Below are positions 1 through 64,000 of a stretch of 64,000 nt of DNA, piece by piece (position 1 is the first letter of the stretch; each line of letters begins with the position of its first letter). The translations under genes were made by a program, and so were the position numbers. A model generated the notes under the pieces. The model had not been told where the DNA came from. It worked only from the letters and a program-made list of their open reading frames with translations, and ran no database searches. The stretch comes from Neobacillus dielmonensis (lineage in GTDB: Bacteria; Bacillota; Bacilli; Bacillales; Cytobacillaceae): NCBI RefSeq assembly GCF_000612665.1, contig NZ_HG942066.1, positions 186,001 through 250,000 of the forward strand, read 5' to 3'.

Positions 1-2
1 TC

Positions 3-905
3 AGACAGACGATGATTCAGACCGATGAGCAGGGAAAAATCCTTGATAAACCGCCATACCCGCCATTTTCTGTTTACCTATTAGGTTCAGATATCTATGG
101 TTATGATCTAGGGCATAAAATGGTAGAAGGGGCAAAATGGACGATTGGTGTTGTGCTGGTCGTAACGTTTTTTAGGATGCTGCTATCGTTGATTTTCAGC
201 TTCTGTGTTTATTCACTGCCCAGTCCAATCTATAAAAGTATGAAAATGATATTTGAACCGTTTTCTGTAGTGCCGCAAACCATTATTGCGTATTTTATTC
301 TTTATAGTGTTCTTTGGATGCCAATAGACGGGTTTGCCAATCCTTTTTGGCAGCGGGCATTGTTTGAAACATTGATCTTAGTAATGATTGCCATTCCCAA
401 CTTAACCATCCATATATCAGAGGAAATCAGAATGGTGGTGAAGGAAGAATTTATAGAAGCATCCAAAGTACTGGGATCGGGGAAAACGCACATTTTTTTC
501 AAACATATCGTGCCGCATGTCTATGAAAAGTGGATTTTATTGTTTGGTCAGCAGTTTATTCAAGCCTTACAGTTGTTAGCCCATCTTGGTTTTATGCTGC
601 TGTTTTTCGGGGGCACCTATGTCCCATATGGAGCACCGAAGGAAGAAGCACCTCACTCTGTTTCCTACGAATGGTCGGGAGTCATTGGCGGTGATGTGAG
701 TTATTTATATTCTTATTCTTGGGTTGTGCTAGTTCCTATAGGCTTCTTTATCTTAACGGCCATCAGTGTCGCGCTTATAAATGATTCGGTAAAAGCTTAT
801 TTCCAAACAAGAAACGCTATCCAGTTCAAAAGTAATGGATTCAGGGAGCAAGCAATTTCTGAAGGTATGTATAGAGATCCTTCACCATTCTCTGGTCCTA
901 AGTGA
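3..905 (+). CDS. ABC transporter permease, DppC/OppC type (5' end outside window)
   Basis: Inner-membrane permease of a peptide/nickel-type ABC importer. The frame is open to the window edge. The residues around GSDIYGYDLG correspond to the family's GTDxxGRD stretch, which normally follows a first membrane helix, so that helix must lie upstream and the gene is 5'-partial. An internal ATG at 12 is probably not the start. Several hydrophobic segments follow. The region around EASKVLGSGKTHIFFKHIVP is the EAA loop that contacts the ATPase. Its final G is followed by SGKTHIFF rather than the usual motif, so the protein is a divergent member. An intrinsic terminator follows at 942-977. Substrate cannot be told from what is visible. 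Confidence 0.8.
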   Translation, partial: RQTMIQTDEQGKILDKPPYPPFSVYLLGSDIYGYDLGHKMVEGAKWTIGVVLVVTFFRMLLSLIFSFCVYSLPSPIYKSMKMIFEPFSVVPQTIIAYFILYSVLWMPIDGFANPFWQRALFETLILVMIAIPNLTIHISEEIRMVVKEEFIEASKVLGSGKTHIFFKHIVPHVYEKWILLFGQQFIQALQLLAHLGFMLLFFGGTYVPYGAPKEEAPHSVSYEWSGVIGGDVSYLYSYSWVVLVPIGFFILTAISVALINDSVKAYFQTRNAIQFKSNGFREQAISEGMYRDPSPFSGPK

Positions 906-941
906 AAAACCTTTGTTATATTAGCACTTACACCTTCAGAA

Positions 942-977
942 AACATTTGTCTTCCTCAACAGACAAATGTTTTTTTG
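942..977 (+). terminator. Intrinsic terminator of the permease operon
   Basis: Inverted repeat AACATTTGTCT / AGACAAATGTT with a short loop, followed by a run of T. It lies about 40 bases after the permease stop codon. Confidence 0.85.
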
Positions 978-981
978 ATTA

Positions 982-1287
982 GGCTCTGCTAAACGATCAT
1001 GTTGATTTTTTCACTCTGGGCTTGGAGCGTAAGGCATTCGACTCCTCGAAAATCCTTAATTATGCTATCGCATAATTTCGTGCCAAGAAAGTTCATGGAT
1101 GCTTTCCTTGTGCTATCGCATTTTCTACTTGCGTGGGCTGATCCAAGGAAGAAATTCAGTGTCCTGCGGGAAAACGGGCTGGGGAGAGACCCCGCAGGCG
1201 CGGTACTCGATGAGGAGGTTCCCCGGCAAGGCCGCGGGAACGCTTTAGCGACTGGAGCGGAAATCAACAGCCAAATTTAACAGAGCC
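982..1287. mobile_element. MITE-like element, copy 1 (306 bp)
   Basis: Ends are GGCTCTGCTAAA and TTTAACAGAGCC, a 12-bp terminal inverted repeat with one mismatch. Inside the ends lie GTTGATTT and AAATCAACAG, a second inverted pair. The element contains the internal hairpin GCTATCGCATAAT and the 3' module GCGACTGGAGCGGAAATC, both shared with the copies at 17126 and 59333. Flanks are TTTGATTA and TTTGTTTA, which fits an 8-bp target duplication with one change. No transposase is encoded; open frames across it are not protein-like. It is longer than copy 3 through extra internal sequence. Confidence 0.7.
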
Positions 1288-1300
1288 TTTGTTTAAGGGC

Positions 1301-1329
1301 AAAAAAAAAGATTGGTGTCGGCACCAATC
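1301..1329 (-). terminator. Orphan minus-strand intrinsic terminator
   Basis: Stem GATTGGTG/CACCAATC with a 4-base loop. On the minus strand it is followed by nine T. No minus-strand gene ends here, so it may be a leftover of a lost gene or may stop antisense transcription. Confidence 0.5.
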
Positions 1330-1589
1330 AAAATTATGGGAAGTTTTAAGAAATGAGTTCAGGTGAACCAATTTCTTAATTAAGTTACTTATATAGTAAG
1401 TAAAACTTGTGTAGAATTTATAAGCAAATTATGTGGAAGTTGTGAAGAATTGTGAGTCAGGAAGGATATCGATAAAAACGTTTAAGAGCAGAAAAGAATT
1501 TACATTTTTCAATTATCTATTTCAACCACTATTTGGTAAAATTAACATAAACGTAATGGACTTCGGCCATATAAGAAGGAGTATAAAAT

Positions 1590-2339
1590 ATGGAAACAAA
1601 ATTGCAGCCTCATATCAGACTAGGAGAATCAGGCATTAACTATGCTTTATTGCCTGGAGACCCCGGACGTGTATTGGAAGTCGCTAAATTCTTAGATGAC
1701 GCAAAGGAAATGGCCTATAATCGAGAATATCGTACAGTAAAAGGAAGCTATAAAGGTATACCCATTTTAGTAACGTCCACGGGGATTGGCGGGGCCTCTA
1801 CAGGAATTGCAGTAGAGGAATTAAAGAATGTTGGTGTCAATGTGATGATTCGGATTGGCTCAAGCGGAGCATTACAGCCGCACCTTAAGCTGGGAGACCT
1901 AGTCTTGGCTTCAGGTGCAGTCAGAAATGATGGCGCTTCCGCTGCTTATATTGAGCACACTTATCCAGCGGTACCAGATACTCAATTATTGTTTCACGCG
2001 ACAATGGCAGCAAGGAAATTACAAGCAGAATTCGACGTAGGTATTGTCAGATGTCATGACAGCTTTTATACTGATAAGGAGCTCGAAATTGACGAGTATT
2101 GGTCGCAAAAAGGGGTGCTGGCTTCTGATATGGAAACAGCTGCCCTATTCGTCATTGGCGGTCTGCGCGGGATTAAAACCGCTTCTATTTTAAATGTCGT
2201 CGTCGAAAAAGAGGGAGATTTGGAAGGGGGAATCAATGACTACGTCGATAAGGAATCAAAAAGCAAGCAGGGGGAAGAACTCGAAATCCTTACGGCATTA
2301 GAAACCATTGTCTCTTATCATTCTAGTTTAAAAGATTAA
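1590..2339 (+). CDS. Nucleoside phosphorylase, uridine-phosphorylase-like (NP-I family)
   Basis: Cytosolic enzyme of 249 residues that should cleave a (deoxy)nucleoside with phosphate into base and pentose-1-phosphate. Typical NP-I motifs are visible in order: the N-terminal LLPGDPGRV phosphate-binding loop, STGIGGASTGIAVEEL, the IRIGSSGAL core near the middle, and SDMETAALF near residue 175, where the Met-Glu pair contacts ribose. The pattern is closer to uridine phosphorylases than to MTA/SAH nucleosidases. The ATG at 1590 is preceded by AAGGAG. The next gene starts 15 bases after its stop, and the run phosphorylase-S-T-A-A suggests one operon for nucleoside uptake and breakdown. Substrate is inferred. 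Confidence 0.85.
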   Translation: METKLQPHIRLGESGINYALLPGDPGRVLEVAKFLDDAKEMAYNREYRTVKGSYKGIPILVTSTGIGGASTGIAVEELKNVGVNVMIRIGSSGALQPHLKLGDLVLASGAVRNDGASAAYIEHTYPAVPDTQLLFHATMAARKLQAEFDVGIVRCHDSFYTDKELEIDEYWSQKGVLASDMETAALFVIGGLRGIKTASILNVVVEKEGDLEGGINDYVDKESKSKQGEELEILTALETIVSYHSSLKD

Positions 2340-2354
2340 AAGGGGGTATTTAAG

Positions 2355-2960
2355 ATGAAAAAACAAAGCATGTGGTCGTTACGTTTATCAACAGCATCAC
2401 TTGTCCTTATTCCGGTGGCAGTAGGTGTAAATTATATCGGAAAATTACTTGCTGGTTTATTAAAACTGCCACTATGGCTGGACTCCATTGGAACCGTACT
2501 TGCAGCAATGCTGGGCGGCCCCATTGTTGGGGCTCTTGCTGGTGCGATTAACAATATTATTTACGGGTTAACTGCAGATCCAATCTCATTCGTTTATGCC
2601 ATTACTAGTGTAGCAATCGGTTTAGTCACCGGCATTCTTTTTTACAGAGGCTATATATCTAGTTGGGGGAAAGCACTGGGCGCGGGGATTATCATCGGAC
2701 TTGTGGCTACTGTCGTTTCGACACCGCTTAATATCGGTTTCTGGGGAGGGCAAACAGGGAATGTGTGGGGAGATGCCTTATTTGCCGCGGTGCTAGCCAA
2801 TACGGACTCAACATGGCTTGCCTCGCTGCTTGATGAAGTAGTGGTGGATGTCCCGGATAAACTATTAGTCGTCTTAATTAGCTATGGTATTTTCATGGGA
2901 CTGCCAAAAAACATTGTCCAATTATATAACCAGAATGATAAGGTAGAAACCCTTGATTAA
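2355..2960 (+). CDS. ECF transporter S component (predicted nucleoside or base uptake)
   Basis: Integral membrane substrate-binding subunit of 201 residues with about six hydrophobic segments. It contains the stretch WLDSIGTVLAAMLGGPIVGA and a following GAINNIIYGL, both typical of small ECF S components. The start is ATG after AAGGGGG. It sits between a nucleoside phosphorylase and the T and A subunits, so it is very likely the dedicated S subunit of this transporter. A nucleoside or nucleobase is the likely ligand by gene context only. Members of this family have also been linked to other small metabolites, so specificity is open. Confidence 0.8.
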   Translation: MKKQSMWSLRLSTASLVLIPVAVGVNYIGKLLAGLLKLPLWLDSIGTVLAAMLGGPIVGALAGAINNIIYGLTADPISFVYAITSVAIGLVTGILFYRGYISSWGKALGAGIIIGLVATVVSTPLNIGFWGGQTGNVWGDALFAAVLANTDSTWLASLLDEVVVDVPDKLLVVLISYGIFMGLPKNIVQLYNQNDKVETLD

Positions 2961-2994
2961 ACCTCTTTTTGAAATAGAAAGACGGTGAAGCATT

Positions 2995-3762
2995 TTGAAA
3001 TCAATCAGTTTATATGTCAATAGAAATTCTTTCGTACATGATGTCGACCCAATCACCAAACTAATTTATATTGCTTTTGCTATCTTGGTACCCATTATTG
3101 TGCCATCTTTTACGATCTCGTTCATATGTGTGGGGATTAGTTTGGTACTCCTTGCGTTTGCTAAAGTATTGCGAAAAACCGTCCCGGTGTTTAGTTTTGT
3201 TTTTCTGGTCCTAATAACGGTTGTGATTATACAGGGATTGTTTAAGCCGGAAAATGAAACAGTTTTATTTCAGTTAGGTCCCATCACCATGTATCAAGAG
3301 GGATTGTTATTTGCCCTGACGATTACACTTCGAGTTCTCACTATTGTAAGTGCCTTTATGATTTTGGTCCTGACCACTAAGCCGTCGGAACTGGTAGAAT
3401 CGCTAGTCCGCAAAGGAATGTCTCCAAGCATTGGTTATATGATTGTATCCGTGTTTCAAATTATTCCAGAGATGATGGCTGCGGTCAGTACCATCACGGA
3501 TGCCCAAAGAGCACGGGGAATGGAGACGGAGGGCAGTTTCTTTGTCCGATTCAAGGCCTTCTTGCCATTAATGGGTCCGGTTGTGTTAGGGGCGTTGATT
3601 AATACCAAAGAGCGGGCGATGGCACTTGAGGTTAGAGGTTTCAACTCTCAGGTTCAGAAAACGTATCTGTACGAAGAAAAAACATACGCTTATAGCAGGC
3701 TCATCCGAGCTTTGCTTCTGCTAGCGATCGCTGGTGCTCTTGTGTGGAGGATCTTATCATGA
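2995..3762 (+). CDS. ECF transporter transmembrane subunit EcfT
   Basis: Energy-coupling T subunit of 255 residues. It joins the S component to the two ATPases and transmits their movement. Hydrophobic segments lie at about 25-60, 65-85, 105-130 and 235-255. The C-terminal half carries the coupling motifs: AQRARGMETEG (the first A-R-G box) and ALEVRGFN (the second). The start codon is TTG at 2995 with a weak GACGGTG ribosome site; no better start is in frame. Its stop overlaps the ATG of the next gene as ATGA, which indicates translational coupling. Confidence 0.88.
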   Translation: MKSISLYVNRNSFVHDVDPITKLIYIAFAILVPIIVPSFTISFICVGISLVLLAFAKVLRKTVPVFSFVFLVLITVVIIQGLFKPENETVLFQLGPITMYQEGLLFALTITLRVLTIVSAFMILVLTTKPSELVESLVRKGMSPSIGYMIVSVFQIIPEMMAAVSTITDAQRARGMETEGSFFVRFKAFLPLMGPVVLGALINTKERAMALEVRGFNSQVQKTYLYEEKTYAYSRLIRALLLLAIAGALVWRILS

Positions 3763-4604
3763 ACAAAATTGTCGTAGAAGGCCTAAAGTATAAATACCCA
3801 CTATCTGAAACACTGGCATTGGATAACATTTCTTTTTCAGTAAAGGAAGGCGAGTTTATTGGAATCATTGGCCGGAACTCAGCCGGTAAATCCACGCTTT
3901 GCCAAGCAATTGTAGGCCTGGTCCCACATTTTTATAAAGGTGCATATGGGGGCAAGGTATTAGTTGATGGTCTTGAGGTGAAGACCCATTCTATCGCTGA
4001 CATTTCTCTCAAGGCAGGAATGGTGTTTCAAAATCCATTTACCCAAGTAACAGGCTCAAAAATGACTGTCTATGAGGAAATTGCCTTTGGTCTGGAGAAT
4101 ATTGGTGTACCGCGTACAGAAATGATTAATCGGATTGATGAGGTGCTGCACCTTTTTAAAATCGAACATGTAAAGGACCATAACCCGTTTGATTTGTCTG
4201 GTGGGCAAATGCAGCGGATGGCCATTGCAAGCATCATCGCAATGAAACCTGAGATTATTCTGCTTGATGAACCAACCTCACAGCTTGATCCGGGAGGTTC
4301 TGAAGAGGTCTTCCAGGCGGTACAAAGCTTAAAGAATCAGGGGATTACTATCCTCATGGCGGAGCATAAAATGGAAAAAGTGGCTCAATATTGTGACAAG
4401 GTTCTGCTTCTCGAAAGCGGTAAAGTAGTCGATTATGACACTCCTGAGGTAGTTTTTTCACGAAATGACCTGGATGTCTTTGGTGTAACAGCTCCTGTTT
4501 ATACAAAAGTTTGTCAAGCGTTAGGCGTTAAAAAGAAGGGGGCCGATACGTACCCTGTTACATTAAAGGAAGCAGAAGCGGCCCTAAAGGAGATGAGGAG
4601 ATGA
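3759..4604 (+). CDS. ECF transporter ATPase A1
   Basis: Cytosolic ATPase subunit, 281 residues from the chosen start. Walker A is GRNSAGKST, the Q-loop follows in VFQNPFTQV, the signature is LSGGQMQRMAIA, Walker B is IILLDEPTSQLD and the H-loop is AEHKME. All key residues are present. A GTG at 3744 is also in frame, but GGAGG at 3746-3750 sits 8 bases before the ATG at 3759, which overlaps the ecfT stop, so 3759 is preferred. It pairs with the following gene as an A1-A2 heterodimer. Confidence 0.9.
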   Translation: MNKIVVEGLKYKYPLSETLALDNISFSVKEGEFIGIIGRNSAGKSTLCQAIVGLVPHFYKGAYGGKVLVDGLEVKTHSIADISLKAGMVFQNPFTQVTGSKMTVYEEIAFGLENIGVPRTEMINRIDEVLHLFKIEHVKDHNPFDLSGGQMQRMAIASIIAMKPEIILLDEPTSQLDPGGSEEVFQAVQSLKNQGITILMAEHKMEKVAQYCDKVLLLESGKVVDYDTPEVVFSRNDLDVFGVTAPVYTKVCQALGVKKKGADTYPVTLKEAEAALKEMRR

Positions 4605-5398
4605 TTAAAGTGAAGAATCTCTCATTTTCTTATAAACAAAATCCCCAAGTTCTCTCAGACATACAACTAGAGTTTGATCAACGTTCGACTGCTATTATTG
4701 GTCAGAATGGCGCTGGGAAAACAACCTTCGTCAAGTTGTTGAAGGGTCTATTGAAACCTAATGCCGGGCAGATTGTTGTGAAAGGCCAGGTTATAAAGGA
4801 GCAAACGGCAGCTGAACTGTCTCGGACAATTGGACTTGTTTTTCAAAACCCAAATGATCAAATTTTTAAACGGTCGGTACTTGAAGAAGTCATGTTCGGT
4901 CCACTTAATATTAAAATGGAGAAGTCAGAGGCAAAGGAAAAAGCGATTGAGGCACTGCGCCTAGTCGGTCTCGAACATCAATTGGACATCAATCCCCATG
5001 ATTTAAGTTTATCGGAAAAGAAATTACTATGTATTGCTTCTGTTATAGCAATGGATACCGATATTATCATATTTGATGAGCCTACCATCGCCCAGGACAG
5101 CAATGGTAAGGAAAAGATCAGGAGAATCATCCGTACGCTTAAGGAAAAGGGCAAACTGGTTATGACGATTATTCATGATATGGATTTTGTTGCCGAAAAC
5201 TTTGAACGAACAATTGTTTTTAATCAGGGGCGGGTCTTGGCAGATGGACCAACACGTGAGGTCTTTTCACAAAAACAAGAATTGTTACGAGCGAAAGTCG
5301 AGCCGCCCTATATCACCCAATTGGCTGACAAGCTTGGAATCCCCGGTACAATTCTGACGATTGATGAATTTATTGCCAAGTATCATTCAGTCAAATAA
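4601..5398 (+). CDS. ECF transporter ATPase A2 with altered signature motif
   Basis: Second ATPase of the ECF module, 265 residues. Walker A is GQNGAGKTT, the Q-loop VFQNPNDQI, Walker B IIIFDEPTIAQD and the H-loop IIHDMD. The signature that should read LSGGQ or LSGGE is LSLSEKKLLCIA, so the two conserved glycines are both replaced. In an A1-A2 heterodimer one composite ATP site would then be degenerate. The start overlaps the A1 stop as ATGA. A strong terminator at 5413-5461 closes the operon. Confidence 0.88.
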   Translation: MIKVKNLSFSYKQNPQVLSDIQLEFDQRSTAIIGQNGAGKTTFVKLLKGLLKPNAGQIVVKGQVIKEQTAAELSRTIGLVFQNPNDQIFKRSVLEEVMFGPLNIKMEKSEAKEKAIEALRLVGLEHQLDINPHDLSLSEKKLLCIASVIAMDTDIIIFDEPTIAQDSNGKEKIRRIIRTLKEKGKLVMTIIHDMDFVAENFERTIVFNQGRVLADGPTREVFSQKQELLRAKVEPPYITQLADKLGIPGTILTIDEFIAKYHSVK

Positions 5399-5412
5399 AC
5401 AATAATTTTATT

Positions 5413-5461
5413 ATCCTACTTGAGGATTGGGCTCTTGCCAATCCCCAAGCAGGATTTTTTT
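5413..5461 (+). terminator. Intrinsic terminator of the ECF operon
   Basis: Long inverted repeat pairing ATCCTACTTG-GGATTGG with CCAATCC-CAAGCAGGAT, followed by T7. Confidence 0.9.
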
Positions 5462-5525
5462 ATGAAAAAAAAGTTAATGGCAATAGTGGAAATGAAAGCG
5501 AATACATAATATTTGCATTTAAAAA

Positions 5526-5540
5526 ATATTTCAGAAAAGT
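5526..5540. promoter_or_regulatory. CodY-box-like site upstream of the Lrp gene
   Basis: The 15-mer ATATTTCAGAAAAGT matches the published CodY consensus AATTTTCWGAAAATT at 12 of 15 positions. It ends 11 bases before the -35 of the promoter at 5552-5580. Assignment is by motif only. Confidence 0.5.
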
Positions 5541-5551
5541 AGTAAAAATAG

Positions 5552-5580
5552 TTGCATTATAGAAACTATTTAACTATAAT
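5552..5580 (+). promoter_or_regulatory. Sigma-A-type promoter for the Lrp/M42 genes
   Basis: TTGCAT, a 17-base spacer and a perfect TATAAT. The leader to the TTG start at 5706 would be about 120 bases. Confidence 0.65.
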
Positions 5581-5705
5581 AACTCTTAAATTCCTAATTC
5601 AGATAATAAAATAAAGTCTGAATAATGTAATCCGCCCGATATATTTAATTTCACTACTGTGATGAGGAATAAGTGGGGAAAATCAGACCGAAATGAGGAA
5701 GTGAC

Positions 5706-6152
5706 TTGAAGTACGAATTGGATGAACTGGACAGAGGAATCATTCAGTATCTATCAAAGGATGGGAGAGTCTCTTTTACTGAAATTGCTTCCAATTTAAA
5801 TGTTTCTGAGAAAACCATACGGCTGCGTTATAAAAACCTTTTGGACAATGGAATTATTGAAGTTGTCGGTGTCGTGAATCCAGCAGCAATAGGGATTAAA
5901 TCCGGTGCAATCATTCAAATTAAGACCGCTCCTCAACAGATTATGCAAGTAATTGAGAGATTGAGAGAGTTCAAGGAAATCCGTTATATTACCATGACTT
6001 CGGGTCCATACTCCTTACTTGCCCAAATTGCCGTTCCGAGCCAGGAGGATATTACCGACTTATTATACAAGCTGAATGAAATTCCTTTTATTACAGAAAT
6101 GAATACAATCATACAGATGGACGTATTCAAGAATACATTTGATTATTTCTAA
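5706..6152 (+). CDS. Lrp/AsnC-family transcriptional regulator
   Basis: DNA-binding protein of 148 residues. The N-terminal winged helix-turn-helix spans about residues 4-60 (DELDRGIIQYLSKDGR, then VSEKTIRLRYKNLL). The C-terminal RAM/AsnC ligand domain follows (about 68-145). The start is TTG at 5706 with GAGGAAG upstream. It is followed 15 bases later by an M42 aminopeptidase and then the dpp genes on the same strand, so it probably responds to an amino acid or dipeptide and controls this block. Direct targets cannot be read from the sequence. Confidence 0.88.
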   Translation: MKYELDELDRGIIQYLSKDGRVSFTEIASNLNVSEKTIRLRYKNLLDNGIIEVVGVVNPAAIGIKSGAIIQIKTAPQQIMQVIERLREFKEIRYITMTSGPYSLLAQIAVPSQEDITDLLYKLNEIPFITEMNTIIQMDVFKNTFDYF

Positions 6153-6167
6153 AGGGGTGTTTTAGAA

Positions 6168-7229
6168 ATGTTAGAGATTTTAAAAACATTAACAAGTTTA
6201 TCGGGGCCATGCGGCTACGAACATTCGGTTTCCTATTTCCTTAAAGAATATTTACAGGAAAAAGTCGACCAAGTCACGATTGATCCGATAGGCAACGTGA
6301 TAGCCAGGAAAAAAGGGGATAAGCCGGGACCAACCGTGTTATTGACTGCCCATATGGACGAGGTTGGGTTTATTGTCAAAAAGATTGAACCAAACGGCTT
6401 ACTGCGGTTTGAAAAACTTGGCGGAAATGATGACAGAATTCTCTTGGCCCAGCCTGTTACCGTAATGGGCACAGACGGTGAGATTCCTGGTGTCATTGGG
6501 ACCATTTCTGCCCATTATGCGAAATTTGACGAATCATCGAAGGTAAGAAAGCATAGCCAAATGTATATTGATATCGGTGCCGCCTCTAAGGAAGAAGTAC
6601 TGGGAATGGGTGTTGACATTGGAACTCCCGTAACATGGGGAACACAATTTCAGGTAATTGGGCCAAAAGCAGCACCAAGATACCGTTCCAAGTCACTCGA
6701 TGACCGAGCCGGGTGCGCCGTGCTTTTGCAGACGCTAAACGAATTGCAAAACGAATCATTTGCTGGAGAATTGATTTTCCTTTTTGCCGTGCAAGAGGAG
6801 GTTGGCTTACGAGGAGCTAAAACAGCTTCAGAGCATTTGGATGCGGATGCAGCCATTGCCGTGGATACAACCGCTGTTAGTGATACGTTGGAAGAAACAA
6901 TGGACCAAAGCTTGGCATTAGGTGCAGGTACTGGCATCAAAGTCATGGACTTTAGTTTGATTGTACATAAAACCATGAAAGATCTGCTCATTAACTTGGC
7001 TAAGGAGAAGAAGATCTCCTATCAGCTTGAAGTGTTTACCGGTATAGGAACCGACGGGGGCGCGGTCAATTATGCCAATAAAGGAATTCCAACAGGAGTG
7101 TTGTCGATTCCATCCCGTTATGCCCACTCTCCAGTCGAGGTTGTCGATGCTGGTGACTTAGAAGCAACTAAGGAGTTAGTTAAAGCCTTTATTTTAAATC
7201 TTTACGAGGGTCAGACATTTCCTTTTTAA
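6168..7229 (+). CDS. M42-family metallo-aminopeptidase
   Basis: Cytosolic di-zinc or di-cobalt aminopeptidase of 353 residues, the usual length. Metal ligands and catalytic residues are visible: H62 and D64 in TAHMDEVGF, D179 in SLDDRAG, E210-E211 in VQEEVG, D233 in AVDTT and H320 in RYAHSPVE. Family members form large dodecameric shells that trim short peptides from the N terminus. AAGGGG lies before the ATG. It sits between an Lrp-type regulator and dppA, so it likely degrades peptides brought in by the Dpp transporter. Confidence 0.92.
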   Translation: MLEILKTLTSLSGPCGYEHSVSYFLKEYLQEKVDQVTIDPIGNVIARKKGDKPGPTVLLTAHMDEVGFIVKKIEPNGLLRFEKLGGNDDRILLAQPVTVMGTDGEIPGVIGTISAHYAKFDESSKVRKHSQMYIDIGAASKEEVLGMGVDIGTPVTWGTQFQVIGPKAAPRYRSKSLDDRAGCAVLLQTLNELQNESFAGELIFLFAVQEEVGLRGAKTASEHLDADAAIAVDTTAVSDTLEETMDQSLALGAGTGIKVMDFSLIVHKTMKDLLINLAKEKKISYQLEVFTGIGTDGGAVNYANKGIPTGVLSIPSRYAHSPVEVVDAGDLEATKELVKAFILNLYEGQTFPF

Positions 7230-7266
7230 AAGAATGATAGTATTTTAATGAAAAACTTTTAAAATG

Positions 7267-7281
7267 AATTTTCTTAATATT
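7267..7281. promoter_or_regulatory. CodY-box-like site upstream of dppA
   Basis: AATTTTCTTAATATT matches the CodY consensus at 13 of 15 positions. It lies 28 bases before the dppA start and just after a possible -10 (TAAAAT, 7260-7265). The B. subtilis dpp operon is a classic CodY target, which supports the reading. Confidence 0.6.
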
Positions 7282-7309
7282 TAAATTTAAACAGCGGAGG
7301 TTTAAAAAA

Positions 7310-8158
7310 ATGAAAATATTTATTTCAGCCGATATGGAAGGCATTTCCGGCGTAGCAACCAATCAACAGCTAAAAACGAATTCCGAGTATCAGCGATTTC
7401 GCAAATTAATGACGGCTGATGTAAATGCAGCCATTGAGGGAGCCTTTAATGGTGGGGCAACCGAAGTGGTCGTTGCAGACGGCCATGGAAACATGTCCAA
7501 TATTTTAATTGAGGATCTAGACCCCCGTGCCCGCCTAGTATCCGGCAGCAACCGTGTGATGTGTCAGCTTGAAGGATTAGATGATACATTCGACGGCATC
7601 ATGTTCGTCGGCCATCATGGACGTGAAGGAGGCTCAGATGTAACGGTTATTAGCCACACATTAGCCGGCATTTGCATCAATGAAATGAAAATTAATGGAA
7701 AAGTTGTCGGTGAAACAGAAATGAACACGCTTGTTGCTGGAGCATTCGGAGTGCCATCCATCTTCATCAGCGGCGATGATGCATATGTCCGGGAAGTAAA
7801 AGAAACATTGCCGGATGTAGAAGCTGCAGTTACCAAAAGAGCGGTAGACCGATTTGCTGCAGAATTGCTACATCCTGAAGTGGCCCGTGCGGAAATTCGC
7901 TCAAAAGCTGAAGCGGCTGTAAAGAAAATCAAGACTTTTAAGCCTATGACATTCGAAGGTCCGGTTACGTTTGATATTGAATTGAAAGGACCACAGCAGG
8001 CAAAAATGACAACCACGCTTCCAACTGTGGAACTGACTGGGCCGAAAAACATCCGTTTCACCTGTGGGGATATTGTAACAGCCTACAAGCATATGTGGGG
8101 CTGCGCGATTATTGCCATGACAGCCACTAATGGTGTGTTGGGATCAGTAAATGCATAG
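7310..8158 (+). CDS. dppA: D-aminopeptidase DppA, M55 family
   Basis: Zinc peptidase of 282 residues releasing N-terminal D-amino acids from short peptides. The N terminus MKIFISADMEGISG holds the first metal ligands D8 and E10. Others lie in VADGHGN (H59), VGHHGREG (H102-H103) and VISHTLAG (H116), followed by a Glu in VVGETEMN. Strong ribosome site GCGGAGG. It is the first gene of the dpp block, with dppB only 28 bases downstream. Together with the M42 and M20 enzymes it points to use of cell-wall-derived or D-residue-containing peptides. Confidence 0.92.
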   Translation: MKIFISADMEGISGVATNQQLKTNSEYQRFRKLMTADVNAAIEGAFNGGATEVVVADGHGNMSNILIEDLDPRARLVSGSNRVMCQLEGLDDTFDGIMFVGHHGREGGSDVTVISHTLAGICINEMKINGKVVGETEMNTLVAGAFGVPSIFISGDDAYVREVKETLPDVEAAVTKRAVDRFAAELLHPEVARAEIRSKAEAAVKKIKTFKPMTFEGPVTFDIELKGPQQAKMTTTLPTVELTGPKNIRFTCGDIVTAYKHMWGCAIIAMTATNGVLGSVNA

Positions 8159-8186
8159 TTTCAATCAAAAATAGGAGGTGAATGGA

Positions 8187-9113
8187 GTGTATATCATCAA
8201 AAGAATACTCATGATGCTGTTAACGATTTGGGTGATTATCACGTTAACCTTTGTCATTATGAAAAGTATTCCGGGGGATCCATTTGCTTCTGACGCAAAT
8301 GTATTGCCGGACGAGGTGCTCGCAAATATGAGAGCGAAGTACCACTTGGATGAGCCTCTCCCAGTTCAATATGTGTTATATATGAAAGACCTTGCCCAGC
8401 TTGATTTTGGACCGTCGATTAAATCAGAAACAAGATCGGTGAATGATATCATTTCTGATGGGATTCCAGTCTCCTCAACACTTGGAATTCAAGCGCTAAT
8501 CATTGCCCTTGTATTTGGGTTGATGTTAGGAATTATCGCGGCACTTTATCATAACCGAGCAATTGACTTTATAGCGATGATGATTGCCATTTTAGGAATT
8601 TCCGTTCCAAGCTTTATTTTGGCACCGCTATTGATTAAGTACTTTGCGGTCGAGTGGCATATGCTCCCGGTAGCATCCTGGGGAACGTGGGATCACACCA
8701 TCCTGCCGTCTGTCGCCCTCGCTTTATCGCCATTAGCAGTTATTGCAAGGTTTATGCGGTCAAGCATGATTGATGTCATGAACCAGAACTATATTAAAAC
8801 GGCGGATGCTAAGGGTTTATCCACCTTTAAGATTGTCCTGAAACACGGAATCCGCAATGCCATCCTTCCGGTTATTACCTTTATTGGCCCGTTGGCCGTT
8901 ACCTTAATTACCGGTACGTTTGTTATTGAAAAAATCTTTGCCATACCTGGTTTAGGTAAATATTTTGTTGACGGCATTTTCAACCGTGATTATCCGGTCA
9001 TTATGGGAACGACGATTTTTTACAGTACGGTTCTAGTCGTTATTCTCTTCCTGATCGATATCTCGTACCGGTTGATTGACCCAAGAATTAAATTATCAAG
9101 TGGGGGGAACTGA
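8187..9113 (+). CDS. dppB: Dipeptide ABC transporter permease DppB
   Basis: Membrane permease of 308 residues from the preferred start. The N terminus IIKRILMMLLTIWVIITLTFV is the first helix, followed by SIPGDPF and YHLDEPLPVQY, both typical of DppB/OppB. The EAA loop is around ADAKGLSTFKIVLKHGIRNA. The frame is open from a GTG at 8178, but AGGAGGTGA at 8173-8181 would overlap that codon. The GTG at 8187 has the correct 8-base spacing and is preferred. The next gene starts 3 bases after the stop. Confidence 0.92.
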   Translation: MYIIKRILMMLLTIWVIITLTFVIMKSIPGDPFASDANVLPDEVLANMRAKYHLDEPLPVQYVLYMKDLAQLDFGPSIKSETRSVNDIISDGIPVSSTLGIQALIIALVFGLMLGIIAALYHNRAIDFIAMMIAILGISVPSFILAPLLIKYFAVEWHMLPVASWGTWDHTILPSVALALSPLAVIARFMRSSMIDVMNQNYIKTADAKGLSTFKIVLKHGIRNAILPVITFIGPLAVTLITGTFVIEKIFAIPGLGKYFVDGIFNRDYPVIMGTTIFYSTVLVVILFLIDISYRLIDPRIKLSSGGN

Positions 9114-9115
9114 GG

Positions 9116-10060
9116 ATGCAGACAAATTCAATGGAAAATAATCTGTTTAGACCGGTTTCTCCTGATCAAAAGGCAACAGAAACCATTCATCGTCCTTCTT
9201 TAAGTGCATGGAAGGAAACGGTTTTAAACATCTTGAAAAATAAGCTGGCTGTTTTGGGAGTCTCACTGCTATTAATCGTTGTCTTCTTAGCCATCTTTGG
9301 TCCATTAATGGTCAAGTTCAGTCCTACTGAGCAAGACCTGTTGAATGCGAACATGGCACCTGACGGAAAACATTGGTTTGGGACAGATGATCTGGGACGT
9401 GATGTTTGGTCGAGAACCTGGTACGGAGCCCGTGTATCACTTGCCATTGGCATTATCGCCGCACTGATTGACCTGGTAATTGGGGTCACGGTCGGCGGGA
9501 TTGCTGGTTACATGGCTGGCAGAAGCAAGCTTGGTGACAGAGTGGACACCATCATTATGAGGATTGTCGAAATTCTTTATGGCATTCCGTATTTATTAGT
9601 AGTTATTTTGTTAATGGTGATTATGGATCCTGGGATTACGACGATTGTCATTGCCCTTTCCGTAACAGGATGGGTGGGAATGGCCCGTCTGACTAGGGGG
9701 CAAATCCTCCAGCTGAAGTCTCAAGATTATGTCTTGGCAGCTGAAAAGTTAGGTACATCCCATGCTAAAATCATTCTTCGTCACCTTATTCCCAATACAT
9801 TGGGGATTATTATAGTTAATTTAACATTTACCATCCCGCAAGCGATTTTTTCCGAGTCTTTCCTAAGCTTCCTTGGACTTGGCGTACAAGCTCCTTTCGC
9901 CAGTTGGGGAACAATGGCTAACGATTCGTTAGGGGTTATTTTAAGCGGCCAGTGGTGGCGCCTGTTCTTCCCGGCCTTTATGATTTCACTGACTATGTTT
10001 GCATTTAATGCTTTTGGGGATGGATTACAAGACGCATTAGATCCGCGTAATCGCAAATAA
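9116..10060 (+). CDS. dppC: Dipeptide ABC transporter permease DppC
   Basis: Second permease, 314 residues. The cytosolic N-terminal tail (1-40) precedes the first helix at about 42-63. GTDDLGRDVWSRTWYGAR is the family hallmark. The EAA loop is AAEKLGTSHAKIILRHLIPN. The C-terminal DGLQDALDPRNRK is typical. It starts directly after dppB with GGGGGAACTGAGG upstream. It forms the membrane channel with DppB. Confidence 0.93.
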   Translation: MQTNSMENNLFRPVSPDQKATETIHRPSLSAWKETVLNILKNKLAVLGVSLLLIVVFLAIFGPLMVKFSPTEQDLLNANMAPDGKHWFGTDDLGRDVWSRTWYGARVSLAIGIIAALIDLVIGVTVGGIAGYMAGRSKLGDRVDTIIMRIVEILYGIPYLLVVILLMVIMDPGITTIVIALSVTGWVGMARLTRGQILQLKSQDYVLAAEKLGTSHAKIILRHLIPNTLGIIIVNLTFTIPQAIFSESFLSFLGLGVQAPFASWGTMANDSLGVILSGQWWRLFFPAFMISLTMFAFNAFGDGLQDALDPRNRK

Positions 10061-10073
10061 GGGAGGTGACTTG

Positions 10074-11093
10074 ATGTCTCATTTACTAGATGTAAAAAAC
10101 CTAGAAGTTAATTTTAAAACCTATGGCGGCGAGGTAAAAGCCGTTCGAAATGTATCATTTCATGTAGATAAGGGAGAAATTGTCGCAATCGTAGGGGAGA
10201 GCGGCAGCGGAAAAAGTGTAACCGTCCAATCAATCATGGGCCTGATTCCAACTCCTCCCGGGAAAATAAAAAATGGACAAGTTCTGTTTGACAATAAGGA
10301 CCTTCTCAAACTATCAAAACGAGAGATGCAAAAAGTAAAAGGTTCAAAGATTAGTATGGTCTTCCAAGACCCGATGACATCACTGAACCCAACTATGAAA
10401 GTCGGCAAACAAATTGAAGAGGGCCTGAAAGTCCACCAGCATCTGAGCAAAGCTGATGCGAAGAAGCGGGCCATTGAGATGATTAAATTAGTCGGCATCC
10501 CAAATCCCGAAGAACGCTACAATCAATATCCACATGAATTTAGCGGCGGGATGCGGCAACGGGTCATGATTGCAATTGCCCTTGCTTGTAATCCGGAATT
10601 GCTAATTGCCGATGAACCGACAACCGCTTTGGATGTTACCATTCAAGCGCAAGTCCTCGATTTAATGAAAGATTTACGGGATAAGATGAACACCGCGATT
10701 ATCCTCATTACCCATGATTTGGGTGTCGTTGCAGAAACCGCTGAACGGGTAATCGTAATGTACGCAGGCATGACAGTGGAAACCGGTACGGTTGAGGAAG
10801 TATTTGCTAATCCAAAACATCCATATACATGGGGATTGATGGCATCAAGGCCAAATCCTCAGGCAGATGGGAAAGAGCGGCTTGTTCCGATTGAAGGGTC
10901 ACCACCGGATTTATTTTCACCGCCGAAGGGGTGCCCGTTTGCACCAAGATGTCCTTATGCGATGGAAATTTGTCTGGGCGAAATGCCTCCGGAATTTGAA
11001 GTTGTAAGCGGCCATACAGCCAAATGCTGGCTAAATGACCCTCGTGCAAAAATGGCTCAAGAGGAAATTGCAGCAGGGAGGGTTCAAAAATGA
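10074..11093 (+). CDS. dppD: Dipeptide ABC transporter ATPase DppD
   Basis: ATP-binding subunit of 339 residues. Walker A is GESGSGKSV, the signature [12 protein letters not shown], Walker [13 protein letters not shown] and the H-loop THDLG. The C-terminal oligopeptide-transporter extension holds the cysteine cluster [14 protein letters not shown], which in homologues can hold an iron-sulfur centre. TTG at 10071 and ATG at 10074 are both in frame; GGGAGG at 10061-10066 fits the ATG better. It overlaps dppF by 4 bases (ATGA). Confidence 0.93.
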
Positions 11094-12043
11094 GTGAAGT
11101 ATTGCTCCAAGTAGATGGATTAAAAAAGTATTTTTCAATAAGCAAGGATCAATCGGTTAAATCCGTTGATGATATATCGCTATATATCAAAAAAGGCGAA
11201 ACATTCGGTCTTGTAGGCGAGAGCGGCAGCGGAAAATCTACCCTTGGTAAAACAGTAGTCGGCCTGCAAGCACCGACTGAAGGAAAGATTATTTACAATG
11301 GCGTTGATGTCGCCACTCTAAACAGAAAAGAAAAAAGTATTGTCAACAGAGAAATGCAAATTATTTTCCAAGATCCGTATGCCTCCTTAAACCCGAGAAT
11401 GCGTGTTGGTGACATCATTGCGGAGGGTATTGATGCCCATGGCTTAGCCAAAGGGAAAGAGCGCCAAGAACGGATCTATGACCTGCTCGACCGAGTAGGC
11501 TTGGTGCCAGAGCACGCCAAACGCTACTCCCATGAGTTCAGTGGAGGGCAGCGGCAACGGATTGGCATAGCCCGAGCCTTGGCAGTGAAGCCACAATTTA
11601 TTGTGGCTGATGAGCCAATTGCAGCACTTGACGTGTCCATCCAAGCACAGGTAGTCAACCTTTTGGAAGACCTTAAGGAAACAGAAGGATTAACCTATTT
11701 ATTTATTGCCCATGACCTCAGTATGGTTAAGCATATCAGTGACCGAATCGGGGTTATGTATTTAGGGAAGATGATGGAGCTGGCTAGTAGTGATGACCTA
11801 TTTGCAGAGCCGCTTCATCCGTACACACAGGCATTACTATCGGCGATTCCGGTTGCGGACCCAAGGGCAAAACGGAGAGAACGAATTGTCCTTGCGGGTG
11901 ACCCGCCAAGTCCGGTTAACCCACCAAGCGGATGCCGATTCCGTACAAGATGTCCGCATGCTATGTCTATATGTTCGGAGGCCGCTCCAGTTTGGAAAGA
12001 GGTTCAGGCCAACCATTGGACTGCATGCCATCTATATAATTAA
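11090..12043 (+). CDS. dppF: Dipeptide ABC transporter ATPase DppF
   Basis: Second ATPase, 317 residues. Walker [10 protein letters not shown], signature FSGGQRQRIGIA, Walker B FIVADEPIAALD and H-loop AHDLS are all intact. The C-terminal extension carries CRFRTRCPHAMSIC, the same cysteine cluster as in DppD. The Pro-Ile after the Walker B glutamate replaces the usual Pro-Thr. The start overlaps the dppD stop. The binding-protein gene follows 23 bases downstream. Confidence 0.93.
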   Translation: MSEVLLQVDGLKKYFSISKDQSVKSVDDISLYIKKGETFGLVGESGSGKSTLGKTVVGLQAPTEGKIIYNGVDVATLNRKEKSIVNREMQIIFQDPYASLNPRMRVGDIIAEGIDAHGLAKGKERQERIYDLLDRVGLVPEHAKRYSHEFSGGQRQRIGIARALAVKPQFIVADEPIAALDVSIQAQVVNLLEDLKETEGLTYLFIAHDLSMVKHISDRIGVMYLGKMMELASSDDLFAEPLHPYTQALLSAIPVADPRAKRRERIVLAGDPPSPVNPPSGCRFRTRCPHAMSICSEAAPVWKEVQANHWTACHLYN

Positions 12044-12066
12044 ACGATTTAAAGGGAGGAACACAC

Positions 12067-13695
12067 ATGAAAAAGTGGCTAACAGCAATTGCAGCTTCGC
12101 TTGTGATCAGCACTTCGTTAGCAGGCTGTGGGAGCGATAATGCAGACAAAGCTTCTGGCACGAAAGACAGTGCAAAAAATGTGAAGCAAGAACTTACATT
12201 AAACGCTATCTCTGAGCCGCCGGCAATTGACCCGGCAATGGCAACTGATACAACGTCTGGCTGGGTGTTGGATCACATCTTTGAAGGTTTGTACAAAAAA
12301 GATGAAAAAGGAAATGCGGTCCTTGGAACAGCGAAGGATGTAAAAGTTTCGGATGATGGTAAAACCTATACTTTCACACTTCGTGATGATGCAAAATGGT
12401 CAGATGGTACACCTGTTACCGCACAGGATTTCGAATATGCTTGGAAGCGTGTTTTGAATCCTGAAACAGGAAGCCAATTTGCTTTCTATCTTTATTACCT
12501 AAAGGGTGCTGAAGATTATAACAAAGGAAAAGGCACCGTCGACAATGTCGGGGTTACAGCAAAAGATGATAAAACACTTGTTGTTGAGTTAGCTGCACCA
12601 CTTGGTTACTTTAAAGAACTTTTAACCATGTGGACATTCTACCCTGTTAAAAAAGAGCTTGTTGAAAGCAATAAGAGCTGGGCAGCAGAAGCTGATGGCT
12701 ATGTTTCAAACGGACCTTTCAAAATGGCTGAGTGGAAGCATGATAGTAACGTTGTTGTAGCCAAGAACGAAAACTACTATGACAATAAAAAGGTTAACCT
12801 GACGAAAGTTACTTGGAAAATGGTACCTGATGCCACAACCTACTATCAAATGTATAAAACGGGCGAGCTTGATGCCATTCAAACATTGCCAACAGATGTA
12901 ATCGACCAAGAGAAAAACAGCAAAGAATATAAGAATGTTCCTTATTTCGGAACTTATATGTACATGTTTAACGTGAAAAAGGCACCGTTCACAAACGAGA
13001 AAATCCGTCGTGCATTTAACCTTGCACTTGACCGAGAAACGTTAACGAAGAATGTCACAAAAGCTGGAGAAATCCCTGCATATTCATTCGTGCCTAGCGG
13101 CGTTAAAACACCTGATGGCGACTTCCGCAAAGATGGCGGCGACTACTTCAAAGAGAATGCTGCTGAAGCGAAAAAATTGCTAAAAGAAGGTATGGAAGAA
13201 GAAGGCTGGACCACTCTTCCAGAAGTAACCTTACTGTATAACACTGCTGAGAACCACAAGAAAATTGCAGAAGCTGTACAAGAGATGTACAAAAAGAACC
13301 TTGGTGTCAACATTAAACTAGAGAACCAAGAGTGGAAAACATACTTAGATACGACTGCAACAGGAAACTACCAAATGGCTCGTATGGGCTGGATTGGTGT
13401 ATTGCTTGACCCTGCAGTTATCCTTGACTACTACCTTGGTGACAGCCCGAACAATCGTACAGGTTGGGTAAGTGAACAGTATGACAGCTTAATGGCTCAA
13501 GGAAAAACAGCTCAGGATCCTAAAGAACACTTCAAATTAATGCATGATGCGGAAAAAGTGTTAATGGATGAACTTCCATTTGTTCCGGTTTACCATTACA
13601 CGAATACTTACTTAACATCATCTAAATTTGAAGGCATAAACTACCCTTACAACCGTTATCCGGATGTAAGATATGCGAAAAAGGTCTCTGAGTAA
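12067..13695 (+). CDS. dppE: Peptide-binding lipoprotein DppE/OppA type
   Basis: Extracytoplasmic solute-binding lipoprotein (SBP_bac_5 family) of 542 residues. The signal peptide ends in a lipobox SLAGC, giving a predicted lipidated Cys at residue 20. The mature part shows the OppA-like start LNAISEPPAIDPAMA, then DAKWSDGTPVTAQDFEYAW and, near the C terminus, a typical AEKVLMDELPFVPVYHY segment. GGGAGGA precedes the ATG. It ends the transporter operon and a stem-loop follows. It is closer in layout to OppA than to short DppA-type proteins, so longer peptides may also be bound. Confidence 0.9.
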   Translation: MKKWLTAIAASLVISTSLAGCGSDNADKASGTKDSAKNVKQELTLNAISEPPAIDPAMATDTTSGWVLDHIFEGLYKKDEKGNAVLGTAKDVKVSDDGKTYTFTLRDDAKWSDGTPVTAQDFEYAWKRVLNPETGSQFAFYLYYLKGAEDYNKGKGTVDNVGVTAKDDKTLVVELAAPLGYFKELLTMWTFYPVKKELVESNKSWAAEADGYVSNGPFKMAEWKHDSNVVVAKNENYYDNKKVNLTKVTWKMVPDATTYYQMYKTGELDAIQTLPTDVIDQEKNSKEYKNVPYFGTYMYMFNVKKAPFTNEKIRRAFNLALDRETLTKNVTKAGEIPAYSFVPSGVKTPDGDFRKDGGDYFKENAAEAKKLLKEGMEEEGWTTLPEVTLLYNTAENHKKIAEAVQEMYKKNLGVNIKLENQEWKTYLDTTATGNYQMARMGWIGVLLDPAVILDYYLGDSPNNRTGWVSEQYDSLMAQGKTAQDPKEHFKLMHDAEKVLMDELPFVPVYHYTNTYLTSSKFEGINYPYNRYPDVRYAKKVSE

Positions 13696-13767
13696 AAAGG
13701 GAGCCCTATTGAAAAAAGCATCATCTATCAAGGTTTTCATAAACTGATAGAAATAACCAACATTTCA

Positions 13768-13811
13768 AAGCAGACAGGATGAATCAAAATCCTGTCTGCT
13801 TATCCATTTTT
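13768..13811 (+). terminator. Stem-loop after dppE
   Basis: Perfect 13-bp stem AAGCAGACAGGAT / ATCCTGTCTGCTT with an 8-base loop. The T-run is interrupted (ATCCATTTTT), so termination may be partial. Confidence 0.65.
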
Positions 13812-13854
13812 GTCAAAAGACTATAGATGATGTACATCAGGAAGGATGGAAAAG

Positions 13855-14220
13855 ATGAAAAAGGTAATAACTTTTCTTTTGTTCATATTCATTTGGATAG
13901 GAGTTAAAGCAGTTTCAGGACTATCTTTGGTTGAGTGGATTAACCAATCCTTCTTGGTAGGGATCATTAGTCTGTTAGTCTGGGCAATGATGGTTATTTT
14001 CCGATCCGGTTTTTTATCTCTATTTTTCAAAGGTTTCCGTATTATTGGTTCTACGATTGCACCGAAACCAAGAGCGATGGAACAAACGGATAGGTTAATA
14101 GAAGCGGATCAAAACTATCAGTCCTTTAAGAAAACAGTTATCGCCAATCTTGCTATATTAATGTTTTTAGCAGGTTTTAGTTCCATTACTGTATCGGTTT
14201 TCGGTCTCATTTTATACTAA
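13855..14220 (+). CDS. DUF3899-type small membrane protein
   Basis: Protein of 121 residues with three hydrophobic segments at about 1-20, 25-46 and 94-120 and a short basic cytosolic stretch between. It resembles DUF3899 proteins common in Bacillaceae; function unknown. Two ATGs are in frame. AGGAAGG at 13839-13845 directly abuts the first (13846) and lies 9 bases before the second (13855), so the second is preferred. It sits between dppE and an M20 hydrolase, with a short gap on each side. Confidence 0.75.
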   Translation: MKKVITFLLFIFIWIGVKAVSGLSLVEWINQSFLVGIISLLVWAMMVIFRSGFLSLFFKGFRIIGSTIAPKPRAMEQTDRLIEADQNYQSFKKTVIANLAILMFLAGFSSITVSVFGLILY

Positions 14221-14262
14221 GCATTATTTGACAACATGTTGATACTAAAGGGAGAGAGAATA

Positions 14263-15438
14263 ATGACATCAGTTGACATGATTGAAATAACGGATGAAGT
14301 AAAAGAAGATGTTATCCGTTGGAGAAGATATTTACATCAAAATCCGGAGTTGTCCTTCCAAGAGGAACAAACAGCTCAGTTTGTGTATGACACCCTAAAA
14401 TCGTTTGGCAATCTAGAGCTTTCCCGTCCGACTAAGACAAGTGTAATGGCCCGCTTAATAGGGGATCAGCCTGGTAAGGTTTTAGCGATTCGCGCTGATA
14501 TGGACGCTCTTCCGATTGAAGAGGAAAATACCTTTGAATTTGTATCCAAAAATCCTGGTGTGATGCATGCTTGCGGACATGACGGCCATACGGCGATGCT
14601 GCTGGGCACTGCCAAAATCCTTACCCAAATGAAAGACCGAATTAAGGGAGAGGTCCGCTTCTTTTTCCAGCATGGTGAAGAGTTATTCCCAGGCGGTGGA
14701 TCTGAAATGGTAGCAGCCGGTGTGATGGAGGGCGTGGATTTCGTCATTGGTGCTCATTTATGGTCGCCGCTGGCAAAAGGCAAGGTAGGCATTAAGTATG
14801 GAGCGATGATGGCTTCTCCAGATACCTTCTACATAACTGTGAAAGGAAAAGGCGGACACGCTGCATTGCCGCATCAAACAGTTGATTCGATAGCCGTTGC
14901 CGCACAGGTGGTAACCAACCTGCAATATATCGTTTCCCGCAACACCGACCCACTTGAGCCGCTCGTTATTACTGTTGGAAAATTTGTGGGGGGAACTACC
15001 CACAATGTCATCCCAGGGTCAGTCGAAATTCAGGGTACTGTACGCAGTTTTGATAAAAAGCTCCGGGAATCAGTTCCAGCTTTAATGGAGCGAGTCATTA
15101 AAGGCATCACGGAGGCACATGGGGCAACGTATGATTTCCGATTTGACTTCGGGTATGCCCCAGTTATCAATCATGAAGAGGTTACCCGTGTCCTGGAAGA
15201 AACGGTCCTTGAAGCATTTGGCGAGGATACCTTGGAATTAATCCCTGCCAATATGGGCGGCGAAGATTTTTCTGCCTTCCAGCAGGCGGCTCCAGGGGCA
15301 TTCTTTTATGTGGGGGCAGGCAATGCAGAAAAAGGCATCACCTATCCGCACCACCACGCCCGCTTTACAATTGATGAGGATGCTTTGAAAATAGGCGTCA
15401 AAATGTTCGTGAATTCCACATTGAAATTTTTAAAATAA
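14263..15438 (+). CDS. M20-family amidohydrolase (N-acyl-amino-acid deacylase type)
   Basis: Cytosolic metallo-hydrolase of 391 residues. It removes an acyl or aminoacyl group from an amino acid or short peptide. Family landmarks are RADMDALPIEEEN, HACGHDGHTAMLLG, the catalytic Glu pair in FQHGEELFPGG, GAHLW, GKGGHAALPH in the dimerisation domain, MGGEDFSAF and the final PHHHARFTID. GGAGAG lies 6 bases before ATG 14263; an upstream in-frame ATG at 14236 lacks a ribosome site. It follows the peptide transporter, consistent with downstream processing of imported peptides or acylated amino acids. Confidence 0.9.
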   Translation: MTSVDMIEITDEVKEDVIRWRRYLHQNPELSFQEEQTAQFVYDTLKSFGNLELSRPTKTSVMARLIGDQPGKVLAIRADMDALPIEEENTFEFVSKNPGVMHACGHDGHTAMLLGTAKILTQMKDRIKGEVRFFFQHGEELFPGGGSEMVAAGVMEGVDFVIGAHLWSPLAKGKVGIKYGAMMASPDTFYITVKGKGGHAALPHQTVDSIAVAAQVVTNLQYIVSRNTDPLEPLVITVGKFVGGTTHNVIPGSVEIQGTVRSFDKKLRESVPALMERVIKGITEAHGATYDFRFDFGYAPVINHEEVTRVLEETVLEAFGEDTLELIPANMGGEDFSAFQQAAPGAFFYVGAGNAEKGITYPHHHARFTIDEDALKIGVKMFVNSTLKFLK

Positions 15439-15463
15439 ATTCGGGGATTATTCTCGTTAAGTA

Positions 15464-15506
15464 ACAAAAAGAACAGCCATAGCTTCGGCTGTCCTTTTTG
15501 TTGTTT
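15464..15506 (+). terminator. Intrinsic terminator after the M20 gene
   Basis: Stem CAAAAAG-ACAGCC / GGCTGT-CTTTTTG followed by TTGTTTT. Confidence 0.8.
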
Positions 15507-15551
15507 TCTAAAGTGTAAATAAAATTTTAAAAATTTAATGAGTTAAATTCA

Positions 15552-15581
15552 TTGTAGATTTCTCTATTGTTGCTATATAAT
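15552..15581 (+). promoter_or_regulatory. Sigma-A-type promoter for the small membrane protein
   Basis: TTGTAG, an 18-base spacer and TATAAT; the start codon lies about 80 bases downstream. Confidence 0.55.
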
Positions 15582-15662
15582 GGGGATAAGATGTTCACAA
15601 AATTGTCAAATTTAATTTTATTATTATTGTAAATATGATACCAATATGGGGGGGAGAAGAAA

Positions 15663-15887
15663 GTGATTAGAGCTGCTGTTGCGGGTTTTGTCGGGTTTAT
15701 CCTGGTTTTTATTGAATCGATGATTGTTATGAAGCTAAAGGGGTATGTAACCATCGAATTTGGCGGTCTCGCTCCCTTCATCAACGTGTGGGCAATGAAT
15801 TTCTTCTTTGTCTTTACTATTCTGACACAAATTACAAACTGGTACTCCAACAGACATGAGCTGGAGGAAGACAGCAGATTTGAATAG
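15663..15887 (+). CDS. Small two-helix membrane protein, unknown function
   Basis: Protein of 74 residues with hydrophobic segments at about 4-24 and 38-58 and an acidic C-terminal tail (ELEEDSRFE). The start is GTG at 15663 with GGGGGGAGAAG upstream. Its own promoter at 15552-15581 and terminator at 15904-15936 mark it as a separate single-gene unit. I do not recognise a family. Confidence 0.65.
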   Translation: MIRAAVAGFVGFILVFIESMIVMKLKGYVTIEFGGLAPFINVWAMNFFFVFTILTQITNWYSNRHELEEDSRFE

Positions 15888-15903
15888 ACAATGAGATAAG
15901 CAT

Positions 15904-15936
15904 CCGGATCTTAATCAAGATCGGGGCTTTTTTTTA
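15904..15936 (+). terminator. Intrinsic terminator
   Basis: GATCTT/AAGATC stem with a 4-base loop, followed by CTTTTTTTTT. Confidence 0.75.
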
Positions 15937-16003
15937 TGAAGGGAAAGTTTCTAAGAGCTAGTTCTGGTATAATGGAATAAATTTTAATTAAAGGATGATC
16001 ATT

Positions 16004-16612
16004 GTGCTAAAGAAGGAAAGGATCGGATTGGTGTTGGACGTTGAGACGACCGGTCTAGGCCCAACAACGGACGAAGTGATTGAGTTGGCATTGAAATTGT
16101 TTTCTTATCGGTCTGATACCGGTGAAATTATCGAAGTGCTTGAAGAAGAATCATTTTTAAGAGAACCATTGAAAAGTACGGCAAGACGAAACTATGAAAG
16201 AGCATACCGTGTCCACGGGATCCCGTTTGAAGCTGTGCAGGGAAAAAGTTTTGTGGATGACAAAATACAGACGTATTTTCATAGGACTGACTCAGTTTTT
16301 GCCCATAATGCTTCCTTTGACCGCAGTTTTCTATTTCAAATGTATCCAGAAGTCAATGAATTACATTGGTACTGCACGATGAGAAATGTGCCTTGGAAGC
16401 AATATGGTTTTCCTAATGGAAAGCTGCTTACACTGCTTCAAGCCCATCAAATCACAAACTATCAAACCCACAGGGCGATGGATGATATTACATATTTAAT
16501 GGAATTGCTTAAAAAAACAAGTCCGAACGGAAATCTCTATCTGCACGAAGTGTTGGAATACGGTCCAATGAGAAAATATCAGTCTTCAGCGTCAAAAACG
16601 AAACTGGGCTGA
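16004..16612 (+). CDS. DnaQ-like 3'-5' exonuclease (DEDDh)
   Basis: Exonuclease-domain protein of 202 residues. Motif ExoI is LDVETTGL near residue 12, ExoII is AHNASFDRSF and ExoIII is HRAMDD near residue 163, which completes the DEDDh set. It has no polymerase or other domain. The frame is open from ATG 15995, but AAGGATGA at 15991-15998 overlaps that codon and suits GTG 16004. Such stand-alone proteins act in DNA or RNA trimming or proofreading; the substrate is unknown. Confidence 0.82.
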   Translation: MLKKERIGLVLDVETTGLGPTTDEVIELALKLFSYRSDTGEIIEVLEEESFLREPLKSTARRNYERAYRVHGIPFEAVQGKSFVDDKIQTYFHRTDSVFAHNASFDRSFLFQMYPEVNELHWYCTMRNVPWKQYGFPNGKLLTLLQAHQITNYQTHRAMDDITYLMELLKKTSPNGNLYLHEVLEYGPMRKYQSSASKTKLG

Positions 16613-16618
16613 ATATAT

Positions 16619-16658
16619 GAAAACAGCTCTGACGCCAATGCGAACAGAGCTGTTTTTT
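16619..16658. terminator. Bidirectional terminator between exonuclease and VOC genes
   Basis: AAAACAGCTCTG / CAGAGCTGTTTT stem flanked by A on the left and T on the right; serves the convergent genes on both sides. Confidence 0.85.
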
Positions 16659-16662
16659 CGTT

Positions 16663-17088
16663 CTATTGCTTACCTTCTGTGAAGATTTGGAAGGTTACCC
16701 CAAACTTGTCCGTCACTGTCCCATAGGCGGGGCTGAAAAAGGTTTCTTGCAGAGGCATTTGGATTTGGCCGCCATCTGCTAAGGCATTGAAAAATTGTTT
16801 GGATTTTTCCGCATCGTCAGTTGTAAGGCAGATGGTCACTTGACTTCCCCTTTGGGCAGGCTGACCAGGAAATGTATCAGAGAACATCATTTCAGATTTG
16901 CCGATTTGGATTGTAGCGTGACTCACCCTGTCCTTTGCACTTTCTGGCAGTGGAAAGTCAGGATTTTCCGGCATCTCACCGAAAGATTGACTAAAGAGAA
17001 TCTTACCGTCCAATGCTTTTTGGTAAAAATCAAGTGCTTCCTTAGCGGTTCCGTCCATTACCAAATAGGGAATAAGTTTTACATTCAT
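16663..17088 (-). CDS. VOC-family protein, PhnB/YjdN type
   Basis: Small beta-alpha-beta-beta-beta fold protein of 141 residues. The N terminus KLIPYLVMDGTAKEALDFYQ and the C-terminal YGTVTDKFGVTFQIF are typical of PhnB-like glyoxalase/bleomycin-resistance relatives. No function can be assigned. AGGAG lies 9 bases before the ATG at 17088; the in-frame GTG at 17094 is too close to that site. Confidence 0.85.
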   Translation of the reverse strand: MNVKLIPYLVMDGTAKEALDFYQKALDGKILFSQSFGEMPENPDFPLPESAKDRVSHATIQIGKSEMMFSDTFPGQPAQRGSQVTICLTTDDAEKSKQFFNALADGGQIQMPLQETFFSPAYGTVTDKFGVTFQIFTEGKQ

Positions 17089-17125
17089 TAACACCAGCTC
17101 CTGTTCAATGGGTATTTAAATTAAT

Positions 17126-17252
17126 GGCTCTGTTAAATGATAATGTTGATTTCTTTAACCCTGTTGATTAGCGCCGAGGAGGCTCCCCGTCCCCGGCATG
17201 CCCGCGGCAACGCTTAAGCGACTGGAGTGGAAATCAACAGCCAAATTAATAG
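17126..17252. mobile_element. MITE-like element, copy 2 (degraded right end)
   Basis: Left end GGCTCTGTTAAA and GTTGATTT are as in the other copies. The 3' module GCGACTGGAGTGGAAATC followed by AACAGCC is also present. The right terminus (expected TTTAACAGAGCC) has decayed to AATTAATAGAA. AAATTAAT is found at both borders, but it may be chance because it overlaps the decayed end. The middle is shorter than in copy 1. It lies between the VOC and DinB genes. Confidence 0.6.
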
Positions 17253-17347
17253 AAATAAGGTAAAAATATAGGACTAGTATTTTATGTGATTACCTATTAT
17301 TTCCATTAAGTTTATTATAAGACATAGAACTGGCGTTCGCAACATAA

Positions 17348-17881
17348 TTATCCTTGTAATTGGGATAAATATCGCTCGGTAACGATTTTTCGATGGTGGG
17401 TTTCATGTCCGGCAATGATATAAGCAACGGCACGAGCTGTAACCTCCATGTCATTAGCAATACCAATGTTCGCCCACGCCGATTCTGGCATATTTTGTAC
17501 TAATGTAATGGTGGCGTTCCTTACGGCTGTAAAGTCATTGAGAATTTGCTCAAGGGACAGCTGTGCTGCTTGCGATCCTGAAACAAATTCAGTTTCGTCA
17601 AATCCAGCCAAAGGTGTCTGGTCGCCGCGGCCGATGCGGAGAAGACGATAGCTCATAATCCTTTCCGTATCAGTAATGTGGCTAAGCACCTCTTTAATGC
17701 TCCATTTATCTGGCGCATAACGGGAATTTGCGTCATCATCGGATATCCTTCCAAAGAGTGCGGTTACTTGTTTTAGATTTTCCTTTAATATTTCCAGCAG
17801 GTCACCTTCCGGGACTAACTGCACATATGGAACATAATACTGTGGATACTCATTTTCATTAGGACGATTTACCATTATCAA
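17348..17881 (-). CDS. DinB-family protein
   Basis: Protein of 177 residues with the four-helix DinB/YfiT fold. The putative metal-binding histidines are in the SHITDTE segment after WSIKEVL (about residue 68) and the GHETHH cluster near residue 159. These proteins act as metal-dependent thiol-S-transferases or hydrolases, but most members are uncharacterised. The start is TTG at 17881 about 6 bases after GGGAGG; an ATG at 17875 is the alternative. Confidence 0.85.
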   Translation of the reverse strand: MIMVNRPNENEYPQYYVPYVQLVPEGDLLEILKENLKQVTALFGRISDDDANSRYAPDKWSIKEVLSHITDTERIMSYRLLRIGRGDQTPLAGFDETEFVSGSQAAQLSLEQILNDFTAVRNATITLVQNMPESAWANIGIANDMEVTARAVAYIIAGHETHHRKIVTERYLSQLQG

Positions 17882-17944
17882 CTCTCGCCTCCCGTTTTGA
17901 TTCTTACACTTCTCATTCTAATTTTATTTATAAGAAATTTCCAT

Positions 17945-17978
17945 TAAAAAAGAGGCTGGCTCATGAGGAGCCGCCTCT
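17945..17978 (-). terminator. Intrinsic terminator of queT
   Basis: GAGGC-GGCTC / GAGCC-GCCTC stem with one bulge. On the minus strand a T-run follows. Confidence 0.8.
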
Positions 17979-17993
17979 TCCCTAAAACTGTTT

Positions 17994-18530
17994 TTATACG
18001 AGTTTATCAAAATGTACACGTCTATTAATTGCATACATAATCGGCATGCCAACTGCCATTACTACTAATTCCCCGACGGCCGTTGTTAACCAAGTAAATA
18101 AGTAGGGCAAATCAAAGGCCAGGTGGAGTTCGAGAGCAATCAAGAACATTGTAAAGGTAAAGACAATGGTATTTACCAGCATTCGGGCCCAGATGCCTTT
18201 AATAAAACGAGCACACAGAATCGTAATTAGTAAGGCAATGAGGGACTGACCAACCCCAAAGATAAGGTCATAGGCCTTCATTGGCGAAAAGAATAAATTG
18301 GTTAGAAAAACACCAAGGATAATTCCATATAGATATTTTTTATTGAAAACGATCAGATGGTTAAACATCTCCGATACACGGAACTGAACCTGGGTGAATC
18401 CAAACGGCTGTATCAGGGCCGATACAGCAATATACAATGCTGCGATAATCCCGTTCACCACAATCTCTTGTACTTTGTTGTGCGCTTTACCGGATGCATA
18501 TGGTGCACCCAATGTGTTATTTTTCTCCAT
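17994..18530 (-). CDS. queT: Queuosine-precursor transporter QueT
   Basis: Membrane protein of 178 residues with about five helices, of the QueT/DUF988 family. FRVSEMFNHLIVFNKKYLYG followed by an LGVFLTNLFFSP stretch is the family core. It is an ECF-type S component that imports preQ1 or a related queuine precursor. Above it lies a preQ1-I riboswitch whose tail covers the ribosome site, which fixes the assignment. AAGGAG lies 8 bases before the ATG at 18530; the GTG at 18536 is too near. Confidence 0.92.
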   Translation of the reverse strand: MEKNNTLGAPYASGKAHNKVQEIVVNGIIAALYIAVSALIQPFGFTQVQFRVSEMFNHLIVFNKKYLYGIILGVFLTNLFFSPMKAYDLIFGVGQSLIALLITILCARFIKGIWARMLVNTIVFTFTMFLIALELHLAFDLPYLFTWLTTAVGELVVMAVGMPIMYAINRRVHFDKLV

Positions 18531-18540
18531 ATTCACTTCT

Positions 18541-18576
18541 CCTTAGTTTTTTATAGTGGGAGGTTCTCGAACCACT
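18541..18576 (-). promoter_or_regulatory. preQ1-I riboswitch upstream of queT
   Basis: On the minus strand the stem AGTGG/CCACT encloses TTCGAGAACCTC. It is followed by the A-rich tail ATAAAAAACTAAGG, almost identical to the conserved tail of class I preQ1 aptamers. The tail runs straight into AAGGAG, so ligand binding should hide the ribosome site and shut off translation. Confidence 0.88.
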
Positions 18577-18819
18577 GTATTTAAGAAACCTGCAATCTAA
18601 TATATTAATATAAATGAAGTCTTTGGTCAATGACATTATTTTATAATTAATTTGCAAATAGTAAAAGTAGAATTTGCAGTAAATGGGCAAAATAGCCAAG
18701 TGGGAATCTAATCATCATATTTTTCAAAAGGAAATAAAAAACTTTAGGCACATTTATTGTCATATAGGATAGAATATGGTTATCTAAAATGTGATGAAGA
18801 AAGAAAAGAGGGAGTACAT

Positions 18820-20232
18820 ATGTCAAAACAACAAATAGGCGTGATTGGTTTGGCCGTAATGGGTAAGAACCTTGCCCTAAATATTGAAAGCCGTGGTTAT
18901 TCCGTGGCAGTATTTAACCGCTCATATGATAAGACAGAAGATTTTATGAATAACGAGGCAAAAGGCAAGAACTTTGCTGCTGCCAAAACCATTGAGGAAT
19001 TTGCAAATTCCTTAGAAAAACCACGAAAAATTTTAATCATGGTTAAAGCTGGTGCAGCAACTGATGCTACTATAGAACAGCTAAAGCCTTTCCTTGAAGA
19101 AGGGGATATCCTAATTGATGGTGGAAATACGTTCTTCCAGGATACGATGCGCCGTAACAAAGAGTTGGCGAATGCGGGCTTCCATTTCATCGGAACGGGG
19201 GTATCAGGAGGAGAAGAAGGCGCATTGAAAGGCCCTTCCATCATGCCTGGGGGACAAAAGGAAGCGTATGACCTTGTACAGCCAATCTTAGAAGCGATTT
19301 CTGCTAAAGTAAACGGTGACCCATGCTGTACCTATATTGGACCAAATGGTGCCGGACATTACGTTAAAATGGTTCACAATGGCATCGAATATGGTGATAT
19401 GCAATTAATTTGTGAAGCCTATTTTATCCTCAAAAATGTTCTTGGACTTAATGCGGAAGAGTTACATAGCGTTTTTGCCGAGTGGAATAAGGGTGAACTT
19501 GACAGCTATTTAATTGAAATTACTGCTGATATCTTTACCAAAATTGATGAGGAAACCGGAAAACCATTAGTTGACCTGATCCTGGATACAGCTGGCCAAA
19601 AAGGCACTGGTAAATGGACAAGCCAGAATTCATTGGATTTAGGTGTGCCGCTTCCGTTAATTACGGAGTCGGTATATGCCCGATTTATTTCAGCCATGAA
19701 AGAAGAGCGTGTGCGTGCCAGCAAGTTATTAAAAGGTCCGGAAGCTGCGGCGTTTGACGGAGACAAAAAGGAATTAATCGAAGCCGTTCGCAAGGCTCTG
19801 TATATGAGTAAAATTTGTTCTTATGCCCAAGGGTTTGCACAAATGCGTGCGGCATCTGAAGAGTATGACTGGAATCTTCGCTACGGCGACATTGCGATGA
19901 TTTTCAGGGGCGGTTGTATTATTCGCGCCCAATTCCTGCAAAAAATTAAAGATGCCTATGACCGTGATCCGGAAATAGCTAATCTTTTATTAGATCCTTA
20001 CTTCAAAGAAATTGTAGAATCTTATCAGTCAGCATTGCGTAAGGTGGTTGCGGTTTCGGTAGAGCGCGGAATTCCTGTACCTGCCTTTGCAAGTGCGATT
20101 TCTTACTATGACAGTTACCGTACTGAGACTTTGCCAGCTAACCTGCTGCAGGCACAGCGTGACTACTTTGGAGCGCACACGTACCAACGGACTGACAAAG
20201 AAGGCATCTTCCATACAAATTGGATGGAATAA
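18820..20232 (+). CDS. gnd: 6-phosphogluconate dehydrogenase, decarboxylating
   Basis: Oxidises 6-phosphogluconate to ribulose-5-phosphate, giving NADPH and CO2, in the oxidative pentose phosphate pathway; cytosolic. 470 residues, the normal length. Rossmann motif [19 protein letters not shown] after the second strand favours NADP. Substrate motifs include GVSGGEEGA, the [13 protein letters not shown] helix with catalytic Lys, and the C-terminal ISYYDSYR and [16 protein letters not shown] precedes the ATG at 18820; the frame is open upstream to 18757 without a ribosome site. Single-gene unit with its own terminator. Confidence 0.96.
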
Positions 20233-20243
20233 GGAGGTTTAAG

Positions 20244-20274
20244 AGTGCACTTTTGGGTGCACTTCTTTTTTTTT
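20244..20274 (+). terminator. Intrinsic terminator of gnd
   Basis: AGTGCAC/GTGCACT stem with a 6-base loop followed by TCTTTTTTTTT. Confidence 0.88.
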
Positions 20275-20285
20275 GACCAAATAAA

Positions 20286-20388
20286 TTACCTATCCAAAAC
20301 CCGTTTACTTTCCAAATACACTTATTTACTTTCCCAATATAGCTGGTTACTTTCCAAATGAACAAGTTTACTTTCCAAAATCCTTTGG
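20286..20388. repeat. Short-period tandem array A (core TTTACTTTCCAAAT)
   Basis: Five units start at 20286, 20305, 20326, 20347 and 20368, with spacings of 19, 21, 21 and 21. The core TTACTTTCCAAA is well kept and is followed by about 8 unlike bases per unit. The third unit has CCCAAT and the first has TTACCTATCC. It lies between the gnd terminator and the doxX terminator, outside any gene. Read on the minus strand, one frame is open with recurring WKV residues, but no ribosome site supports translation. Confidence 0.75.
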
Positions 20389-20420
20389 AGTAGTAATTTT
20401 GGTCATTGAGGGGCTAACAC

Positions 20421-20456
20421 AAAAAAGACGATTCGGATTTTCGAATCGTCTTTTTG
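20421..20456. terminator. Bidirectional terminator downstream of doxX
   Basis: Perfect 14-bp stem AAAAAGACGATTCG / CGAATCGTCTTTTT with a 6-base loop. Confidence 0.88.
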
Positions 20457-20469
20457 AAGATGGTGCAGT

Positions 20470-20982
20470 TTACAACGTTGCTTTATGCTTATCAACTCCG
20501 GCCTTCTTGTTGAACTTTCTGATGAACGGAATAAACCAGCGATCCAATCCGATTTTGCCGGCGTTGTAGCCCGCCGTTAAGATGATAAAACCTAGGAAGA
20601 TATCTCTAGGGTTATGGGATACTGTCCCTGCAAGGAAGAAGGCGAAGTTCATCACTAAACCGAAGAACATGGCAGCGGTGGTCAGGCAGCCTAGGATTAA
20701 GCCAAGGCCTATTAAGAGTTCTCCCCAAGGAACAATAAAGTTAAACAGGTCAACGTTTGGCAGAGCGAAACCGTCTAGAAATTTTACATACCATCCAAAC
20801 AGGACATCGCCTTCAGGACCTTTTACCGGGTTGGCAATTGCTCCCTTCAGGTAACCGGCAGCGTCGAAGCCGCCTGTAAGTTTATGAAAACCAGCAGTGA
20901 ACCAGGAATACCCCAAATATAAACGCAATACCGTTAGAATGACAGCAGCGATTTTGTTTTCCCGTAAAAACTTATTAAACAT
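20470..20982 (-). CDS. DoxX-family membrane protein
   Basis: Protein of 170 residues with four hydrophobic segments (about 12-31, 80-98, 103-122 and 126-144). RLYLGYSWFTAGFHKLTG and WGELLIGLGLILG are the usual DoxX landmarks. Related proteins are linked to thiosulfate:quinone reduction or to oxidative-stress membrane complexes. The role here is unknown. GGGTGGA lies before the ATG. Divergent from the subtilase gene across 351 bases. Confidence 0.85.
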   Translation of the reverse strand: MFNKFLRENKIAAVILTVLRLYLGYSWFTAGFHKLTGGFDAAGYLKGAIANPVKGPEGDVLFGWYVKFLDGFALPNVDLFNFIVPWGELLIGLGLILGCLTTAAMFFGLVMNFAFFLAGTVSHNPRDIFLGFIILTAGYNAGKIGLDRWFIPFIRKFNKKAGVDKHKATL

Positions 20983-21333
20983 TTTAATTCCACCCTTCTA
21001 CCTTTTTTGTTTCTCTTTACACTTCTAATATATGGAATTTTTCTGTAAAAAACTTGGGAATAGGGATATGTTCATAGTTTATTCGAAATGTTTTGACTTA
21101 ATGGTGAACTATAGTAATAGTGGGGTTTTTTTAGAAACAAACAATGAATTAATGTGTAATTCTCAAGGTCATTAAGTAGGATTTTTTTTAATGGATATAA
21201 CGCCTCTACTTAAGCTACATAAGATTTTCCCAACCATTCCCCAGCACAATACTATTGATTTACCAGAAAAATGGAAATAAACTCATAATTACAACCGATC
21301 GGCTTGATAAATAAAAGGGGTGGAGGAAATTAT
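20983..21333. other. Intergenic region between doxX and the subtilase gene
   Basis: AT-rich divergent region. A TTGACT at about 21093 could be a -35 for the plus strand, but no good -10 lies at the right distance. I see no further repeat, RNA or short gene. Confidence 0.35.
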
Positions 21334-22599
21334 ATGAAAAAATTAAAATGGCTTGGATCTGGAATCCTCGCTGTAACCATGGGTGCATCTTTGTTTGCAG
21401 CAGGCGCTTTTGGTCAGGCGGCAGCTCCTGATGAGTCTTATCGCGTTATCATTAAAGGTCCAGGTTCAGAAATGGCAAAGGCAAAACATAATGTGAGCGC
21501 CCGCTGGGATTTTGGGGCAGAAGGATTTACATCTACGGTTAATTCCGCTCAATACCAAGCCTTATTGAAAAATAAGAATTTAGAGATTACTAGAGTTCCA
21601 GAGGTGCAGCTTGATAGTCTGGAAAACCGATCTGCAGGCAAAGCCGGCACAAAAGCAGCATCCCTTCCTGCAGACCGTACCCCTTGGGGAATTGAAGCCA
21701 TCTATAATGACCCATTGATTACAAGTACGTCTGGCGGGACAGGAATCAAGGTGGCCGTTTTAGATACAGGTGTTTATATTAATCACTATGACTTGGCTGG
21801 AAGTGCTGAGCAATGTAAAGATTTTACACGTATTACCACATCCATGGTCAATGGGTCGTGCACGGATAAAAACGGTCACGGTACCCATGTAGCCGGAACG
21901 GCACTTGCGCATGGCGCTTCAGACGGGCTGGGAGTATATGGCGTAGCACCCCAAGCAAAGCTTTGGGCATATAAGGTGCTAAATGACAGAGGCTCGGGAT
22001 ATTCTGATGATATTGCCGGAGCAATCCGACATGTGGCAGATGAAGCTGCCAGAACTGGCTCAAAGGTTGTTATATCCATGTCACTAGGTTCTAGTGCCAA
22101 AGATAGTATGATTTCGAGCGCAGTGGATTATGCATATGGCAAGGGCGTGCTAATCGTAGCGGCAGCAGGCAATGATGGATATGCAGATAATACAATTGGC
22201 TATCCGGGTGCTTTGGTGAATGCTGTTGCAGTAGCTGCTTTAGAGAATGTTCAGCAAAACGGAACCTATCGTGTAGCCGATTTTTCTTCGCGGGGTAATT
22301 CGGCAAGTGATGGTGATTATGTCATTCAGGAACGTGACGTAGAGATTTCTGCACCAGGACGCGACATCCTATCAACATGGTACGATGGCAATTACAATAC
22401 TATTAGCGGAACTTCCATGGCCACTCCTCACGTTTCCGGTTTAGCAGCCAAAATTTGGTCAGAGAACCCCTCATGGACCAATACACAGCTTCGGGCTGAG
22501 TTACAAAGAAGGGCGAAACTATACGATATTAAAGGTGGGTATGGTGCCACAACTGGTGATGACAATGCATCCGGATTCGGATTTGCAAGGGTAAAATAA
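21334..22599 (+). CDS. Secreted subtilisin-like serine protease (S8)
   Basis: Exported protease of 421 residues: signal peptide about 1-28 (ending AFGQA), an inhibitor-like propeptide to about residue 112, then the catalytic domain. The triad is D144 in VLDTGV, H182 in NGHGTHVAG and S361 in GTSMATPHVSG. The oxyanion Asn is N280 in AAAGN. Two cysteines, C161 and C176, are close enough to form a disulfide, unlike classical subtilisins, which have none. TGGAGG precedes ATG 21334; the upstream in-frame ATG at 21304 lacks such a site. A terminator follows. Confidence 0.93.
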   Translation: MKKLKWLGSGILAVTMGASLFAAGAFGQAAAPDESYRVIIKGPGSEMAKAKHNVSARWDFGAEGFTSTVNSAQYQALLKNKNLEITRVPEVQLDSLENRSAGKAGTKAASLPADRTPWGIEAIYNDPLITSTSGGTGIKVAVLDTGVYINHYDLAGSAEQCKDFTRITTSMVNGSCTDKNGHGTHVAGTALAHGASDGLGVYGVAPQAKLWAYKVLNDRGSGYSDDIAGAIRHVADEAARTGSKVVISMSLGSSAKDSMISSAVDYAYGKGVLIVAAAGNDGYADNTIGYPGALVNAVAVAALENVQQNGTYRVADFSSRGNSASDGDYVIQERDVEISAPGRDILSTWYDGNYNTISGTSMATPHVSGLAAKIWSENPSWTNTQLRAELQRRAKLYDIKGGYGATTGDDNASGFGFARVK

Positions 22600-22602
22600 C
22601 AA

Positions 22603-22640
22603 TAGAAAAAGCCATCAGTCCTCATTGATGGCTTTTTCCA
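22603..22640 (+). terminator. Intrinsic terminator of the subtilase gene
   Basis: AAAAAGCCATCA / TGATGGCTTTTT stem with a short loop. Confidence 0.88.
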
Positions 22641-22728
22641 TTGTTTCAAAAGATATGTGAAGAGACACTGCCTTACATGTTTAGAGAAAAAATAGCAAAT
22701 AATAGGAAACATAGAAAGGGGATAGTGC

Positions 22729-22887
22729 ATGGTTAAAAATGAAAATCAACAGGACCTTCTCGTACAGCCGTTAATGTCTACAGGAACAACGGAAGCGGGC
22801 TTTGATGCACAAGACCATAATAGCCAAACACAAGCCAGTAAACCTAAAATTGGAGAGGTTATCGTCGGAGAGCGTAACGAGGATTAA
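22729..22887 (+). CDS. Short hydrophilic protein, 52 residues, unknown
   Basis: ATG at 22729 with AAAGGGG upstream; stop at 22885. The product is rich in Gln, Asn, Glu and Thr, has no hydrophobic segment and ends GERNED. It is followed 46 bases later by a second short ORF of similar character. Size and composition recall small spore proteins of Bacillaceae, but I cannot match it to a named family. Only the ribosome site and the paired layout support it. Confidence 0.5.
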   Translation: MVKNENQQDLLVQPLMSTGTTEAGFDAQDHNSQTQASKPKIGEVIVGERNED

Positions 22888-22933
22888 AGGCCTTAACCCA
22901 CGAATCAAAAATACTTGCTAAGGAGCTAATATT

Positions 22934-23077
22934 ATGAAAACTAAAGATAATTTTTCAAGAGGAGCTAAAGTGACAAAGGATAATCAAATCATGGGAACAC
23001 CGAATAGCAAAAGCAAGAATGGAACAGGTGATTCACCTAACGATAATATCGGAGGAAAAACGCATCCCAATCGTTAG
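22934..23077 (+). CDS. Short hydrophilic basic protein, 47 residues, unknown
   Basis: ATG at 22934, preceded by AAGGAG at 22919-22924; stop at 23075. The sequence is Lys/Asn/Gly/Ser-rich (it starts MKTKDNFSRGAK and ends GGKTHPNR), without hydrophobic stretches. It could be a small acid-soluble-type or other spore protein, but no family signature is visible. It probably shares a transcript with the 52-residue ORF. Confidence 0.5.
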   Translation: MKTKDNFSRGAKVTKDNQIMGTPNSKSKNGTGDSPNDNIGGKTHPNR

Positions 23078-23099
23078 AACACAGAACACGTCCTTGATT

Positions 23100-23133
23100 C
23101 AAAAAAAAGCTGACTCTTACGCGAGTCAGCTTG
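23100..23133 (-). terminator. Intrinsic terminator of the MATE gene
   Basis: AAGCTGACTC/GAGTCAGCTT stem with an A-run on the left, so it acts on the minus strand. Confidence 0.85.
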
Positions 23134-23168
23134 AGTATAATTTGAAATTTCTGTTGAAAGCTGGTTAT

Positions 23169-24557
23169 TTATGCCGGAACTCGAACTTTACTTAACCGTT
23201 CCCATGGCTTCATGAGCCAGCGTCTTAATGCAAAGCAGCCTCTTAACCACTCGTCAGCTCCTTGCGCCAGCCAAACTCCCAATAGTCCAAGTCCAAGATG
23301 GATACCGAGCAAGTAACTTAAAGATACGGCAATTCCCCACATGGAAATGATTCCAATGACTACGGGGAATCGGACATCCCCGGCTGATTTTAACGACCCC
23401 ATAAACACGATATTAGCCGCCCTTCCCGGCTCAACAAACACGATGGCCCATAGCACTGGGAGCCCAACCGCAATAATCCGTGGATCGCTTGTGAAGGTTT
23501 CCAGCAGCGGGGAACCTATCAAGGCAATAATTAATGCAGTAGTGGTCGAAGCAGCTATAGCAATTTTAAATGTACGAAGCCCGCGGCGTAGAGCACGGTC
23601 ATATTGCTTCGCCCCAATATAACGGGCTACTAGCAGCTGTGTCCCTTGTGCAATGGCAACAGTAATCAAAAAACAAAGCATGTTGATATTTAATACATAT
23701 ACACGGGCAGCAAGGGAAGCGGTACCGAGTGATACGACAAAACTGGTAATGACCAACTGTGACAATTGATAAGATAAATTTTCCCCTGCGGATGGAATTC
23801 CAATCGCCAGCAGTCCTTTAATATCCTCTTTTTTTGCTTTCATAACATCCTTTAATGTTAGGCTTAAGGACAGGCGGTTATAGACAAAATAGAGCAGGGC
23901 GCCTACCGCAAACGCCCGCGCTATCATAATACTCCATGAAACGCCTTGTACGCCTGTAACAGGCAAGCCAAAGATACCGGACAAGGCAATGATGTTGCCT
24001 GTCACACTGATCAGGTCCATGGCCAATGTAACAAACATCGATTCCTTCGTGTACCCATAACTGCGAAGGACAGAGCTTAATGCGAGTGACAAGGATTCGA
24101 AGAATAAAGAAATCCCGCATATTTTTACAAAAGTATGCCCATATTCAAATACTTTTCCTTCAACATCAAATAATGATAATAGATGTCCGCCGAAAACAAA
24201 GATGAAGGCGGCGACAATAATCCCAAACCAAAAATTCAAACCAAATACAGAACGGGATAAATCTCTGGCTTTTTTTAACTGGCCTGCTCCTAGATTTTGG
24301 CTCACCAGTACCGTGGCGCCAATGGAAGTCACGTTAAATACCAAAATAAATAAGTTCAAAAGCTGGTTTGCCACGCCAACACCTGCGGCTGCATCATCCG
24401 AGTAGTGGCCAAGCATGAAAGTGGCAATAATTCCAACCCCCATGTGGAGCGTCAATTCAATAAATAATGGCCAAGAAATACTGAAAAGAGACTGTTCCTG
24501 AAAGGTGCTGTTCGTTTTTTCCAATGGTGTAAGACACCTCTTCTCTATTAAGTTCAT
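23169..24557 (-). CDS. MATE-family efflux transporter
   Basis: Cation-coupled multidrug or metabolite exporter of 462 residues with 12 hydrophobic segments in two homologous halves. The first half has WPLFIELTLHMGVGII and AAGVGVANQLLNLF; the second has IGIPSAGENLSYQLSQL and an AQGTQLLVARYIGA stretch, both typical of MatE domains. A ribosome site AAGGAG lies 14 bases from the ATG at 24557, which is rather far, so the true start could be slightly inside. No neighbouring regulator. Confidence 0.9.
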   Translation of the reverse strand: MNLIEKRCLTPLEKTNSTFQEQSLFSISWPLFIELTLHMGVGIIATFMLGHYSDDAAAGVGVANQLLNLFILVFNVTSIGATVLVSQNLGAGQLKKARDLSRSVFGLNFWFGIIVAAFIFVFGGHLLSLFDVEGKVFEYGHTFVKICGISLFFESLSLALSSVLRSYGYTKESMFVTLAMDLISVTGNIIALSGIFGLPVTGVQGVSWSIMIARAFAVGALLYFVYNRLSLSLTLKDVMKAKKEDIKGLLAIGIPSAGENLSYQLSQLVITSFVVSLGTASLAARVYVLNINMLCFLITVAIAQGTQLLVARYIGAKQYDRALRRGLRTFKIAIAASTTTALIIALIGSPLLETFTSDPRIIAVGLPVLWAIVFVEPGRAANIVFMGSLKSAGDVRFPVVIGIISMWGIAVSLSYLLGIHLGLGLLGVWLAQGADEWLRGCFALRRWLMKPWERLSKVRVPA

Positions 24558-24616
24558 AAGCTACATTTTACTCCTTTTTAAAAATTTGATAAATAGAAAA
24601 TATCCCTTTCCACGCA

Positions 24617-24648
24617 TAAAAAAATACCTGCCAAAGGACAGCAGGTAT
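24617..24648 (-). terminator. Intrinsic terminator
   Basis: ATACCTG/CAGGTAT stem, A-run on the left; acts on the minus strand for the gene at 24664-25053. Confidence 0.75.
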
Positions 24649-24663
24649 CATCGTTATATTCAT

Positions 24664-25053
24664 TTATAATCCCCATTTTAATGAGATGGTGAGACTGCAG
24701 CAGTCATTTGGGCTGCCGGGCCCAGTCTTTGTTGTGAGGATGAAATTCACACCGCTTGGGGTATATTTTGTTAAAACCGGCACATGTAGGCCAATCGACT
24801 TCATGAGTTGGTTGACTTCATTTTGCTTTCCTTGCTGGGCAGCATTCATCAGCCTGCGGGCAAATTGCGGGTTAGCTAATCGTGAGAGCAGGAGGCTGCC
24901 TTGTTCCATTAATTGATGAAAAGATTGAATTGAACTTTGAAATAAGGATATGTCCGCTGGCGGATAAGTACGATATGCCGGCCAACCAAAAACGGAATGG
25001 CCATAGGGCGGGACTGGAGCCATTTCCGGATAGTGAAAAGGGCTATAGTACAT
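24664..25053 (-). CDS. Conserved-type hypothetical protein, 129 residues (possibly sporulation-related)
   Basis: The N terminus is rich in Tyr and Pro (MYYSPFHYPEMAPVPPYG), followed by a helical segment around FARRLMNAAQQGKQNEVNQL and a beta-rich C-terminal part with PSGVNFIL and NDCCSLTISL. This layout is seen in several uncharacterised Bacillaceae proteins. AAGGAG lies 7 bases before ATG 25053; the longer frame to 25080 has no ribosome site. Function unknown; a coat or sporulation role is only a guess from composition. Confidence 0.65.
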   Translation of the reverse strand: MYYSPFHYPEMAPVPPYGHSVFGWPAYRTYPPADISLFQSSIQSFHQLMEQGSLLLSRLANPQFARRLMNAAQQGKQNEVNQLMKSIGLHVPVLTKYTPSGVNFILTTKTGPGSPNDCCSLTISLKWGL

Positions 25054-25121
25054 GATGATTCTCCTTCCATATGAAAGCACAAGGCACTATACGGTATGCT
25101 TTTGGCAGTTGTTTGGTGATA

Positions 25122-25147
25122 GAAAAACCAGGGGGAGACCCCTGGTT
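25122..25147 (-). terminator. Intrinsic terminator of the DUF4097 gene
   Basis: AACCAGGGG/CCCCTGGTT stem; on the minus strand it runs into TTTTTC. Confidence 0.75.
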
Positions 25148-25157
25148 GAGCTTCTAC

Positions 25158-26015
25158 TTAAAAGATATGAATATTTCCGCTAGAGACATCCAAGTTCAGT
25201 TTATATTTGCCAGAGCCGTGTTTTCCCTTTAAGTGGTTGTTGGAGGACTCTTTTTCGGACAAAGGAAAATCACAGGAGATGTTTCCACTGCTTATATCGC
25301 TTTCCAGCGTAAAATCAGCATTTTTAGGCAGATCTACATTAACCTTGCCAGAACTGACATCCATGGTAACGGAATCTGTTAATTGATCCATTTGAATGGT
25401 AAACAATCCTGAGGCTACATCAGCCTTGACGGCCCCTTTATAGTGCTTGATATCTAGCTTGCCTGAACTGACATCAAAGGTGCCGGAGTTTGCTTTAATG
25501 GTATCGAGTTTAACAGCTCCTGAAGAGACATCCTGTTGCAATTGGTTCACTTCAAGGTTCTTTAAATCCATTCGTCCCGAACCGATCTCGACAGTTACAT
25601 GATCCAATTTCATTGGGGCACTCTCCGGACCGAAGAATTGCAGACTTCCTGAACCTAACTCAATGTCCATATCACCTTTGTAGTTTGCTGGAATGTAGAT
25701 GGTCAGTTTGCTCTTTGAAGGACCCCAGTTGAACCAATCAAACCAGTTGTTTTTCAAATGAATTTCAACTGCATCACCCGTATCTTTTACTTGCAGCTTT
25801 TGTTTGCCATTGTACACAGCTTTTACGTTTGACCGTTTTTCAGGAATAATGGTCGTAGATGCGCTTGATACATCTAACGTAATGGTTTGTGTATCGGTGG
25901 ATATTTCAGCCTGCCCGTTTGCCCGCTTTGCATTCCATAGGTCAAAATGGATCGGCGGGTTAACAATAATATATAGTCCAGTAATAACCAACAGTAAAAT
26001 CAAAATCCTCTTCAT
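25158..26015 (-). CDS. DUF4097 beta-repeat protein, LiaG-like
   Basis: Membrane-anchored protein of 285 residues. An N-terminal helix (about 3-20) precedes an extracytoplasmic domain built of repeated short strands with the recurring DVSSG or IGSGR motif (at least seven copies), a right-handed beta-roll pattern. B. subtilis LiaG, in the cell-envelope stress operon, has this layout. No liaI, liaH, liaF or liaRS homologue is adjacent, so the name stays tentative. GGGAGAG lies before ATG 26015; the frame to 26081 has no better start. Confidence 0.8.
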   Translation of the reverse strand: MKRILILLLVITGLYIIVNPPIHFDLWNAKRANGQAEISTDTQTITLDVSSASTTIIPEKRSNVKAVYNGKQKLQVKDTGDAVEIHLKNNWFDWFNWGPSKSKLTIYIPANYKGDMDIELGSGSLQFFGPESAPMKLDHVTVEIGSGRMDLKNLEVNQLQQDVSSGAVKLDTIKANSGTFDVSSGKLDIKHYKGAVKADVASGLFTIQMDQLTDSVTMDVSSGKVNVDLPKNADFTLESDISSGNISCDFPLSEKESSNNHLKGKHGSGKYKLNLDVSSGNIHIF

Positions 26016-26399
26016 AAGGACTCTCCCTTCTTGTATCTTGCTTCTACATAAAGGATACAAAATCCTCCACCTTTCCTCCATGTACCCGAGTTTTATCTTC
26101 TTCTAAGACTTGAGATGTATTTGGCGCATAATAGGGCGAATAGGAAAATCAAATTGATTAATTGGTGAAAAAAAGGCATTGCTCACATAGTTTTTATTGG
26201 ATAAGTGTTTTACAATAAAATAGGGCTTGGAAAATGCATCAGTTTTAAGTCCAAGCTACTTAAATCTACAGGTATGCTTGGTTCATCAATCTGGCTGATT
26301 AGCAGCCGCACCCAGCGGACTTTAACGCTAGGGGCATTGCCCCGAGCTAAATAACCTATTGTCTATCAATTTATTAAAATACATGAAGAGGTGCCTCGA
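26016..26399 (+). other. Intergenic region with structured leader before the BASS transporter
   Basis: The right half folds well on the plus strand. GGCTTGGA at 26224-26231 pairs with TCCAAGCT at 26250-26257, CCGC at 26306-26309 with GCGG at 26315-26318, and GGGGC at 26331-26335 with GCCCC at 26339-26343. It is GC-richer than its surroundings and ends about 55 bases before the start codon. It could be a regulatory leader, but it fits no riboswitch consensus I know. There is no short gene here. Confidence 0.45.
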
Positions 26400-27365
26400 A
26401 TGCTGCAAAAATTAAATAAATTTCTTGAAAAAATCATGCCAGCACTGACTCCGGTAAGTGTAGTGATGGGGGTACTTCTAAGTGCGTATCTAAAAGATTT
26501 CTCCTATCTCATTCCATGGATTTTCGCTTTCATGACCTTTGCGGGCAGTCTGGGTTCGAACTTTAAATCCATTAAAGATGTAGTTTCCCATCCGTTTCCC
26601 ATCTTTATGGCGATGTTGATCCTCCATGTGTTTATGCCGATTTGGGCATGGGGAGTCGGCCATGTGGCATTTCCGGGAGATATTTATACCATAACTGGGC
26701 TTATTTTAGTCATGGTGATTCCAACTGGGATTACTAGTTTTATTTGGGTATCCATCTATAAAGGGAACATCCCGATGGTTTTATCCATCATCTTAATTGA
26801 TACGTTGCTATCACCTGTAATTGTGCCTTTTTCCATTTCGCTGTTTGTGGGGCAGACGATTGTCATGGATTATCTTGATTTAATGAAGGGACTTTTGTTG
26901 ATGGTGGTCATCCCTTCCATCCTTGCGATGCTGTTGAATCAACTGACCAAAGGAAAAATCCATCAGCAATGGGGACCACGTCTTGCTCCTTTTTCAAAGC
27001 TCGGTGTAGGGATCGTGGTAATGCTGAACGGTGCCATTGTTTCCCCATATTTAAAAGATTTTAACCTTAAACTTCTTGGCATTATGGTTGTTGTATTTTT
27101 AATTGCCATGACCGGCTATATCTTTTCCTTCCTAATTGGACGGATAGTGATAAAAGATTGGGATAACCTCGTCACTGTGACTTTCTCAGCAGGCATGAGA
27201 AACATTAGTGCCGGTGCCGTAATTGGTGTTACCTATTTTCCTGCGTCCGTAGCAGTCCCAGTTGTAATTGGGATGTTGTTTCAACAAACCTTGGCTTCGC
27301 TTAGCGGCCATTTCTTAGCCTGGTATCATCATAAAAAATCAACTCAAGGTTCTGTGGCTGCCTAG
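26400..27365 (+). CDS. Bile acid:sodium symporter (BASS) family transporter
   Basis: Polytopic membrane protein of 321 residues with about nine to ten helices. TFAGSLGSNFKSI, MVIPTGITSFIW and the C-terminal FSAGMRNISAGAVIG are characteristic of the BASS/YocS group. Bacterial members carry small organic acids such as pantoate or other carboxylates with sodium, not necessarily bile acids. GAAGAGG fits ATG 26400 with 9-base spacing; the GTG at 26391 overlaps the ribosome site. A weak terminator follows. The substrate is unknown. Confidence 0.88.
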   Translation: MLQKLNKFLEKIMPALTPVSVVMGVLLSAYLKDFSYLIPWIFAFMTFAGSLGSNFKSIKDVVSHPFPIFMAMLILHVFMPIWAWGVGHVAFPGDIYTITGLILVMVIPTGITSFIWVSIYKGNIPMVLSIILIDTLLSPVIVPFSISLFVGQTIVMDYLDLMKGLLLMVVIPSILAMLLNQLTKGKIHQQWGPRLAPFSKLGVGIVVMLNGAIVSPYLKDFNLKLLGIMVVVFLIAMTGYIFSFLIGRIVIKDWDNLVTVTFSAGMRNISAGAVIGVTYFPASVAVPVVIGMLFQQTLASLSGHFLAWYHHKKSTQGSVAA

Positions 27366-27391
27366 ACGAAGGAGCCCAAACCACCAGAGGA

Positions 27392-27424
27392 TAGGGACAA
27401 GCCCAGCATGGGTTTGTCCTTATT
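27392..27424 (+). terminator. Stem-loop after the BASS gene
   Basis: AGGGACAAGCCC / GGGTTTGTCCTT stem with G-T pairs, followed by a short, imperfect T-run. Confidence 0.55.
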
Positions 27425-27978
27425 TCCTGTAGTCTAATAGAGGGAAAAAGGAGCTGTGCCCTCAAAGTTAAATCCTTAAGGACACAAGGCATCAAAAAGG
27501 AAGTAAGGGGCCCTCAACCAAAATGAGGGGTCCCCTTGACAGCCAAGGGGAAAATAGTAGAGGAGATTTCCTTTTTTGTATTAACGCATTACTGCAGTGG
27601 GGGACAGGCCCCCGCTGGTTTAACGTATCACTGTGGTGGTGGACAGGCCCCTCGTTGCTTAGTTATATTATTCTACTATTTTCTTGTGTTTTGGGAGGTC
27701 ATCTGACAGACATTTTTTGCATAGGTATGGAAGTGAGAAACTGTGTGAGATTATGTTACGTTAGTGTAGAGGATTGGGCGCGGTTTGTGTATGATAAGTG
27801 AAACTTGATGGATGATTTGCTTTTGATTGGTTTAGATTGACTGTACACATCCATTGCATATAGAGAGAGGTTTTGCTTGTTTTTTAGGGGGTCTTTTATT
27901 TGATGCATAGTAAAGGGAGGAGAGTGATTAAGTGGAAGAATCGGCTTATCGGAGTAAAAAGATGGCAGGTGGGGTTAT
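27425..27978. other. Gene-poor region with overlapping hairpins and a 39-bp direct repeat
   Basis: GGGGCCCTCA at 27507-27516 can pair with TGAGGGGTCCCC at 27524-27535. The CCCC of that arm can instead pair, as CCCCTT, with AAGGGG near 27545-27550, giving two mutually exclusive hairpins. At 27582 and 27621 two 39-bp units follow head to tail, each containing TAACG, ACTG and GGACAGGCCCC. An open frame across this stretch (27523-27801) has very odd composition and no ribosome site, so I do not count it as a gene. Confidence 0.5.
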
Positions 27979-28626
27979 TTGAACAATAACCAAATAGCGG
28001 TCGTCTATCTTGCAGCCGGCATGAGCAGAAGAATGGGGGTCCATAAACTAGCATTGCCTCTCGGGGATACTGCCATCGGAAGTATGCTGTTAAAGAAGGT
28101 AGTGACAGCAGATTTGGGCCATGTATTCGTCGTGGTTACAAAAACAGATGGCCTTGACTGGTTCCATCCAAGTTTATTTCAAGAGCCATTAAAGAATAAT
28201 TGGACGGCTGTTCGCTGCCCGAAAGCTCACCAAGGAATGTCCCATTCGTTAAAGTGTGGATTATTGGCTGCAGACCAGGCAAAGCCAGCAGGATTTTTGA
28301 TCTTGTTGGCAGACCAGCCGTTTTTATCGTTGGACACCATTCAAGTGTTACTAAAGCATTTCTTCAACCGATTAAACGAAGGGAAAAACTCATCCTACAT
28401 AGCTGCTAGCTTCCAGGGGATACCACGGCCGCCCATCCTTTTCTATCCGAGTGCCCTTCCACGGTTATTCCAGTTGAAGGGAGACGAAGGGGCAAGAAAA
28501 TTGCTCCAGGGCAAGCAATTAGACGGTGTTTTGATAGAGTGTCAGAATCCGACTGACTTTATTGACATTGATACGATGCAGGATTATCAAGACCATAAAG
28601 GTTTAGTGCATCAGTCAGAACTATAA
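27979..28626 (+). CDS. MobA-like NTP transferase, PucB/MocA type
   Basis: Protein of 215 residues of the molybdenum-cofactor nucleotidyltransferase family. The nucleotide-binding N terminus is VYLAAGMSRRMGVHKLALPL; the metal and substrate motifs GMSHSLKCGL and LLADQPFL follow. PucB relatives attach CMP to molybdopterin for xanthine dehydrogenase, but no dehydrogenase or other moco gene is nearby. The start is TTG at 27979 after GGTGGGG, which is weak. Whether it modifies molybdopterin or a sugar cannot be told. Confidence 0.8.
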   Translation: MNNNQIAVVYLAAGMSRRMGVHKLALPLGDTAIGSMLLKKVVTADLGHVFVVVTKTDGLDWFHPSLFQEPLKNNWTAVRCPKAHQGMSHSLKCGLLAADQAKPAGFLILLADQPFLSLDTIQVLLKHFFNRLNEGKNSSYIAASFQGIPRPPILFYPSALPRLFQLKGDEGARKLLQGKQLDGVLIECQNPTDFIDIDTMQDYQDHKGLVHQSEL

Positions 28627-28634
28627 TTAATGCG

Positions 28635-28664
28635 GAGCTAGGAAATGAAAATCCTAGCTCTTTT
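28635..28664 (+). terminator. Intrinsic terminator
   Basis: GAGCTAGGA/TCCTAGCTC stem with an 8-base loop, followed by TTTTCC. Confidence 0.75.
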
Positions 28665-28720
28665 CCATGTAAAGGGCTGCTTTTATGATAAAATATCTTT
28701 AAAAAAGGAGTCAGCCTTTT

Positions 28721-29656
28721 ATGAATATTATTGATTTGCATTGTGATGTATTATTAAAGCTTTGGGAAGCGAAAGGCTCACTTCGATTTGCAGATTCACC
28801 CATGCTTCAGGCCAATAAAGCCAGGTTATACAAAGGGAAAATTAAAGTACAATGTTTTGCCATCTTTATTGAGCCGAACATTCCCGCTGATTTAATGTTT
28901 CAGGCGGCACTCGGACAAATTAATTATTTTTATAAAGAAGTATTAGGTAAAAATCCGGGGATGGTACATATAAAGGAATGGTCTGATTTCGACCGTTTGA
29001 AAATCGGCCAAATTGGCGCTATGCTAACGCTAGAAGGCGTGGAGGCCATTGGAAATGATTTAACCAAGCTGGAAACTTTATATCGGCTGGGGGTTCGTTC
29101 GGTAGGCCTGACGTGGAATTTTGCCAATTTAGCGGCAGATGGTGCCGAAGAACCGCGGGGGGCTGGCATCACCCGTTTTGGCCGGGAAATTGTCCTGTTA
29201 AATAACCAATATCAAATACTGACGGATGTTTCCCATTTAAGTGAGAAGGCATTTTGGAACGTCATGGAACTCGCTCAATATCCAATTGCCAGTCATTCAA
29301 ATGCAAGAGAACTTTGTGATAATTTACGAAATTTAACAGACCAGCAGGCTCGTGCCATGTTTCAAAATGGGGGATTAATTCATGTGGTTTATCATTCACC
29401 TTTTGTAAAACAAGCTGAGAGGGCTGACATTAGTGATTTAGTGAAGCATATTGACCATTTTTGTTCCTTAGGCGGTGTAAAGCAGATTGGCTTGGGATCA
29501 GATTTTGATGGAACATCACAGCTGGTATTGAATTTGGAAGATGCCTCTAAGAGTCAAAATTTAATTAATGAACTGTTAAAATATTATTCCGAAGAAGAAG
29601 TCAAAGGCTTTGCTTCACAAAACTTCCTCGATCATCGTCCGGGGGTGGGCAGATGA
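28721..29656 (+). CDS. M19-family (renal-type) dipeptidase
   Basis: Zinc dipeptidase of 311 residues in the amidohydrolase fold. Metal-binding and family motifs are visible in order: DLHCD at 5-9, TLEGVEA with the bridging Glu, TDVSHLSE, IASHSNAR and GLGSDFDG. Homologues cut dipeptides including those with a D-residue at the C terminus. AAGGAG lies 10 bases before the ATG. Its last codons overlap the start of the P1 peptidase gene as ATGA, so the two are co-translated. Confidence 0.92.
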   Translation: MNIIDLHCDVLLKLWEAKGSLRFADSPMLQANKARLYKGKIKVQCFAIFIEPNIPADLMFQAALGQINYFYKEVLGKNPGMVHIKEWSDFDRLKIGQIGAMLTLEGVEAIGNDLTKLETLYRLGVRSVGLTWNFANLAADGAEEPRGAGITRFGREIVLLNNQYQILTDVSHLSEKAFWNVMELAQYPIASHSNARELCDNLRNLTDQQARAMFQNGGLIHVVYHSPFVKQAERADISDLVKHIDHFCSLGGVKQIGLGSDFDGTSQLVLNLEDASKSQNLINELLKYYSEEEVKGFASQNFLDHRPGVGR

Positions 29657-30714
29657 AGGCAAGAGAGCAAGGAATCGTTGTTGGACAACTGCCTGCAGGA
29701 GCCAAAAACTGTATTACCGATGTAGCCGGTGTTAGAATCGGACATGTGACGCTCGACTATCCTCTTGATGACACTGGTACCGAATATGCTTGTACAGGAG
29801 TAACGGCCATCCTGCCGCATAATGGAAATCTGTTTAAAGAAAAAGTGATAGCCGCTAGTTATGTAATTAACGGATTTGGAAAAACCACCGGTCTTGTGCA
29901 GTTGGATGAATTAGGTTTGCTCGAATCGCCGATTATGCTTACCAATACATTTGGCGTTCCTGCCGTAACGCAGGGAACCCTTCAGTACATGCTTGAGAAA
30001 AACCCTGAAATAGGTGACACAACAGGGACCCTCAATGCGGTTGTTGGAGAATGCAATGACAGCCACCTGAATTCTATTCGACTATTTCCCGTAAAGCCGG
30101 AGCATGCCATAGAAGCTATTGCCAACGCCTCCGATCAGAGAGCAGCTGAAGGAGCCGTCGGGGCAGGGAAAGGGATGGTCTGTTTTGGCCACAAAGGGGG
30201 CATTGGCACATCCTCACGAATCGTTGGTGATTATACAGTGGGATGCCTGGTTCTATCCAACTTTGGCAGAAAAGAAGAGCTTCGCGGTTTTCAATATGAT
30301 AAGCAGAAAGGATTGTCGGAAACCTCAGATGGTTCTATAATCATTGTTCTAGCAACAGATGTTCCTTTAAACGACCGCCAGCTAAAGCGGATGGCTAAGC
30401 GCTGCGGAATTGGTCTAGGACGGACGGGAAGTCATTTTAGCCACGGCAGCGGTGATATTGTGATCGCTTTTTCAACATCACATAAAGTCGTGCACTTTAC
30501 AGAAGACATCCTAGAGAGCCGGGTACAGATCCGAGAAGATCATCCGATTATGAACCAATTGTTTACTGCTGCGGCAGAGGCAGCTGAAGAAGCCATCCTT
30601 AATTCCCTTACGCAGGCTGTTACAACAAAGGGAAGAGCAGGACGGGTTGTCCATCAGCTTGATATTTGGAAAGAAGGTTATTTACATGTATTTAACAATC
30701 AAGGAAACAGCTGA
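29653..30714 (+). CDS. P1-family (DmpA-like) aminopeptidase
   Basis: N-terminal-nucleophile hydrolase of 353 residues, related to DmpA and beta-peptidyl aminopeptidases that can act on L-, D- and beta-amino-acid peptides. The N-terminal ITDVAGVRIGHVTL and central VVGECNDSHLNSIR are family motifs. The autoproteolysis site should lie before Ser in GGIGTSSR. The start overlaps the M19 stop. A second overlapping gene begins inside its 3' end at 30686. The M19-P1 pair suggests turnover of unusual dipeptides. Confidence 0.9.
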   Translation: MKAREQGIVVGQLPAGAKNCITDVAGVRIGHVTLDYPLDDTGTEYACTGVTAILPHNGNLFKEKVIAASYVINGFGKTTGLVQLDELGLLESPIMLTNTFGVPAVTQGTLQYMLEKNPEIGDTTGTLNAVVGECNDSHLNSIRLFPVKPEHAIEAIANASDQRAAEGAVGAGKGMVCFGHKGGIGTSSRIVGDYTVGCLVLSNFGRKEELRGFQYDKQKGLSETSDGSIIIVLATDVPLNDRQLKRMAKRCGIGLGRTGSHFSHGSGDIVIAFSTSHKVVHFTEDILESRVQIREDHPIMNQLFTAAAEAAEEAILNSLTQAVTTKGRAGRVVHQLDIWKEGYLHVFNNQGNS

Positions 30715-30916
30715 ATATTTAGTTCTGCCAGAAGAGAAGATTAAAAAGTTAATTCAGCAGAAAAAAATCCGCGCACTATTTGATGGAAGCGAATACCTAA
30801 TCTACAAAGAACAATTCAATACCCATCTCAAACAAATGGAAAAATATAAACTGCTCGTTGAAGAATATTTAAACGAGCCAGTTCCAGAGGACATCGATGT
30901 AAAAGACGAAGATTAA
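30686..30916 (+). CDS. Small helix-turn-helix (excisionase/MerR-like) protein
   Basis: Protein of 76 residues starting MYLTIKETAEYLVLPEEKIKKL, the winged-HTH pattern of the excisionase/DNA-binding-17 group. A Lys-rich helix and an acidic tail (EDIDVKDED) follow. GAAAGAAGG fits ATG 30686. It overlaps the last 29 bases of the P1 peptidase gene in another frame, so translation is probably coupled. It lacks an integrase partner, so despite the fold it is unlikely to be a true excisionase. Confidence 0.75.
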   Translation: MYLTIKETAEYLVLPEEKIKKLIQQKKIRALFDGSEYLIYKEQFNTHLKQMEKYKLLVEEYLNEPVPEDIDVKDED

Positions 30917-30970
30917 TCATAAAAATTGCGTGTCTGTGATTTTGCTGCCAGGCACCTGGGAGTGTTCGGA

Positions 30971-31360
30971 ATGAGTATATTCTTAAAGAGAGTTTATGAA
31001 CCTTATGATGAGGCCGATGGGTGCCGGGTTTTGATTGATCGACTGTGGCCCCGCGGGATCTCAAAAGAGGCGGCAAAATTATCGTATTGGTTGAAGGATG
31101 TGGCGCCAAGCCCCGAACTTAGAAAATGGTTTTGCCATAAACCGGAGCTATTTGCTGAGTTTCGATTAAGGTATTTGCAGGAACTACGTACAGAGGAGCA
31201 GAAATGCATTTTATTAAATCAACTGCTCGACGAAGCAGCTAAGACCAGTGTAACGCTACTATATGGGGCCAAGGATCCTATATATAATCATGCGGTTGTA
31301 TTATACGAGGAACTGGAGAGATTACAAGAAAATAAGAAAACTTCCTTCCCATCCAACTAG
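30971..31360 (+). CDS. DUF488 family protein
   Basis: Protein of 129 residues. The motifs KRVYEPYDEADGCRVLIDRL and WPRGISKE near the N terminus, and LLYGAKDPIYNHAVVL near the C terminus, define the short DUF488/COG3189 type. Function is unknown; members may bind nucleic acid or a nucleotide. GGGAG lies 8 bases before ATG 30971; the frame extends to 30926 without a ribosome site. It follows the HTH gene by 54 bases. Confidence 0.85.
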   Translation: MSIFLKRVYEPYDEADGCRVLIDRLWPRGISKEAAKLSYWLKDVAPSPELRKWFCHKPELFAEFRLRYLQELRTEEQKCILLNQLLDEAAKTSVTLLYGAKDPIYNHAVVLYEELERLQENKKTSFPSN

Positions 31361-31480
31361 CTTATACAGGTAGGTTGGAAAAGATATTAAAGGTGAATTG
31401 ATTATTCGGCCGGAGTTATTAAGAAAGTTCACACCCGAAGCAGGCACAATTGTTTTATCATTACCTTCAAAAATTAGTTA

Positions 31481-31529
31481 TGAAAAGAGCTCGGAGAACG
31501 TTACCTTAGCATTCCCTGAGCTCTTTTTT
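31481..31529. terminator. Bidirectional stem-loop between DUF488 and YitT genes
   Basis: AAAAGAGCTC / GAGCTCTTTT with a long loop. A-run left and T-run right; works for the convergent genes. Confidence 0.75.
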
Positions 31530-31539
31530 GCTTATTCCA

Positions 31540-32361
31540 TTATTCTTTTCGAAAACGGCCTATGACTTCCATAGTTTGGGTGATGTTGACAAAAGCTTTT
31601 GGGTCCACCTCTTTAATGGTATGTTTCGTTTCATTAAGCTCAAATCTCGTAATAACAGTGGTTAACACCTTTTTGGGTTGGTGGGTATAGGCCCCCTCCG
31701 CATCGGAAATCGTGACGCCCCTAGAGTGTAATCGGATGAGTGCATCACTAAGCTCCTGATACTTTTCCGTAATAATCGTTAACGTTAATTTATTTTGAGT
31801 TGTGTACACCATATCAACTGCCCGGCCGGCTACGTAAATGGCAATAACCGTATAGAGGGTAACATTCCAACCGAAAAACAACCCTGATAGGCAGACAACT
31901 AGTGCATTCATACACGTATTTAAAAAGCCAACCTGGAAGTTTTTTCTTTTTGCCATAAATAAACTAATGATATCGGTTCCCCCCGTTGAACCCCCAAAGC
32001 GGATGAGCATCCCAATTGCTGCTCCATATAGCGCGCCACCAATTATGCACGATAATAGGATATCAGGGGAAACGGCATGAATGGGAAAAAACCTCATGCT
32101 TAAGGATAGAACTGTCACACCGTAAATGGTGAGCAGAATAAATCTTTTTCCTAAATACTTTAGCCCGAAAATAAATAAAGGTAAATTAAGCAATAAAACA
32201 ATCCAGCCTGTATTGATTGGTACAAACTGATGAATCAAAAAGGCTATTCCTGTTACACCGCCTGATGATAGTTGATGTGGTATAAGGAATGAATTATAGG
32301 CAAATCCATATACCATTGCACAGATGCCAATCACAATAATTTGAATAGGTAGTCGTAACAA
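31540..32361 (-). CDS. YitT-family membrane protein (DUF2179 C-terminal domain)
   Basis: Protein of 273 residues with five N-terminal hydrophobic segments. RFGGSTGGTDIISLFMAKR is the family hallmark. A cytosolic DUF2179 domain with the paired motif SRGVTISDAEGAYTHQPKKV covers about residues 205-265. Bacillaceae carry several paralogues of unknown function. The start is TTG at 32361, 8 bases after AGAGGTG. Confidence 0.88.
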   Translation of the reverse strand: MLRLPIQIIVIGICAMVYGFAYNSFLIPHQLSSGGVTGIAFLIHQFVPINTGWIVLLLNLPLFIFGLKYLGKRFILLTIYGVTVLSLSMRFFPIHAVSPDILLSCIIGGALYGAAIGMLIRFGGSTGGTDIISLFMAKRKNFQVGFLNTCMNALVVCLSGLFFGWNVTLYTVIAIYVAGRAVDMVYTTQNKLTLTIITEKYQELSDALIRLHSRGVTISDAEGAYTHQPKKVLTTVITRFELNETKHTIKEVDPKAFVNITQTMEVIGRFRKE

Positions 32362-32508
32362 AAAAGATACACCTCTGTCAATGAATTCAACTTTTATATT
32401 TAAACTCTCATTTTCATAGGAGTCAATATAAAATTATTGAATGGCAGGAATTTGTCGACAAATTGGAAGACATAGGCAAATTTGGCCAAAAAAACTACAT
32501 AAAAACGC

Positions 32509-32530
32509 CCCAGTCTAGCAAGGGCGTTCT
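32509..32530 (-). terminator. Intrinsic terminator of the hemolysin III gene
   Basis: AACGCCC/GGGCGTT stem; on the minus strand it is followed by TTTTA. Confidence 0.7.
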
Positions 32531-32543
32531 CCAATAGTATATA

Positions 32544-33191
32544 TTAAATAACAAAAAAATAGACACTTAGAAAATGGGCGAGACTTCCTAATAGTATAAA
32601 CACATGGAAGATTTCATGGAATCCCCAATTCTTAAACTTTAAAAATTTCGGTTTGGCACCGTAAATCACAGCACCAATGGTGTAAAAAATTCCCCCAAGC
32701 ACTAATAGAAACAAACCAGCAGGGGCCAGACGGCCTGCAAGCGGAGAGAAAACAAATACAACCACCCAGCCCATAATGATATATAGGGCAGTTGAAATCC
32801 AGCGTGGGCAGTGAAACCAGACCATTTTAAACACGACTCCACAAATGGCAACAGCTGCAATAATTGAGAACAGAATGGCGCCTGTCTTGCCATTTAGGCT
32901 TATAAAACAAAAGGGAGAATACGTTCCTGCGATTAATACAAAAATCATTGAGTGGTCAATGCGTCTTAGGAAGGCAATTACTTTCTCTTTGGCAATAACC
33001 ATATGGTAAGTGGCCGAGGCAGAATAAAGAAGAATCATACTGATCCCAAATATAATCACGGCAGTTATGGCAAGCGGAGATGGGGTCGTAACGGACGTTT
33101 TAATCACCATGGCAAGTAATCCAATAAACGCTAAGATGGCACCGGCTAAATGGGTCAATCCATTAATAGGTTCACGTATGTAGCTGTTCAT
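32544..33191 (-). CDS. Hemolysin III family / PAQR-like membrane protein
   Basis: Seven-helix membrane protein of 215 residues. The N terminus REPINGLTHLAGA carries the first conserved His. ATYHMV, IDHSMIFVLIAGTYSPFC and the C-terminal GFHEIFHVFILLGSLAHF hold the other conserved polar residues, which in PAQR relatives bind zinc. Related YqfA/TrhA proteins affect membrane lipid balance. Divergent from the DUF1836 gene. Confidence 0.9.
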   Translation of the reverse strand: MNSYIREPINGLTHLAGAILAFIGLLAMVIKTSVTTPSPLAITAVIIFGISMILLYSASATYHMVIAKEKVIAFLRRIDHSMIFVLIAGTYSPFCFISLNGKTGAILFSIIAAVAICGVVFKMVWFHCPRWISTALYIIMGWVVVFVFSPLAGRLAPAGLFLLVLGGIFYTIGAVIYGAKPKFLKFKNWGFHEIFHVFILLGSLAHFLSVYFFVI

Positions 33192-33260
33192 ATCATAGGC
33201 TCCTCCAAAACATCATGTAGTATTGATAACTACATACAATAATACAGATGTTTTGTTATC

Positions 33261-33289
33261 TAGTCAACGAAAATGTAATTCTGTATAAT
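33261..33289 (+). promoter_or_regulatory. Sigma-A-type promoter of the DUF1836 gene
   Basis: TAGTCA, a 17-base spacer and TATAAT, with the start codon 34 bases beyond. Confidence 0.6.
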
Positions 33290-33322
33290 AAACAATATAC
33301 AAAGAATGAATGAGGTCATATT

Positions 33323-33913
33323 ATGGAGTATATTAATCAGTTAATAGAACAGCTTGGCTTAGACGTTAATTTATTTTTAGAGGAAATACCGGAAATCGAT
33401 TTATATATGGACCAAGTCATCCAGTTATTCGAAAATAAATTTGCCGAAACCAAACGGAATGACGAGGAAAAGATTTTAACGAAAACAATGATTAACAATT
33501 ACGCAAAAGGAAAGCTGATGTTTCCCATTCAAAATAAAAAATATTCAAAAGAGCACCTGATACTTATCAGTCTGATTTACCAGTTAAAAGGGGCACTTTC
33601 GATAAATGATATCAAGACCACACTTGATGGGTTAAATAAGCGGATTGTTAAAGAAAATATCGACTTAGATCGTTTTTATAACAGCTATGTAAATCTTTCT
33701 AGCAAGAATGCAGCTGCACTGAAAATGGATGTACAAAAACGAGCTGAAGAAGTTTCAGCAGAAATAGAAGATACTCAAGCAGATGATTCCAATTACCTGG
33801 AGCAGGTATTGATGATTGCTTCACTAGCCAATATGAGTAATCTCTATCGAAGGGCGGCTGAAAAGCTTGTGGATGGAATCATAGTGGAGAAAGAAGGAAA
33901 GCGCCAAAAATAA
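33323..33913 (+). CDS. DUF1836 domain protein
   Basis: Protein of 196 residues. The central stretch LTKTMINNYAKGKLMFPIQNKK followed by YSKEHLILISLIYQLKGALS is the DUF1836 core, a MerR-like helix-turn-helix. The C-terminal part is helical. Members are probable regulators of unknown target. It has its own promoter (33261) and its last codons lie within the terminator stem. Confidence 0.85.
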   Translation: MEYINQLIEQLGLDVNLFLEEIPEIDLYMDQVIQLFENKFAETKRNDEEKILTKTMINNYAKGKLMFPIQNKKYSKEHLILISLIYQLKGALSINDIKTTLDGLNKRIVKENIDLDRFYNSYVNLSSKNAAALKMDVQKRAEEVSAEIEDTQADDSNYLEQVLMIASLANMSNLYRRAAEKLVDGIIVEKEGKRQK

Positions 33914-33929
33914 AATTGGCGCTTTTTTC
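33899..33929 (+). terminator. Intrinsic terminator of the DUF1836 gene
   Basis: AAAGCGCCAA/TTGGCGCTTT stem, then TTTC. The left arm overlaps the final codons. Confidence 0.85.
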
Positions 33930-33940
33930 ATTAGACCTAG

Positions 33941-35518
33941 TTAACTATATTTTCCGTTTATAGTTTGGTGGATATTTTCTATTTTGATGTTCCGGACGTT
34001 GGAACCAACTTGAACTACAGCATCTGCATTCATAAAATCATGATAGACGTTAATAATTTGCACAGTATCAGCATGATTCTCCCCGCCAAACACCTTGATC
34101 CCGGCGGAAGCATTTTTAAAATTCCTAAATGCAAAATGATTTAAGATGACGTTTTCGGCACGATATTGGATAGCGGCAATGGGCTGGTCTGGAGTCTCCC
34201 ATCTAGGGTCGCCGTCGCCAATAAAGGTTACATGGTTAAGTACAACATTGTGATAGGCAGATACTACTAATCCACGCGGTGTAGACCCTTTATAGAGTTC
34301 CGTTGGAACGGGGGCGAAGCTTACAAGATTGATACCAAGGATGTTCCGTGCTGTTTTTGACATAGAATCGGTGATTTTATGATGTCCAATATGGCGGAAG
34401 TTGAAGGAACGGTTGTCATGGACAGAAATATGGCCAACAATTTGAATGCTCGATGCGGCTGACGAGTTTTGGTGGGCTTTTATTTCCACTCCGCCAAAGC
34501 AGCGAGCAGTGGAATTATTCACTAACAATATATTGCATGAGCCATCATCAACTTCAATTCCATTGGAATTGGAAAATCCCTTCTGATGGGCACGACCGCT
34601 CGGGTCGCACATGTGGCAGTTGGAAATCCAAACATACTCACTGTGGTGCGTAGTAATTCCGTCATCCCCAAAGCCATAGCCGGTCAACTTGTCGAGCCAA
34701 ATAAACTTGCTGCCGCCGCGGGCGCGCCAGCCGTCGCCGGCGTAATTGTAGAGTGTCGAAGAAATATCAAACCCGTGTAAACCGGCATTGATTGCTTCCA
34801 CCTCTTTTACCCAGCCAAAGGTAACATTGGCATAGGTTAAACAGCTGGAATGGTTCCCCCACGTGCTTGTTTTTTCGGTATTTCCAAGCCTTTCTGCATT
34901 CCAATCGAGACTTAAATCTTGAACGCAGATATGGTGGTTTCCCCGCCAATGATTGGCATTGGTAACCAGCCTGGTCCTTTTATGCGCATTTTCATGTAAT
35001 CTAATGATTGTTTGTCCTTTCCCAGCTCCAATCAGGCATGTCCATGACGGAAGCCGGATTTCTTTGGTGATAAATACTCCTTTAGGCACAATCACTCTTA
35101 CTCTCCCGCGCCCGATTGCCTTTTTAAAGGCTGCGGTGCAATCGTTTTTTCCATCTCCAATTGCACCGTAATCTAATAGATTTACTTCCCTTGTGATGGT
35201 GTTATGTAATAGACGGTATTCCTTATCCAAGTGTTCCTTCCATTCTGGGGAGACATTTCCTGTTTCGTCCACAGAAATCAGGGAAGGATCCTGTAACTCC
35301 GCCCGTTTTGCTAACAACAAGTGCAGCGCTTCTGTCCACTTTGGTTTTATGCTTGCTGAGGTCTTAATTGTGTCTGTCTTAGGTGGCAATGCCGAATATT
35401 GCTTGAAGAGTGCCACCGTTTCCTCCACGGCAGCTTTTAGGTCAAATTTCATGCCTGATAGCTGGTTCAGGAGCCCAGCATTCTGCTTTGGGTTATAGTT
35501 TTTATCGAAATCAAGCAT
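33941..35518 (-). CDS. Beta-helix protein with pectate-lyase-3 / tail-spike-like domain
   Basis: Protein of 525 residues without signal peptide or membrane segment. A helical N-terminal part (1-110) precedes EVNLLDYGAIGDGKNDCTAA, the entry of glycosyl-hydrolase-28-related and phage tail-spike beta-helices. Repeated strands fill the rest. Paired Asp residues appear in GFGDDGITTHH and IEVDDGSC, similar to polygalacturonase active sites. GGAG lies 8 bases before ATG 35518. There are no phage or sugar-metabolism genes around it. It could be a captured phage spike or an unusual polysaccharide enzyme. Confidence 0.7.
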   Translation of the reverse strand: MLDFDKNYNPKQNAGLLNQLSGMKFDLKAAVEETVALFKQYSALPPKTDTIKTSASIKPKWTEALHLLLAKRAELQDPSLISVDETGNVSPEWKEHLDKEYRLLHNTITREVNLLDYGAIGDGKNDCTAAFKKAIGRGRVRVIVPKGVFITKEIRLPSWTCLIGAGKGQTIIRLHENAHKRTRLVTNANHWRGNHHICVQDLSLDWNAERLGNTEKTSTWGNHSSCLTYANVTFGWVKEVEAINAGLHGFDISSTLYNYAGDGWRARGGSKFIWLDKLTGYGFGDDGITTHHSEYVWISNCHMCDPSGRAHQKGFSNSNGIEVDDGSCNILLVNNSTARCFGGVEIKAHQNSSAASSIQIVGHISVHDNRSFNFRHIGHHKITDSMSKTARNILGINLVSFAPVPTELYKGSTPRGLVVSAYHNVVLNHVTFIGDGDPRWETPDQPIAAIQYRAENVILNHFAFRNFKNASAGIKVFGGENHADTVQIINVYHDFMNADAVVQVGSNVRNIKIENIHQTINGKYS

Positions 35519-35576
35519 TATTTTCACTCCAACCGTTTTGATAAAAATATTATAGCCCAGAAATGTCCCTTAAATA

Positions 35577-35612
35577 AAAAAAGCCTCCATTGGATAAACG
35601 GGGCTTTGATTT
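35577..35612 (-). terminator. Intrinsic terminator of the beta-helix gene
   Basis: AAAGCC-C / G-GGCTTT stem; on the minus strand a T-run follows. Confidence 0.7.
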
Positions 35613-35620
35613 ATGTTGAA

Positions 35621-36346
35621 TTATATGACAAAACCGACAATCAGCAATGCAACAGGGAGGAGACTGACCAATAGGATCCTGGAAAAATTGACGTGTCCAT
35701 ATAAAACCACTGTTCCGAATTGTTTATCCCATTGTGAAGCTCCATGCTTTTTCAAATCAAAGTAAGAAAAAAGTGAACAAATTACATTAAGTATCGGGAC
35801 ACCAAGTCCAAGTCCAGCCGTATTAACATATAGGCTTCTTTTGAGAGCGGTAAAAAAATTAATGGGCCGTCCATCAACGGTTTTTACCTTTGTATGCAGT
35901 AGGGTTTTACCTAATGTATTCCCAAAAATAGAGAGGATGAATGCCTCTGCTATAATATAAAGAATGAGGATTGCCATAATCATAAAAAGATGAGAAGATT
36001 CGAAGATTAATTTCGGGGAGATGATAGCAGTAAGTGCAATAAAGATTAAAGAAAAAACGGAAAGATCGAAAAGCCTGGCGAGAAATCTGACAAACGGCCT
36101 TCCGTTTAGCTCTGCCTTCAACGATTTTTGCAAGTCCTGCCCGTCTGTGATTCCTGAAAATTTGAGACCTTCAAAAGGTTTTACTAGTCTTGCCATCTGC
36201 CAGCTGTCCATGTCTTTGGTCCAAACCATTGAATTCCCAGTTAGGACCCCTTGTTCCAACAATTTTTCTAACTCAAATGTGCCGACAGGTCCTTGCTGCT
36301 CATGGTCTTTCATGTAAAACCATACCTGTTCTCCAAAAACTTCCAT
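35621..36346 (-). CDS. GYF_2 plus RDD membrane protein
   Basis: Protein of 241 residues with two domains. Residues 5-60 form a GYF_2-type domain (WFYMKDHEQQGPVGTFELEK, then MVWTKDMDSWQMA). From about residue 82 there is an RDD domain with the RFLARLFDLSVFS motif, three or four membrane segments and GNTLGKTLLHTKVKT. RDD proteins are thought to be transporters or scaffolds. Ribosome site GGAGG with 9-base spacing. Terminator not evident. Confidence 0.85.
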   Translation of the reverse strand: MEVFGEQVWFYMKDHEQQGPVGTFELEKLLEQGVLTGNSMVWTKDMDSWQMARLVKPFEGLKFSGITDGQDLQKSLKAELNGRPFVRFLARLFDLSVFSLIFIALTAIISPKLIFESSHLFMIMAILILYIIAEAFILSIFGNTLGKTLLHTKVKTVDGRPINFFTALKRSLYVNTAGLGLGVPILNVICSLFSYFDLKKHGASQWDKQFGTVVLYGHVNFSRILLVSLLPVALLIVGFVI

Positions 36347-36446
36347 TATAAAACGCCTCCTAACATACTAATTATACTCCTATAAATAAAAAGAGGATAA
36401 TTTTTAAATTTATAAAAATACTACCAAATGTTCGGAGGTGGAACAG

Positions 36447-36761
36447 ATGGATCAACAAAATTTTGAACAAGTTTATCAACAATATAAGCAGCAAGGGGAG
36501 CAGCAGGCACGAATAGAGGCTGGTAATGGCAGCCAGGGTGGCAAAGAAGAAGTTGTTGCAGTAAGAAAAAATGAAGATGGGGACATTATTGCGTTTAAGA
36601 CCAATACGGGGCGTGAGCTCGATTATCTGACAGCTCTGGATGAGGCAAAAGCCGGTATGATTGCCCATATCGATGTGTTCCATAAATATGGCAGAGATAT
36701 TATACGCAGTGAGCCTGATGGTGTGAAGGAGAACAATTTAGATCAACTGCCTGAATTTTAA
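36447..36761 (+). CDS. DUF3892-like protein
   Basis: Protein of 104 residues. A Gln-rich N-terminal third (FEQVYQQYKQQGEQQ) leads to a compact C-terminal domain with EEVVAVRKNEDGDIIAFKTN and YLTALDEAKAGMI, typical of the DUF3892 group. Function unknown. GGAGG at 36434-36438 fits ATG 36447; GTG 36438 overlaps it. The GNAT gene follows 23 bases later, so they are probably co-transcribed. Confidence 0.78.
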   Translation: MDQQNFEQVYQQYKQQGEQQARIEAGNGSQGGKEEVVAVRKNEDGDIIAFKTNTGRELDYLTALDEAKAGMIAHIDVFHKYGRDIIRSEPDGVKENNLDQLPEF

Positions 36762-36784
36762 TTCCTGAAAAGGAGCCGTACTCT

Positions 36785-37363
36785 ATGCATTGGTATGAAA
36801 AACTGAACCAATACTTTCCCATAGAAGAAATGAAATCAAGAGAACATATGGAAACGCTTCTTAAAGAGCGATCGGATATCTATCATAAAGATGAGGGGCC
36901 GCATCATGTTTTAATGTATGTGGAAGGAGAGCATTTCATTTTTATTGATTACTTATTTGTCTCGAAGGAATCCCGTGGGCAGGGGCTGGGACATCAATTG
37001 CTCAAAAAATTGAAACGAAAAGGTAAACCAATAATTTTGGAAGTGGAGCCCGTCAATTATGAAGACAGCGATACTGAAAAGAGATTGCGCTTTTATAAAC
37101 GGGAAGGCTTTGAACATGCACAATCGATTGGGTATGAGCGACGGTCGTTAGCAACCAATGAGATTAACAAAATGGAAATACTCTATTGGGCGCCAAATGA
37201 TGAATCAGAAGAAATGATTTTTGAAGCAATGAAAAAGACCTATGAAGGAATTCATACCTATAAAGATAAACACTTTTATGGTGAGTCCTACCAGCCGACT
37301 GAAGAGGTACTTACGTTTAATAAAGAAGCAGTAACCAAAAATATTTTCGAAGAAATGGAATGA
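36785..37363 (+). CDS. GNAT-family N-acetyltransferase
   Basis: Protein of 192 residues. The acetyl-CoA-binding loop is SRGQGLGHQLL at about 62-72, preceded by the strand FIFIDYLFV and followed by PIILEVEPVN and RLRFYKREGFEH. The C-terminal 60 residues are an extension. The acyl acceptor is unknown. AAGGAG precedes the ATG. Shares the bidirectional terminator with leuD. Confidence 0.88.
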   Translation: MHWYEKLNQYFPIEEMKSREHMETLLKERSDIYHKDEGPHHVLMYVEGEHFIFIDYLFVSKESRGQGLGHQLLKKLKRKGKPIILEVEPVNYEDSDTEKRLRFYKREGFEHAQSIGYERRSLATNEINKMEILYWAPNDESEEMIFEAMKKTYEGIHTYKDKHFYGESYQPTEEVLTFNKEAVTKNIFEEME

Positions 37364-37395
37364 AAACAAGCTTGGGAGTCCCCAAGCTTGTTTTA
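37362..37395. terminator. Bidirectional terminator, end of the ilv-leu operon
   Basis: Perfect AAAACAAGCTTGGG / CCCAAGCTTGTTTT stem with a 4-base loop between the GNAT gene and leuD. Confidence 0.92.
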
Positions 37396-37977
37396 TTAAC
37401 GGGCAAGTTCATATTGCTTGATTTTATCCTCATACGTTAAGGTAACCCCAATCTCGTCCCAGCCATTCAACAGCATTTCTTTTGGATAAGGAGTGATATC
37501 GAATGTGAATTGGAATCCTTCACTGTCTGAAACCATTTGTTCCTCCAGGTTGACAGTTAATGAGTATCCCTCTGTATCAGCCTTTTTGATAATGGTTTGA
37601 ACTTGTTCTTCTGTGGCCTGGATGGCGAGAATGCCATTTTTCACACAGTTGTTTTTAAAAATATCGGCATAACTTGGAGCAATGATGACTTTAAAGCCAA
37701 AATCCTGGATGGCCCAAGGGGCATGCTCCCGAGAGGAGCCGCAGCCGAAGTTTTCGCCGGCAACTAAAATCGAAGCACCCTTATATTTTGGGGCGTTCAG
37801 AGGGAAATCCGGACTCGGATTTCCTTCATCATCAAAACGCCAGTTGTAAAACAGGAATTGTCCAAAACCGCTTCGCTCAATTCGTTTTAAAAATTGTTTA
37901 GGAATAATCTGGTCTGTATCAATGTTTGTCCGGTTTAATGGACAAACCAGGCCTTGATGTATACGTAACGCTTCCAT
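37396..37977 (-). CDS. leuD: 3-isopropylmalate dehydratase small subunit
   Basis: Small subunit (193 residues) of the isomerase that turns 2- into 3-isopropylmalate in leucine synthesis. NIDTDQIIPKQFLK and the swivel-domain loop GENFGCGSSREHAPWA are diagnostic. Last gene of the operon, 2 bases after the leuC stop. Confidence 0.96.
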   Translation of the reverse strand: MEALRIHQGLVCPLNRTNIDTDQIIPKQFLKRIERSGFGQFLFYNWRFDDEGNPSPDFPLNAPKYKGASILVAGENFGCGSSREHAPWAIQDFGFKVIIAPSYADIFKNNCVKNGILAIQATEEQVQTIIKKADTEGYSLTVNLEEQMVSDSEGFQFTFDITPYPKEMLLNGWDEIGVTLTYEDKIKQYELAR

Positions 37978-37979
37978 GG

Positions 37980-39398
37980 TTAGATAACCTCCTGTGCAGT
38001 AAACTCGCGAACATCAACGAAATGGCCGGCAATTGCGGCAGCAGCAGCCATTTCCGGACTGACAAGATGAGTGCGTGCCCCTTTGCCTTGGCGTCCTTCG
38101 AAGTTCCGGTTGGATGTTGAAGCACAGCGTTCGCCAGAAGGGATGATATCATCGTTCATGCCAAGACACATGCTGCATCCGGAGTCGCGCCATTCAAAAC
38201 CAGCTTCTTTAAATACTTGGTCCAATCCTTCTTCTTCCGCAGCTAGCTTTACACTGAAAGACCCTGGAACTACAATCGCTTTAACGGAAGGGTTCACTTG
38301 TTTGCCTTGAATCACTGCTGCAGCTTTACGCAGGTCACTTAAACGTGAATTTGTGCAAGATCCGATGAAAACATGGTCAATTTTCACACTTGAGATCGGC
38401 TGGCCAGCTTCTAGACCCATATACTCGAGTGCCCGTTTGATTTCATCCTGTTCGCTCGCTTTCTCTGCTTGTTCTGGACTTGGTACGTTAGCTGTAACCG
38501 GAATACACATACCTGGGTTAGTGCCCCAAGTGACTTGCGGCTCTACCTCAGCAGCGTCAATTTCCACGACATCATCGTAGGATGCACCCTCGTCAGTTGC
38601 TAATGCCAGCCAGCTTTCTGCAGCTTGTTCAAAAGCTTCTCCTTGAGGCACGTAGCGTCGTCCGCGTAAGTAGTCAATCGTTGTTTGATCAGGAGAGATT
38701 AGACCTGCTCTCGCACCGCCTTCGATAGACATGTTGCAGACGGTCATGCGCTCTTCCATAGACATTTCACGGATGGCTTCGCCGGTATATTCAATGACAT
38801 ACCCTGTTCCGAATTTCACACCGAATTTACCGATGACGGCTAGAATTAAGTCTTTTGCGGTTACGCCTGTCCCAAGCCGGCCATTCACTTTCACATTTAA
38901 GGTTTTTGGAGGTGCTTGCCAGAGTGTCTGTGTTGCCAATACATGCTCGACTTCACTGGTGCCGATACCAAAAGCTAGAGCTCCAAATGCCCCGTGAGTG
39001 GAAGTATGGCTGTCACCGCAGACAATCGTTTTGCCTGGCTGAGTGAGACCTAGTTCAGGTCCGATAACATGGACGATTCCGTTATCAGGATGATGTATGT
39101 CTGCTAATGTAATACCGAATTCGTCACAGTTTTGCGCAAGTGTGTCGATTTGGTTTTTGGAAATAGGGTCATTGATTACTTGGCGTTGGCGGGTAGGCAC
39201 ATTATGATCCATCGTGGCAAATGTTAAGTCCGGACGACGGACTTTACGGCCGTTCATGCGTAAACCCTCAAAAGCCTGGGGGGAAGTAACTTCATGAACA
39301 AGATGGAGGTCAATGTAAAGCAGATCCGGTTTTCCGTTTTCTTGATGGACTACATGCTGTTCCCAAACTTTTTGAACAATATTTTTTGGTGTTTGCAT
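37980..39398 (-). CDS. leuC: 3-isopropylmalate dehydratase large subunit
   Basis: Aconitase-fold subunit of 472 residues carrying the [4Fe-4S] cluster. Ligand cysteines lie in GSCTNSR and in [22 protein letters not shown] is the substrate loop. AGGAAGGAA fits ATG 39398; an in-frame start at 39413 would sit on the ribosome site. Unusually, 279 bases separate it from leuB, and that gap holds a 21-bp repeat array and a stem-loop. Confidence 0.96.
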
Positions 39399-39515
39399 AG
39401 ATTCCTTCCTCACATTTCTAGATTTTCTGGAAAAAAGCCAGTATTGCTAGGTTCTCGAAATAGCAGTTTGGCTGTATTATTAGGCCTTCTTGAATTTAAA
39501 CTGCCGGGAACATGG

Positions 39516-39620
39516 TTTATTTGCTAATTTAGTAGTTTTATTTGCGAATTTCTAGGTTCTATTTGCGAATTTCAACATTTTATTTGCGAATTCCCGGTTT
39601 TTATTTGCGAATCACAGAGT
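39516..39620. repeat. 21-bp tandem array B inside the ilv-leu operon (core TTTATTTGCGAATT)
   Basis: Five units of exactly 21 bp beginning at 39516. Each has the 14-base core TTTATTTGCGAATT (the first has GCTAATT, the third TCTATTT, the last GCGAATCA) and seven unrelated bases. The operon mRNA would carry AATTCGCAAATAAA five times between leuB and leuC. No gene fits here. Confidence 0.85.
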
Positions 39621-39633
39621 TTAATAATGGAAA

Positions 39634-39666
39634 GGGTAAACCGGGATTACTTCACCCAGTTTACCC
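39634..39666. other. Stem-loop in the leuB-leuC gap
   Basis: GGGTAAAC at 39634-39641 pairs with GTTTACCC at 39659-39666 around a 17-base loop. It lies just after the leuB stop, with no T-run, so it is more likely an mRNA-stability or processing structure than a terminator. Confidence 0.55.
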
Positions 39667-39677
39667 AGATTCATTTT

Positions 39678-40784
39678 TTAATAGTAACAGCTCGCAATGC
39701 ATTTAGATGTGTTGAGTGTACGGATATAATCGACAATCAGATTTGTCATTTCGGTTGTGTTGACTTTCCGTCCATCTTTTACCTGTAGGTCGGCAGTATG
39801 GAAACCGGCATCAAGAATCGACTGAACAGCATCCTCAATTAATTTGGCTTCAGTTTCTAGGCCGAATGAATAACGCAGCATCAGAGCAGCTGACAGGATC
39901 ATTGCTGTCGGATTAGCGATTCCCTTGCCTGCAATATCCGGTGCAGAACCATGAACCGGTTCATAGAGCCCCACGCCGCTTTCATTTAAGCTGGCAGAAG
40001 GGAGCATACCAAGTGATCCGGTCAATACGGAGGCCTCATCACTTAAAATGTCGCCAAACATATTCTCTGTCACAATGACGTCGAAATGGGTTGGATTGGT
40101 GATCAACTTCATTGCTGCAGCATCTACTAAGACATGTTCCACTGTAACATCGGGATACTGGGCTTTCTTCTCTTCCACAATTTCGCGCCATAGTTTGCTA
40201 GATTCAAGGACATTTGCTTTATCTACTGAAGCAAGGCGTCCGCTTCTTCCCTGGGCAGCTTGGAAAGCTTTATCTATGATTCGTTCAATTTCTTTACGGG
40301 TATAGGAAAGGGTATCAACCACAGATTGGCCGTTATCCCGCCGTTCACTTGGCGTCCCAAAGTAAAGTCCGCCCGTTAGCTCACGAACAATAAGGAGATC
40401 GCTTCCAGCAACTACTTCTTCTTTTAATGGCGAGGCATGGAGCAGATTTTTAAATCCTTTGATTGGGCGCAAATTGGCATATAAATCAAGGGCTTTTCTG
40501 ATTCCCAGCAGACCCCGTTCAGGTCGTAGATGGGAGGGGTTGTTATCCCATTTTGGGCCGCCAACTGCTCCAAGCAGAACGGCATCTGCCTGTTTACAAG
40601 CGTCGACTGTGGTTTCGGGAAGCGGAGTGCCATAAAGGTCGATGGCCGCTCCTCCGATTTCATGGGTTTCAAAGCTAAAAGTATGATTATATTCTTCCGC
40701 AATGGCTGTTAACACGTCACGAGCCGCATTCATAACTTCCTTGCCAATACCATCACCGGGAAGTAAAACAATTTGTTTTTTCAC
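39678..40784 (-). CDS. leuB: 3-isopropylmalate dehydrogenase
   Basis: NAD-dependent oxidative decarboxylase of 368 residues, third step of leucine synthesis. VLLPGDGIGKEVM at the N terminus, GAVGGPKWD, LRPERGLLGIRK and the metal-binding stretch NMFGDILSDEAS are present, followed by EPVHGSAPDIAGKGIANP. The C-terminal tail ends CIASCYY. The 66-base gap from leuA contains a GC-rich stem-loop. Confidence 0.96.
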   Translation of the reverse strand: MKKQIVLLPGDGIGKEVMNAARDVLTAIAEEYNHTFSFETHEIGGAAIDLYGTPLPETTVDACKQADAVLLGAVGGPKWDNNPSHLRPERGLLGIRKALDLYANLRPIKGFKNLLHASPLKEEVVAGSDLLIVRELTGGLYFGTPSERRDNGQSVVDTLSYTRKEIERIIDKAFQAAQGRSGRLASVDKANVLESSKLWREIVEEKKAQYPDVTVEHVLVDAAAMKLITNPTHFDVIVTENMFGDILSDEASVLTGSLGMLPSASLNESGVGLYEPVHGSAPDIAGKGIANPTAMILSAALMLRYSFGLETEAKLIEDAVQSILDAGFHTADLQVKDGRKVNTTEMTNLIVDYIRTLNTSKCIASCYY

Positions 40785-40824
40785 TAGAAGCAGCCTCCTT
40801 ATATTTTAATTTTTTTGGAAAAGG

Positions 40825-40850
40825 GAGGGGGGCAGGACTGCTGCCCTCCT

Positions 40851-40853
<3 letters not shown>
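40825..40853 (-). other. Intercistronic stem-loop between leuA and leuB
   Basis: On the minus strand GGAGGGCAG pairs with CTGCCCCCCTCC across a short loop, overlapping the leuA stop and followed by CTTTTCC. It could be an attenuating or processing structure within the operon. Confidence 0.5.
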
Positions 40854-43419
<2,566 letters not shown>

Positions 43420-43440
43420 TCATCCTTTCAGGTCTATTAG

Positions 43441-43962
43441 TTATTTTAGTAGTGTGTAAGATGGTATATCGTTTACTTGCGGCTGATGCCCGCGTTGGAA
43501 GGCGGTCAGCCCGGTTCTGGCAATTTCTTTGATTCCATAAGGCCGGAGCAATTCGATTAGAGCGTCAATCTTATCTGGCCGGCCCGTAATTTGGACTGCA
43601 AGGCTATCTTTGCTGACATCGATAATCAATGCCCGGAATGGGTCAATGATGCCATTAATTTCACTGCGAAGCTGGGCACTTGAGGAGACCTTAATTAATG
43701 CCAGCTCCCGAACGACAATCGCCTTATCGGTAATATCGGAAACTTTTAAAACATCAATTTGCTTGTTTAATTGCTTTGTAACCTGTTCGAGGCGCTGTTC
43801 GTCTTCCACTTCAACAACAAGTGTCATTTTGGAGACACCTTCTGTTTCAGTTGGACCAACAGAAATGCTGGCGATATTGAATTGCCTTCTTTGGAGCAGC
43901 CCGGTCACACGATTGAGGACGCCGCTGCGGTCGCGGACTGTCAGCGTTATGATTCGTTTCAT
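43441..43962 (-). CDS. ilvH: Acetolactate synthase regulatory subunit
   Basis: Small ACT-domain subunit of 173 residues. [19 protein letters not shown] and [16 protein letters not shown] form the N-terminal ACT domain that binds valine. The C-terminal half has [14 protein letters not shown]. Its ATG overlaps the ilvB stop (ATGA), so synthesis of the two subunits is coupled. Confidence 0.96.
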
Positions 43963-45689
43963 ATTGGTTTCACTCCAATCAATTCATGAAGACCTTTGCC
44001 AGGGGCCATCATTGGAAACACTTTTTCCTGCTGCATGACACGGCAATCGACTAGCAACGGCCCATCATAAGCAATAAGTTCAGGAAGGGAGGCAATTAGG
44101 TCTTCCTGGGTATCAATTCTTTGCCCGCGGATGCCATAACTTTCAGCGAGCTTGACGAAATTTGGCTGGCTGCCAAGAATGGATTCAGAAATCCGATTTC
44201 CATGTAATAGCTCCTGCCATTGGCGAACCATTCCAAGTGCTCCGTTATTGACGATGAAGATTTTTACTGGCAAGTTCTGTTCATAAATGACTGAAAGTTC
44301 TTGTAAAGTCATTTGAAAACCTGCATCACCGACAATCGCGACAACTGTACTTTCAGGTGAGGCAACCTGTGCTCCAATAGCAGCCGGAAAGCCAAATCCC
44401 ATTGTTCCTAAACCACCGGAAGTAATCCAACGATGCGGTCTGTTAAAGGTGTAGTATTGTGCGGCCCACATTTGGTGCTGCCCGACGTCTGTCGCTACAA
44501 TGGCTTCACCTTTAGTTGCTTTATGAATTGCCTCAATGAGCCATTGTGGGCTCATGCCGGAAGGGTCCAGTTTATACCAAAGCGGATATTCCTGTTTGTA
44601 ATTTGTCAGTTTTTCAAGCCATGATCCGTGTTCGGGAGATGCATTGGTTTGTGATAACAGCTCCTTTAATGCTTCCTTTGCATCCGCAACAATTGGGATT
44701 TGCGTTGGAACGTTTTTGCCAATTTCTGCAGGGTCGATATCAATGTGGGCGACTTTAGCATTTGGAGCAAAGTGTTTGAGATTGCCTGTTAAGCGGTCAT
44801 CAAAACGAGCGCCAAAGTTAATGAGCAAATCACATTCATAAAGAGCCATATTGGCAGCATAAGTTCCATGCATCCCGCCCATTCCCAAAGAGAGAGGGCT
44901 GTCAGCCGGAAATGTTCCTAGCCCAAGCAGGGTATTTACCACCGGAAGTTGATGCTTTTCGGCAAAAGCCGTTAATTCGTCTGAAGCATGGGCATGGAGA
45001 ACACCTGCACCTGACAAAATGACAGGTCTGCTTGCTTTTTCCAGTGTGTCTGCCAATTTTCTGATTTGTAAAGGGTTAGGCTTCAGCGTAGGCTGGTACC
45101 CCGGCAAATCAATACATGCATCCTCAGGTACATCACTATCTAAAATGCTTGCTGAGATATCCTTAGGAACATCTACTAGAACAGGACCTGGTCTTCCGGT
45201 AGAAGCAATATGAAAAGCTTCCTTCACAATTCTTGGCAGGTCGGTTATATCTTGAACCTGATAATTGTGTTTTGTAATTGGCGTCGTGATCGCCATAACA
45301 TCTGCCTCTTGGAAAGCATCTGTTCCAATAACGGAACGGGCCACCTGACCAGTGAAAATAACTAGAGGCAGGGAATCCATCATTGCGTCTGTAATTCCAG
45401 TCACCAGGTTGGTTGCTCCCGGACCAGAAGTTGCTATCACGACTCCAGGCTTTCCGGTAATTCGGGCGTAACCTTCTGCAGCATGAATCATACCTTGCTC
45501 ATGACGGAAGAGGATATGATTAATTCTGCCTTTTGCCCGATAAATGCCATCATAAATAGGTAAGACAGCACCTCCAGGATACCCAAAAATGGTATCAACA
45601 CCTTCTTTTATCAAAAGATTGATAAGAAGGTCTGCACCGATTTTTGGCTCTGTACTGGGTTGGAATTCCAGCTTTGCTTCTACTTTCAC
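43959..45689 (-). CDS. ilvB: Acetolactate synthase catalytic subunit
   Basis: Thiamine-diphosphate and FAD enzyme of 576 residues making acetolactate or acetohydroxybutyrate. [28 protein letters not shown] with the catalytic Glu, and the ThDP motif [12 protein letters not shown] ending in VNNGALGM are present. GTG start with AAGGAGG 9 bases upstream. It is preceded by a T-box leader, so its transcription is controlled separately from ilvE-ilvD. Confidence 0.96.
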
Positions 45690-45774
45690 GTCGTATTCCC
45701 TCCTTAGGGTATTTGAAAGTTCTGAAAAATAAAGATAAGGGTAAGCCTATCTAAGAAATCCTTAATGCACACAT

Positions 45775-46092
45775 TAAAAAAGACCTATCCTCTCCAAATA
45801 AACTGCCATTACAAGACAAAAGCAGAATAGTCGGGGAGAAAAGGTCTTTTCTCGGTACCACCCGGATTTACAGCACTCTTACGAATACTGCCTCATGAAG
45901 CGACAAATAATGAACAACGCTTCTTTTTGTAACAGGTGTTCAATCTATAAACACCCGGTTAAGCCTACTAAGTTTACCACTGTTCAGAATAACACTCAGG
46001 GATGATGTCAGAATAGATTGTATTACTGGGCTCACAGCAACCCCAGCTCTCTGAAAATACAATTTCCTATTCCTTTATTCCCGTCATCGATT
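45775..46092 (-). promoter_or_regulatory. T-box leader before ilvB
   Basis: The minus strand has all T-box landmarks. Stem I starts GATGACGGGA, with GAATAG/CTATTC above the specifier loop, an AGAGAG element and a GTTGCTGTGAG apical part. The T-box sequence GGGTGGTACC is at 45854-45863. The terminator pairs AGACC-TCTCC with GGGGAGA-GGTCT and ends in T6 (45775-45847). In the specifier loop the triplet followed by A-TCCC is ATC, the same position as CUC-A-CCC in the B. subtilis ilv-leu leader, so it seems to read tRNA-Ile. Confidence 0.88.
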
Positions 46093-46102
46093 TTGTTTAT
46101 AA

Positions 46103-46196
46103 AGTTTTCAAAGGTTCTGCCTGAGAGAAAGACCTAGGATCTCGGCTTTAAAAGGGAGCCTAAACCCTTGATAGACCCTAGGGATTCCTTTTTCTC
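46103..46196 (-). other. Structured intercistronic element between ilvD and the T-box
   Basis: On the minus strand an outer stem pairs GAGAAAAAG with CTTTCTCTC. Inside, two CCTAGG palindromes (46133-46138 and 46177-46182) can pair, and GGCT/AGCC closes a small hairpin. The 3' side reads CTCTCAGGCAG, resembling the conserved end of glycine aptamers, but the rest does not fit that class. It begins 2 bases after the ilvD stop codon. Confidence 0.45.
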
Positions 46197-46197
46197 A

Positions 46198-47865
46198 TTA
46201 TATTTTCATTACGCCGCCGGTATTGGCAGAAGTAACAAGCTTTGCATATTTTGCAAGATAACCAGATTTAATCTTTGGTTCTGGCTGCACCCATGCTTTG
46301 CGTCTTTCAGCTAATTCTGCTTCATCAACAAGGAGTTCGATGGAGCGAGCCTCAAGGTCGATTAGAATTTTGTCTCCATTTTCAACTAAAGCGATTGGTC
46401 CGCCTTCAGCTGCCTCAGGAGAGATATGGCCAATTGAAATTCCACGGCTGGCTCCGGAAAAACGCCCGTCTGTAATAAGAGCAACCTCTTTTCCAAGACC
46501 GCGGCCGACAATGGCAGAAGTAGGGGCAAGCATTTCTGGCATGCCCGGTCCGCCTTTAGGGCCTTCATAGCGGATAACCACAACGTGACCAGATTTAACT
46601 GTACCATTGTTGATACTTTCTAGTGCATCATCCTGTGACTCAAACACGATGGCTTCACCCAAGAATGTTTTAATGGATGGATCCACAGCACCAACCTTGA
46701 TAACCGCGCCGTCTGGGGCAATATTTCCATATAGAATGGATAGCCCGCCGACTTGGCTATATGGATTGTCTTTTGTACGAATCACATTTGTATTGGTAAT
46801 CTCAGCTTCCTTGACATTCTCTTCAAGTGTTTTTCCTGTAATGGTTAAGCAGTCCTTGTGAAGAGCACCTTCCACTTTGTAAAGTTCATTGATGATGGCA
46901 CTGACACCGCCAGCATTATGGACATCCTGCATAGAATAATCAGATGCAGGCATGATTTTTGCCAAGTAAGGGACTCGTTCAGCTATTTTATTAATATCAC
47001 GTAAATCGTAGTCAATACCGGCTTCATGAGCGATGGCTAATGTATGCAGGACGGTATTGGTAGAGCCGCCCATGGCCATATCGAGAGCGAAAGCATTATC
47101 GATTGCTTCGCGGGTAACAATGTCACGTGGGCGAATATCCTTCTTAACTAGCTCGACTAAATATCTGGCAGCCTTCCGGATTAGCTCATGTCTTTCTTCG
47201 GAAGTAGCTACGATTGTGCCGTTACCTGGAACGGCCATCCCCAAAACTTCCATGAGACAGTTCATGGAGTTTGCTGTAAACATTCCTGAACATGATCCGC
47301 ATGTCGGACAGGCATTATTTTCAATTTCTAATAACTCTTGTTGGCTCATTGCCCCGCTATGATAAGCACCGACTCCCTCAAAAACAGAGGTGAGAGATAA
47401 TGGTTTTCCTGCTGCAGTTCTTCCAGCTTCCATCGGACCGCCCGAAACAAATACAGAAGGGACATTGGTTCTTACGGCAGCCATCAGCATTCCTGGTGTG
47501 ATTTTGTCACAGTTTGGAATGTAAAACACACCGTCAAACCAGTGGGCATTAATAACGGTTTCAGCACTATCCGCAATAATTTCACGGCTTGGCAGGGAAT
47601 AGCGCATACCAATGTGTCCCATTGCGATTCCGTCATCTACGCCAATCGTGTTAAATTCAAATGGTACACCGCCTGCTTCACGGATCGCTTCTTTGACAAT
47701 ATCACCAAAGACATTTAGGTGTTTATGGCCGGGAATGATGTCAATGTAGGAATTACAGACACCGATAAACGGTTTATCTAAATCGCTTGTTTTAACACCG
47801 GCTGCGTATAATAAACTGCGGTGGGGAGCACGGTCAATCCCCTTTTTAATCATATCGCTTCGCAT
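46198..47865 (-). CDS. ilvD: Dihydroxy-acid dehydratase
   Basis: Iron-sulfur dehydratase of 555 residues making the 2-oxo acids of isoleucine and valine. Cluster and metal ligands lie in [23 protein letters not shown] and [29 protein letters not shown] near the C terminus is typical. It lies 11 bases after ilvE. Followed by the structured element and the T-box. Confidence 0.96.
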
Positions 47866-47876
47866 ATCTCTATCTC

Positions 47877-48788
47877 CTAACTAACAATGGCATGGTTTGC
47901 TGTTTCCGGGTAACAAGCCACTCCATCGGTTGTAACCAATTTTCTGAATTCCTCCAAGAGTGCATTCGTTACTGTGCCGGGCTTTCCATCACTAATGGTA
48001 CGACCATCGACATTAATAACGGCGATGACCTCGACTGCGGTTCCTGTTAAAAAGACTTCATCCGCAACATAGACATCGTGACGTCCGAACGGGGTTTCTT
48101 TTACTTCGTACCCGTTGGCCGTTGCCACATCGATGATGGCATTGCGGGTAATGCCTTCCAAAGCCCCTAAGTAGACTGGAGGAGTATAGATTACATTGTT
48201 TTTCACAATGAAGATGTTGTCAGCCGATCCTTCTGTTACATAGCCTTCGTCATTCATCATCAGTGCTTCCTGTACTCCGGCTTGAGTGGCTTCGAGCTTA
48301 ACTAGAATATTATTTAAGTAGTTCAGTGATTTAATCTGTGGACTAAGTACATCCGGACGATTTCTTCTGGTTGCAACAGAGGCAATTTTTATACCATTTT
48401 CATAGTATTCTTTCGGAAACATGGTTAATTCTTCTGCAATAATAATCACGTTTGGATTGGAGCAGGAAGATGGGTCTAATCCTAGGTTTCCTTTACCTCG
48501 GGATACCACGACGCGAATATAGGCACTTTGCAGCTCGTTCTTTCGAACTGTATCAATGGTTAATTGCGTCATCTCTTCCTTCGTGTACGGAATCCTAAGC
48601 ATAATGGATTGTGCTGATTCAAATAGTCTTTTCAGGTGGGCTTCAAGTCTGAAAATATTGCCGGCATAAACTCGGATACCTTCAAATACGCCATCACCAT
48701 ACAAAAAGCCATGATCAAAAACCGAAATGACAGCCTCCTCTTTCTTGACGAAATCTCCGCCAATGAATATCCATTGACTTCCCAACAT
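47877..48788 (-). CDS. ilvE: Branched-chain amino-acid aminotransferase
   Basis: PLP fold-type IV aminotransferase of 303 residues, last step of Ile, Val and Leu synthesis. [18 protein letters not shown] and RLFESAQSI at the N terminus. The PLP lysine is in [22 protein letters not shown] and FLTGTAVEV follow. AAGGAG is 5 bases before ATG 48788; the GTG at 48794 would overlap it. It opens the operon, behind a sigma-A promoter with CodY-like and cre-like sites. Confidence 0.95.
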
Positions 48789-48915
48789 GACCACTCCTTT
48801 TAGTCAAAAGACACTTTAAATCATTAAACCTTAGTTAAAAATACAGCCAAGCCCTAAGGCAAATGGAGTATGATCAATAACGGGTTTATGACTCTATAGG
48901 TACTTATTGACGATA

Positions 48916-48944
48916 ATCATACAACCAATTCCAAACATGGTCAA
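48916..48944 (-). promoter_or_regulatory. Sigma-A-type promoter of the ilvE-led operon
   Basis: Minus strand TTGACC, 17-base spacer, TATGAT. The predicted start at about 48909 leaves a leader of 120 bases that contains a CCTTAG/CTAAGG hairpin. Confidence 0.7.
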
Positions 48945-48947
48945 TAT

Positions 48948-48962
48948 AAAAATCTGACAATT
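48948..48962. promoter_or_regulatory. CodY-box-like site abutting the ilvE -35
   Basis: AAAAATCTGACAATT matches the CodY consensus at 11 of 15 positions and lies 3 bases from the -35 hexamer. Confidence 0.45.
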
Positions 48963-48980
48963 CAAACAAATCGGAAAAAC

Positions 48981-48994
48981 TGGTAGCGTTTACA
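48981..48994. promoter_or_regulatory. cre-like site (CcpA) upstream of ilvE
   Basis: TGGTAGCGTTTACA matches the cre consensus TGWAARCGYTWNCA at 12 of 14 positions, centred near -78. In B. subtilis CcpA activates ilv-leu from a cre upstream of the promoter, so an activating role is plausible. Confidence 0.55.
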
Positions 48995-49027
48995 ACATTG
49001 ATAGATTAAGGATAAATCTGAAATAAA

Positions 49028-49042
49028 AAAATTATGAAAATT
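49028..49042. promoter_or_regulatory. Second CodY-box-like site upstream of ilvE
   Basis: AAAATTATGAAAATT (minus AATTTTCATAATTTT) matches the CodY consensus at 12 of 15 positions. Confidence 0.45.
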
Positions 49043-49187
49043 TTTTGAAGAGGGAGAAAACGAGGAGAACACTTGGGAATATTGAATAAAAGTGGGTAAA
49101 AAAGGAAGAAAACAGGTGCAATTTTGACGAACATTTTGTGGACTATATGTTCGTTATATAAGATAGAAGATTATCTATTTATTCCTT

Positions 49188-49916
49188 TCATTTTGAAATA
49201 AATTCATAAACTTCTCTCAAATTATGAAACCCTTTCTCAGTCGCTAGCTGCAAATAGTGACTCCATACTTTTGCGGTCATAATGGCATCGCCTAGTGCAT
49301 GATGTCTGTTTTTGACTTCAATACCACTCCTATTGCAAACCTCGTCTAAAGATAATGATCGGGCAGAAGGGGTGGAAATTCGGATTAAAAATGATGTATC
49401 AATAATCCGGTGCTCGAATCTAAGCTTCAACAAATCCCAAGTTAGTTTTTGCATAAAGGATTTTTCATGAAAGGAATGGTGGGCCACGAGAATATCACTC
49501 TGGATAAACTTTAAAAACTTTAGTAATGCTTCAGAAGCAATTGGAGCAGAATACAAATCTTCATTGCTTATACTCGTCAGTGTTGAAATTTCTTCAGAGA
49601 GGGGGATGTCTGTTTTTACTAAGGAGTAAAAGGTCTCATCCATCTTCATTTGACTGCCAGTCATTTTAATCGCACCGATTGATATGATCTGATCACCTTT
49701 TTCTGGATGAAAACCAGTTGTCTCAAGGTCAAAAACCACAATTTTCAATTCGTTTAGTGGAGACTCCAAATCATCCTTCTGTCGCAGTTCTCTTTGGAGT
49801 TCCCGAATAAAGGCCATTTGCTGCATGGTTGCTGGTCCCTGCATGCCAGCATAGACAGTAGGGGAAAGTTTGCCGGGAATTTGTCTGAAAAATTGAATCA
49901 TATCATTTAGCCCCAT
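49188..49916 (-). CDS. DnaQ-like 3'-5' exonuclease (DEDDh) paired with DUF294 protein
   Basis: Protein of 242 residues. After a helical N-terminal part (1-50) comes the exonuclease domain: ExoI VFDLETTGFHPEKGDQI, ExoII AHHSFHEKSF (His replaces the usual Asn and Glu replaces the usual Asp) and ExoIII HHALGDAIMTA. The ExoII change is notable because the conserved Asp is a metal ligand. AGGAAG fits ATG 49916, which lies 14 bases inside the DUF294 gene, so both are translated from one message. Confidence 0.82.
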   Translation of the reverse strand: MGLNDMIQFFRQIPGKLSPTVYAGMQGPATMQQMAFIRELQRELRQKDDLESPLNELKIVVFDLETTGFHPEKGDQIISIGAIKMTGSQMKMDETFYSLVKTDIPLSEEISTLTSISNEDLYSAPIASEALLKFLKFIQSDILVAHHSFHEKSFMQKLTWDLLKLRFEHRIIDTSFLIRISTPSARSLSLDEVCNRSGIEVKNRHHALGDAIMTAKVWSHYLQLATEKGFHNLREVYEFISK

Positions 49917-50889
49917 AGGAATCTTCCTTTTCCAGCAGTTTTCTAACCACAGCAAACAGTGCCGCTCCATGTTTAATCATGTCTTTAACGTCTTTTGTCT
50001 GCTCTTTCGTTAGTCTTTTTAAGGATAAATAATGACCTGAATCATAGTCCGTTTGGTCACATAACAAAAGCCGATAGTTTAATAGTTTTAAAAATTGCTT
50101 TGTGTATAATGGTTTGTCTATTACAGATGACATCGTTTCGGAGATGGACTCTAACCGTAAAAGTGTCGAAGTTTCTGACATTTTTTCTTTAATGGCTATT
50201 AGCCTTAATGCATTTACATACGGAAAAAGTCCAATTTCTTTAATATTAAGTGCGCCTGCATGCTGACCATGGGTTTCTGGTAAAAGCATGCCTAAAACAT
50301 TTATGCCTTTCTTATAAAACATGGTGTTATTGAGAAATTTGTTCATTAGCTGGTTAGTATTTACCTTTTGAAAAATAAGGTTTTTTAGTAAGTGAACATC
50401 ATTATCTGTGCCATAGAGGATGCGGGCATCAAGAAAGATGAGTAAGTATCGGATGGATTCCCAAGAAGATTCTTCTATCCAGCGGTTTAACTGGACTTCC
50501 CACTCGGAAATGGACTTGCACCACATGGGATTACTTGACATTACCCCTCCGTCACAATAGGGGTAACCAACTTGGTAAAGACCCTTAGAAATTTCTTTTC
50601 CCAGTATTAAAAAGTAGGATTTCATATCCAAATCAGGGTGATGGTAAATTAATCCATGGTCCTGATCGCTCCATATAGATTGTTCTAATCTGCCGGCGCT
50701 GCCCGTTACAAAAAAGGAAAAGGAGCAGGGAGGCGGACCGTATTCTTTGCTGACATTTTCAATAGCCAGTTGAATGACCCGTTTATAGATATTATCGTGA
50801 AGAGCGTTCAATTGAAAGTGGTCTTTGGATGCTTCGGCCATTCGTTCAAATCGATGTTTTTTAACTTGTGAGTAACTGCACTCAGTCAT
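49903..50889 (-). CDS. DUF294-type nucleotidyltransferase-like protein
   Basis: Protein of 328 residues. The putative nucleotidyltransferase (GlnD/GlnE-like) active site is GSAGRLEQSIWSDQDHGLIY, with the Gly-Ser and Asp-x-Asp pattern intact, at about 63-82. The C-terminal half is the helical DUF294 output domain. Unlike many relatives it lacks CBS and cyclic-nucleotide-binding domains. It is next to amtB on the same strand, which suggests, but does not show, a nitrogen-signalling link. The ATG at 50889 has GGAAGGGA upstream. Confidence 0.8.
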   Translation of the reverse strand: MTECSYSQVKKHRFERMAEASKDHFQLNALHDNIYKRVIQLAIENVSKEYGPPPCSFSFFVTGSAGRLEQSIWSDQDHGLIYHHPDLDMKSYFLILGKEISKGLYQVGYPYCDGGVMSSNPMWCKSISEWEVQLNRWIEESSWESIRYLLIFLDARILYGTDNDVHLLKNLIFQKVNTNQLMNKFLNNTMFYKKGINVLGMLLPETHGQHAGALNIKEIGLFPYVNALRLIAIKEKMSETSTLLRLESISETMSSVIDKPLYTKQFLKLLNYRLLLCDQTDYDSGHYLSLKRLTKEQTKDVKDMIKHGAALFAVVRKLLEKEDSYGAK

Positions 50890-50908
50890 TCCAATCCCTT
50901 CCTTCGTA

Positions 50909-50962
50909 GAAAAGCGCTCCTGCAGGTAGCAGTTTTTTTATACACCTGCGGGAGCTATCGTT
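50909..50962 (-). terminator. Intrinsic terminator of amtB
   Basis: AGCTCCCGCAGGT / ACCTGCAGGAGCG stem around an A-rich loop, followed on the minus strand by CTTTTC. Confidence 0.8.
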
Positions 50963-50970
50963 ATATAAAG

Positions 50971-52230
50971 TTATGCTTTCAGTTTTTGTTCCACTTTTAC
51001 AAGTTCAGGATATCCGTAGCTGCCATGTTCACTCATGTCTAGACCAATAATCTCCTCCTCTTCGGTGACGCGCAGTCCGTTCATCGCGGCTTTCATAATG
51101 GACAATAGGATAAAGGAGACAATAAAGGCGAATGCTCCGCATACTACAACACCCATCGCTTGCACTCCAAGTTGATGAAGGCCGCCGCCATAGAATAATC
51201 CTGGCTGACCGACTGTGGCTAATTCTTTGGTGGCGAAGAAACCAGTCGATAATGTTCCCCAAACCCCAGCCGTTCCGTGTACGGATAGAGCGGCAATCGG
51301 GTCATCGATTTTCATCTTTTCAAAGAAACGAATGCTGTAAAATACTAGAATTCCAGCAATAAACCCAATTACAACAGATGCCCACGTTTCAACGAATGCA
51401 CAGGAAGCAGTGATGGCTACTAATCCAGCGAGGGCACCATTTAGCATCATCGGTACATCTGCTTTTCCTAATACGATCCAGGAAATAATCATGGCAGCAA
51501 CTGTTCCTGCTGCGGCAGCTAAATTAGTATTTACGGCAACAAACCCGAAAAATCCTGCATCCACTGACAAGGTGCTTCCTGCATTAAAACCAAACCAGCC
51601 AACCCATAGAAGCAGTACGCTTAAAGCGGTAAATACTTGGTTGTGTCCTGCTAAATTATTTGCAGAGCCATCTTTGTTGTATTTTCCGATACGCGGTTTT
51701 AGAATAATCGTTGCTGCTAATGATGCCATGGCCCCTGTTAAGTGAACGACGGTGGATCCTGCAAAGTCCTGCTTGCCATGCTCAGCTAACCAGCCGCCGC
51801 CCCAAATCCAATGTGCAATCGGAGGATAGACAATAACGGAGAATAATACGGCAAAGACGAGATAGGCACTTAATTTGGCTCGTTCGGCGAACCCTCCAAA
51901 GGCTATTGTCAACGAAATTCCCGCAAAGGCTAGTTGGAATAAAAAGAAAACGGCTCCTGACAGCGACATGCCGTCAATGTCATAACCAGAGTAAAAGAAA
52001 TCTGAAAAACCAAGCAGCGAATTCCCTTTACCAAAAATTAACCCAAAACCAACTGCCCAAAATATGACCGATCCTATTGAAAAGGTAAGGATTGTCTTAC
52101 CAGCGATATGACCGGCATTTTTCATTCTGGTCGATCCAGTTTCTAAGAGGATGAAGCCTCCAATCATCAGAATAACAAGCACTGCTCCTAACATAACCCA
52201 CATACTGTTTAATAAAAATGCGGTATCCAT
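50971..52230 (-). CDS. amtB: Ammonium transporter
   Basis: Trimeric ammonium channel of 419 residues with 11 helices. AGAVFFLFQLAFAGISLTIAFG, the HLTGAMASL stretch with the first pore His and LSVHGTAGVWGTLSTG with the second are diagnostic. There is no glnK next to it, unlike nrgAB in B. subtilis. tnrA lies directly upstream on the same strand. GGGGGAG precedes the ATG. Two TnrA-type dyads lie upstream. Confidence 0.95.
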   Translation of the reverse strand: MDTAFLLNSMWVMLGAVLVILMIGGFILLETGSTRMKNAGHIAGKTILTFSIGSVIFWAVGFGLIFGKGNSLLGFSDFFYSGYDIDGMSLSGAVFFLFQLAFAGISLTIAFGGFAERAKLSAYLVFAVLFSVIVYPPIAHWIWGGGWLAEHGKQDFAGSTVVHLTGAMASLAATIILKPRIGKYNKDGSANNLAGHNQVFTALSVLLLWVGWFGFNAGSTLSVDAGFFGFVAVNTNLAAAAGTVAAMIISWIVLGKADVPMMLNGALAGLVAITASCAFVETWASVVIGFIAGILVFYSIRFFEKMKIDDPIAALSVHGTAGVWGTLSTGFFATKELATVGQPGLFYGGGLHQLGVQAMGVVVCGAFAFIVSFILLSIMKAAMNGLRVTEEEEIIGLDMSEHGSYGYPELVKVEQKLKA

Positions 52231-52255
52231 TCTTTCTCCCCCTTTTGCTTGATTA

Positions 52256-52272
52256 TGTCAATATTTATGACA
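52256..52272. promoter_or_regulatory. TnrA/GlnR box, amtB-proximal
   Basis: TGTCAATATTTATGACA has both arms of TGTNA-N7-TNACA. It ends only 26 bases from the amtB start codon, a position expected to repress or to overlap the promoter. Confidence 0.75.
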
Positions 52273-52321
52273 TTTAAGATAGTTGTATTGTGACATGAGC
52301 GGGAGAGAAGTTCTATAAACT

Positions 52322-52338
52322 TGTAAGATTACCTTACA
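52322..52338. promoter_or_regulatory. TnrA box, amtB-distal
   Basis: TGTAAGATTACCTTACA has both arms of TGTNA-N7-TNACA. With a -10 at CACAAT (minus strand, about 52292-52287) its centre lies near -50, the position at which TnrA activates transcription. Confidence 0.75.
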
Positions 52339-52419
52339 TTGTTTTTGCGTGGATAGAAAAGATTCATCATTAAATTAGCTGAGGGATCATGTTTGCTTTG
52401 AAGGTAGGTTGTTCAAATG

Positions 52420-52452
52420 AAAAAGCCCCCTGCATCTTTAAGCAGAGGGACC
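52420..52452 (-). terminator. Terminator overlapping the end of tnrA
   Basis: CCCTCTGC/GCAGGGGG stem followed on the minus strand by CTTTTTC. The tnrA stop codon lies in the loop. Confidence 0.75.
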
Positions 52453-52782
52453 TTTCCGTAAACCAAATTGAGCATTTAATTGTCCTTGAATCATCTTGCG
52501 TCTAATTTCATCTTGTGTTTGCTTCTTCTGTGCACGGATCATTTCTTTTCTAATTTCATGCGTTTGTACACCATCTTCAATTTTGTTGGCGATTTCCACC
52601 AGCAACTCAACGTCAGAAAATGAATATTTTCTGCTTCCGCCTGGTGTTCGTTCAGGGAAAATCAATTTTCTCTCTTCATAATAACGAATTTGTCTTTCGG
52701 AAAGCCCTGTCAGGTCCCTGACAATCCCGATAGTTATCACCTTTTTATCTTTGTATGAAGAATCCACTATTGTTCTCACCAC
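52438..52782 (-). CDS. tnrA: Nitrogen regulator TnrA (MerR family)
   Basis: Global nitrogen regulator of up to 114 residues. [21 protein letters not shown] begins the winged [14 protein letters not shown] and [13 protein letters not shown] follow. [10 protein letters not shown] and the C-terminal QLNAQF match TnrA, whose tail is bound by feedback-inhibited glutamine synthetase; GlnR ends differently. The frame opens with GTG codons at 52782 and 52779 without a ribosome site. GTG 52767 has GGTGAG 7 bases upstream and may be the real start (109 residues). A TnrA box at 52813-52829 suggests autoactivation. Confidence 0.92.
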
Positions 52783-52812
52783 ACTCTGATAACAATTTTT
52801 GTAATTATTTTA

Positions 52813-52829
52813 TGTTATATTTTCTCACA
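52813..52829. promoter_or_regulatory. TnrA box upstream of tnrA
   Basis: TGTTATATTTTCTCACA fits TGTNANAWWWTNTNACA at every specified position. It lies 31 bases before the longest tnrA start, consistent with the autoregulation known for tnrA. Confidence 0.8.
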
Positions 52830-52863
52830 TGATAGTGGAAATTTGAACTAAAAAGCATTGTAT

Positions 52864-53040
52864 TTAATGAAGGACATCTTTGGAGCTTTTTTTGGGGAGA
52901 GTGGAGTTCTTATATAAATATGCCAATTCGCTGACTGTCAAAGTAGTTAGCTCCGTTTTAGAAAATAGCTCCAGAGACAACAAACGGTTTATATAAAACT
53001 CTTTTAATTGGTCAAGACCTCTCCTTAAATGGGTTGACAC
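52864..53040 (-). CDS. Small basic protein, 58 residues, Fbp-like
   Basis: GTG at 53040 with GGAGGAG 7 bases upstream; stop at 52864. The sequence runs LRRGLDQLKEFYINRLLSLE and then LTTLTVSELAYLYKN, which resembles the Fur-regulated basic protein (FbpA) family: a basic amphipathic helix, a short loop and an LTxSEL-Y helix. No Fur box is seen; instead a perfect TnrA dyad lies upstream of the gene pair. It is 24 bases after the 45-residue gene and ends shortly before the tnrA control region. Confidence 0.6.
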   Translation of the reverse strand: MSTHLRRGLDQLKEFYINRLLSLELFSKTELTTLTVSELAYLYKNSTLPKKSSKDVLH

Positions 53041-53064
53041 AATATCTCCTCCCTTATTAACACA

Positions 53065-53202
53065 TCAGTAGTTTTGAAGTTTTCTTAACAGCTCGTTTGC
53101 CTTTGTTCCTAAGAGCAGCATTAGCTCTTCATATAATTCATCTCGTAATTTATCTAATTCAATGATGGTTTCAGCTAATTTGATATCACTTTTCCGATAC
53201 AT
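53065..53202 (-). CDS. Small helical protein, 45 residues, unknown
   Basis: ATG at 53202 with GAGAGGAAG upstream; stop at 53065. The product is one long charged amphipathic helix (KLAETIIELDKLRDELYEEL). It resembles Spo0E-type phosphatases in size, but the diagnostic SQxLD motif is absent. It is co-directional with the 58-residue gene and probably the first gene of that pair. The dyad at 53268-53284 lies 66 bases upstream. Confidence 0.55.
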   Translation of the reverse strand: MYRKSDIKLAETIIELDKLRDELYEELMLLLGTKANELLRKLQNY

Positions 53203-53267
53203 TACGATCTTCCTCTCTAAGTTTATAACAGTAAATTAGCTGAAATTTCCGTATTTGTCAGTCATTC

Positions 53268-53284
53268 TGTTAGAAAATGTAACA
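53268..53284. promoter_or_regulatory. TnrA box upstream of the two short genes
   Basis: TGTTAGAAAATGTAACA fits the TnrA consensus at every specified position. Minus-strand -10 candidates (TATAAA at 53227-53222, or TAATTT slightly upstream) place it about 50 to 62 bases before the transcription start. Confidence 0.7.
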
Positions 53285-53332
53285 GAGATTTTATTTATAG
53301 CTTTTAAAACTGATAGAAAATCTATCCAACCT

Positions 53333-53357
53333 AAAAAAACCGGAATGATCCCGGTTT
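53333..53357 (-). terminator. Intrinsic terminator
   Basis: AAACCGG/CCGGTTT stem; on the minus strand it is followed by T. Serves the gene at 53383-53664. Confidence 0.85.
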
Positions 53358-53382
53358 CTTTGTGGCAGTTACACTCATTTAT

Positions 53383-53664
53383 TTAATATTCTCCATCGAA
53401 TGGCGTGAATGGGAAGTTGAATCTCCTTTCAACTGCCCGAAGCCGTTGATTTACGCGCTGAAGCCTGCGCTGCAGACGTTCAATTTCTCTCTCTTGCCGC
53501 TCATTGGCCCTTTCTAATTGAGCAACTCTGCGTTCAAGTTGTTGAGGCTGTCTATTAGGGTCAAACTGTTCCGGTTGAATGTATGAAGTATACGGATCCA
53601 CTGGGACATATGCGTGATAGTCGATTTGCATATTCTGAGGTTGATTATAGCCGTAGGGATACAT
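53383..53664 (-). CDS. Coiled-coil hypothetical protein, probably spore-associated
   Basis: Protein of 93 residues. The N-terminal third is Tyr/Pro/Gln-rich (MYPYGYNQPQ). Residues 42-82 form an Arg/Glu/Gln coiled coil (QLERRVAQLERANERQE followed by RLQRRLQRVNQRL). The C terminus is NFPFTPFDGEY. GGAGAG lies upstream of the ATG. On the minus strand CATATGTTA at about 53700 fits the -10 pattern of mother-cell sigma factors (CATANNNTA), but no matching -35 is seen. A spore-coat role is inferred from composition. Confidence 0.7.
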   Translation of the reverse strand: MYPYGYNQPQNMQIDYHAYVPVDPYTSYIQPEQFDPNRQPQQLERRVAQLERANERQEREIERLQRRLQRVNQRLRAVERRFNFPFTPFDGEY

Positions 53665-53954
53665 CTAGGCATCTCTCCTTATAGGTAATTGTACGCTATA
53701 ACATATGCCCCCCACCCAGCAGGGAAACGGCGAATGCCTATAGTTTAATAAGGTGGCTGCCCGGTTAAGCCGCAATCATAACACCGTTTTTGGGCTGCTG
53801 AGACAATCTATTAAAATTCTATTAACTCTTTAAATATAGTAAAAATAAAAATGATTGAATAAAAAAATGAAATAATTTATAATCATGTATATTCAAAATA
53901 TTATTAAAATTGTTAAAATTTATTTTTATAAAAAAATATTAGGGGGTCTAGCTA
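53665..53954. other. Divergent intergenic region with a GC-rich fold
   Basis: From about 53711 to 53800 a GC-rich stretch interrupts very AT-rich flanks. CAGCAG (53717-53722) and AAACGG (53725-53730) pair with CCGTTT (53784-53789) and CTGCTG (53795-53800). GGCT/AGCC (53755-53758, 53768-53771) forms an inner hairpin. It lies upstream of the next promoter, so it is either a separate small RNA or the leader of the minus-strand gene. I recognise no known RNA family. Confidence 0.45.
53855..53883 (+). promoter_or_regulatory. Sigma-A promoter of the amino-acid transporter operon
   Basis: TTGAAT, 17-base spacer, perfect TATAAT. About 65 bases of AT-rich leader precede the start codon. Confidence 0.75.
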
Positions 53955-54752
53955 ATGAAAAGATCGAAGTTAATGGTGGTAATATCGGTTGTATTTTTAT
54001 TACTCCTTTCAGCATGTGGGACCAGCAAGACGGGGGGAGACGGTGATAAGAAGACTTTAAGAATCGTTACTGACGCTGCTTATGCACCGTTTGAGTATCA
54101 GGACAAAGGGGAAGTAGTTGGGTTTGACGTTGATTTCGTAAAAGCTGTTGCCAAAGAGGCTGGTTACGAAGCAAAGGTGGAACACGTTGGCTGGGATCCA
54201 GTATTTGTTGAAATTGAAGGGAAAACAGCAGACGCAGCTGTTTCGGCCATCACGATTACTGATAAACGCAAAAAGTCCTATGATTTTTCAGTTCCATATT
54301 TTTTGTCTACTAATAAGATAATGGTTCCTAAGGACAGCCCAATCAAAAGCGCAGCAGATTTAAAGGATAAAGTCGTCGCCGTGCAAAATGGCACCACGGG
54401 GATGACAGCAACGGAGAAACTACTGGGGGCAGAAAACAAAAATCTAAAGAAATTTAAAGATAACAACCTAGCTATTATGGAACTAAAAGGCGGCGGTGCC
54501 GATGCGGTTGTAGCCGATAATACCGTAATTGAAGAATATGTAAAAAATAATCCAAAGGAAAATTTTGTTGTTATTGAAGATCCGGTTTTTGAAAAAGAGT
54601 TCTATGGAGTCTTATTTCCAAAGGACAGCAAATTAAAAGCCGAGTTCGATAAAGCCATTAAAAAGTTGATGGAAAATGGGGAATACGCAAAAATTTACAA
54701 TAAGTGGTTCAAAGTAGACCCGGATTTGACTGAAATAAATGCTCAGCAATAG
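53955..54752 (+). CDS. Polar amino-acid-binding lipoprotein
   Basis: Solute-binding protein of 265 residues (SBP_bac_3). The lipobox is LLSAC, with the lipidated Cys at residue 21. Family motifs: DAAYAPFEYQDKGEVVGFDVD, WDPVFVEIEGKTADAAVSAI, TDKRKKSYDFSVPY and the C-terminal EYAKIYNKWF. It feeds the permease and ATPase downstream. Binding-site residues resemble glutamine/arginine-type proteins, but the ligand cannot be fixed. A stem-loop follows, which should lower expression of the next two genes. Confidence 0.92.
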   Translation: MKRSKLMVVISVVFLLLLSACGTSKTGGDGDKKTLRIVTDAAYAPFEYQDKGEVVGFDVDFVKAVAKEAGYEAKVEHVGWDPVFVEIEGKTADAAVSAITITDKRKKSYDFSVPYFLSTNKIMVPKDSPIKSAADLKDKVVAVQNGTTGMTATEKLLGAENKNLKKFKDNNLAIMELKGGGADAVVADNTVIEEYVKNNPKENFVVIEDPVFEKEFYGVLFPKDSKLKAEFDKAIKKLMENGEYAKIYNKWFKVDPDLTEINAQQ

Positions 54753-54763
54753 TTAGAGCGATT

Positions 54764-54812
54764 AAGCAATTGCGTAACTCTTTGTCAATAAGAAGTTACG
54801 CAATTTTTATAT
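54764..54812 (+). terminator. Stem-loop between binding-protein and permease genes
   Basis: AATTGCGTAACT / AGTTACGCAATT followed by TTTAT. Probably partial termination that makes the binding protein more abundant than the membrane parts. Confidence 0.75.
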
Positions 54813-54845
54813 AGTAAGAGGTAAATTTTACTTGGGGGACTCTTT

Positions 54846-55502
54846 ATGGAAATACGTTGGGATATACTTGCAGAATATGCTCCTTTTTTTGCGAAAGGAA
54901 CTTTACTGACAATTGGACTTTCCGTTGTTAGTATTATCATTGGCTGTATCCTTGGATTGTTTATTGGTTTAGGGAAAATGTCCAAAAACAAGTGGATTGC
55001 CCTTCCGTTTAATATTTATGTCACTTTTTTTAGAGGTACACCGTTATTAGTGCAAATATTATTGGTTCATTTTGGACTTGTGCCGCTTTTATTAGGAGAA
55101 ACCAATGGCATTACTGCAGCAATTACAGCTCTTTCATTAAATTCTGCAGCATATGTATCCGAAATCTTCCGTGCTGGGATTCAATCGATTGATAAGGGGC
55201 AAATGGAGGCAGCGAGGTCGTTAGGGATGAATCACCAACAGGCGATGCGTTTAGTCATCCTGCCCCAAGCATTTAAACGAATGATTCCGCCGTTAGGGAA
55301 TGAATTCATAGTATTAATAAAGGATACTTCCTTAGTTGCAGGTATTGCAGTAAAAGAGCTTTTATATTGGGGTCAAGCCTTACAGGGCCAGTACTACCGG
55401 GTATGGGAGCCCTACCTGACCGCCGCCCTTATCTATTTAGTGATAACCTTTTCTTTAAGCTTGCTGCTATCCAAACTTGAAAGAAGGCTGACCACAGAAT
55501 GA
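54846..55502 (+). CDS. Polar amino-acid ABC transporter permease
   Basis: Permease of 218 residues of the HisM/GlnP type with about five helices. [42 protein letters not shown] and [20 protein letters not shown] (EAA loop) are typical. GGGGGA precedes the ATG. The stop overlaps the ATPase start as ATGA. A single permease gene means a homodimer. Confidence 0.93.
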
Positions 55503-56221
55503 TTGAAGTTCAAAATTTAAAAAAGACCTTTGGAAAAAATGAAGTGCTTAAGAAAATCAATGTAACCATCAAACCGCAAGAGGTTGTGGTGGTCATCGGA
55601 CCGTCTGGATCAGGGAAGTCTACCTTTCTTCGCTGTATTAATCTATTGGAAACCATTACCGATGGTCGTGTATTAATTGAGGGTGTCGATATCACCGATA
55701 AAAAAACTGATATAAACAAAATTCGTACAGAAGTAGGCATGGTATTTCAGCAATTTAATTTGTTTCCACATAAAACCGTGCTGCAGAACATCATGCTTGC
55801 ACCTATGAAGGTAAGAAAGATCTCGGAAGAAAAAGCCCGGGCCAAGGGAGTTGAATTGTTGGCTAAAGTTGGTTTGGCCGATAAAGCCGATGCCTATCCC
55901 GACTCCTTATCTGGCGGGCAAAAACAACGGGTGGCGATTGCAAGGGCGTTAGCGATGGAACCTAAAATCATGTTATTTGATGAACCCACATCTGCGCTTG
56001 ACCCGGAAATGGTCGGAGAAGTCCTCGAAGTCATGAAACAATTGGCAAAGGAAGGAATGACCATGGTGGTGGTTACCCATGAAATGGGGTTTGCAAGAGA
56101 AGTCGGAGACCGGGTTTTATTTATGGATGGCGGTGTCATTGTAGAGGAAAATGTACCAAAAGAGTTGTTTGAAAGACCGAAAGAAGAACGGACACAAGCA
56201 TTTTTAAGTAAAGTATTATAG
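55499..56221 (+). CDS. Polar amino-acid ABC transporter ATPase
   Basis: ATPase of 240 residues, GlnQ/ArtR type. Walker [11 protein letters not shown]-loop [10 protein letters not shown], signature [17 protein letters not shown], Walker [17 protein letters not shown] and H-loop [10 protein letters not shown] are intact. Last gene of the operon with a terminator at 56233-56260. Confidence 0.94.
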
Positions 56222-56232
56222 ATTCGATTAGA

Positions 56233-56260
56233 TAAGGAGGCAAGATGGCCTCCTTTTTTG
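56233..56260 (+). terminator. Intrinsic terminator of the amino-acid transporter operon
   Basis: AAGGAGGC/GCCTCCTT stem followed by TTTT. Confidence 0.88.
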
Positions 56261-56416
56261 CTCGATAACTGCCAATACCTTCTAGCCTGCCCCCTTACCC
56301 GACCTATTTCCATAACCTACGCCTTTTTTGAAGCCTACACAAATGCTGCTCGACATTGGTTTGTCTTACATTTGAAATACTTCTGTCATGTCTTTAAAAA
56401 CTACCTCTGGTAAAAT

Positions 56417-56425
56417 TGGTATAAT
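56417..56425 (+). promoter_or_regulatory. Extended -10 promoter of the dynamin-like gene
   Basis: TGGTATAAT is a TGn-extended -10; the -35 region (about 56397) is poor. Confidence 0.5.
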
Positions 56426-56523
56426 AGGGACTTATTTTCTATACTTTCGTCGAATAGTATAAGGAATAATTGTGACTCTTTTCCATATCTATACAAAAGA
56501 GTGTTGCAATTGGAGGGAAAGAA

Positions 56524-59280
56524 ATGACGTTAGAACAGCAATTAATTGATAAAACGTATTATAAAATGTTCATGAATGAACTTGAGGATAAACATCCGAT
56601 TGAAGTACTTGGCGAAGCTTTCCAAGAGGAAGCCCAAAAAGACCTGCCCGAATTGACAAATCTCCGGTATGCACAAGGCGAGGCCTATTTTCATGCTAAG
56701 GACTATGAGGCAGCCATCTTTAAATGGGAAAACATCATCAATGAATTAGAGCCATGGGCGAAAAAAAATACGGCAGATGCTTATTATAAATTAGGAGTAT
56801 TATCAACAGCAGAAGACCTATACACGACCATTGTAACCGATAATCCTACATTAAAATCTGAACTATCGTTACAGTTATTTTCATTGTATATTGACCGTGA
56901 AAAATTGCAGGCTGCCACTTCTGAAATAAAAAAAGCCATTCTGGCCAATCCTGATTATCCAAACCTCACAACGATTGCCAGAAACTTTTTTGAAGAACAG
57001 GGTGATTGGGAGAATGCGATTGAATTGGCTGTGAATGAAGCTAAGCGGAAGCAATCTCTAGACTGGTATGAGATTCTTCACTCCTACATACAACAAGGGA
57101 GGACAAAGACTTTTGCCCCTAGTTATTTTTCCCAGGCCCTGGTGGAATTGTATCGTTTCAATCACAAGAAGTTTGAACAGCTAATTTCGTCCTTATGGAA
57201 TAGTTATCAGAACGAAAACACCTATTTTACTTGGTTAAAAGAAATCAATTATTTACTTTTGAACCTCGACTTTAGTCGTGAGGAACAATGGACAGTTGTT
57301 TCCAAGCTATTTAAAGAAACCTATTTTCATTTTATCGGCGGCAATTATTTTATCAAGCAGCTGGAAGAAATCGTGCCTGAACTGCTTACGAACTGGCTGC
57401 GCCTGGCGGATGATTCACATGTTGTATTGTCTGCCGCAGCACTTCTGTCATGGAATGAACTTTTCCCCGCCAGCCTTAGTCTAGTGATTGTAGAAGAGGC
57501 TGAAAAGGTGATTAGTACGACAGCAGTGGAAATGGATGAACTCGAGGAATGTCTAAACCTTTTCGCCTCGATTATTAAGTGGGCCCATGCTCATGACATG
57601 GGGGACAATGGCCGGATGCAATGGATTACCCGTCAATTGGTAGAATTTGATACACATCATATCCTGGTGGCCGGACTTAGCGGCACCGGTAAATCCTCAT
57701 TCGTTAACATGGTCTTGGGAGAACCCTTGCAGGATAGTCCCACCTCTACAGTAGTCATGTTTAAGGATGCAGAGGAATTGGAAATTACCGAAATTACAGA
57801 TTGGGAAATGAATCATCTTGAAGGATTCTCTGCCTTTCAAGAGCGTATGGACCGGCTTCGCCATGCATTGGAATCGGTCATTGAATTCAAATTGCCAAAT
57901 CGTTTTTTAGCAGAGAATGAAATGGCATTTATCGATACGCCAGGATTAAAAGGGACACCTCATGCAGACCGTACCGATGTTTTGTCCTATCTTCATGTGG
58001 CGGATACCGTGCTATTTACGTTAGATGCCAATGCACCTTTAACGGATAAGGAAAGAAGCTTAATCGACCAAATTCAGGGAATTGCGCCTGATATACCTGT
58101 TCATTTTCTGATATCCAAGATAGATACGATTCCGAATGAACAGGATGCGGTTCGGATCTTTGAAGAAACTAGGTCGGCAATCGAATCGATAGTGCCAGAT
58201 GCAAAAGTCTTTGCTTTCTCCTCCCAATACGACAGGGATCAGCAATTAGGAGAAATGCAAGAATTTCTTCTAGCCATAAGAAATAAGAGAAATATAGAAG
58301 ATAAGCGTTTGGCTAAGCTGCTATATTATATCCGAACGACTATTGCTTCACTCCTACAAAAAAGAATCGATGTGGAAAACCAATTGGCTGACACCGTCCG
58401 CTGGAACCAAGAAATGTACTCTAAACTGACAGGGGCAGTTAACCAACTGAATGATTCGGTGGTCCAAAAAACGAAAATCATCGCAAAATCTTATCATTCG
58501 ATGAAGGCGGCCATTGAAGAGGAAATAGTAGCTAGTGTACCATTAAAGTTAAGGGAATGCTCAGAATTAATTAGGGAAGACAGCAATTTTAGCAAGGTCC
58601 ATTTAGACTTAAATGAAGAAATGAATAAACGTTTGCAGGATTATTTAGAAAATCATGTAATGCCAAAATATTGCCGTATGCTTCAAGATTGGCTGTTTAG
58701 CTGTAAGGAAGAGTTCGATCAAGGCCAAGAGTATTTGAATGAATTGGCACAAGGCTTTAACAGTATTTACGGAGAGGAACGTCTTCAACTTGAATGTGAT
58801 TTCAGGATTCTTGATGACTGGAACCGTGATATCAACAGATTAACAAGCGGTTTTACGTTAGAAAAGGAAAACATTCTATTACGTCGAACCCCTTCACAAT
58901 TCTTGCTGAAAAGTGCCGGCAAATTATTAGGTTCTTTGTCCAACAACAAAACGATGCTGTACAATAAATACAAAGGATTTGTGGAGAACGAGGATTATAC
59001 AGAAACAATAGAATCAGTGTGCCGCCAGTTTTTCCAGCCGTTCCAGCTATTTGAAAAATCATTAGAACGTGATGTCAGCTTATTTTTAAAAGAACCATTA
59101 CTGATTCTTGCTAAGACAGCGGAAGATACGAGTAAGGAAATTGATGATCATCAAGCGATGCTAAATCGGTTAAATATGAATCCGGAAATATTCCGAGACC
59201 CGCTAACGTTATTTGAACTGAGACTGCGCCAGTTTGAATGGATGACAATAGCCGGAAAAGGTATGCAAACTGTATATTAA
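56524..59280 (+). CDS. TPR-dynamin-type large GTPase
   Basis: Cytosolic or membrane-associated protein of 918 residues. Residues about 1-230 are helical TPR-like repeats (LRYAQGEAYFHAKDYEAAIF is one). The dynamin-type GTPase domain follows: G1 GLSGTGKSS at 384-392 with K390, G3 DTPG at 471-474 and G4 SKID at 531-534. A Thr in SPTSTVV (about 404-410) may be the G2 switch. The C-terminal 300 residues are charged coiled coil, as in the stalk of bacterial dynamins. No second dynamin gene is adjacent, while many bacterial dynamins come in pairs. A role in membrane remodelling or stress is possible. The function is not known. Confidence 0.82.
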   Translation: MTLEQQLIDKTYYKMFMNELEDKHPIEVLGEAFQEEAQKDLPELTNLRYAQGEAYFHAKDYEAAIFKWENIINELEPWAKKNTADAYYKLGVLSTAEDLYTTIVTDNPTLKSELSLQLFSLYIDREKLQAATSEIKKAILANPDYPNLTTIARNFFEEQGDWENAIELAVNEAKRKQSLDWYEILHSYIQQGRTKTFAPSYFSQALVELYRFNHKKFEQLISSLWNSYQNENTYFTWLKEINYLLLNLDFSREEQWTVVSKLFKETYFHFIGGNYFIKQLEEIVPELLTNWLRLADDSHVVLSAAALLSWNELFPASLSLVIVEEAEKVISTTAVEMDELEECLNLFASIIKWAHAHDMGDNGRMQWITRQLVEFDTHHILVAGLSGTGKSSFVNMVLGEPLQDSPTSTVVMFKDAEELEITEITDWEMNHLEGFSAFQERMDRLRHALESVIEFKLPNRFLAENEMAFIDTPGLKGTPHADRTDVLSYLHVADTVLFTLDANAPLTDKERSLIDQIQGIAPDIPVHFLISKIDTIPNEQDAVRIFEETRSAIESIVPDAKVFAFSSQYDRDQQLGEMQEFLLAIRNKRNIEDKRLAKLLYYIRTTIASLLQKRIDVENQLADTVRWNQEMYSKLTGAVNQLNDSVVQKTKIIAKSYHSMKAAIEEEIVASVPLKLRECSELIREDSNFSKVHLDLNEEMNKRLQDYLENHVMPKYCRMLQDWLFSCKEEFDQGQEYLNELAQGFNSIYGEERLQLECDFRILDDWNRDINRLTSGFTLEKENILLRRTPSQFLLKSAGKLLGSLSNNKTMLYNKYKGFVENEDYTETIESVCRQFFQPFQLFEKSLERDVSLFLKEPLLILAKTAEDTSKEIDDHQAMLNRLNMNPEIFRDPLTLFELRLRQFEWMTIAGKGMQTVY

Positions 59281-59291
59281 TAGTATTAGAT

Positions 59292-59328
59292 AAGGAAGAT
59301 GTCCAAAGGCATCTTCCCTTTTTTTTGT
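59292..59328 (+). terminator. Intrinsic terminator of the dynamin-like gene
   Basis: GGAAGATG/CATCTTCC stem with an 8-base loop followed by CTTTTTTTT. Confidence 0.9.
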
Positions 59329-59332
59329 CTTA

Positions 59333-59475
59333 GGCTCTGTTAAACTGATTGGAGTGGAAGGCGAGCGACTCCTCGGAAAACCTCATTTATGCTATCGCAT
59401 AATAAGGCTCCCCGGCACGCCGCGGGTTCGCTTAAGCAACTGGAGCGGAAATCAACAGCCAAATTTAACAGGGCC
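59333..59475. mobile_element. MITE-like element, copy 3 (143 bp) with 8-bp target duplication
   Basis: Ends GGCTCTGTTAAA and TTTAACAGGGCC. The element is flanked on both sides by TTGTCTTA, an exact 8-bp direct repeat that marks insertion. Internal GCTATCGCATAAT hairpin and GGAGCGGAAATCAACAGCC module as in copy 1. It is non-coding. IS6- and IS1595-type elements make 8-bp duplications and have related ends, so one of these may have moved it. Confidence 0.75.
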
Positions 59476-59508
59476 TTGTCTTAAAAAAGAAGGCCTGTCT
59501 AAAAAATA

Positions 59509-59548
59509 TTAAGAAAAACTTAAGATTTATAGTAAAGTAAAGTTAAGA
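59509..59548. promoter_or_regulatory. TTAAGA direct repeats upstream of the response regulator gene
   Basis: TTAAGA at 59509 and 59520 have the TTAAGA-N5-TTAAGA spacing typical of OmpR/PhoP-type regulators; a third copy is at 59543. Candidate autoregulatory site. Confidence 0.5.
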
Positions 59549-59599
59549 TTTTGCCATTATTATGTAGGACAAAGAGATAAACGGAAAGCAGGGGGAGAA

Positions 59600-60292
59600 A
59601 TGAATCCATATTATGTGCTGGTAGTGGATGATGAAAAAGAAATCCGCGATGCCATAGAAATATACCTAAAAAATGAAGGGGTTACCGTTTTAAAAGCAAA
59701 GGATGGGATTGAAGCATTAGAAATCTTACATGAGCACCCGGTTCATCTCATTATATTAGATCTCATGATGCCGAGGCTGGATGGGATTTCTGCTACTTAT
59801 AAGATTCGCGAACAGAAAAATATCCCGATTATTATTTTAAGTGCAAAAAGTGAAGACACTGATAAGATTTTAGGGCTGCAAGTAGGTGCTGATGACTATG
59901 TAACGAAGCCGTTTAATCCAATGGAATTAGTAGCCAGGGTAAAATCCCAGTTAAGAAGATATGTTACACTTGGCACTTTTGAAGGTGTCAAAAAGGTCAT
60001 TGACTTAAACGGACTAACATTGGATCAATCGGCAAAAGAAGTCACCGTTCATGGGGAGCGGATTAAACTTACTCCAATCGAATACAAGATCGTCGAGTTA
60101 CTAATGACCAATGCCGGGAGAGTATTCTCGATTGATGAGATCTATGAGCGGGTATGGAAGGAGCCTGGGTACAATGCAGAGAATACGGTAGCAGTCCACA
60201 TTCGGAAAATTCGTGAAAAAATAGAGATCGATCCAAAAAATCCAAGATTCTTGAAGGTGGTATGGGGTATTGGATACAAAATGGAAAAATAG
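59600..60292 (+). CDS. OmpR-family response regulator
   Basis: Protein of 230 residues. Receiver domain 1-120 with acidic pair D10-D11, phosphoacceptor D54 in LIILDLMMP, the conserved T/S in IILSAKS and K in VTKPF. Winged-helix DNA-binding domain about 132-228 with LTPIEYKIVELLM and NTVAVHIRKIREKI. Resembles VanR-type regulators. It overlaps the kinase gene by 23 bases. GGGGGAG precedes the ATG. Confidence 0.93.
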   Translation: MNPYYVLVVDDEKEIRDAIEIYLKNEGVTVLKAKDGIEALEILHEHPVHLIILDLMMPRLDGISATYKIREQKNIPIIILSAKSEDTDKILGLQVGADDYVTKPFNPMELVARVKSQLRRYVTLGTFEGVKKVIDLNGLTLDQSAKEVTVHGERIKLTPIEYKIVELLMTNAGRVFSIDEIYERVWKEPGYNAENTVAVHIRKIREKIEIDPKNPRFLKVVWGIGYKMEK

Positions 60293-62519
60293 ACTCATTT
60301 TGGCTGTATGGGCCTTCTTGGTTTCATTCGGGTTGAGTGGAATCCTGGCCGCTGCACTGTTTGGTAGCCATTACATATATAAGGATTATTTTCATACTCC
60401 TGATTTCCAATATCAAGTTGATCAATTTGCCGGCTATTTAAGCACCTTCGAATTGCATGATCTTCCATTGGAAGAAGCAAAGAAAGCAATTACCGTAACG
60501 AAGGAGGATATTGATGAGCACCGGTATCGGTACGGAACGCTTCCGGAACAAGTCGATAATATCAAAGCCCAGTACGAAGAAAGAATCCAGGGCGCATTAG
60601 ATGCGGACAACCAAGATGCCGTTGATGCCTTTAAAGCCGAAAGAGATGGAAAAATAGAAGATATCACCAACAATTTTAAGAGTGATGACTATGTCAGGCC
60701 AAAGGTTATGAAAGAAAAAGAGAATAAACTAGAAGAATACTATAAAAAACGGGAAGGCTTACGATCTGAGTTTGAAAGAGAAAATGATATTTTTGAATAC
60801 TATTTTAAAAATACCGAGACAAAAAAGGTCTATACGGATCTGCCGAATTCTGGGGGAGAAGCACCTAAAAATGATATGAACAAAAAGGATTCACTTTATT
60901 TCACCACAATGACCATTGGAAGGGATTATGCCATCAATAATAGTTATCCCGGTTATGAGCAGCTCATGGATTCAATCATCCCTACAAAAGCTTCAACCTT
61001 TGAAGGAAAGATTGCCATACCTAAATCTTTGCCAGTATCCAATCCAATTATGGACGAATATGAGAACTATAAGCACAATCAATGGCTGCTATTAATTTGT
61101 GGTATTACAGGTATGATTGCGCTGTTGCTTAGTCTATGGATGTTAAAAAAATCTCAAGCTTTTCCTGCTACAGTAGAGAAGTGGCGCCCGTATTATAATA
61201 AGCTGCCGCTCGATGTAAGGGTTCTGTTTTTTATCCTGACAGGTATCGGATTTACTACAGCCGTTTTTAGTGTTAGCAGCCAGTCTATTTTCGTCATCGG
61301 AAATCCTGTCAATGGAGTAGAAAGTGTTGCCGGCCTCATCATCGCTTCCTTTTGCATGGGCTATACGTATCTACAGTGGAAGTATTTATCCTTTAGCGTG
61401 AAGGATTGGCAGAATGCTAAAGCAGAGTGGAAACGGGGATTAATTTATAAAGCAGGGAAGAAATCCAGCCAGCTGTTTAAAAAAGTACTCCAGAGCTTAA
61501 AGGAGGCATTTCTAAGTCAAACAGCGGGCATTCAGATATTGATTATAATGATTCTGATTTATGGCCTCGGGGCAGCCGCCGTCATGACAATCATTCATCC
61601 GATTTTTATCCTTATGTATTTAATCCTGATCGGTGTTATTGGCATTCCTCTGGCATTGATCGTGGTTAATAAAATTGGTTATTTTAATCGAATTGTTGAC
61701 ACAACAAAGGAAATTGCTTCGGGAAAATTAGGCGATAACCTTGATGTGTCAGGTAAGACTGTACTGGCGACGCTGGCCGGCAATATCAATGTTTTGAAGC
61801 AAGGCTACAAGCATTCGCAAAACGAGCAGGCTAAAAGTGAACGGCTGAAAACAGAATTGATTACCAATGTCAGCCATGACCTGAGGACACCCTTGACATC
61901 GATTATTACCTATACAGAGCTACTGAAAAACAAGGATGTATCCAACGAGGATCGGGCTGCTTATCTAGAAATTATTGACCGGAAATCTAAACGACTAAAG
62001 GTGCTGATTGATGATTTATTCGAGGTATCGAAAATGGCGAGCGGCAATATGGAGTTAAACAAAGAAAAAGTGGATCTTGTGCAGCTTTTGCAGCAGGCAC
62101 TCGGAGAATACGATGATATTATAAATGACTCGAGTTTGCAATTTCGGGTTACAAATACGGAGAAGCCTATATACGCATTAGTAGATGGGCAAAAGATGTG
62201 GCGGGTTTTTGATAATTTAATAGGAAATATTCTTAAATATTCGCTAGAGAACTCACGAGTCTACATTGCCATCAAAAAGGATAGCAGGCAAGCTTTAATT
62301 ACGTTTAAAAATGTTTCTAAATATGAACTTAATGAAAATAGCGAGGAGCTATTTGAACGTTTTAAACGAGGAGATACGTCTCGTCATACAGACGGTTCAG
62401 GATTAGGGCTTGCCATTGCCAAATCGATTGTTGACCTCCACGAAGGGAGGCTGGAAATTGAGACGGACGGTGATTTGTTTAAAGTAAGTATTATGTTAAA
62501 TCTTGCGGAGAATCACTAA
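60270..62519 (+). CDS. Sensor histidine kinase, large membrane type
   Basis: Protein of 749 residues. A first helix (about 10-33) precedes a large extracytoplasmic, Lys/Glu-rich coiled-coil-like domain (34-270). Several helices (about 272-292, 312-370 and 415-465), HAMP and the HisKA box NVSHDLRTPLTS with H536 follow. The ATPase domain has the N-box (NLIGNILKYS) and GSGLGLAIAKS, but no clear DxGxG between them, as in VanS-like kinases. TTG start at 60270, inside the end of the regulator gene, with GAAGGTGG upstream. The signal is unknown. Confidence 0.9.
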   Translation: MDTKWKNRLILAVWAFLVSFGLSGILAAALFGSHYIYKDYFHTPDFQYQVDQFAGYLSTFELHDLPLEEAKKAITVTKEDIDEHRYRYGTLPEQVDNIKAQYEERIQGALDADNQDAVDAFKAERDGKIEDITNNFKSDDYVRPKVMKEKENKLEEYYKKREGLRSEFERENDIFEYYFKNTETKKVYTDLPNSGGEAPKNDMNKKDSLYFTTMTIGRDYAINNSYPGYEQLMDSIIPTKASTFEGKIAIPKSLPVSNPIMDEYENYKHNQWLLLICGITGMIALLLSLWMLKKSQAFPATVEKWRPYYNKLPLDVRVLFFILTGIGFTTAVFSVSSQSIFVIGNPVNGVESVAGLIIASFCMGYTYLQWKYLSFSVKDWQNAKAEWKRGLIYKAGKKSSQLFKKVLQSLKEAFLSQTAGIQILIIMILIYGLGAAAVMTIIHPIFILMYLILIGVIGIPLALIVVNKIGYFNRIVDTTKEIASGKLGDNLDVSGKTVLATLAGNINVLKQGYKHSQNEQAKSERLKTELITNVSHDLRTPLTSIITYTELLKNKDVSNEDRAAYLEIIDRKSKRLKVLIDDLFEVSKMASGNMELNKEKVDLVQLLQQALGEYDDIINDSSLQFRVTNTEKPIYALVDGQKMWRVFDNLIGNILKYSLENSRVYIAIKKDSRQALITFKNVSKYELNENSEELFERFKRGDTSRHTDGSGLGLAIAKSIVDLHEGRLEIETDGDLFKVSIMLNLAENH

Positions 62520-62560
62520 CCTCGTCCATAAAGAAAGAACAAGAAAGGAGAGGAAAGTAA

Positions 62561-63076
62561 ATGTGTGTCATTAATTTTTCTGAATTATACAGTCTTTATT
62601 ATAAACGGCTGTTTCATATAAGCTTCTCAATCACTAGAGATCGGTATCTGGCGGAAGATGTTGTTCAGGAGACTTTTATTAAAGCACTGAAGAAGGCAGA
62701 TACAATTGCAGAACAATCAAAAGTTGGGGCTTGGCTTTCTGTGATTGCCACCAGAACAGCCATTGATTTCGTCCGTGTGGAAAGGAAAAAGAAAGGAATC
62801 CTGATGGAGAAGGATATGTTGGAAAGCTTAGGGAAGGAAATGAAGCACAACGTAGAAGAAGAAGTCGAAACGGGAATAATGGCGGAGCAGGTGAATACTG
62901 CCATAAAAAAGCTAAATCATGAGTATCAGGATGTCCTACTGCTTAAGATTGGCCATGGTTTAAAGGAGCACGAGATTGCACGCGCCCTTGATTTGAATCC
63001 GGGTACCGTCAAAACAAGAATCTATCGGGCAAGGAAACAACTAAAGCAGCTGTTTTTAAAACAACTTAGCGCATAG
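62561..63076 (+). CDS. ECF-type RNA polymerase sigma factor
   Basis: Sigma-70-family protein of 171 residues. Region 2 spans about 10-75 (DRYLAEDVVQETFIKALKK), region 4 about 115-165 (LNHEYQDVLLLKIGHGLKEHEI, then GTVKTRIYRARKQL). AGAGGAAAG precedes the ATG. No anti-sigma gene follows; instead come a 21-bp repeat array and a response regulator. It may be partnered elsewhere or be controlled at transcription by the preceding two-component system. Confidence 0.9.
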   Translation: MCVINFSELYSLYYKRLFHISFSITRDRYLAEDVVQETFIKALKKADTIAEQSKVGAWLSVIATRTAIDFVRVERKKKGILMEKDMLESLGKEMKHNVEEEVETGIMAEQVNTAIKKLNHEYQDVLLLKIGHGLKEHEIARALDLNPGTVKTRIYRARKQLKQLFLKQLSA

Positions 63077-63112
63077 GGAAGAGCATTGTACGGTTGAGTA
63101 TCGCAAATGGTG

Positions 63113-63217
63113 CAATTGTCTGATAGAGTGGCTCAATTGTCGGATAGGATCGTGCAACTGTCGCATACAGTGGTTCAACTGTCGGATAGGGCTGTCTAAC
63201 TGTCAAAATCCGTAACT
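63113..63217. repeat. 21-bp tandem array C (core CAACTGTCGGATAG)
   Basis: Five units of exactly 21 bp starting at 63113, 63134, 63155, 63176 and 63197 (the last one degenerate, TAACTGTCAAAAT). Core CAA-TGTCGGATAG plus seven less conserved bases. A frame from ATG 63107 to TAA 63197 crosses four units and encodes 30 residues of heptads (VQLSDRV-type) without a ribosome site. Located between the sigma-factor gene and its terminator. Confidence 0.8.
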
Positions 63218-63250
63218 GTTGTAGGCCAGGGGATTGAAACCCTTCTTAAA

Positions 63251-63278
63251 AGCGGGAATTTACCCGCATTTTTTTTCT
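63251..63278 (+). terminator. Intrinsic terminator after the sigma factor / array
   Basis: GCGGG/CCCGC stem with a 6-base loop followed by ATTTTTTTT. Being beyond array C, it means the array would be in the sigma-factor transcript. Confidence 0.88.
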
Positions 63279-63344
63279 TAAAAAAAGGAATTTAGTCCTA
63301 TTGTATGGAAACTATCCATAGAAAAAGTATAGCGGGGGAAAACA

Positions 63345-64000
63345 ATGAACCATAAAATTTTACTAGTAGAAGACGAGACAGCCATTAGTGATATGGTAAA
63401 AGGCCAGTTTGTAAAAGAAGGTTTTGAGGTAGTACCGGCATTCGATGGCGAAGAGGCACTTGAAATTTTTGCGCGAGATACATTTGATTTAATTCTCCTC
63501 GACCTGATGCTGCCAAAACTGGACGGAATGGAATTTTTAAAAATCATTCGGGAGAAAAGCATGGTGCCGGTTCTGATTATGTCAGCAAAGGACGGGGACC
63601 TCGACAAAGCGTTGGGTTTGGGATTCGGGGCAGATGATTATATTGCCAAACCGTTTTCAATGATTGAACTGACGGCAAGGGTGAAGGCCGCAATCCGGCG
63701 GGCAACCCATTATTCCACTACAGAGCAAAAACAGGAGACACAGCTGCTTACTGTTGGAGAGCTTACGTTGGATTTGGATAACTTTTCCTTGCGAAAACGG
63801 GGCCAAGAAGTCAAATTGACCGCGAAGGAATTTCAAATCCTCAAATTATTCCTCTCCCATCCAAGCCGTGTCTATACAAAAGCGCAGATTTATAGCTTCG
63901 TATGGGAAGACGAATATTATGGGGATGAGAATGTGATCAATGTCCATATGAGAAGATTAAGAGAGAAAATTGAAGATGACCCATCCTCGCCTAAATATAT
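63345..64000 (+). CDS. OmpR-family response regulator (3' end outside window)
   Basis: At least 218 residues, open to the window edge. Receiver domain with ED at 9-10, phosphoacceptor Asp in LILLDLMLP, MSAKDGD and IAKPF. Winged helix with KLTAKEFQILKLFLSHPSR and NVINVHMRRLREKIED. GCGGGGGAAAAC precedes ATG 63345. A kinase partner probably follows beyond the window. It is a different branch from the regulator at 59600. Confidence 0.92.
   Translation, partial: MNHKILLVEDETAISDMVKGQFVKEGFEVVPAFDGEEALEIFARDTFDLILLDLMLPKLDGMEFLKIIREKSMVPVLIMSAKDGDLDKALGLGFGADDYIAKPFSMIELTARVKAAIRRATHYSTTEQKQETQLLTVGELTLDLDNFSLRKRGQEVKLTAKEFQILKLFLSHPSRVYTKAQIYSFVWEDEYYGDENVINVHMRRLREKIEDDPSSPKY

Follow-up and report, generated by a model that had tools for sequence, protein, structure and literature searches.

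Intergenic 21-bp arrays of Neobacillus dielmonensis: a known constant-size repeat class that may represent phased rows of protein-binding sites

Arrays and genes at the locus

The window analyzed here, a stretch of 64,000 nucleotides from the genome of Neobacillus dielmonensis, contains three arrays of short direct repeats, A, B and C, all of which are non-coding and lie between ORFs (Table 1). Array A is situated in the gap between the convergent genes for 6-phosphogluconate dehydrogenase and a DoxX-family protein, and array B occupies the gap between leuB and leuC, both on the minus strand. Array C is flanked by the genes for a sigma factor and a response regulator; as this sigma factor features regions 2 and 4 only, it appears to be ECF-like. 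A terminator-like site is found 3' of the 6-phosphogluconate dehydrogenase gene, on the side of array A.

Table 1. Positions of arrays A, B and C and of their flanking genes in the window.
Feature	Position	Strand	Description
6-phosphogluconate dehydrogenase gene	18757..20232	+	flank of array A
Array A	20286..20388	+	four clear 21-bp units, core TTTACTTTCCAAAT, plus one degenerate upstream unit
DoxX-family gene	20470..20982	-	other flank of array A
leuC (aconitase family)	37980..39413	-	flank of array B; name inferred from operon
Array B	39516..39620	+	five 21-bp units, core TTTATTTGCGAATT
leuB (isocitrate/isopropylmalate dehydrogenase family)	39678..40784	-	flank of array B; name inferred
Sigma-70 family sigma factor gene	62561..63076	+	flank of array C
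Array C	63113..63217	+	five 21-bp units, core CAACTGTCGGATA
Response regulator gene	63345..64000, continues beyond window end	+	other flank of array C

The first-pass annotation had assigned five units to each array. Direct reading bears this out for arrays B (core starts 39519, 39540, 39561, 39582 and 39603) and C (63115, 63136, 63157, 63178 and 63199), both with a uniform step of 21. In array A, four good cores start at 20307, 20328, 20349 and 20370, each step again being 21, whereas the fifth and most upstream unit (around 20288) is degenerate and offset by 18-19 bases. A periodicity scan over lags of 10-60 and 84 bases of window, in which at least 46 matches counted as a peak, returned peaks at 21 and 42 only, all remaining lags giving at most 44 matches. 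At lag 21, the matches amounted to 48/84 for A, 64/84 for B and 56/84 for C. The three arrays are thereby confirmed as genuine repeats.

A period of 21 is divisible by three, and 12 period-21 calls do fall inside ORFs, on the stretches C54 and C70 of the same genome, which would suit decaying coding repeats of seven-codon units. This origin is extremely improbable, given stop codons in 15 of the 18 frames across the three arrays, the existence of spacings of 19 and 20, and the position of A, B and C between ORFs.

Relation to described repeats

A class of tandem repeats with a fixed length of 20-21 nt, a variable sequence and no known function has been described in Bacillus (Subirana and Messeguer, 2021; PMC8161180), an earlier report being cited there (J. 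Bacteriol. 2020 202:e00229-20). These authors state that the families lack sequence conservation between them, suggest a role at the RNA level for such repeats and report transcription of 52-nt repeats in B. coagulans. Arrays A, B and C belong to this published class of the Bacillaceae, and the initial statement that no such element had been described does not hold. As in that class, which is generally non-coding, units measure 20-21 nt and at least 60% of them agree in length (+/-1); at least four repeats occur within 800 nt, and the genome carries several families differing in sequence. The signal TCGCGG reported for B. weihaiensis (PMC8161180) falls inside the type G core TTTACTCGCGGG (locus L084). 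Compared with the main text of that paper, the partial skeleton, the anatomy of core and spacer, and the differing spacers at loci with the same core are new. In the available portions of PMC6749651 and PMC8625621, nothing on 20-21 nt repeats was found. A literature search likewise yielded no later explanation of these Bacillus repeats.

Other known systems were compared and rejected. Plasmid iterons are direct repeats about 20 bp apart that are bound by protein in phase; the scanned immediate flanks of A-C hold no replication gene, and the arrays are scattered over the chromosome. CRISPR arrays combine a conserved repeat with a variable spacer, but the spacers of 7-8 bp found here are far too short. 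The STAR elements of Staphylococcus (PMC3532100) are similar in that they are intergenic and repeat a 14-bp core in direct orientation, with species-different loci, locus-specific spacers and no known function. They differ in their single GC-rich consensus, T(G/A/T)TGTTG(G/T)GGCCC(C/A), in spacers of at least 40 bp and in the missing 21-bp phase; since A-C show neither this core nor such spacers, identity with STAR elements was discarded.

Occurrence of period-21 arrays

The first reading had asked whether there are more than three arrays. In 712 kb of the same genome, 14 non-coding arrays with a median spacing of 20-21 were detected, eight of them of a single clustered type, E, compared to 0 in 1.42 Mb of simulated sequence. 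The proposed 21-bp rule is supported as well: in a wider sample of 49 intergenic arrays, detected with no period assumed, spacings of 19, 20, 21 and 22 occurred 8, 21, 132 and 2 times out of 226. The respective counts were 3, 14, 90 and 2 in a reduced set without the 15- and 26-unit arrays and without the C70 arrays of the same genome except type A. An excess of 21-bp-periodic intergenic arrays, whose absence the first-pass annotation had named as refuting, was found in 393 kb of the genome, both over simulated sequence and over all other periods from 15 to 35, whereas a further 319 kb showed none (2 calls at period 21, compared to as many as 5 at another). The density is uneven: stretches C54 and C70 gave 21 intergenic calls at period 21, of which 15 are E-type clusters, recognized by eye. 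Arrays of type E also recur at a larger scale, in blocks of roughly 215-240 bp whose spacers are conserved in part.

Before the family test, two of 44 arrays (L065 and L075) were excluded by eye as being of low complexity. The unmerged skeleton, gap-orientation and core/spacer tests include a 20-bp array from N. massiliamazoniensis, which is absent from the test of merged types.

Core types across loci and species

The same genome holds the families A, B, C, D and E and one further (L031). Core B recurs at five of its loci with spacers and flanks that are unrelated by eye, core A at two and core D at two or more, which contradicts the earlier idea that each array had grown from a private seed. 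One genome carries several core types, and a type can recur at unlinked loci with different spacers. Core C was found in other species, once at a different locus. Between orthologous B arrays of this genome and N. muris the core is kept and most spacers differ, and in the leuB-leuC gap the core type itself differs between species. Adjoining the orthologous sigma factor gene, N. muris features a 26-unit type C array in which spacers recur in similar order; another array (L085) consists of near-identical full units.

Of the 30 top-ranking sigma-factor loci, which extend to an identity of about 50%, only those of this genome and of N. muris feature intergenic arrays; of the 30 top-ranking gnd loci, only that of this genome does. 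Sampling of relatives revealed two intergenic arrays with median spacings of 41 and 42 in 100 kb of Sporosarcina, one 21-bp array in 60 kb of Oceanobacillus, and none in the samples of Halobacillus (100 kb), Peribacillus saganii (100 kb) and Metabacillus (39 kb). At leu loci, arrays occur in Halobacillus (one) and Sporosarcina (three related loci). In a further Neobacillus genome (G011), the period scan gave none and the chain detector one (L214).

Dispersal of the arrays as miniature mobile units by a transposase or recombinase, followed by decay, would explain why unlinked loci have a core in common, and would also account for the presence/absence variation observed at the orthologous ilvD-ilvB and leuB-leuC gaps and for the recurrent E-type blocks. 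It is nevertheless quite unlikely: the B arrays have neither spacers nor flanks in common by eye, the ilvD-ilvB site shows no clear target duplication in an alignment that is poor there, and searches of plasmids (A, B, C) and phages (B) gave short partial matches or none. Type E may be an exception.

Conserved cores and free spacers

A unit consists of a core of about 12 bp and a spacer, with a median identity of 0.87 for cores, biased upward as the detector selects conserved 11-mers, and of 0.37, near chance, for spacers. A model of uniform drift was rejected at p<0.05 in every array of at least five units (25 of 25). The arrays usually comprise four to six direct, non-palindromic cores of about 12-14 bp, 21 bp apart, with free spacers.

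This anatomy bears on the reading as neutral minisatellites, in which a 21-bp unit multiplies by slippage and then drifts, the constant size stemming from the slippage machinery and not from function. Some arrays do grow by duplication, as the 26-unit array of N. muris and L085 indicate. Still, cores and spacers should then diverge equally, from which 25 of 25 arrays depart; the five B arrays of the genome share their core but not their spacers by eye, and the spacing is mostly exactly 21. Neutral minisatellites are accordingly considered unlikely.

A partial skeleton shared by the core types

The pattern A-Y-T-K-K-C-S-R-A-W, originally proposed as common to the three arrays, finds an exact match in 9 of the 14 good cores (A 3/4, B 4/5, C 2/5). 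Paired exact copies of it were counted at distances of 12-40. The 712 kb of the same genome contain six pairs at distance 21, two of them outside arrays A, B and C, and 0 at any other distance; 2.46 Mb of relatives contain 27 at 21 (20 of these contributed by one 26-unit array), 5 at 19, 11 at 40 (=19+21) and 2 elsewhere. The distance-21 pairs sit in eight arrays, every one by eye of type A, B or C. In its exact form the pattern is consequently limited to these types, whereas the idea of a degenerate pattern common to the core types partly holds: alignment of 12 merged types yielded a partial skeleton of about TTTAYYnGCnA. Its score of 7.76 bits was reached by none of 200 column-permuted sets (5.73 +/- 0.17); against mirrored controls, of which 6 of 200 reached it, the skeleton is marginal. 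Leaving one out, 8 of the 12 types were predicted by the others at p<=0.01, the failures being types A and C, the Sporosarcina type and one type of N. massiliamazoniensis. Families (types C and D) were merged by eye for this test; without merging, the result is inflated because related families are counted separately.

Phased rows of putative protein-binding sites

The common partial motif together with the freely varying spacers suggests that the arrays are rows of about five predicted sites bound as double-stranded DNA, two helix turns apart, a reading to which a probability of roughly one half is assigned. Each core would be a site for a sequence-specific protein, or for a related protein family with drifting specificity, and the putative binders would sit side by side along one helix face.

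Divergent gaps hold 2 of the 37 arrays with two flanking ORFs, compared to 165 of 672 background gaps taken from stretches other than the leu loci, and gaps between same-direction genes, some perhaps within operons, hold 26 of the 37; these counts are not independent, as 8 of 42 arrays belong to clustered type E. The frequent same-direction setting, together with the transcription of the 52-nt repeats of B. coagulans (PMC8161180), would also fit a function at the RNA level, with transcribed repeats binding an RNA-binding protein or acting as small RNAs. Such a function is very unlikely, as the motif occurs in both orientations relative to transcription in tandem gaps (18 sense, 8 antisense), arrays A-C lack a stable fold (six folds, z from -1.41 to +0.80), and a spacing of two helix turns has no obvious significance in RNA. 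Searching the window for RNA families at gathering threshold gave none at the arrays and a PreQ1 riboswitch elsewhere as sole match.

If the arrays are indeed rows of protein-binding sites, their placement 3' of genes and in same-direction and convergent gaps would spare promoters. The most likely role would be that of a local nucleoprotein patch, serving chromosome structure or acting as a roadblock or insulation, and less so the control of a single pathway, since the three arrays have unrelated flanking genes. A doubtful, though conceivable, extension is that one degenerate grammar of about TTTAYYnGCnA exists, with strict spacing by two helix turns and with the core types as dialects read by a single fast-evolving family of putative DNA-binding proteins, which would cover about five phased sites per row. 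Several protein-site pairs would then exist per genome, the same intergenic site would switch type between species, and this grammar would underlie the 'sequence-variable' 20-21 nt repeats across the Bacillaceae. A repeat class to which no function had been attributed, and which had been described as not conserved in sequence, becomes accessible to protein-binding tests with defined baits through the core/spacer anatomy, the unlinked loci of the same core and the partial skeleton. If the binder exists, it would represent a widespread and so far unnoticed DNA-binding system in bacilli.

The 52-nt Bacillus repeats (PMC8161180) resemble the 21-bp arrays in constant size and variable sequence and differ in their length and, by eye, in their inverted halves. 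Arrays of period 26/52 are also present in the same Neobacillus genome.

Membership in a Described Repeat Class

The 21-bp arrays of Neobacillus dielmonensis belong to the 20-21 nt repeat class published for Bacillus, where the counts were 781 arrays with repeats of 20-21 nt and 1886 with repeats of 51-53 nt (Subirana and Messeguer, 2021, PMC8161180). Repeats of Bacillus were described there as constant in size, variable in sequence, represented by several families per species and in general non-coding; the function of both size classes was not known to the authors, who proposed a nucleoid protein or small RNA (PMC8161180). The first-pass annotation, which knew no described element of this behavior, thus overlooked an existing class. 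The B. weihaiensis signal TCGCGG of the same study falls inside the type G core, and STAR elements of staphylococci (PMC3532100) are a looser analogue.

The genome comprises 4.56 Mb; among named LeuB matches, the Neobacillus muris protein ranks first at 95% identity, and Neobacillus also accounts for most of the top named relatives. In a lag scan (10-60) of the whole window, no lag other than 21 and its multiple, 42, gave a peak. Array A lies behind a terminator-like site, itself 3' of the 6-phosphogluconate dehydrogenase gene. The genes adjoining arrays A, B, and C show no relation to one another, and no fold stood out in RNA folding of the three arrays.

Location of arrays and neighboring features (window = C54:186001-250000; C54 and C70, contigs of N. 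dielmonensis; L-numbers, examined sequence stretches)
Feature	Location	Strand	Description
Array A	window 20286-20388		Four units at 21 bp, degenerate unit 18-19 bp upstream (direct reading)
Array B	window 39516-39620		Five units, spacing exactly 21 bp; leuB-leuC gap
Array C	window 63113-63217		Five units, spacing 21 bp; gap between sigma factor and response regulator genes
PreQ1 riboswitch aptamer	window 18537-18581	-	
DoxX-family gene	window 20470-20982	-	Three similar DNA stretches: C54:118636, 121928, 127945
N. muris array C	L127/L186:3-556		26 units, spaced by 21 or 19 bp throughout; contig starts at the array; recurring spacers follow a similar order
D-type and B-type arrays	L269:270-365, 1476-1642		On either side of one 339-aa ORF
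N. massiliamazoniensis array	L226:15611-15902		Eleven units, mostly 20 bp (GTGCCGTTTTTCGG); appearance unlike other types
E-type clusters	C70:35765-36336, 45635-46930, 51679-52403, 95968-96753		
Period 26/52 arrays, N. dielmonensis	C70:1-404, C70:16127-16351, L031:1-245, L041:1911-2345		
Period 26/52 arrays, relatives	L053, L058, L070, L072, L086		

Excess Over Chance and Spacing

Scanning 393 kb of the genome (C54 and most of C70) for three to five units yielded 21 intergenic calls at period 21 versus 0-3 at any other period between 15 and 35, with 15 of the 21 being clustered E-type arrays on C70 (typed by eye). A further 319 kb gave two calls at period 21, one of them at a stretch end and resembling alanine-rich coding sequence, and 0-5 elsewhere. 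Since this portion lacks the excess of the first, array density is uneven in the genome. In the combined 712 kb, 14 non-coding arrays (eight of them E-type) have a median spacing of 20-21 bp, whereas an order-2 Markov simulation of 1.42 Mb produced three arrays at any spacing and none at 20-21. Accordingly, the 21-bp excess over shuffled sequence, on whose absence the first-pass annotation would have abandoned its proposal, is present.

A period-free detector (chains of at least four 11-mers, at most two mismatches) assigned 8, 21, 132, and 2 of 226 spacings in 49 intergenic arrays to 19, 20, 21, and 22 bp, the next modes being 39 (n = 29) and 42 (n = 11). Leaving out the 26- and 15-unit arrays and all N. 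dielmonensis arrays on C70 except type A, these counts were 3, 14, 90, and 2.

Unit Anatomy and Core Types

Across the arrays of five units and more (n = 25), median pairwise identity was 0.87 in the best 12 columns, a value raised by the detector's own selection, versus 0.37 in seven spacer columns; a uniform-drift model was exceeded in all 25 (p < 0.05 each). Likewise, cores of array B align between N. dielmonensis and N. muris, whereas spacers mostly differ. The 44 arrays detected in 3.17 Mb contained four (n = 19, four being the detector's floor), five (n = 13) or six units (n = 7), the others having 7, 11, 11, 15, and 26. Duplication enlarges some arrays (N. muris array C on L127; metagenome contig L085).

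By eye, arrays were sorted into types A (TTTACTTTCCAAAT), B (TTTATTTGCGAATT), C (CAACTGTCGGATA), D (TATCTACAAATTT), E (TTTACCGGCAAA), F (TTTATCAGCGAAA), and G (TTTACTCGCGGG), a Sporosarcina type (ATAGAGCG), a TTTGTTCATAT type and others. Cores are not private to one locus: core A occurs at two loci of the genome, and core B at five, with about five units each and spacers and flanks unrelated by eye. Core C has no second match in the genome; it forms the 26-unit array adjoining the N. muris ortholog of the sigma factor gene and also occupies the leuB-leuC gap of N. novalis. The same gap carries core B in N. muris and N. fumarioli, an F-like core in N. rhizophilus and core G in N. massiliamazoniensis; on the metagenome contig L085, an F core lies downstream of leuB, the contig stopping inside the next ORF. 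At many of 50 leu loci inspected, the gap has, by eye, only a hairpin and a ribosome-binding region, and at some it has other repeats. The ilvD-ilvB gap holds a D array in N. muris and none in N. dielmonensis.

Shared Skeleton

Setting aside two of the 44 arrays left 42, grouped by clustering into 18 families, which were aligned circularly on both strands and compared with 60 sets each of permuted columns and of a random half mirrored. The families scored 7.83 bits, inflated by related families being counted apart, versus 5.22 ± 0.15 (maximum 5.60) and 6.66 ± 0.23 (maximum 7.33), respectively. After merging by eye to 12 types, the score was 7.76 bits versus 5.73 ± 0.17 for permuted columns (0/200 reaching 7.76) and 7.02 ± 0.28 for the mirrored control, in which 6/200 equaled or beat it. 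Leave-one-out predicted eight of 12 types at p ≤ 0.01 (500 permutations each); the four not predicted were A, C, the Sporosarcina type and one from N. massiliamazoniensis. Judged by these control scores and predictions, a common skeleton of about TTTAYYnGCnA across core types is likely but not proven. The skeleton proposed in the first-pass annotation recovers types A, B, and C.

Genomic Context and Probable Mechanism

The 37 arrays with both flanking ORFs (one was missing in five of 42) lie in 26 tandem, nine convergent, and two divergent gaps, versus 416, 91, and 165 of 672 background gaps of 150-800 bp, a rough comparison based on mechanical ORFs (at least 100 aa), a background without leu loci and a set in which eight of 42 arrays are clustered E-type. 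The low number in divergent gaps suggests that arrays avoid promoter regions. Of the 26 arrays in tandem gaps, 18 carry the motif in sense orientation and eight in antisense.

Because the two-turn spacing is fixed, cores are direct and non-palindromic, spacers are free, orientation is mixed and cores are common to unlinked loci, proteins probably bind the array cores next to one another, along a single face of the helix.

Further Repeats

Blocks of the E-type clusters are spaced by about 215-240 bp (450 bp in the first cluster, C70:35765-36336). In each block, one unit of the CGGTTGATAA type deviates and is conserved; spacers, unlike those of types A-D, are conserved in part. The E-type could be an element that is mobile or has been amplified. 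The period 26/52 arrays, which in N. dielmonensis have inverted halves of the GGTCACGTAG...CTACGTGACC type, probably represent the published 52-nt class. As several lie at contig ends or adjoin a run of N, they may break assemblies.
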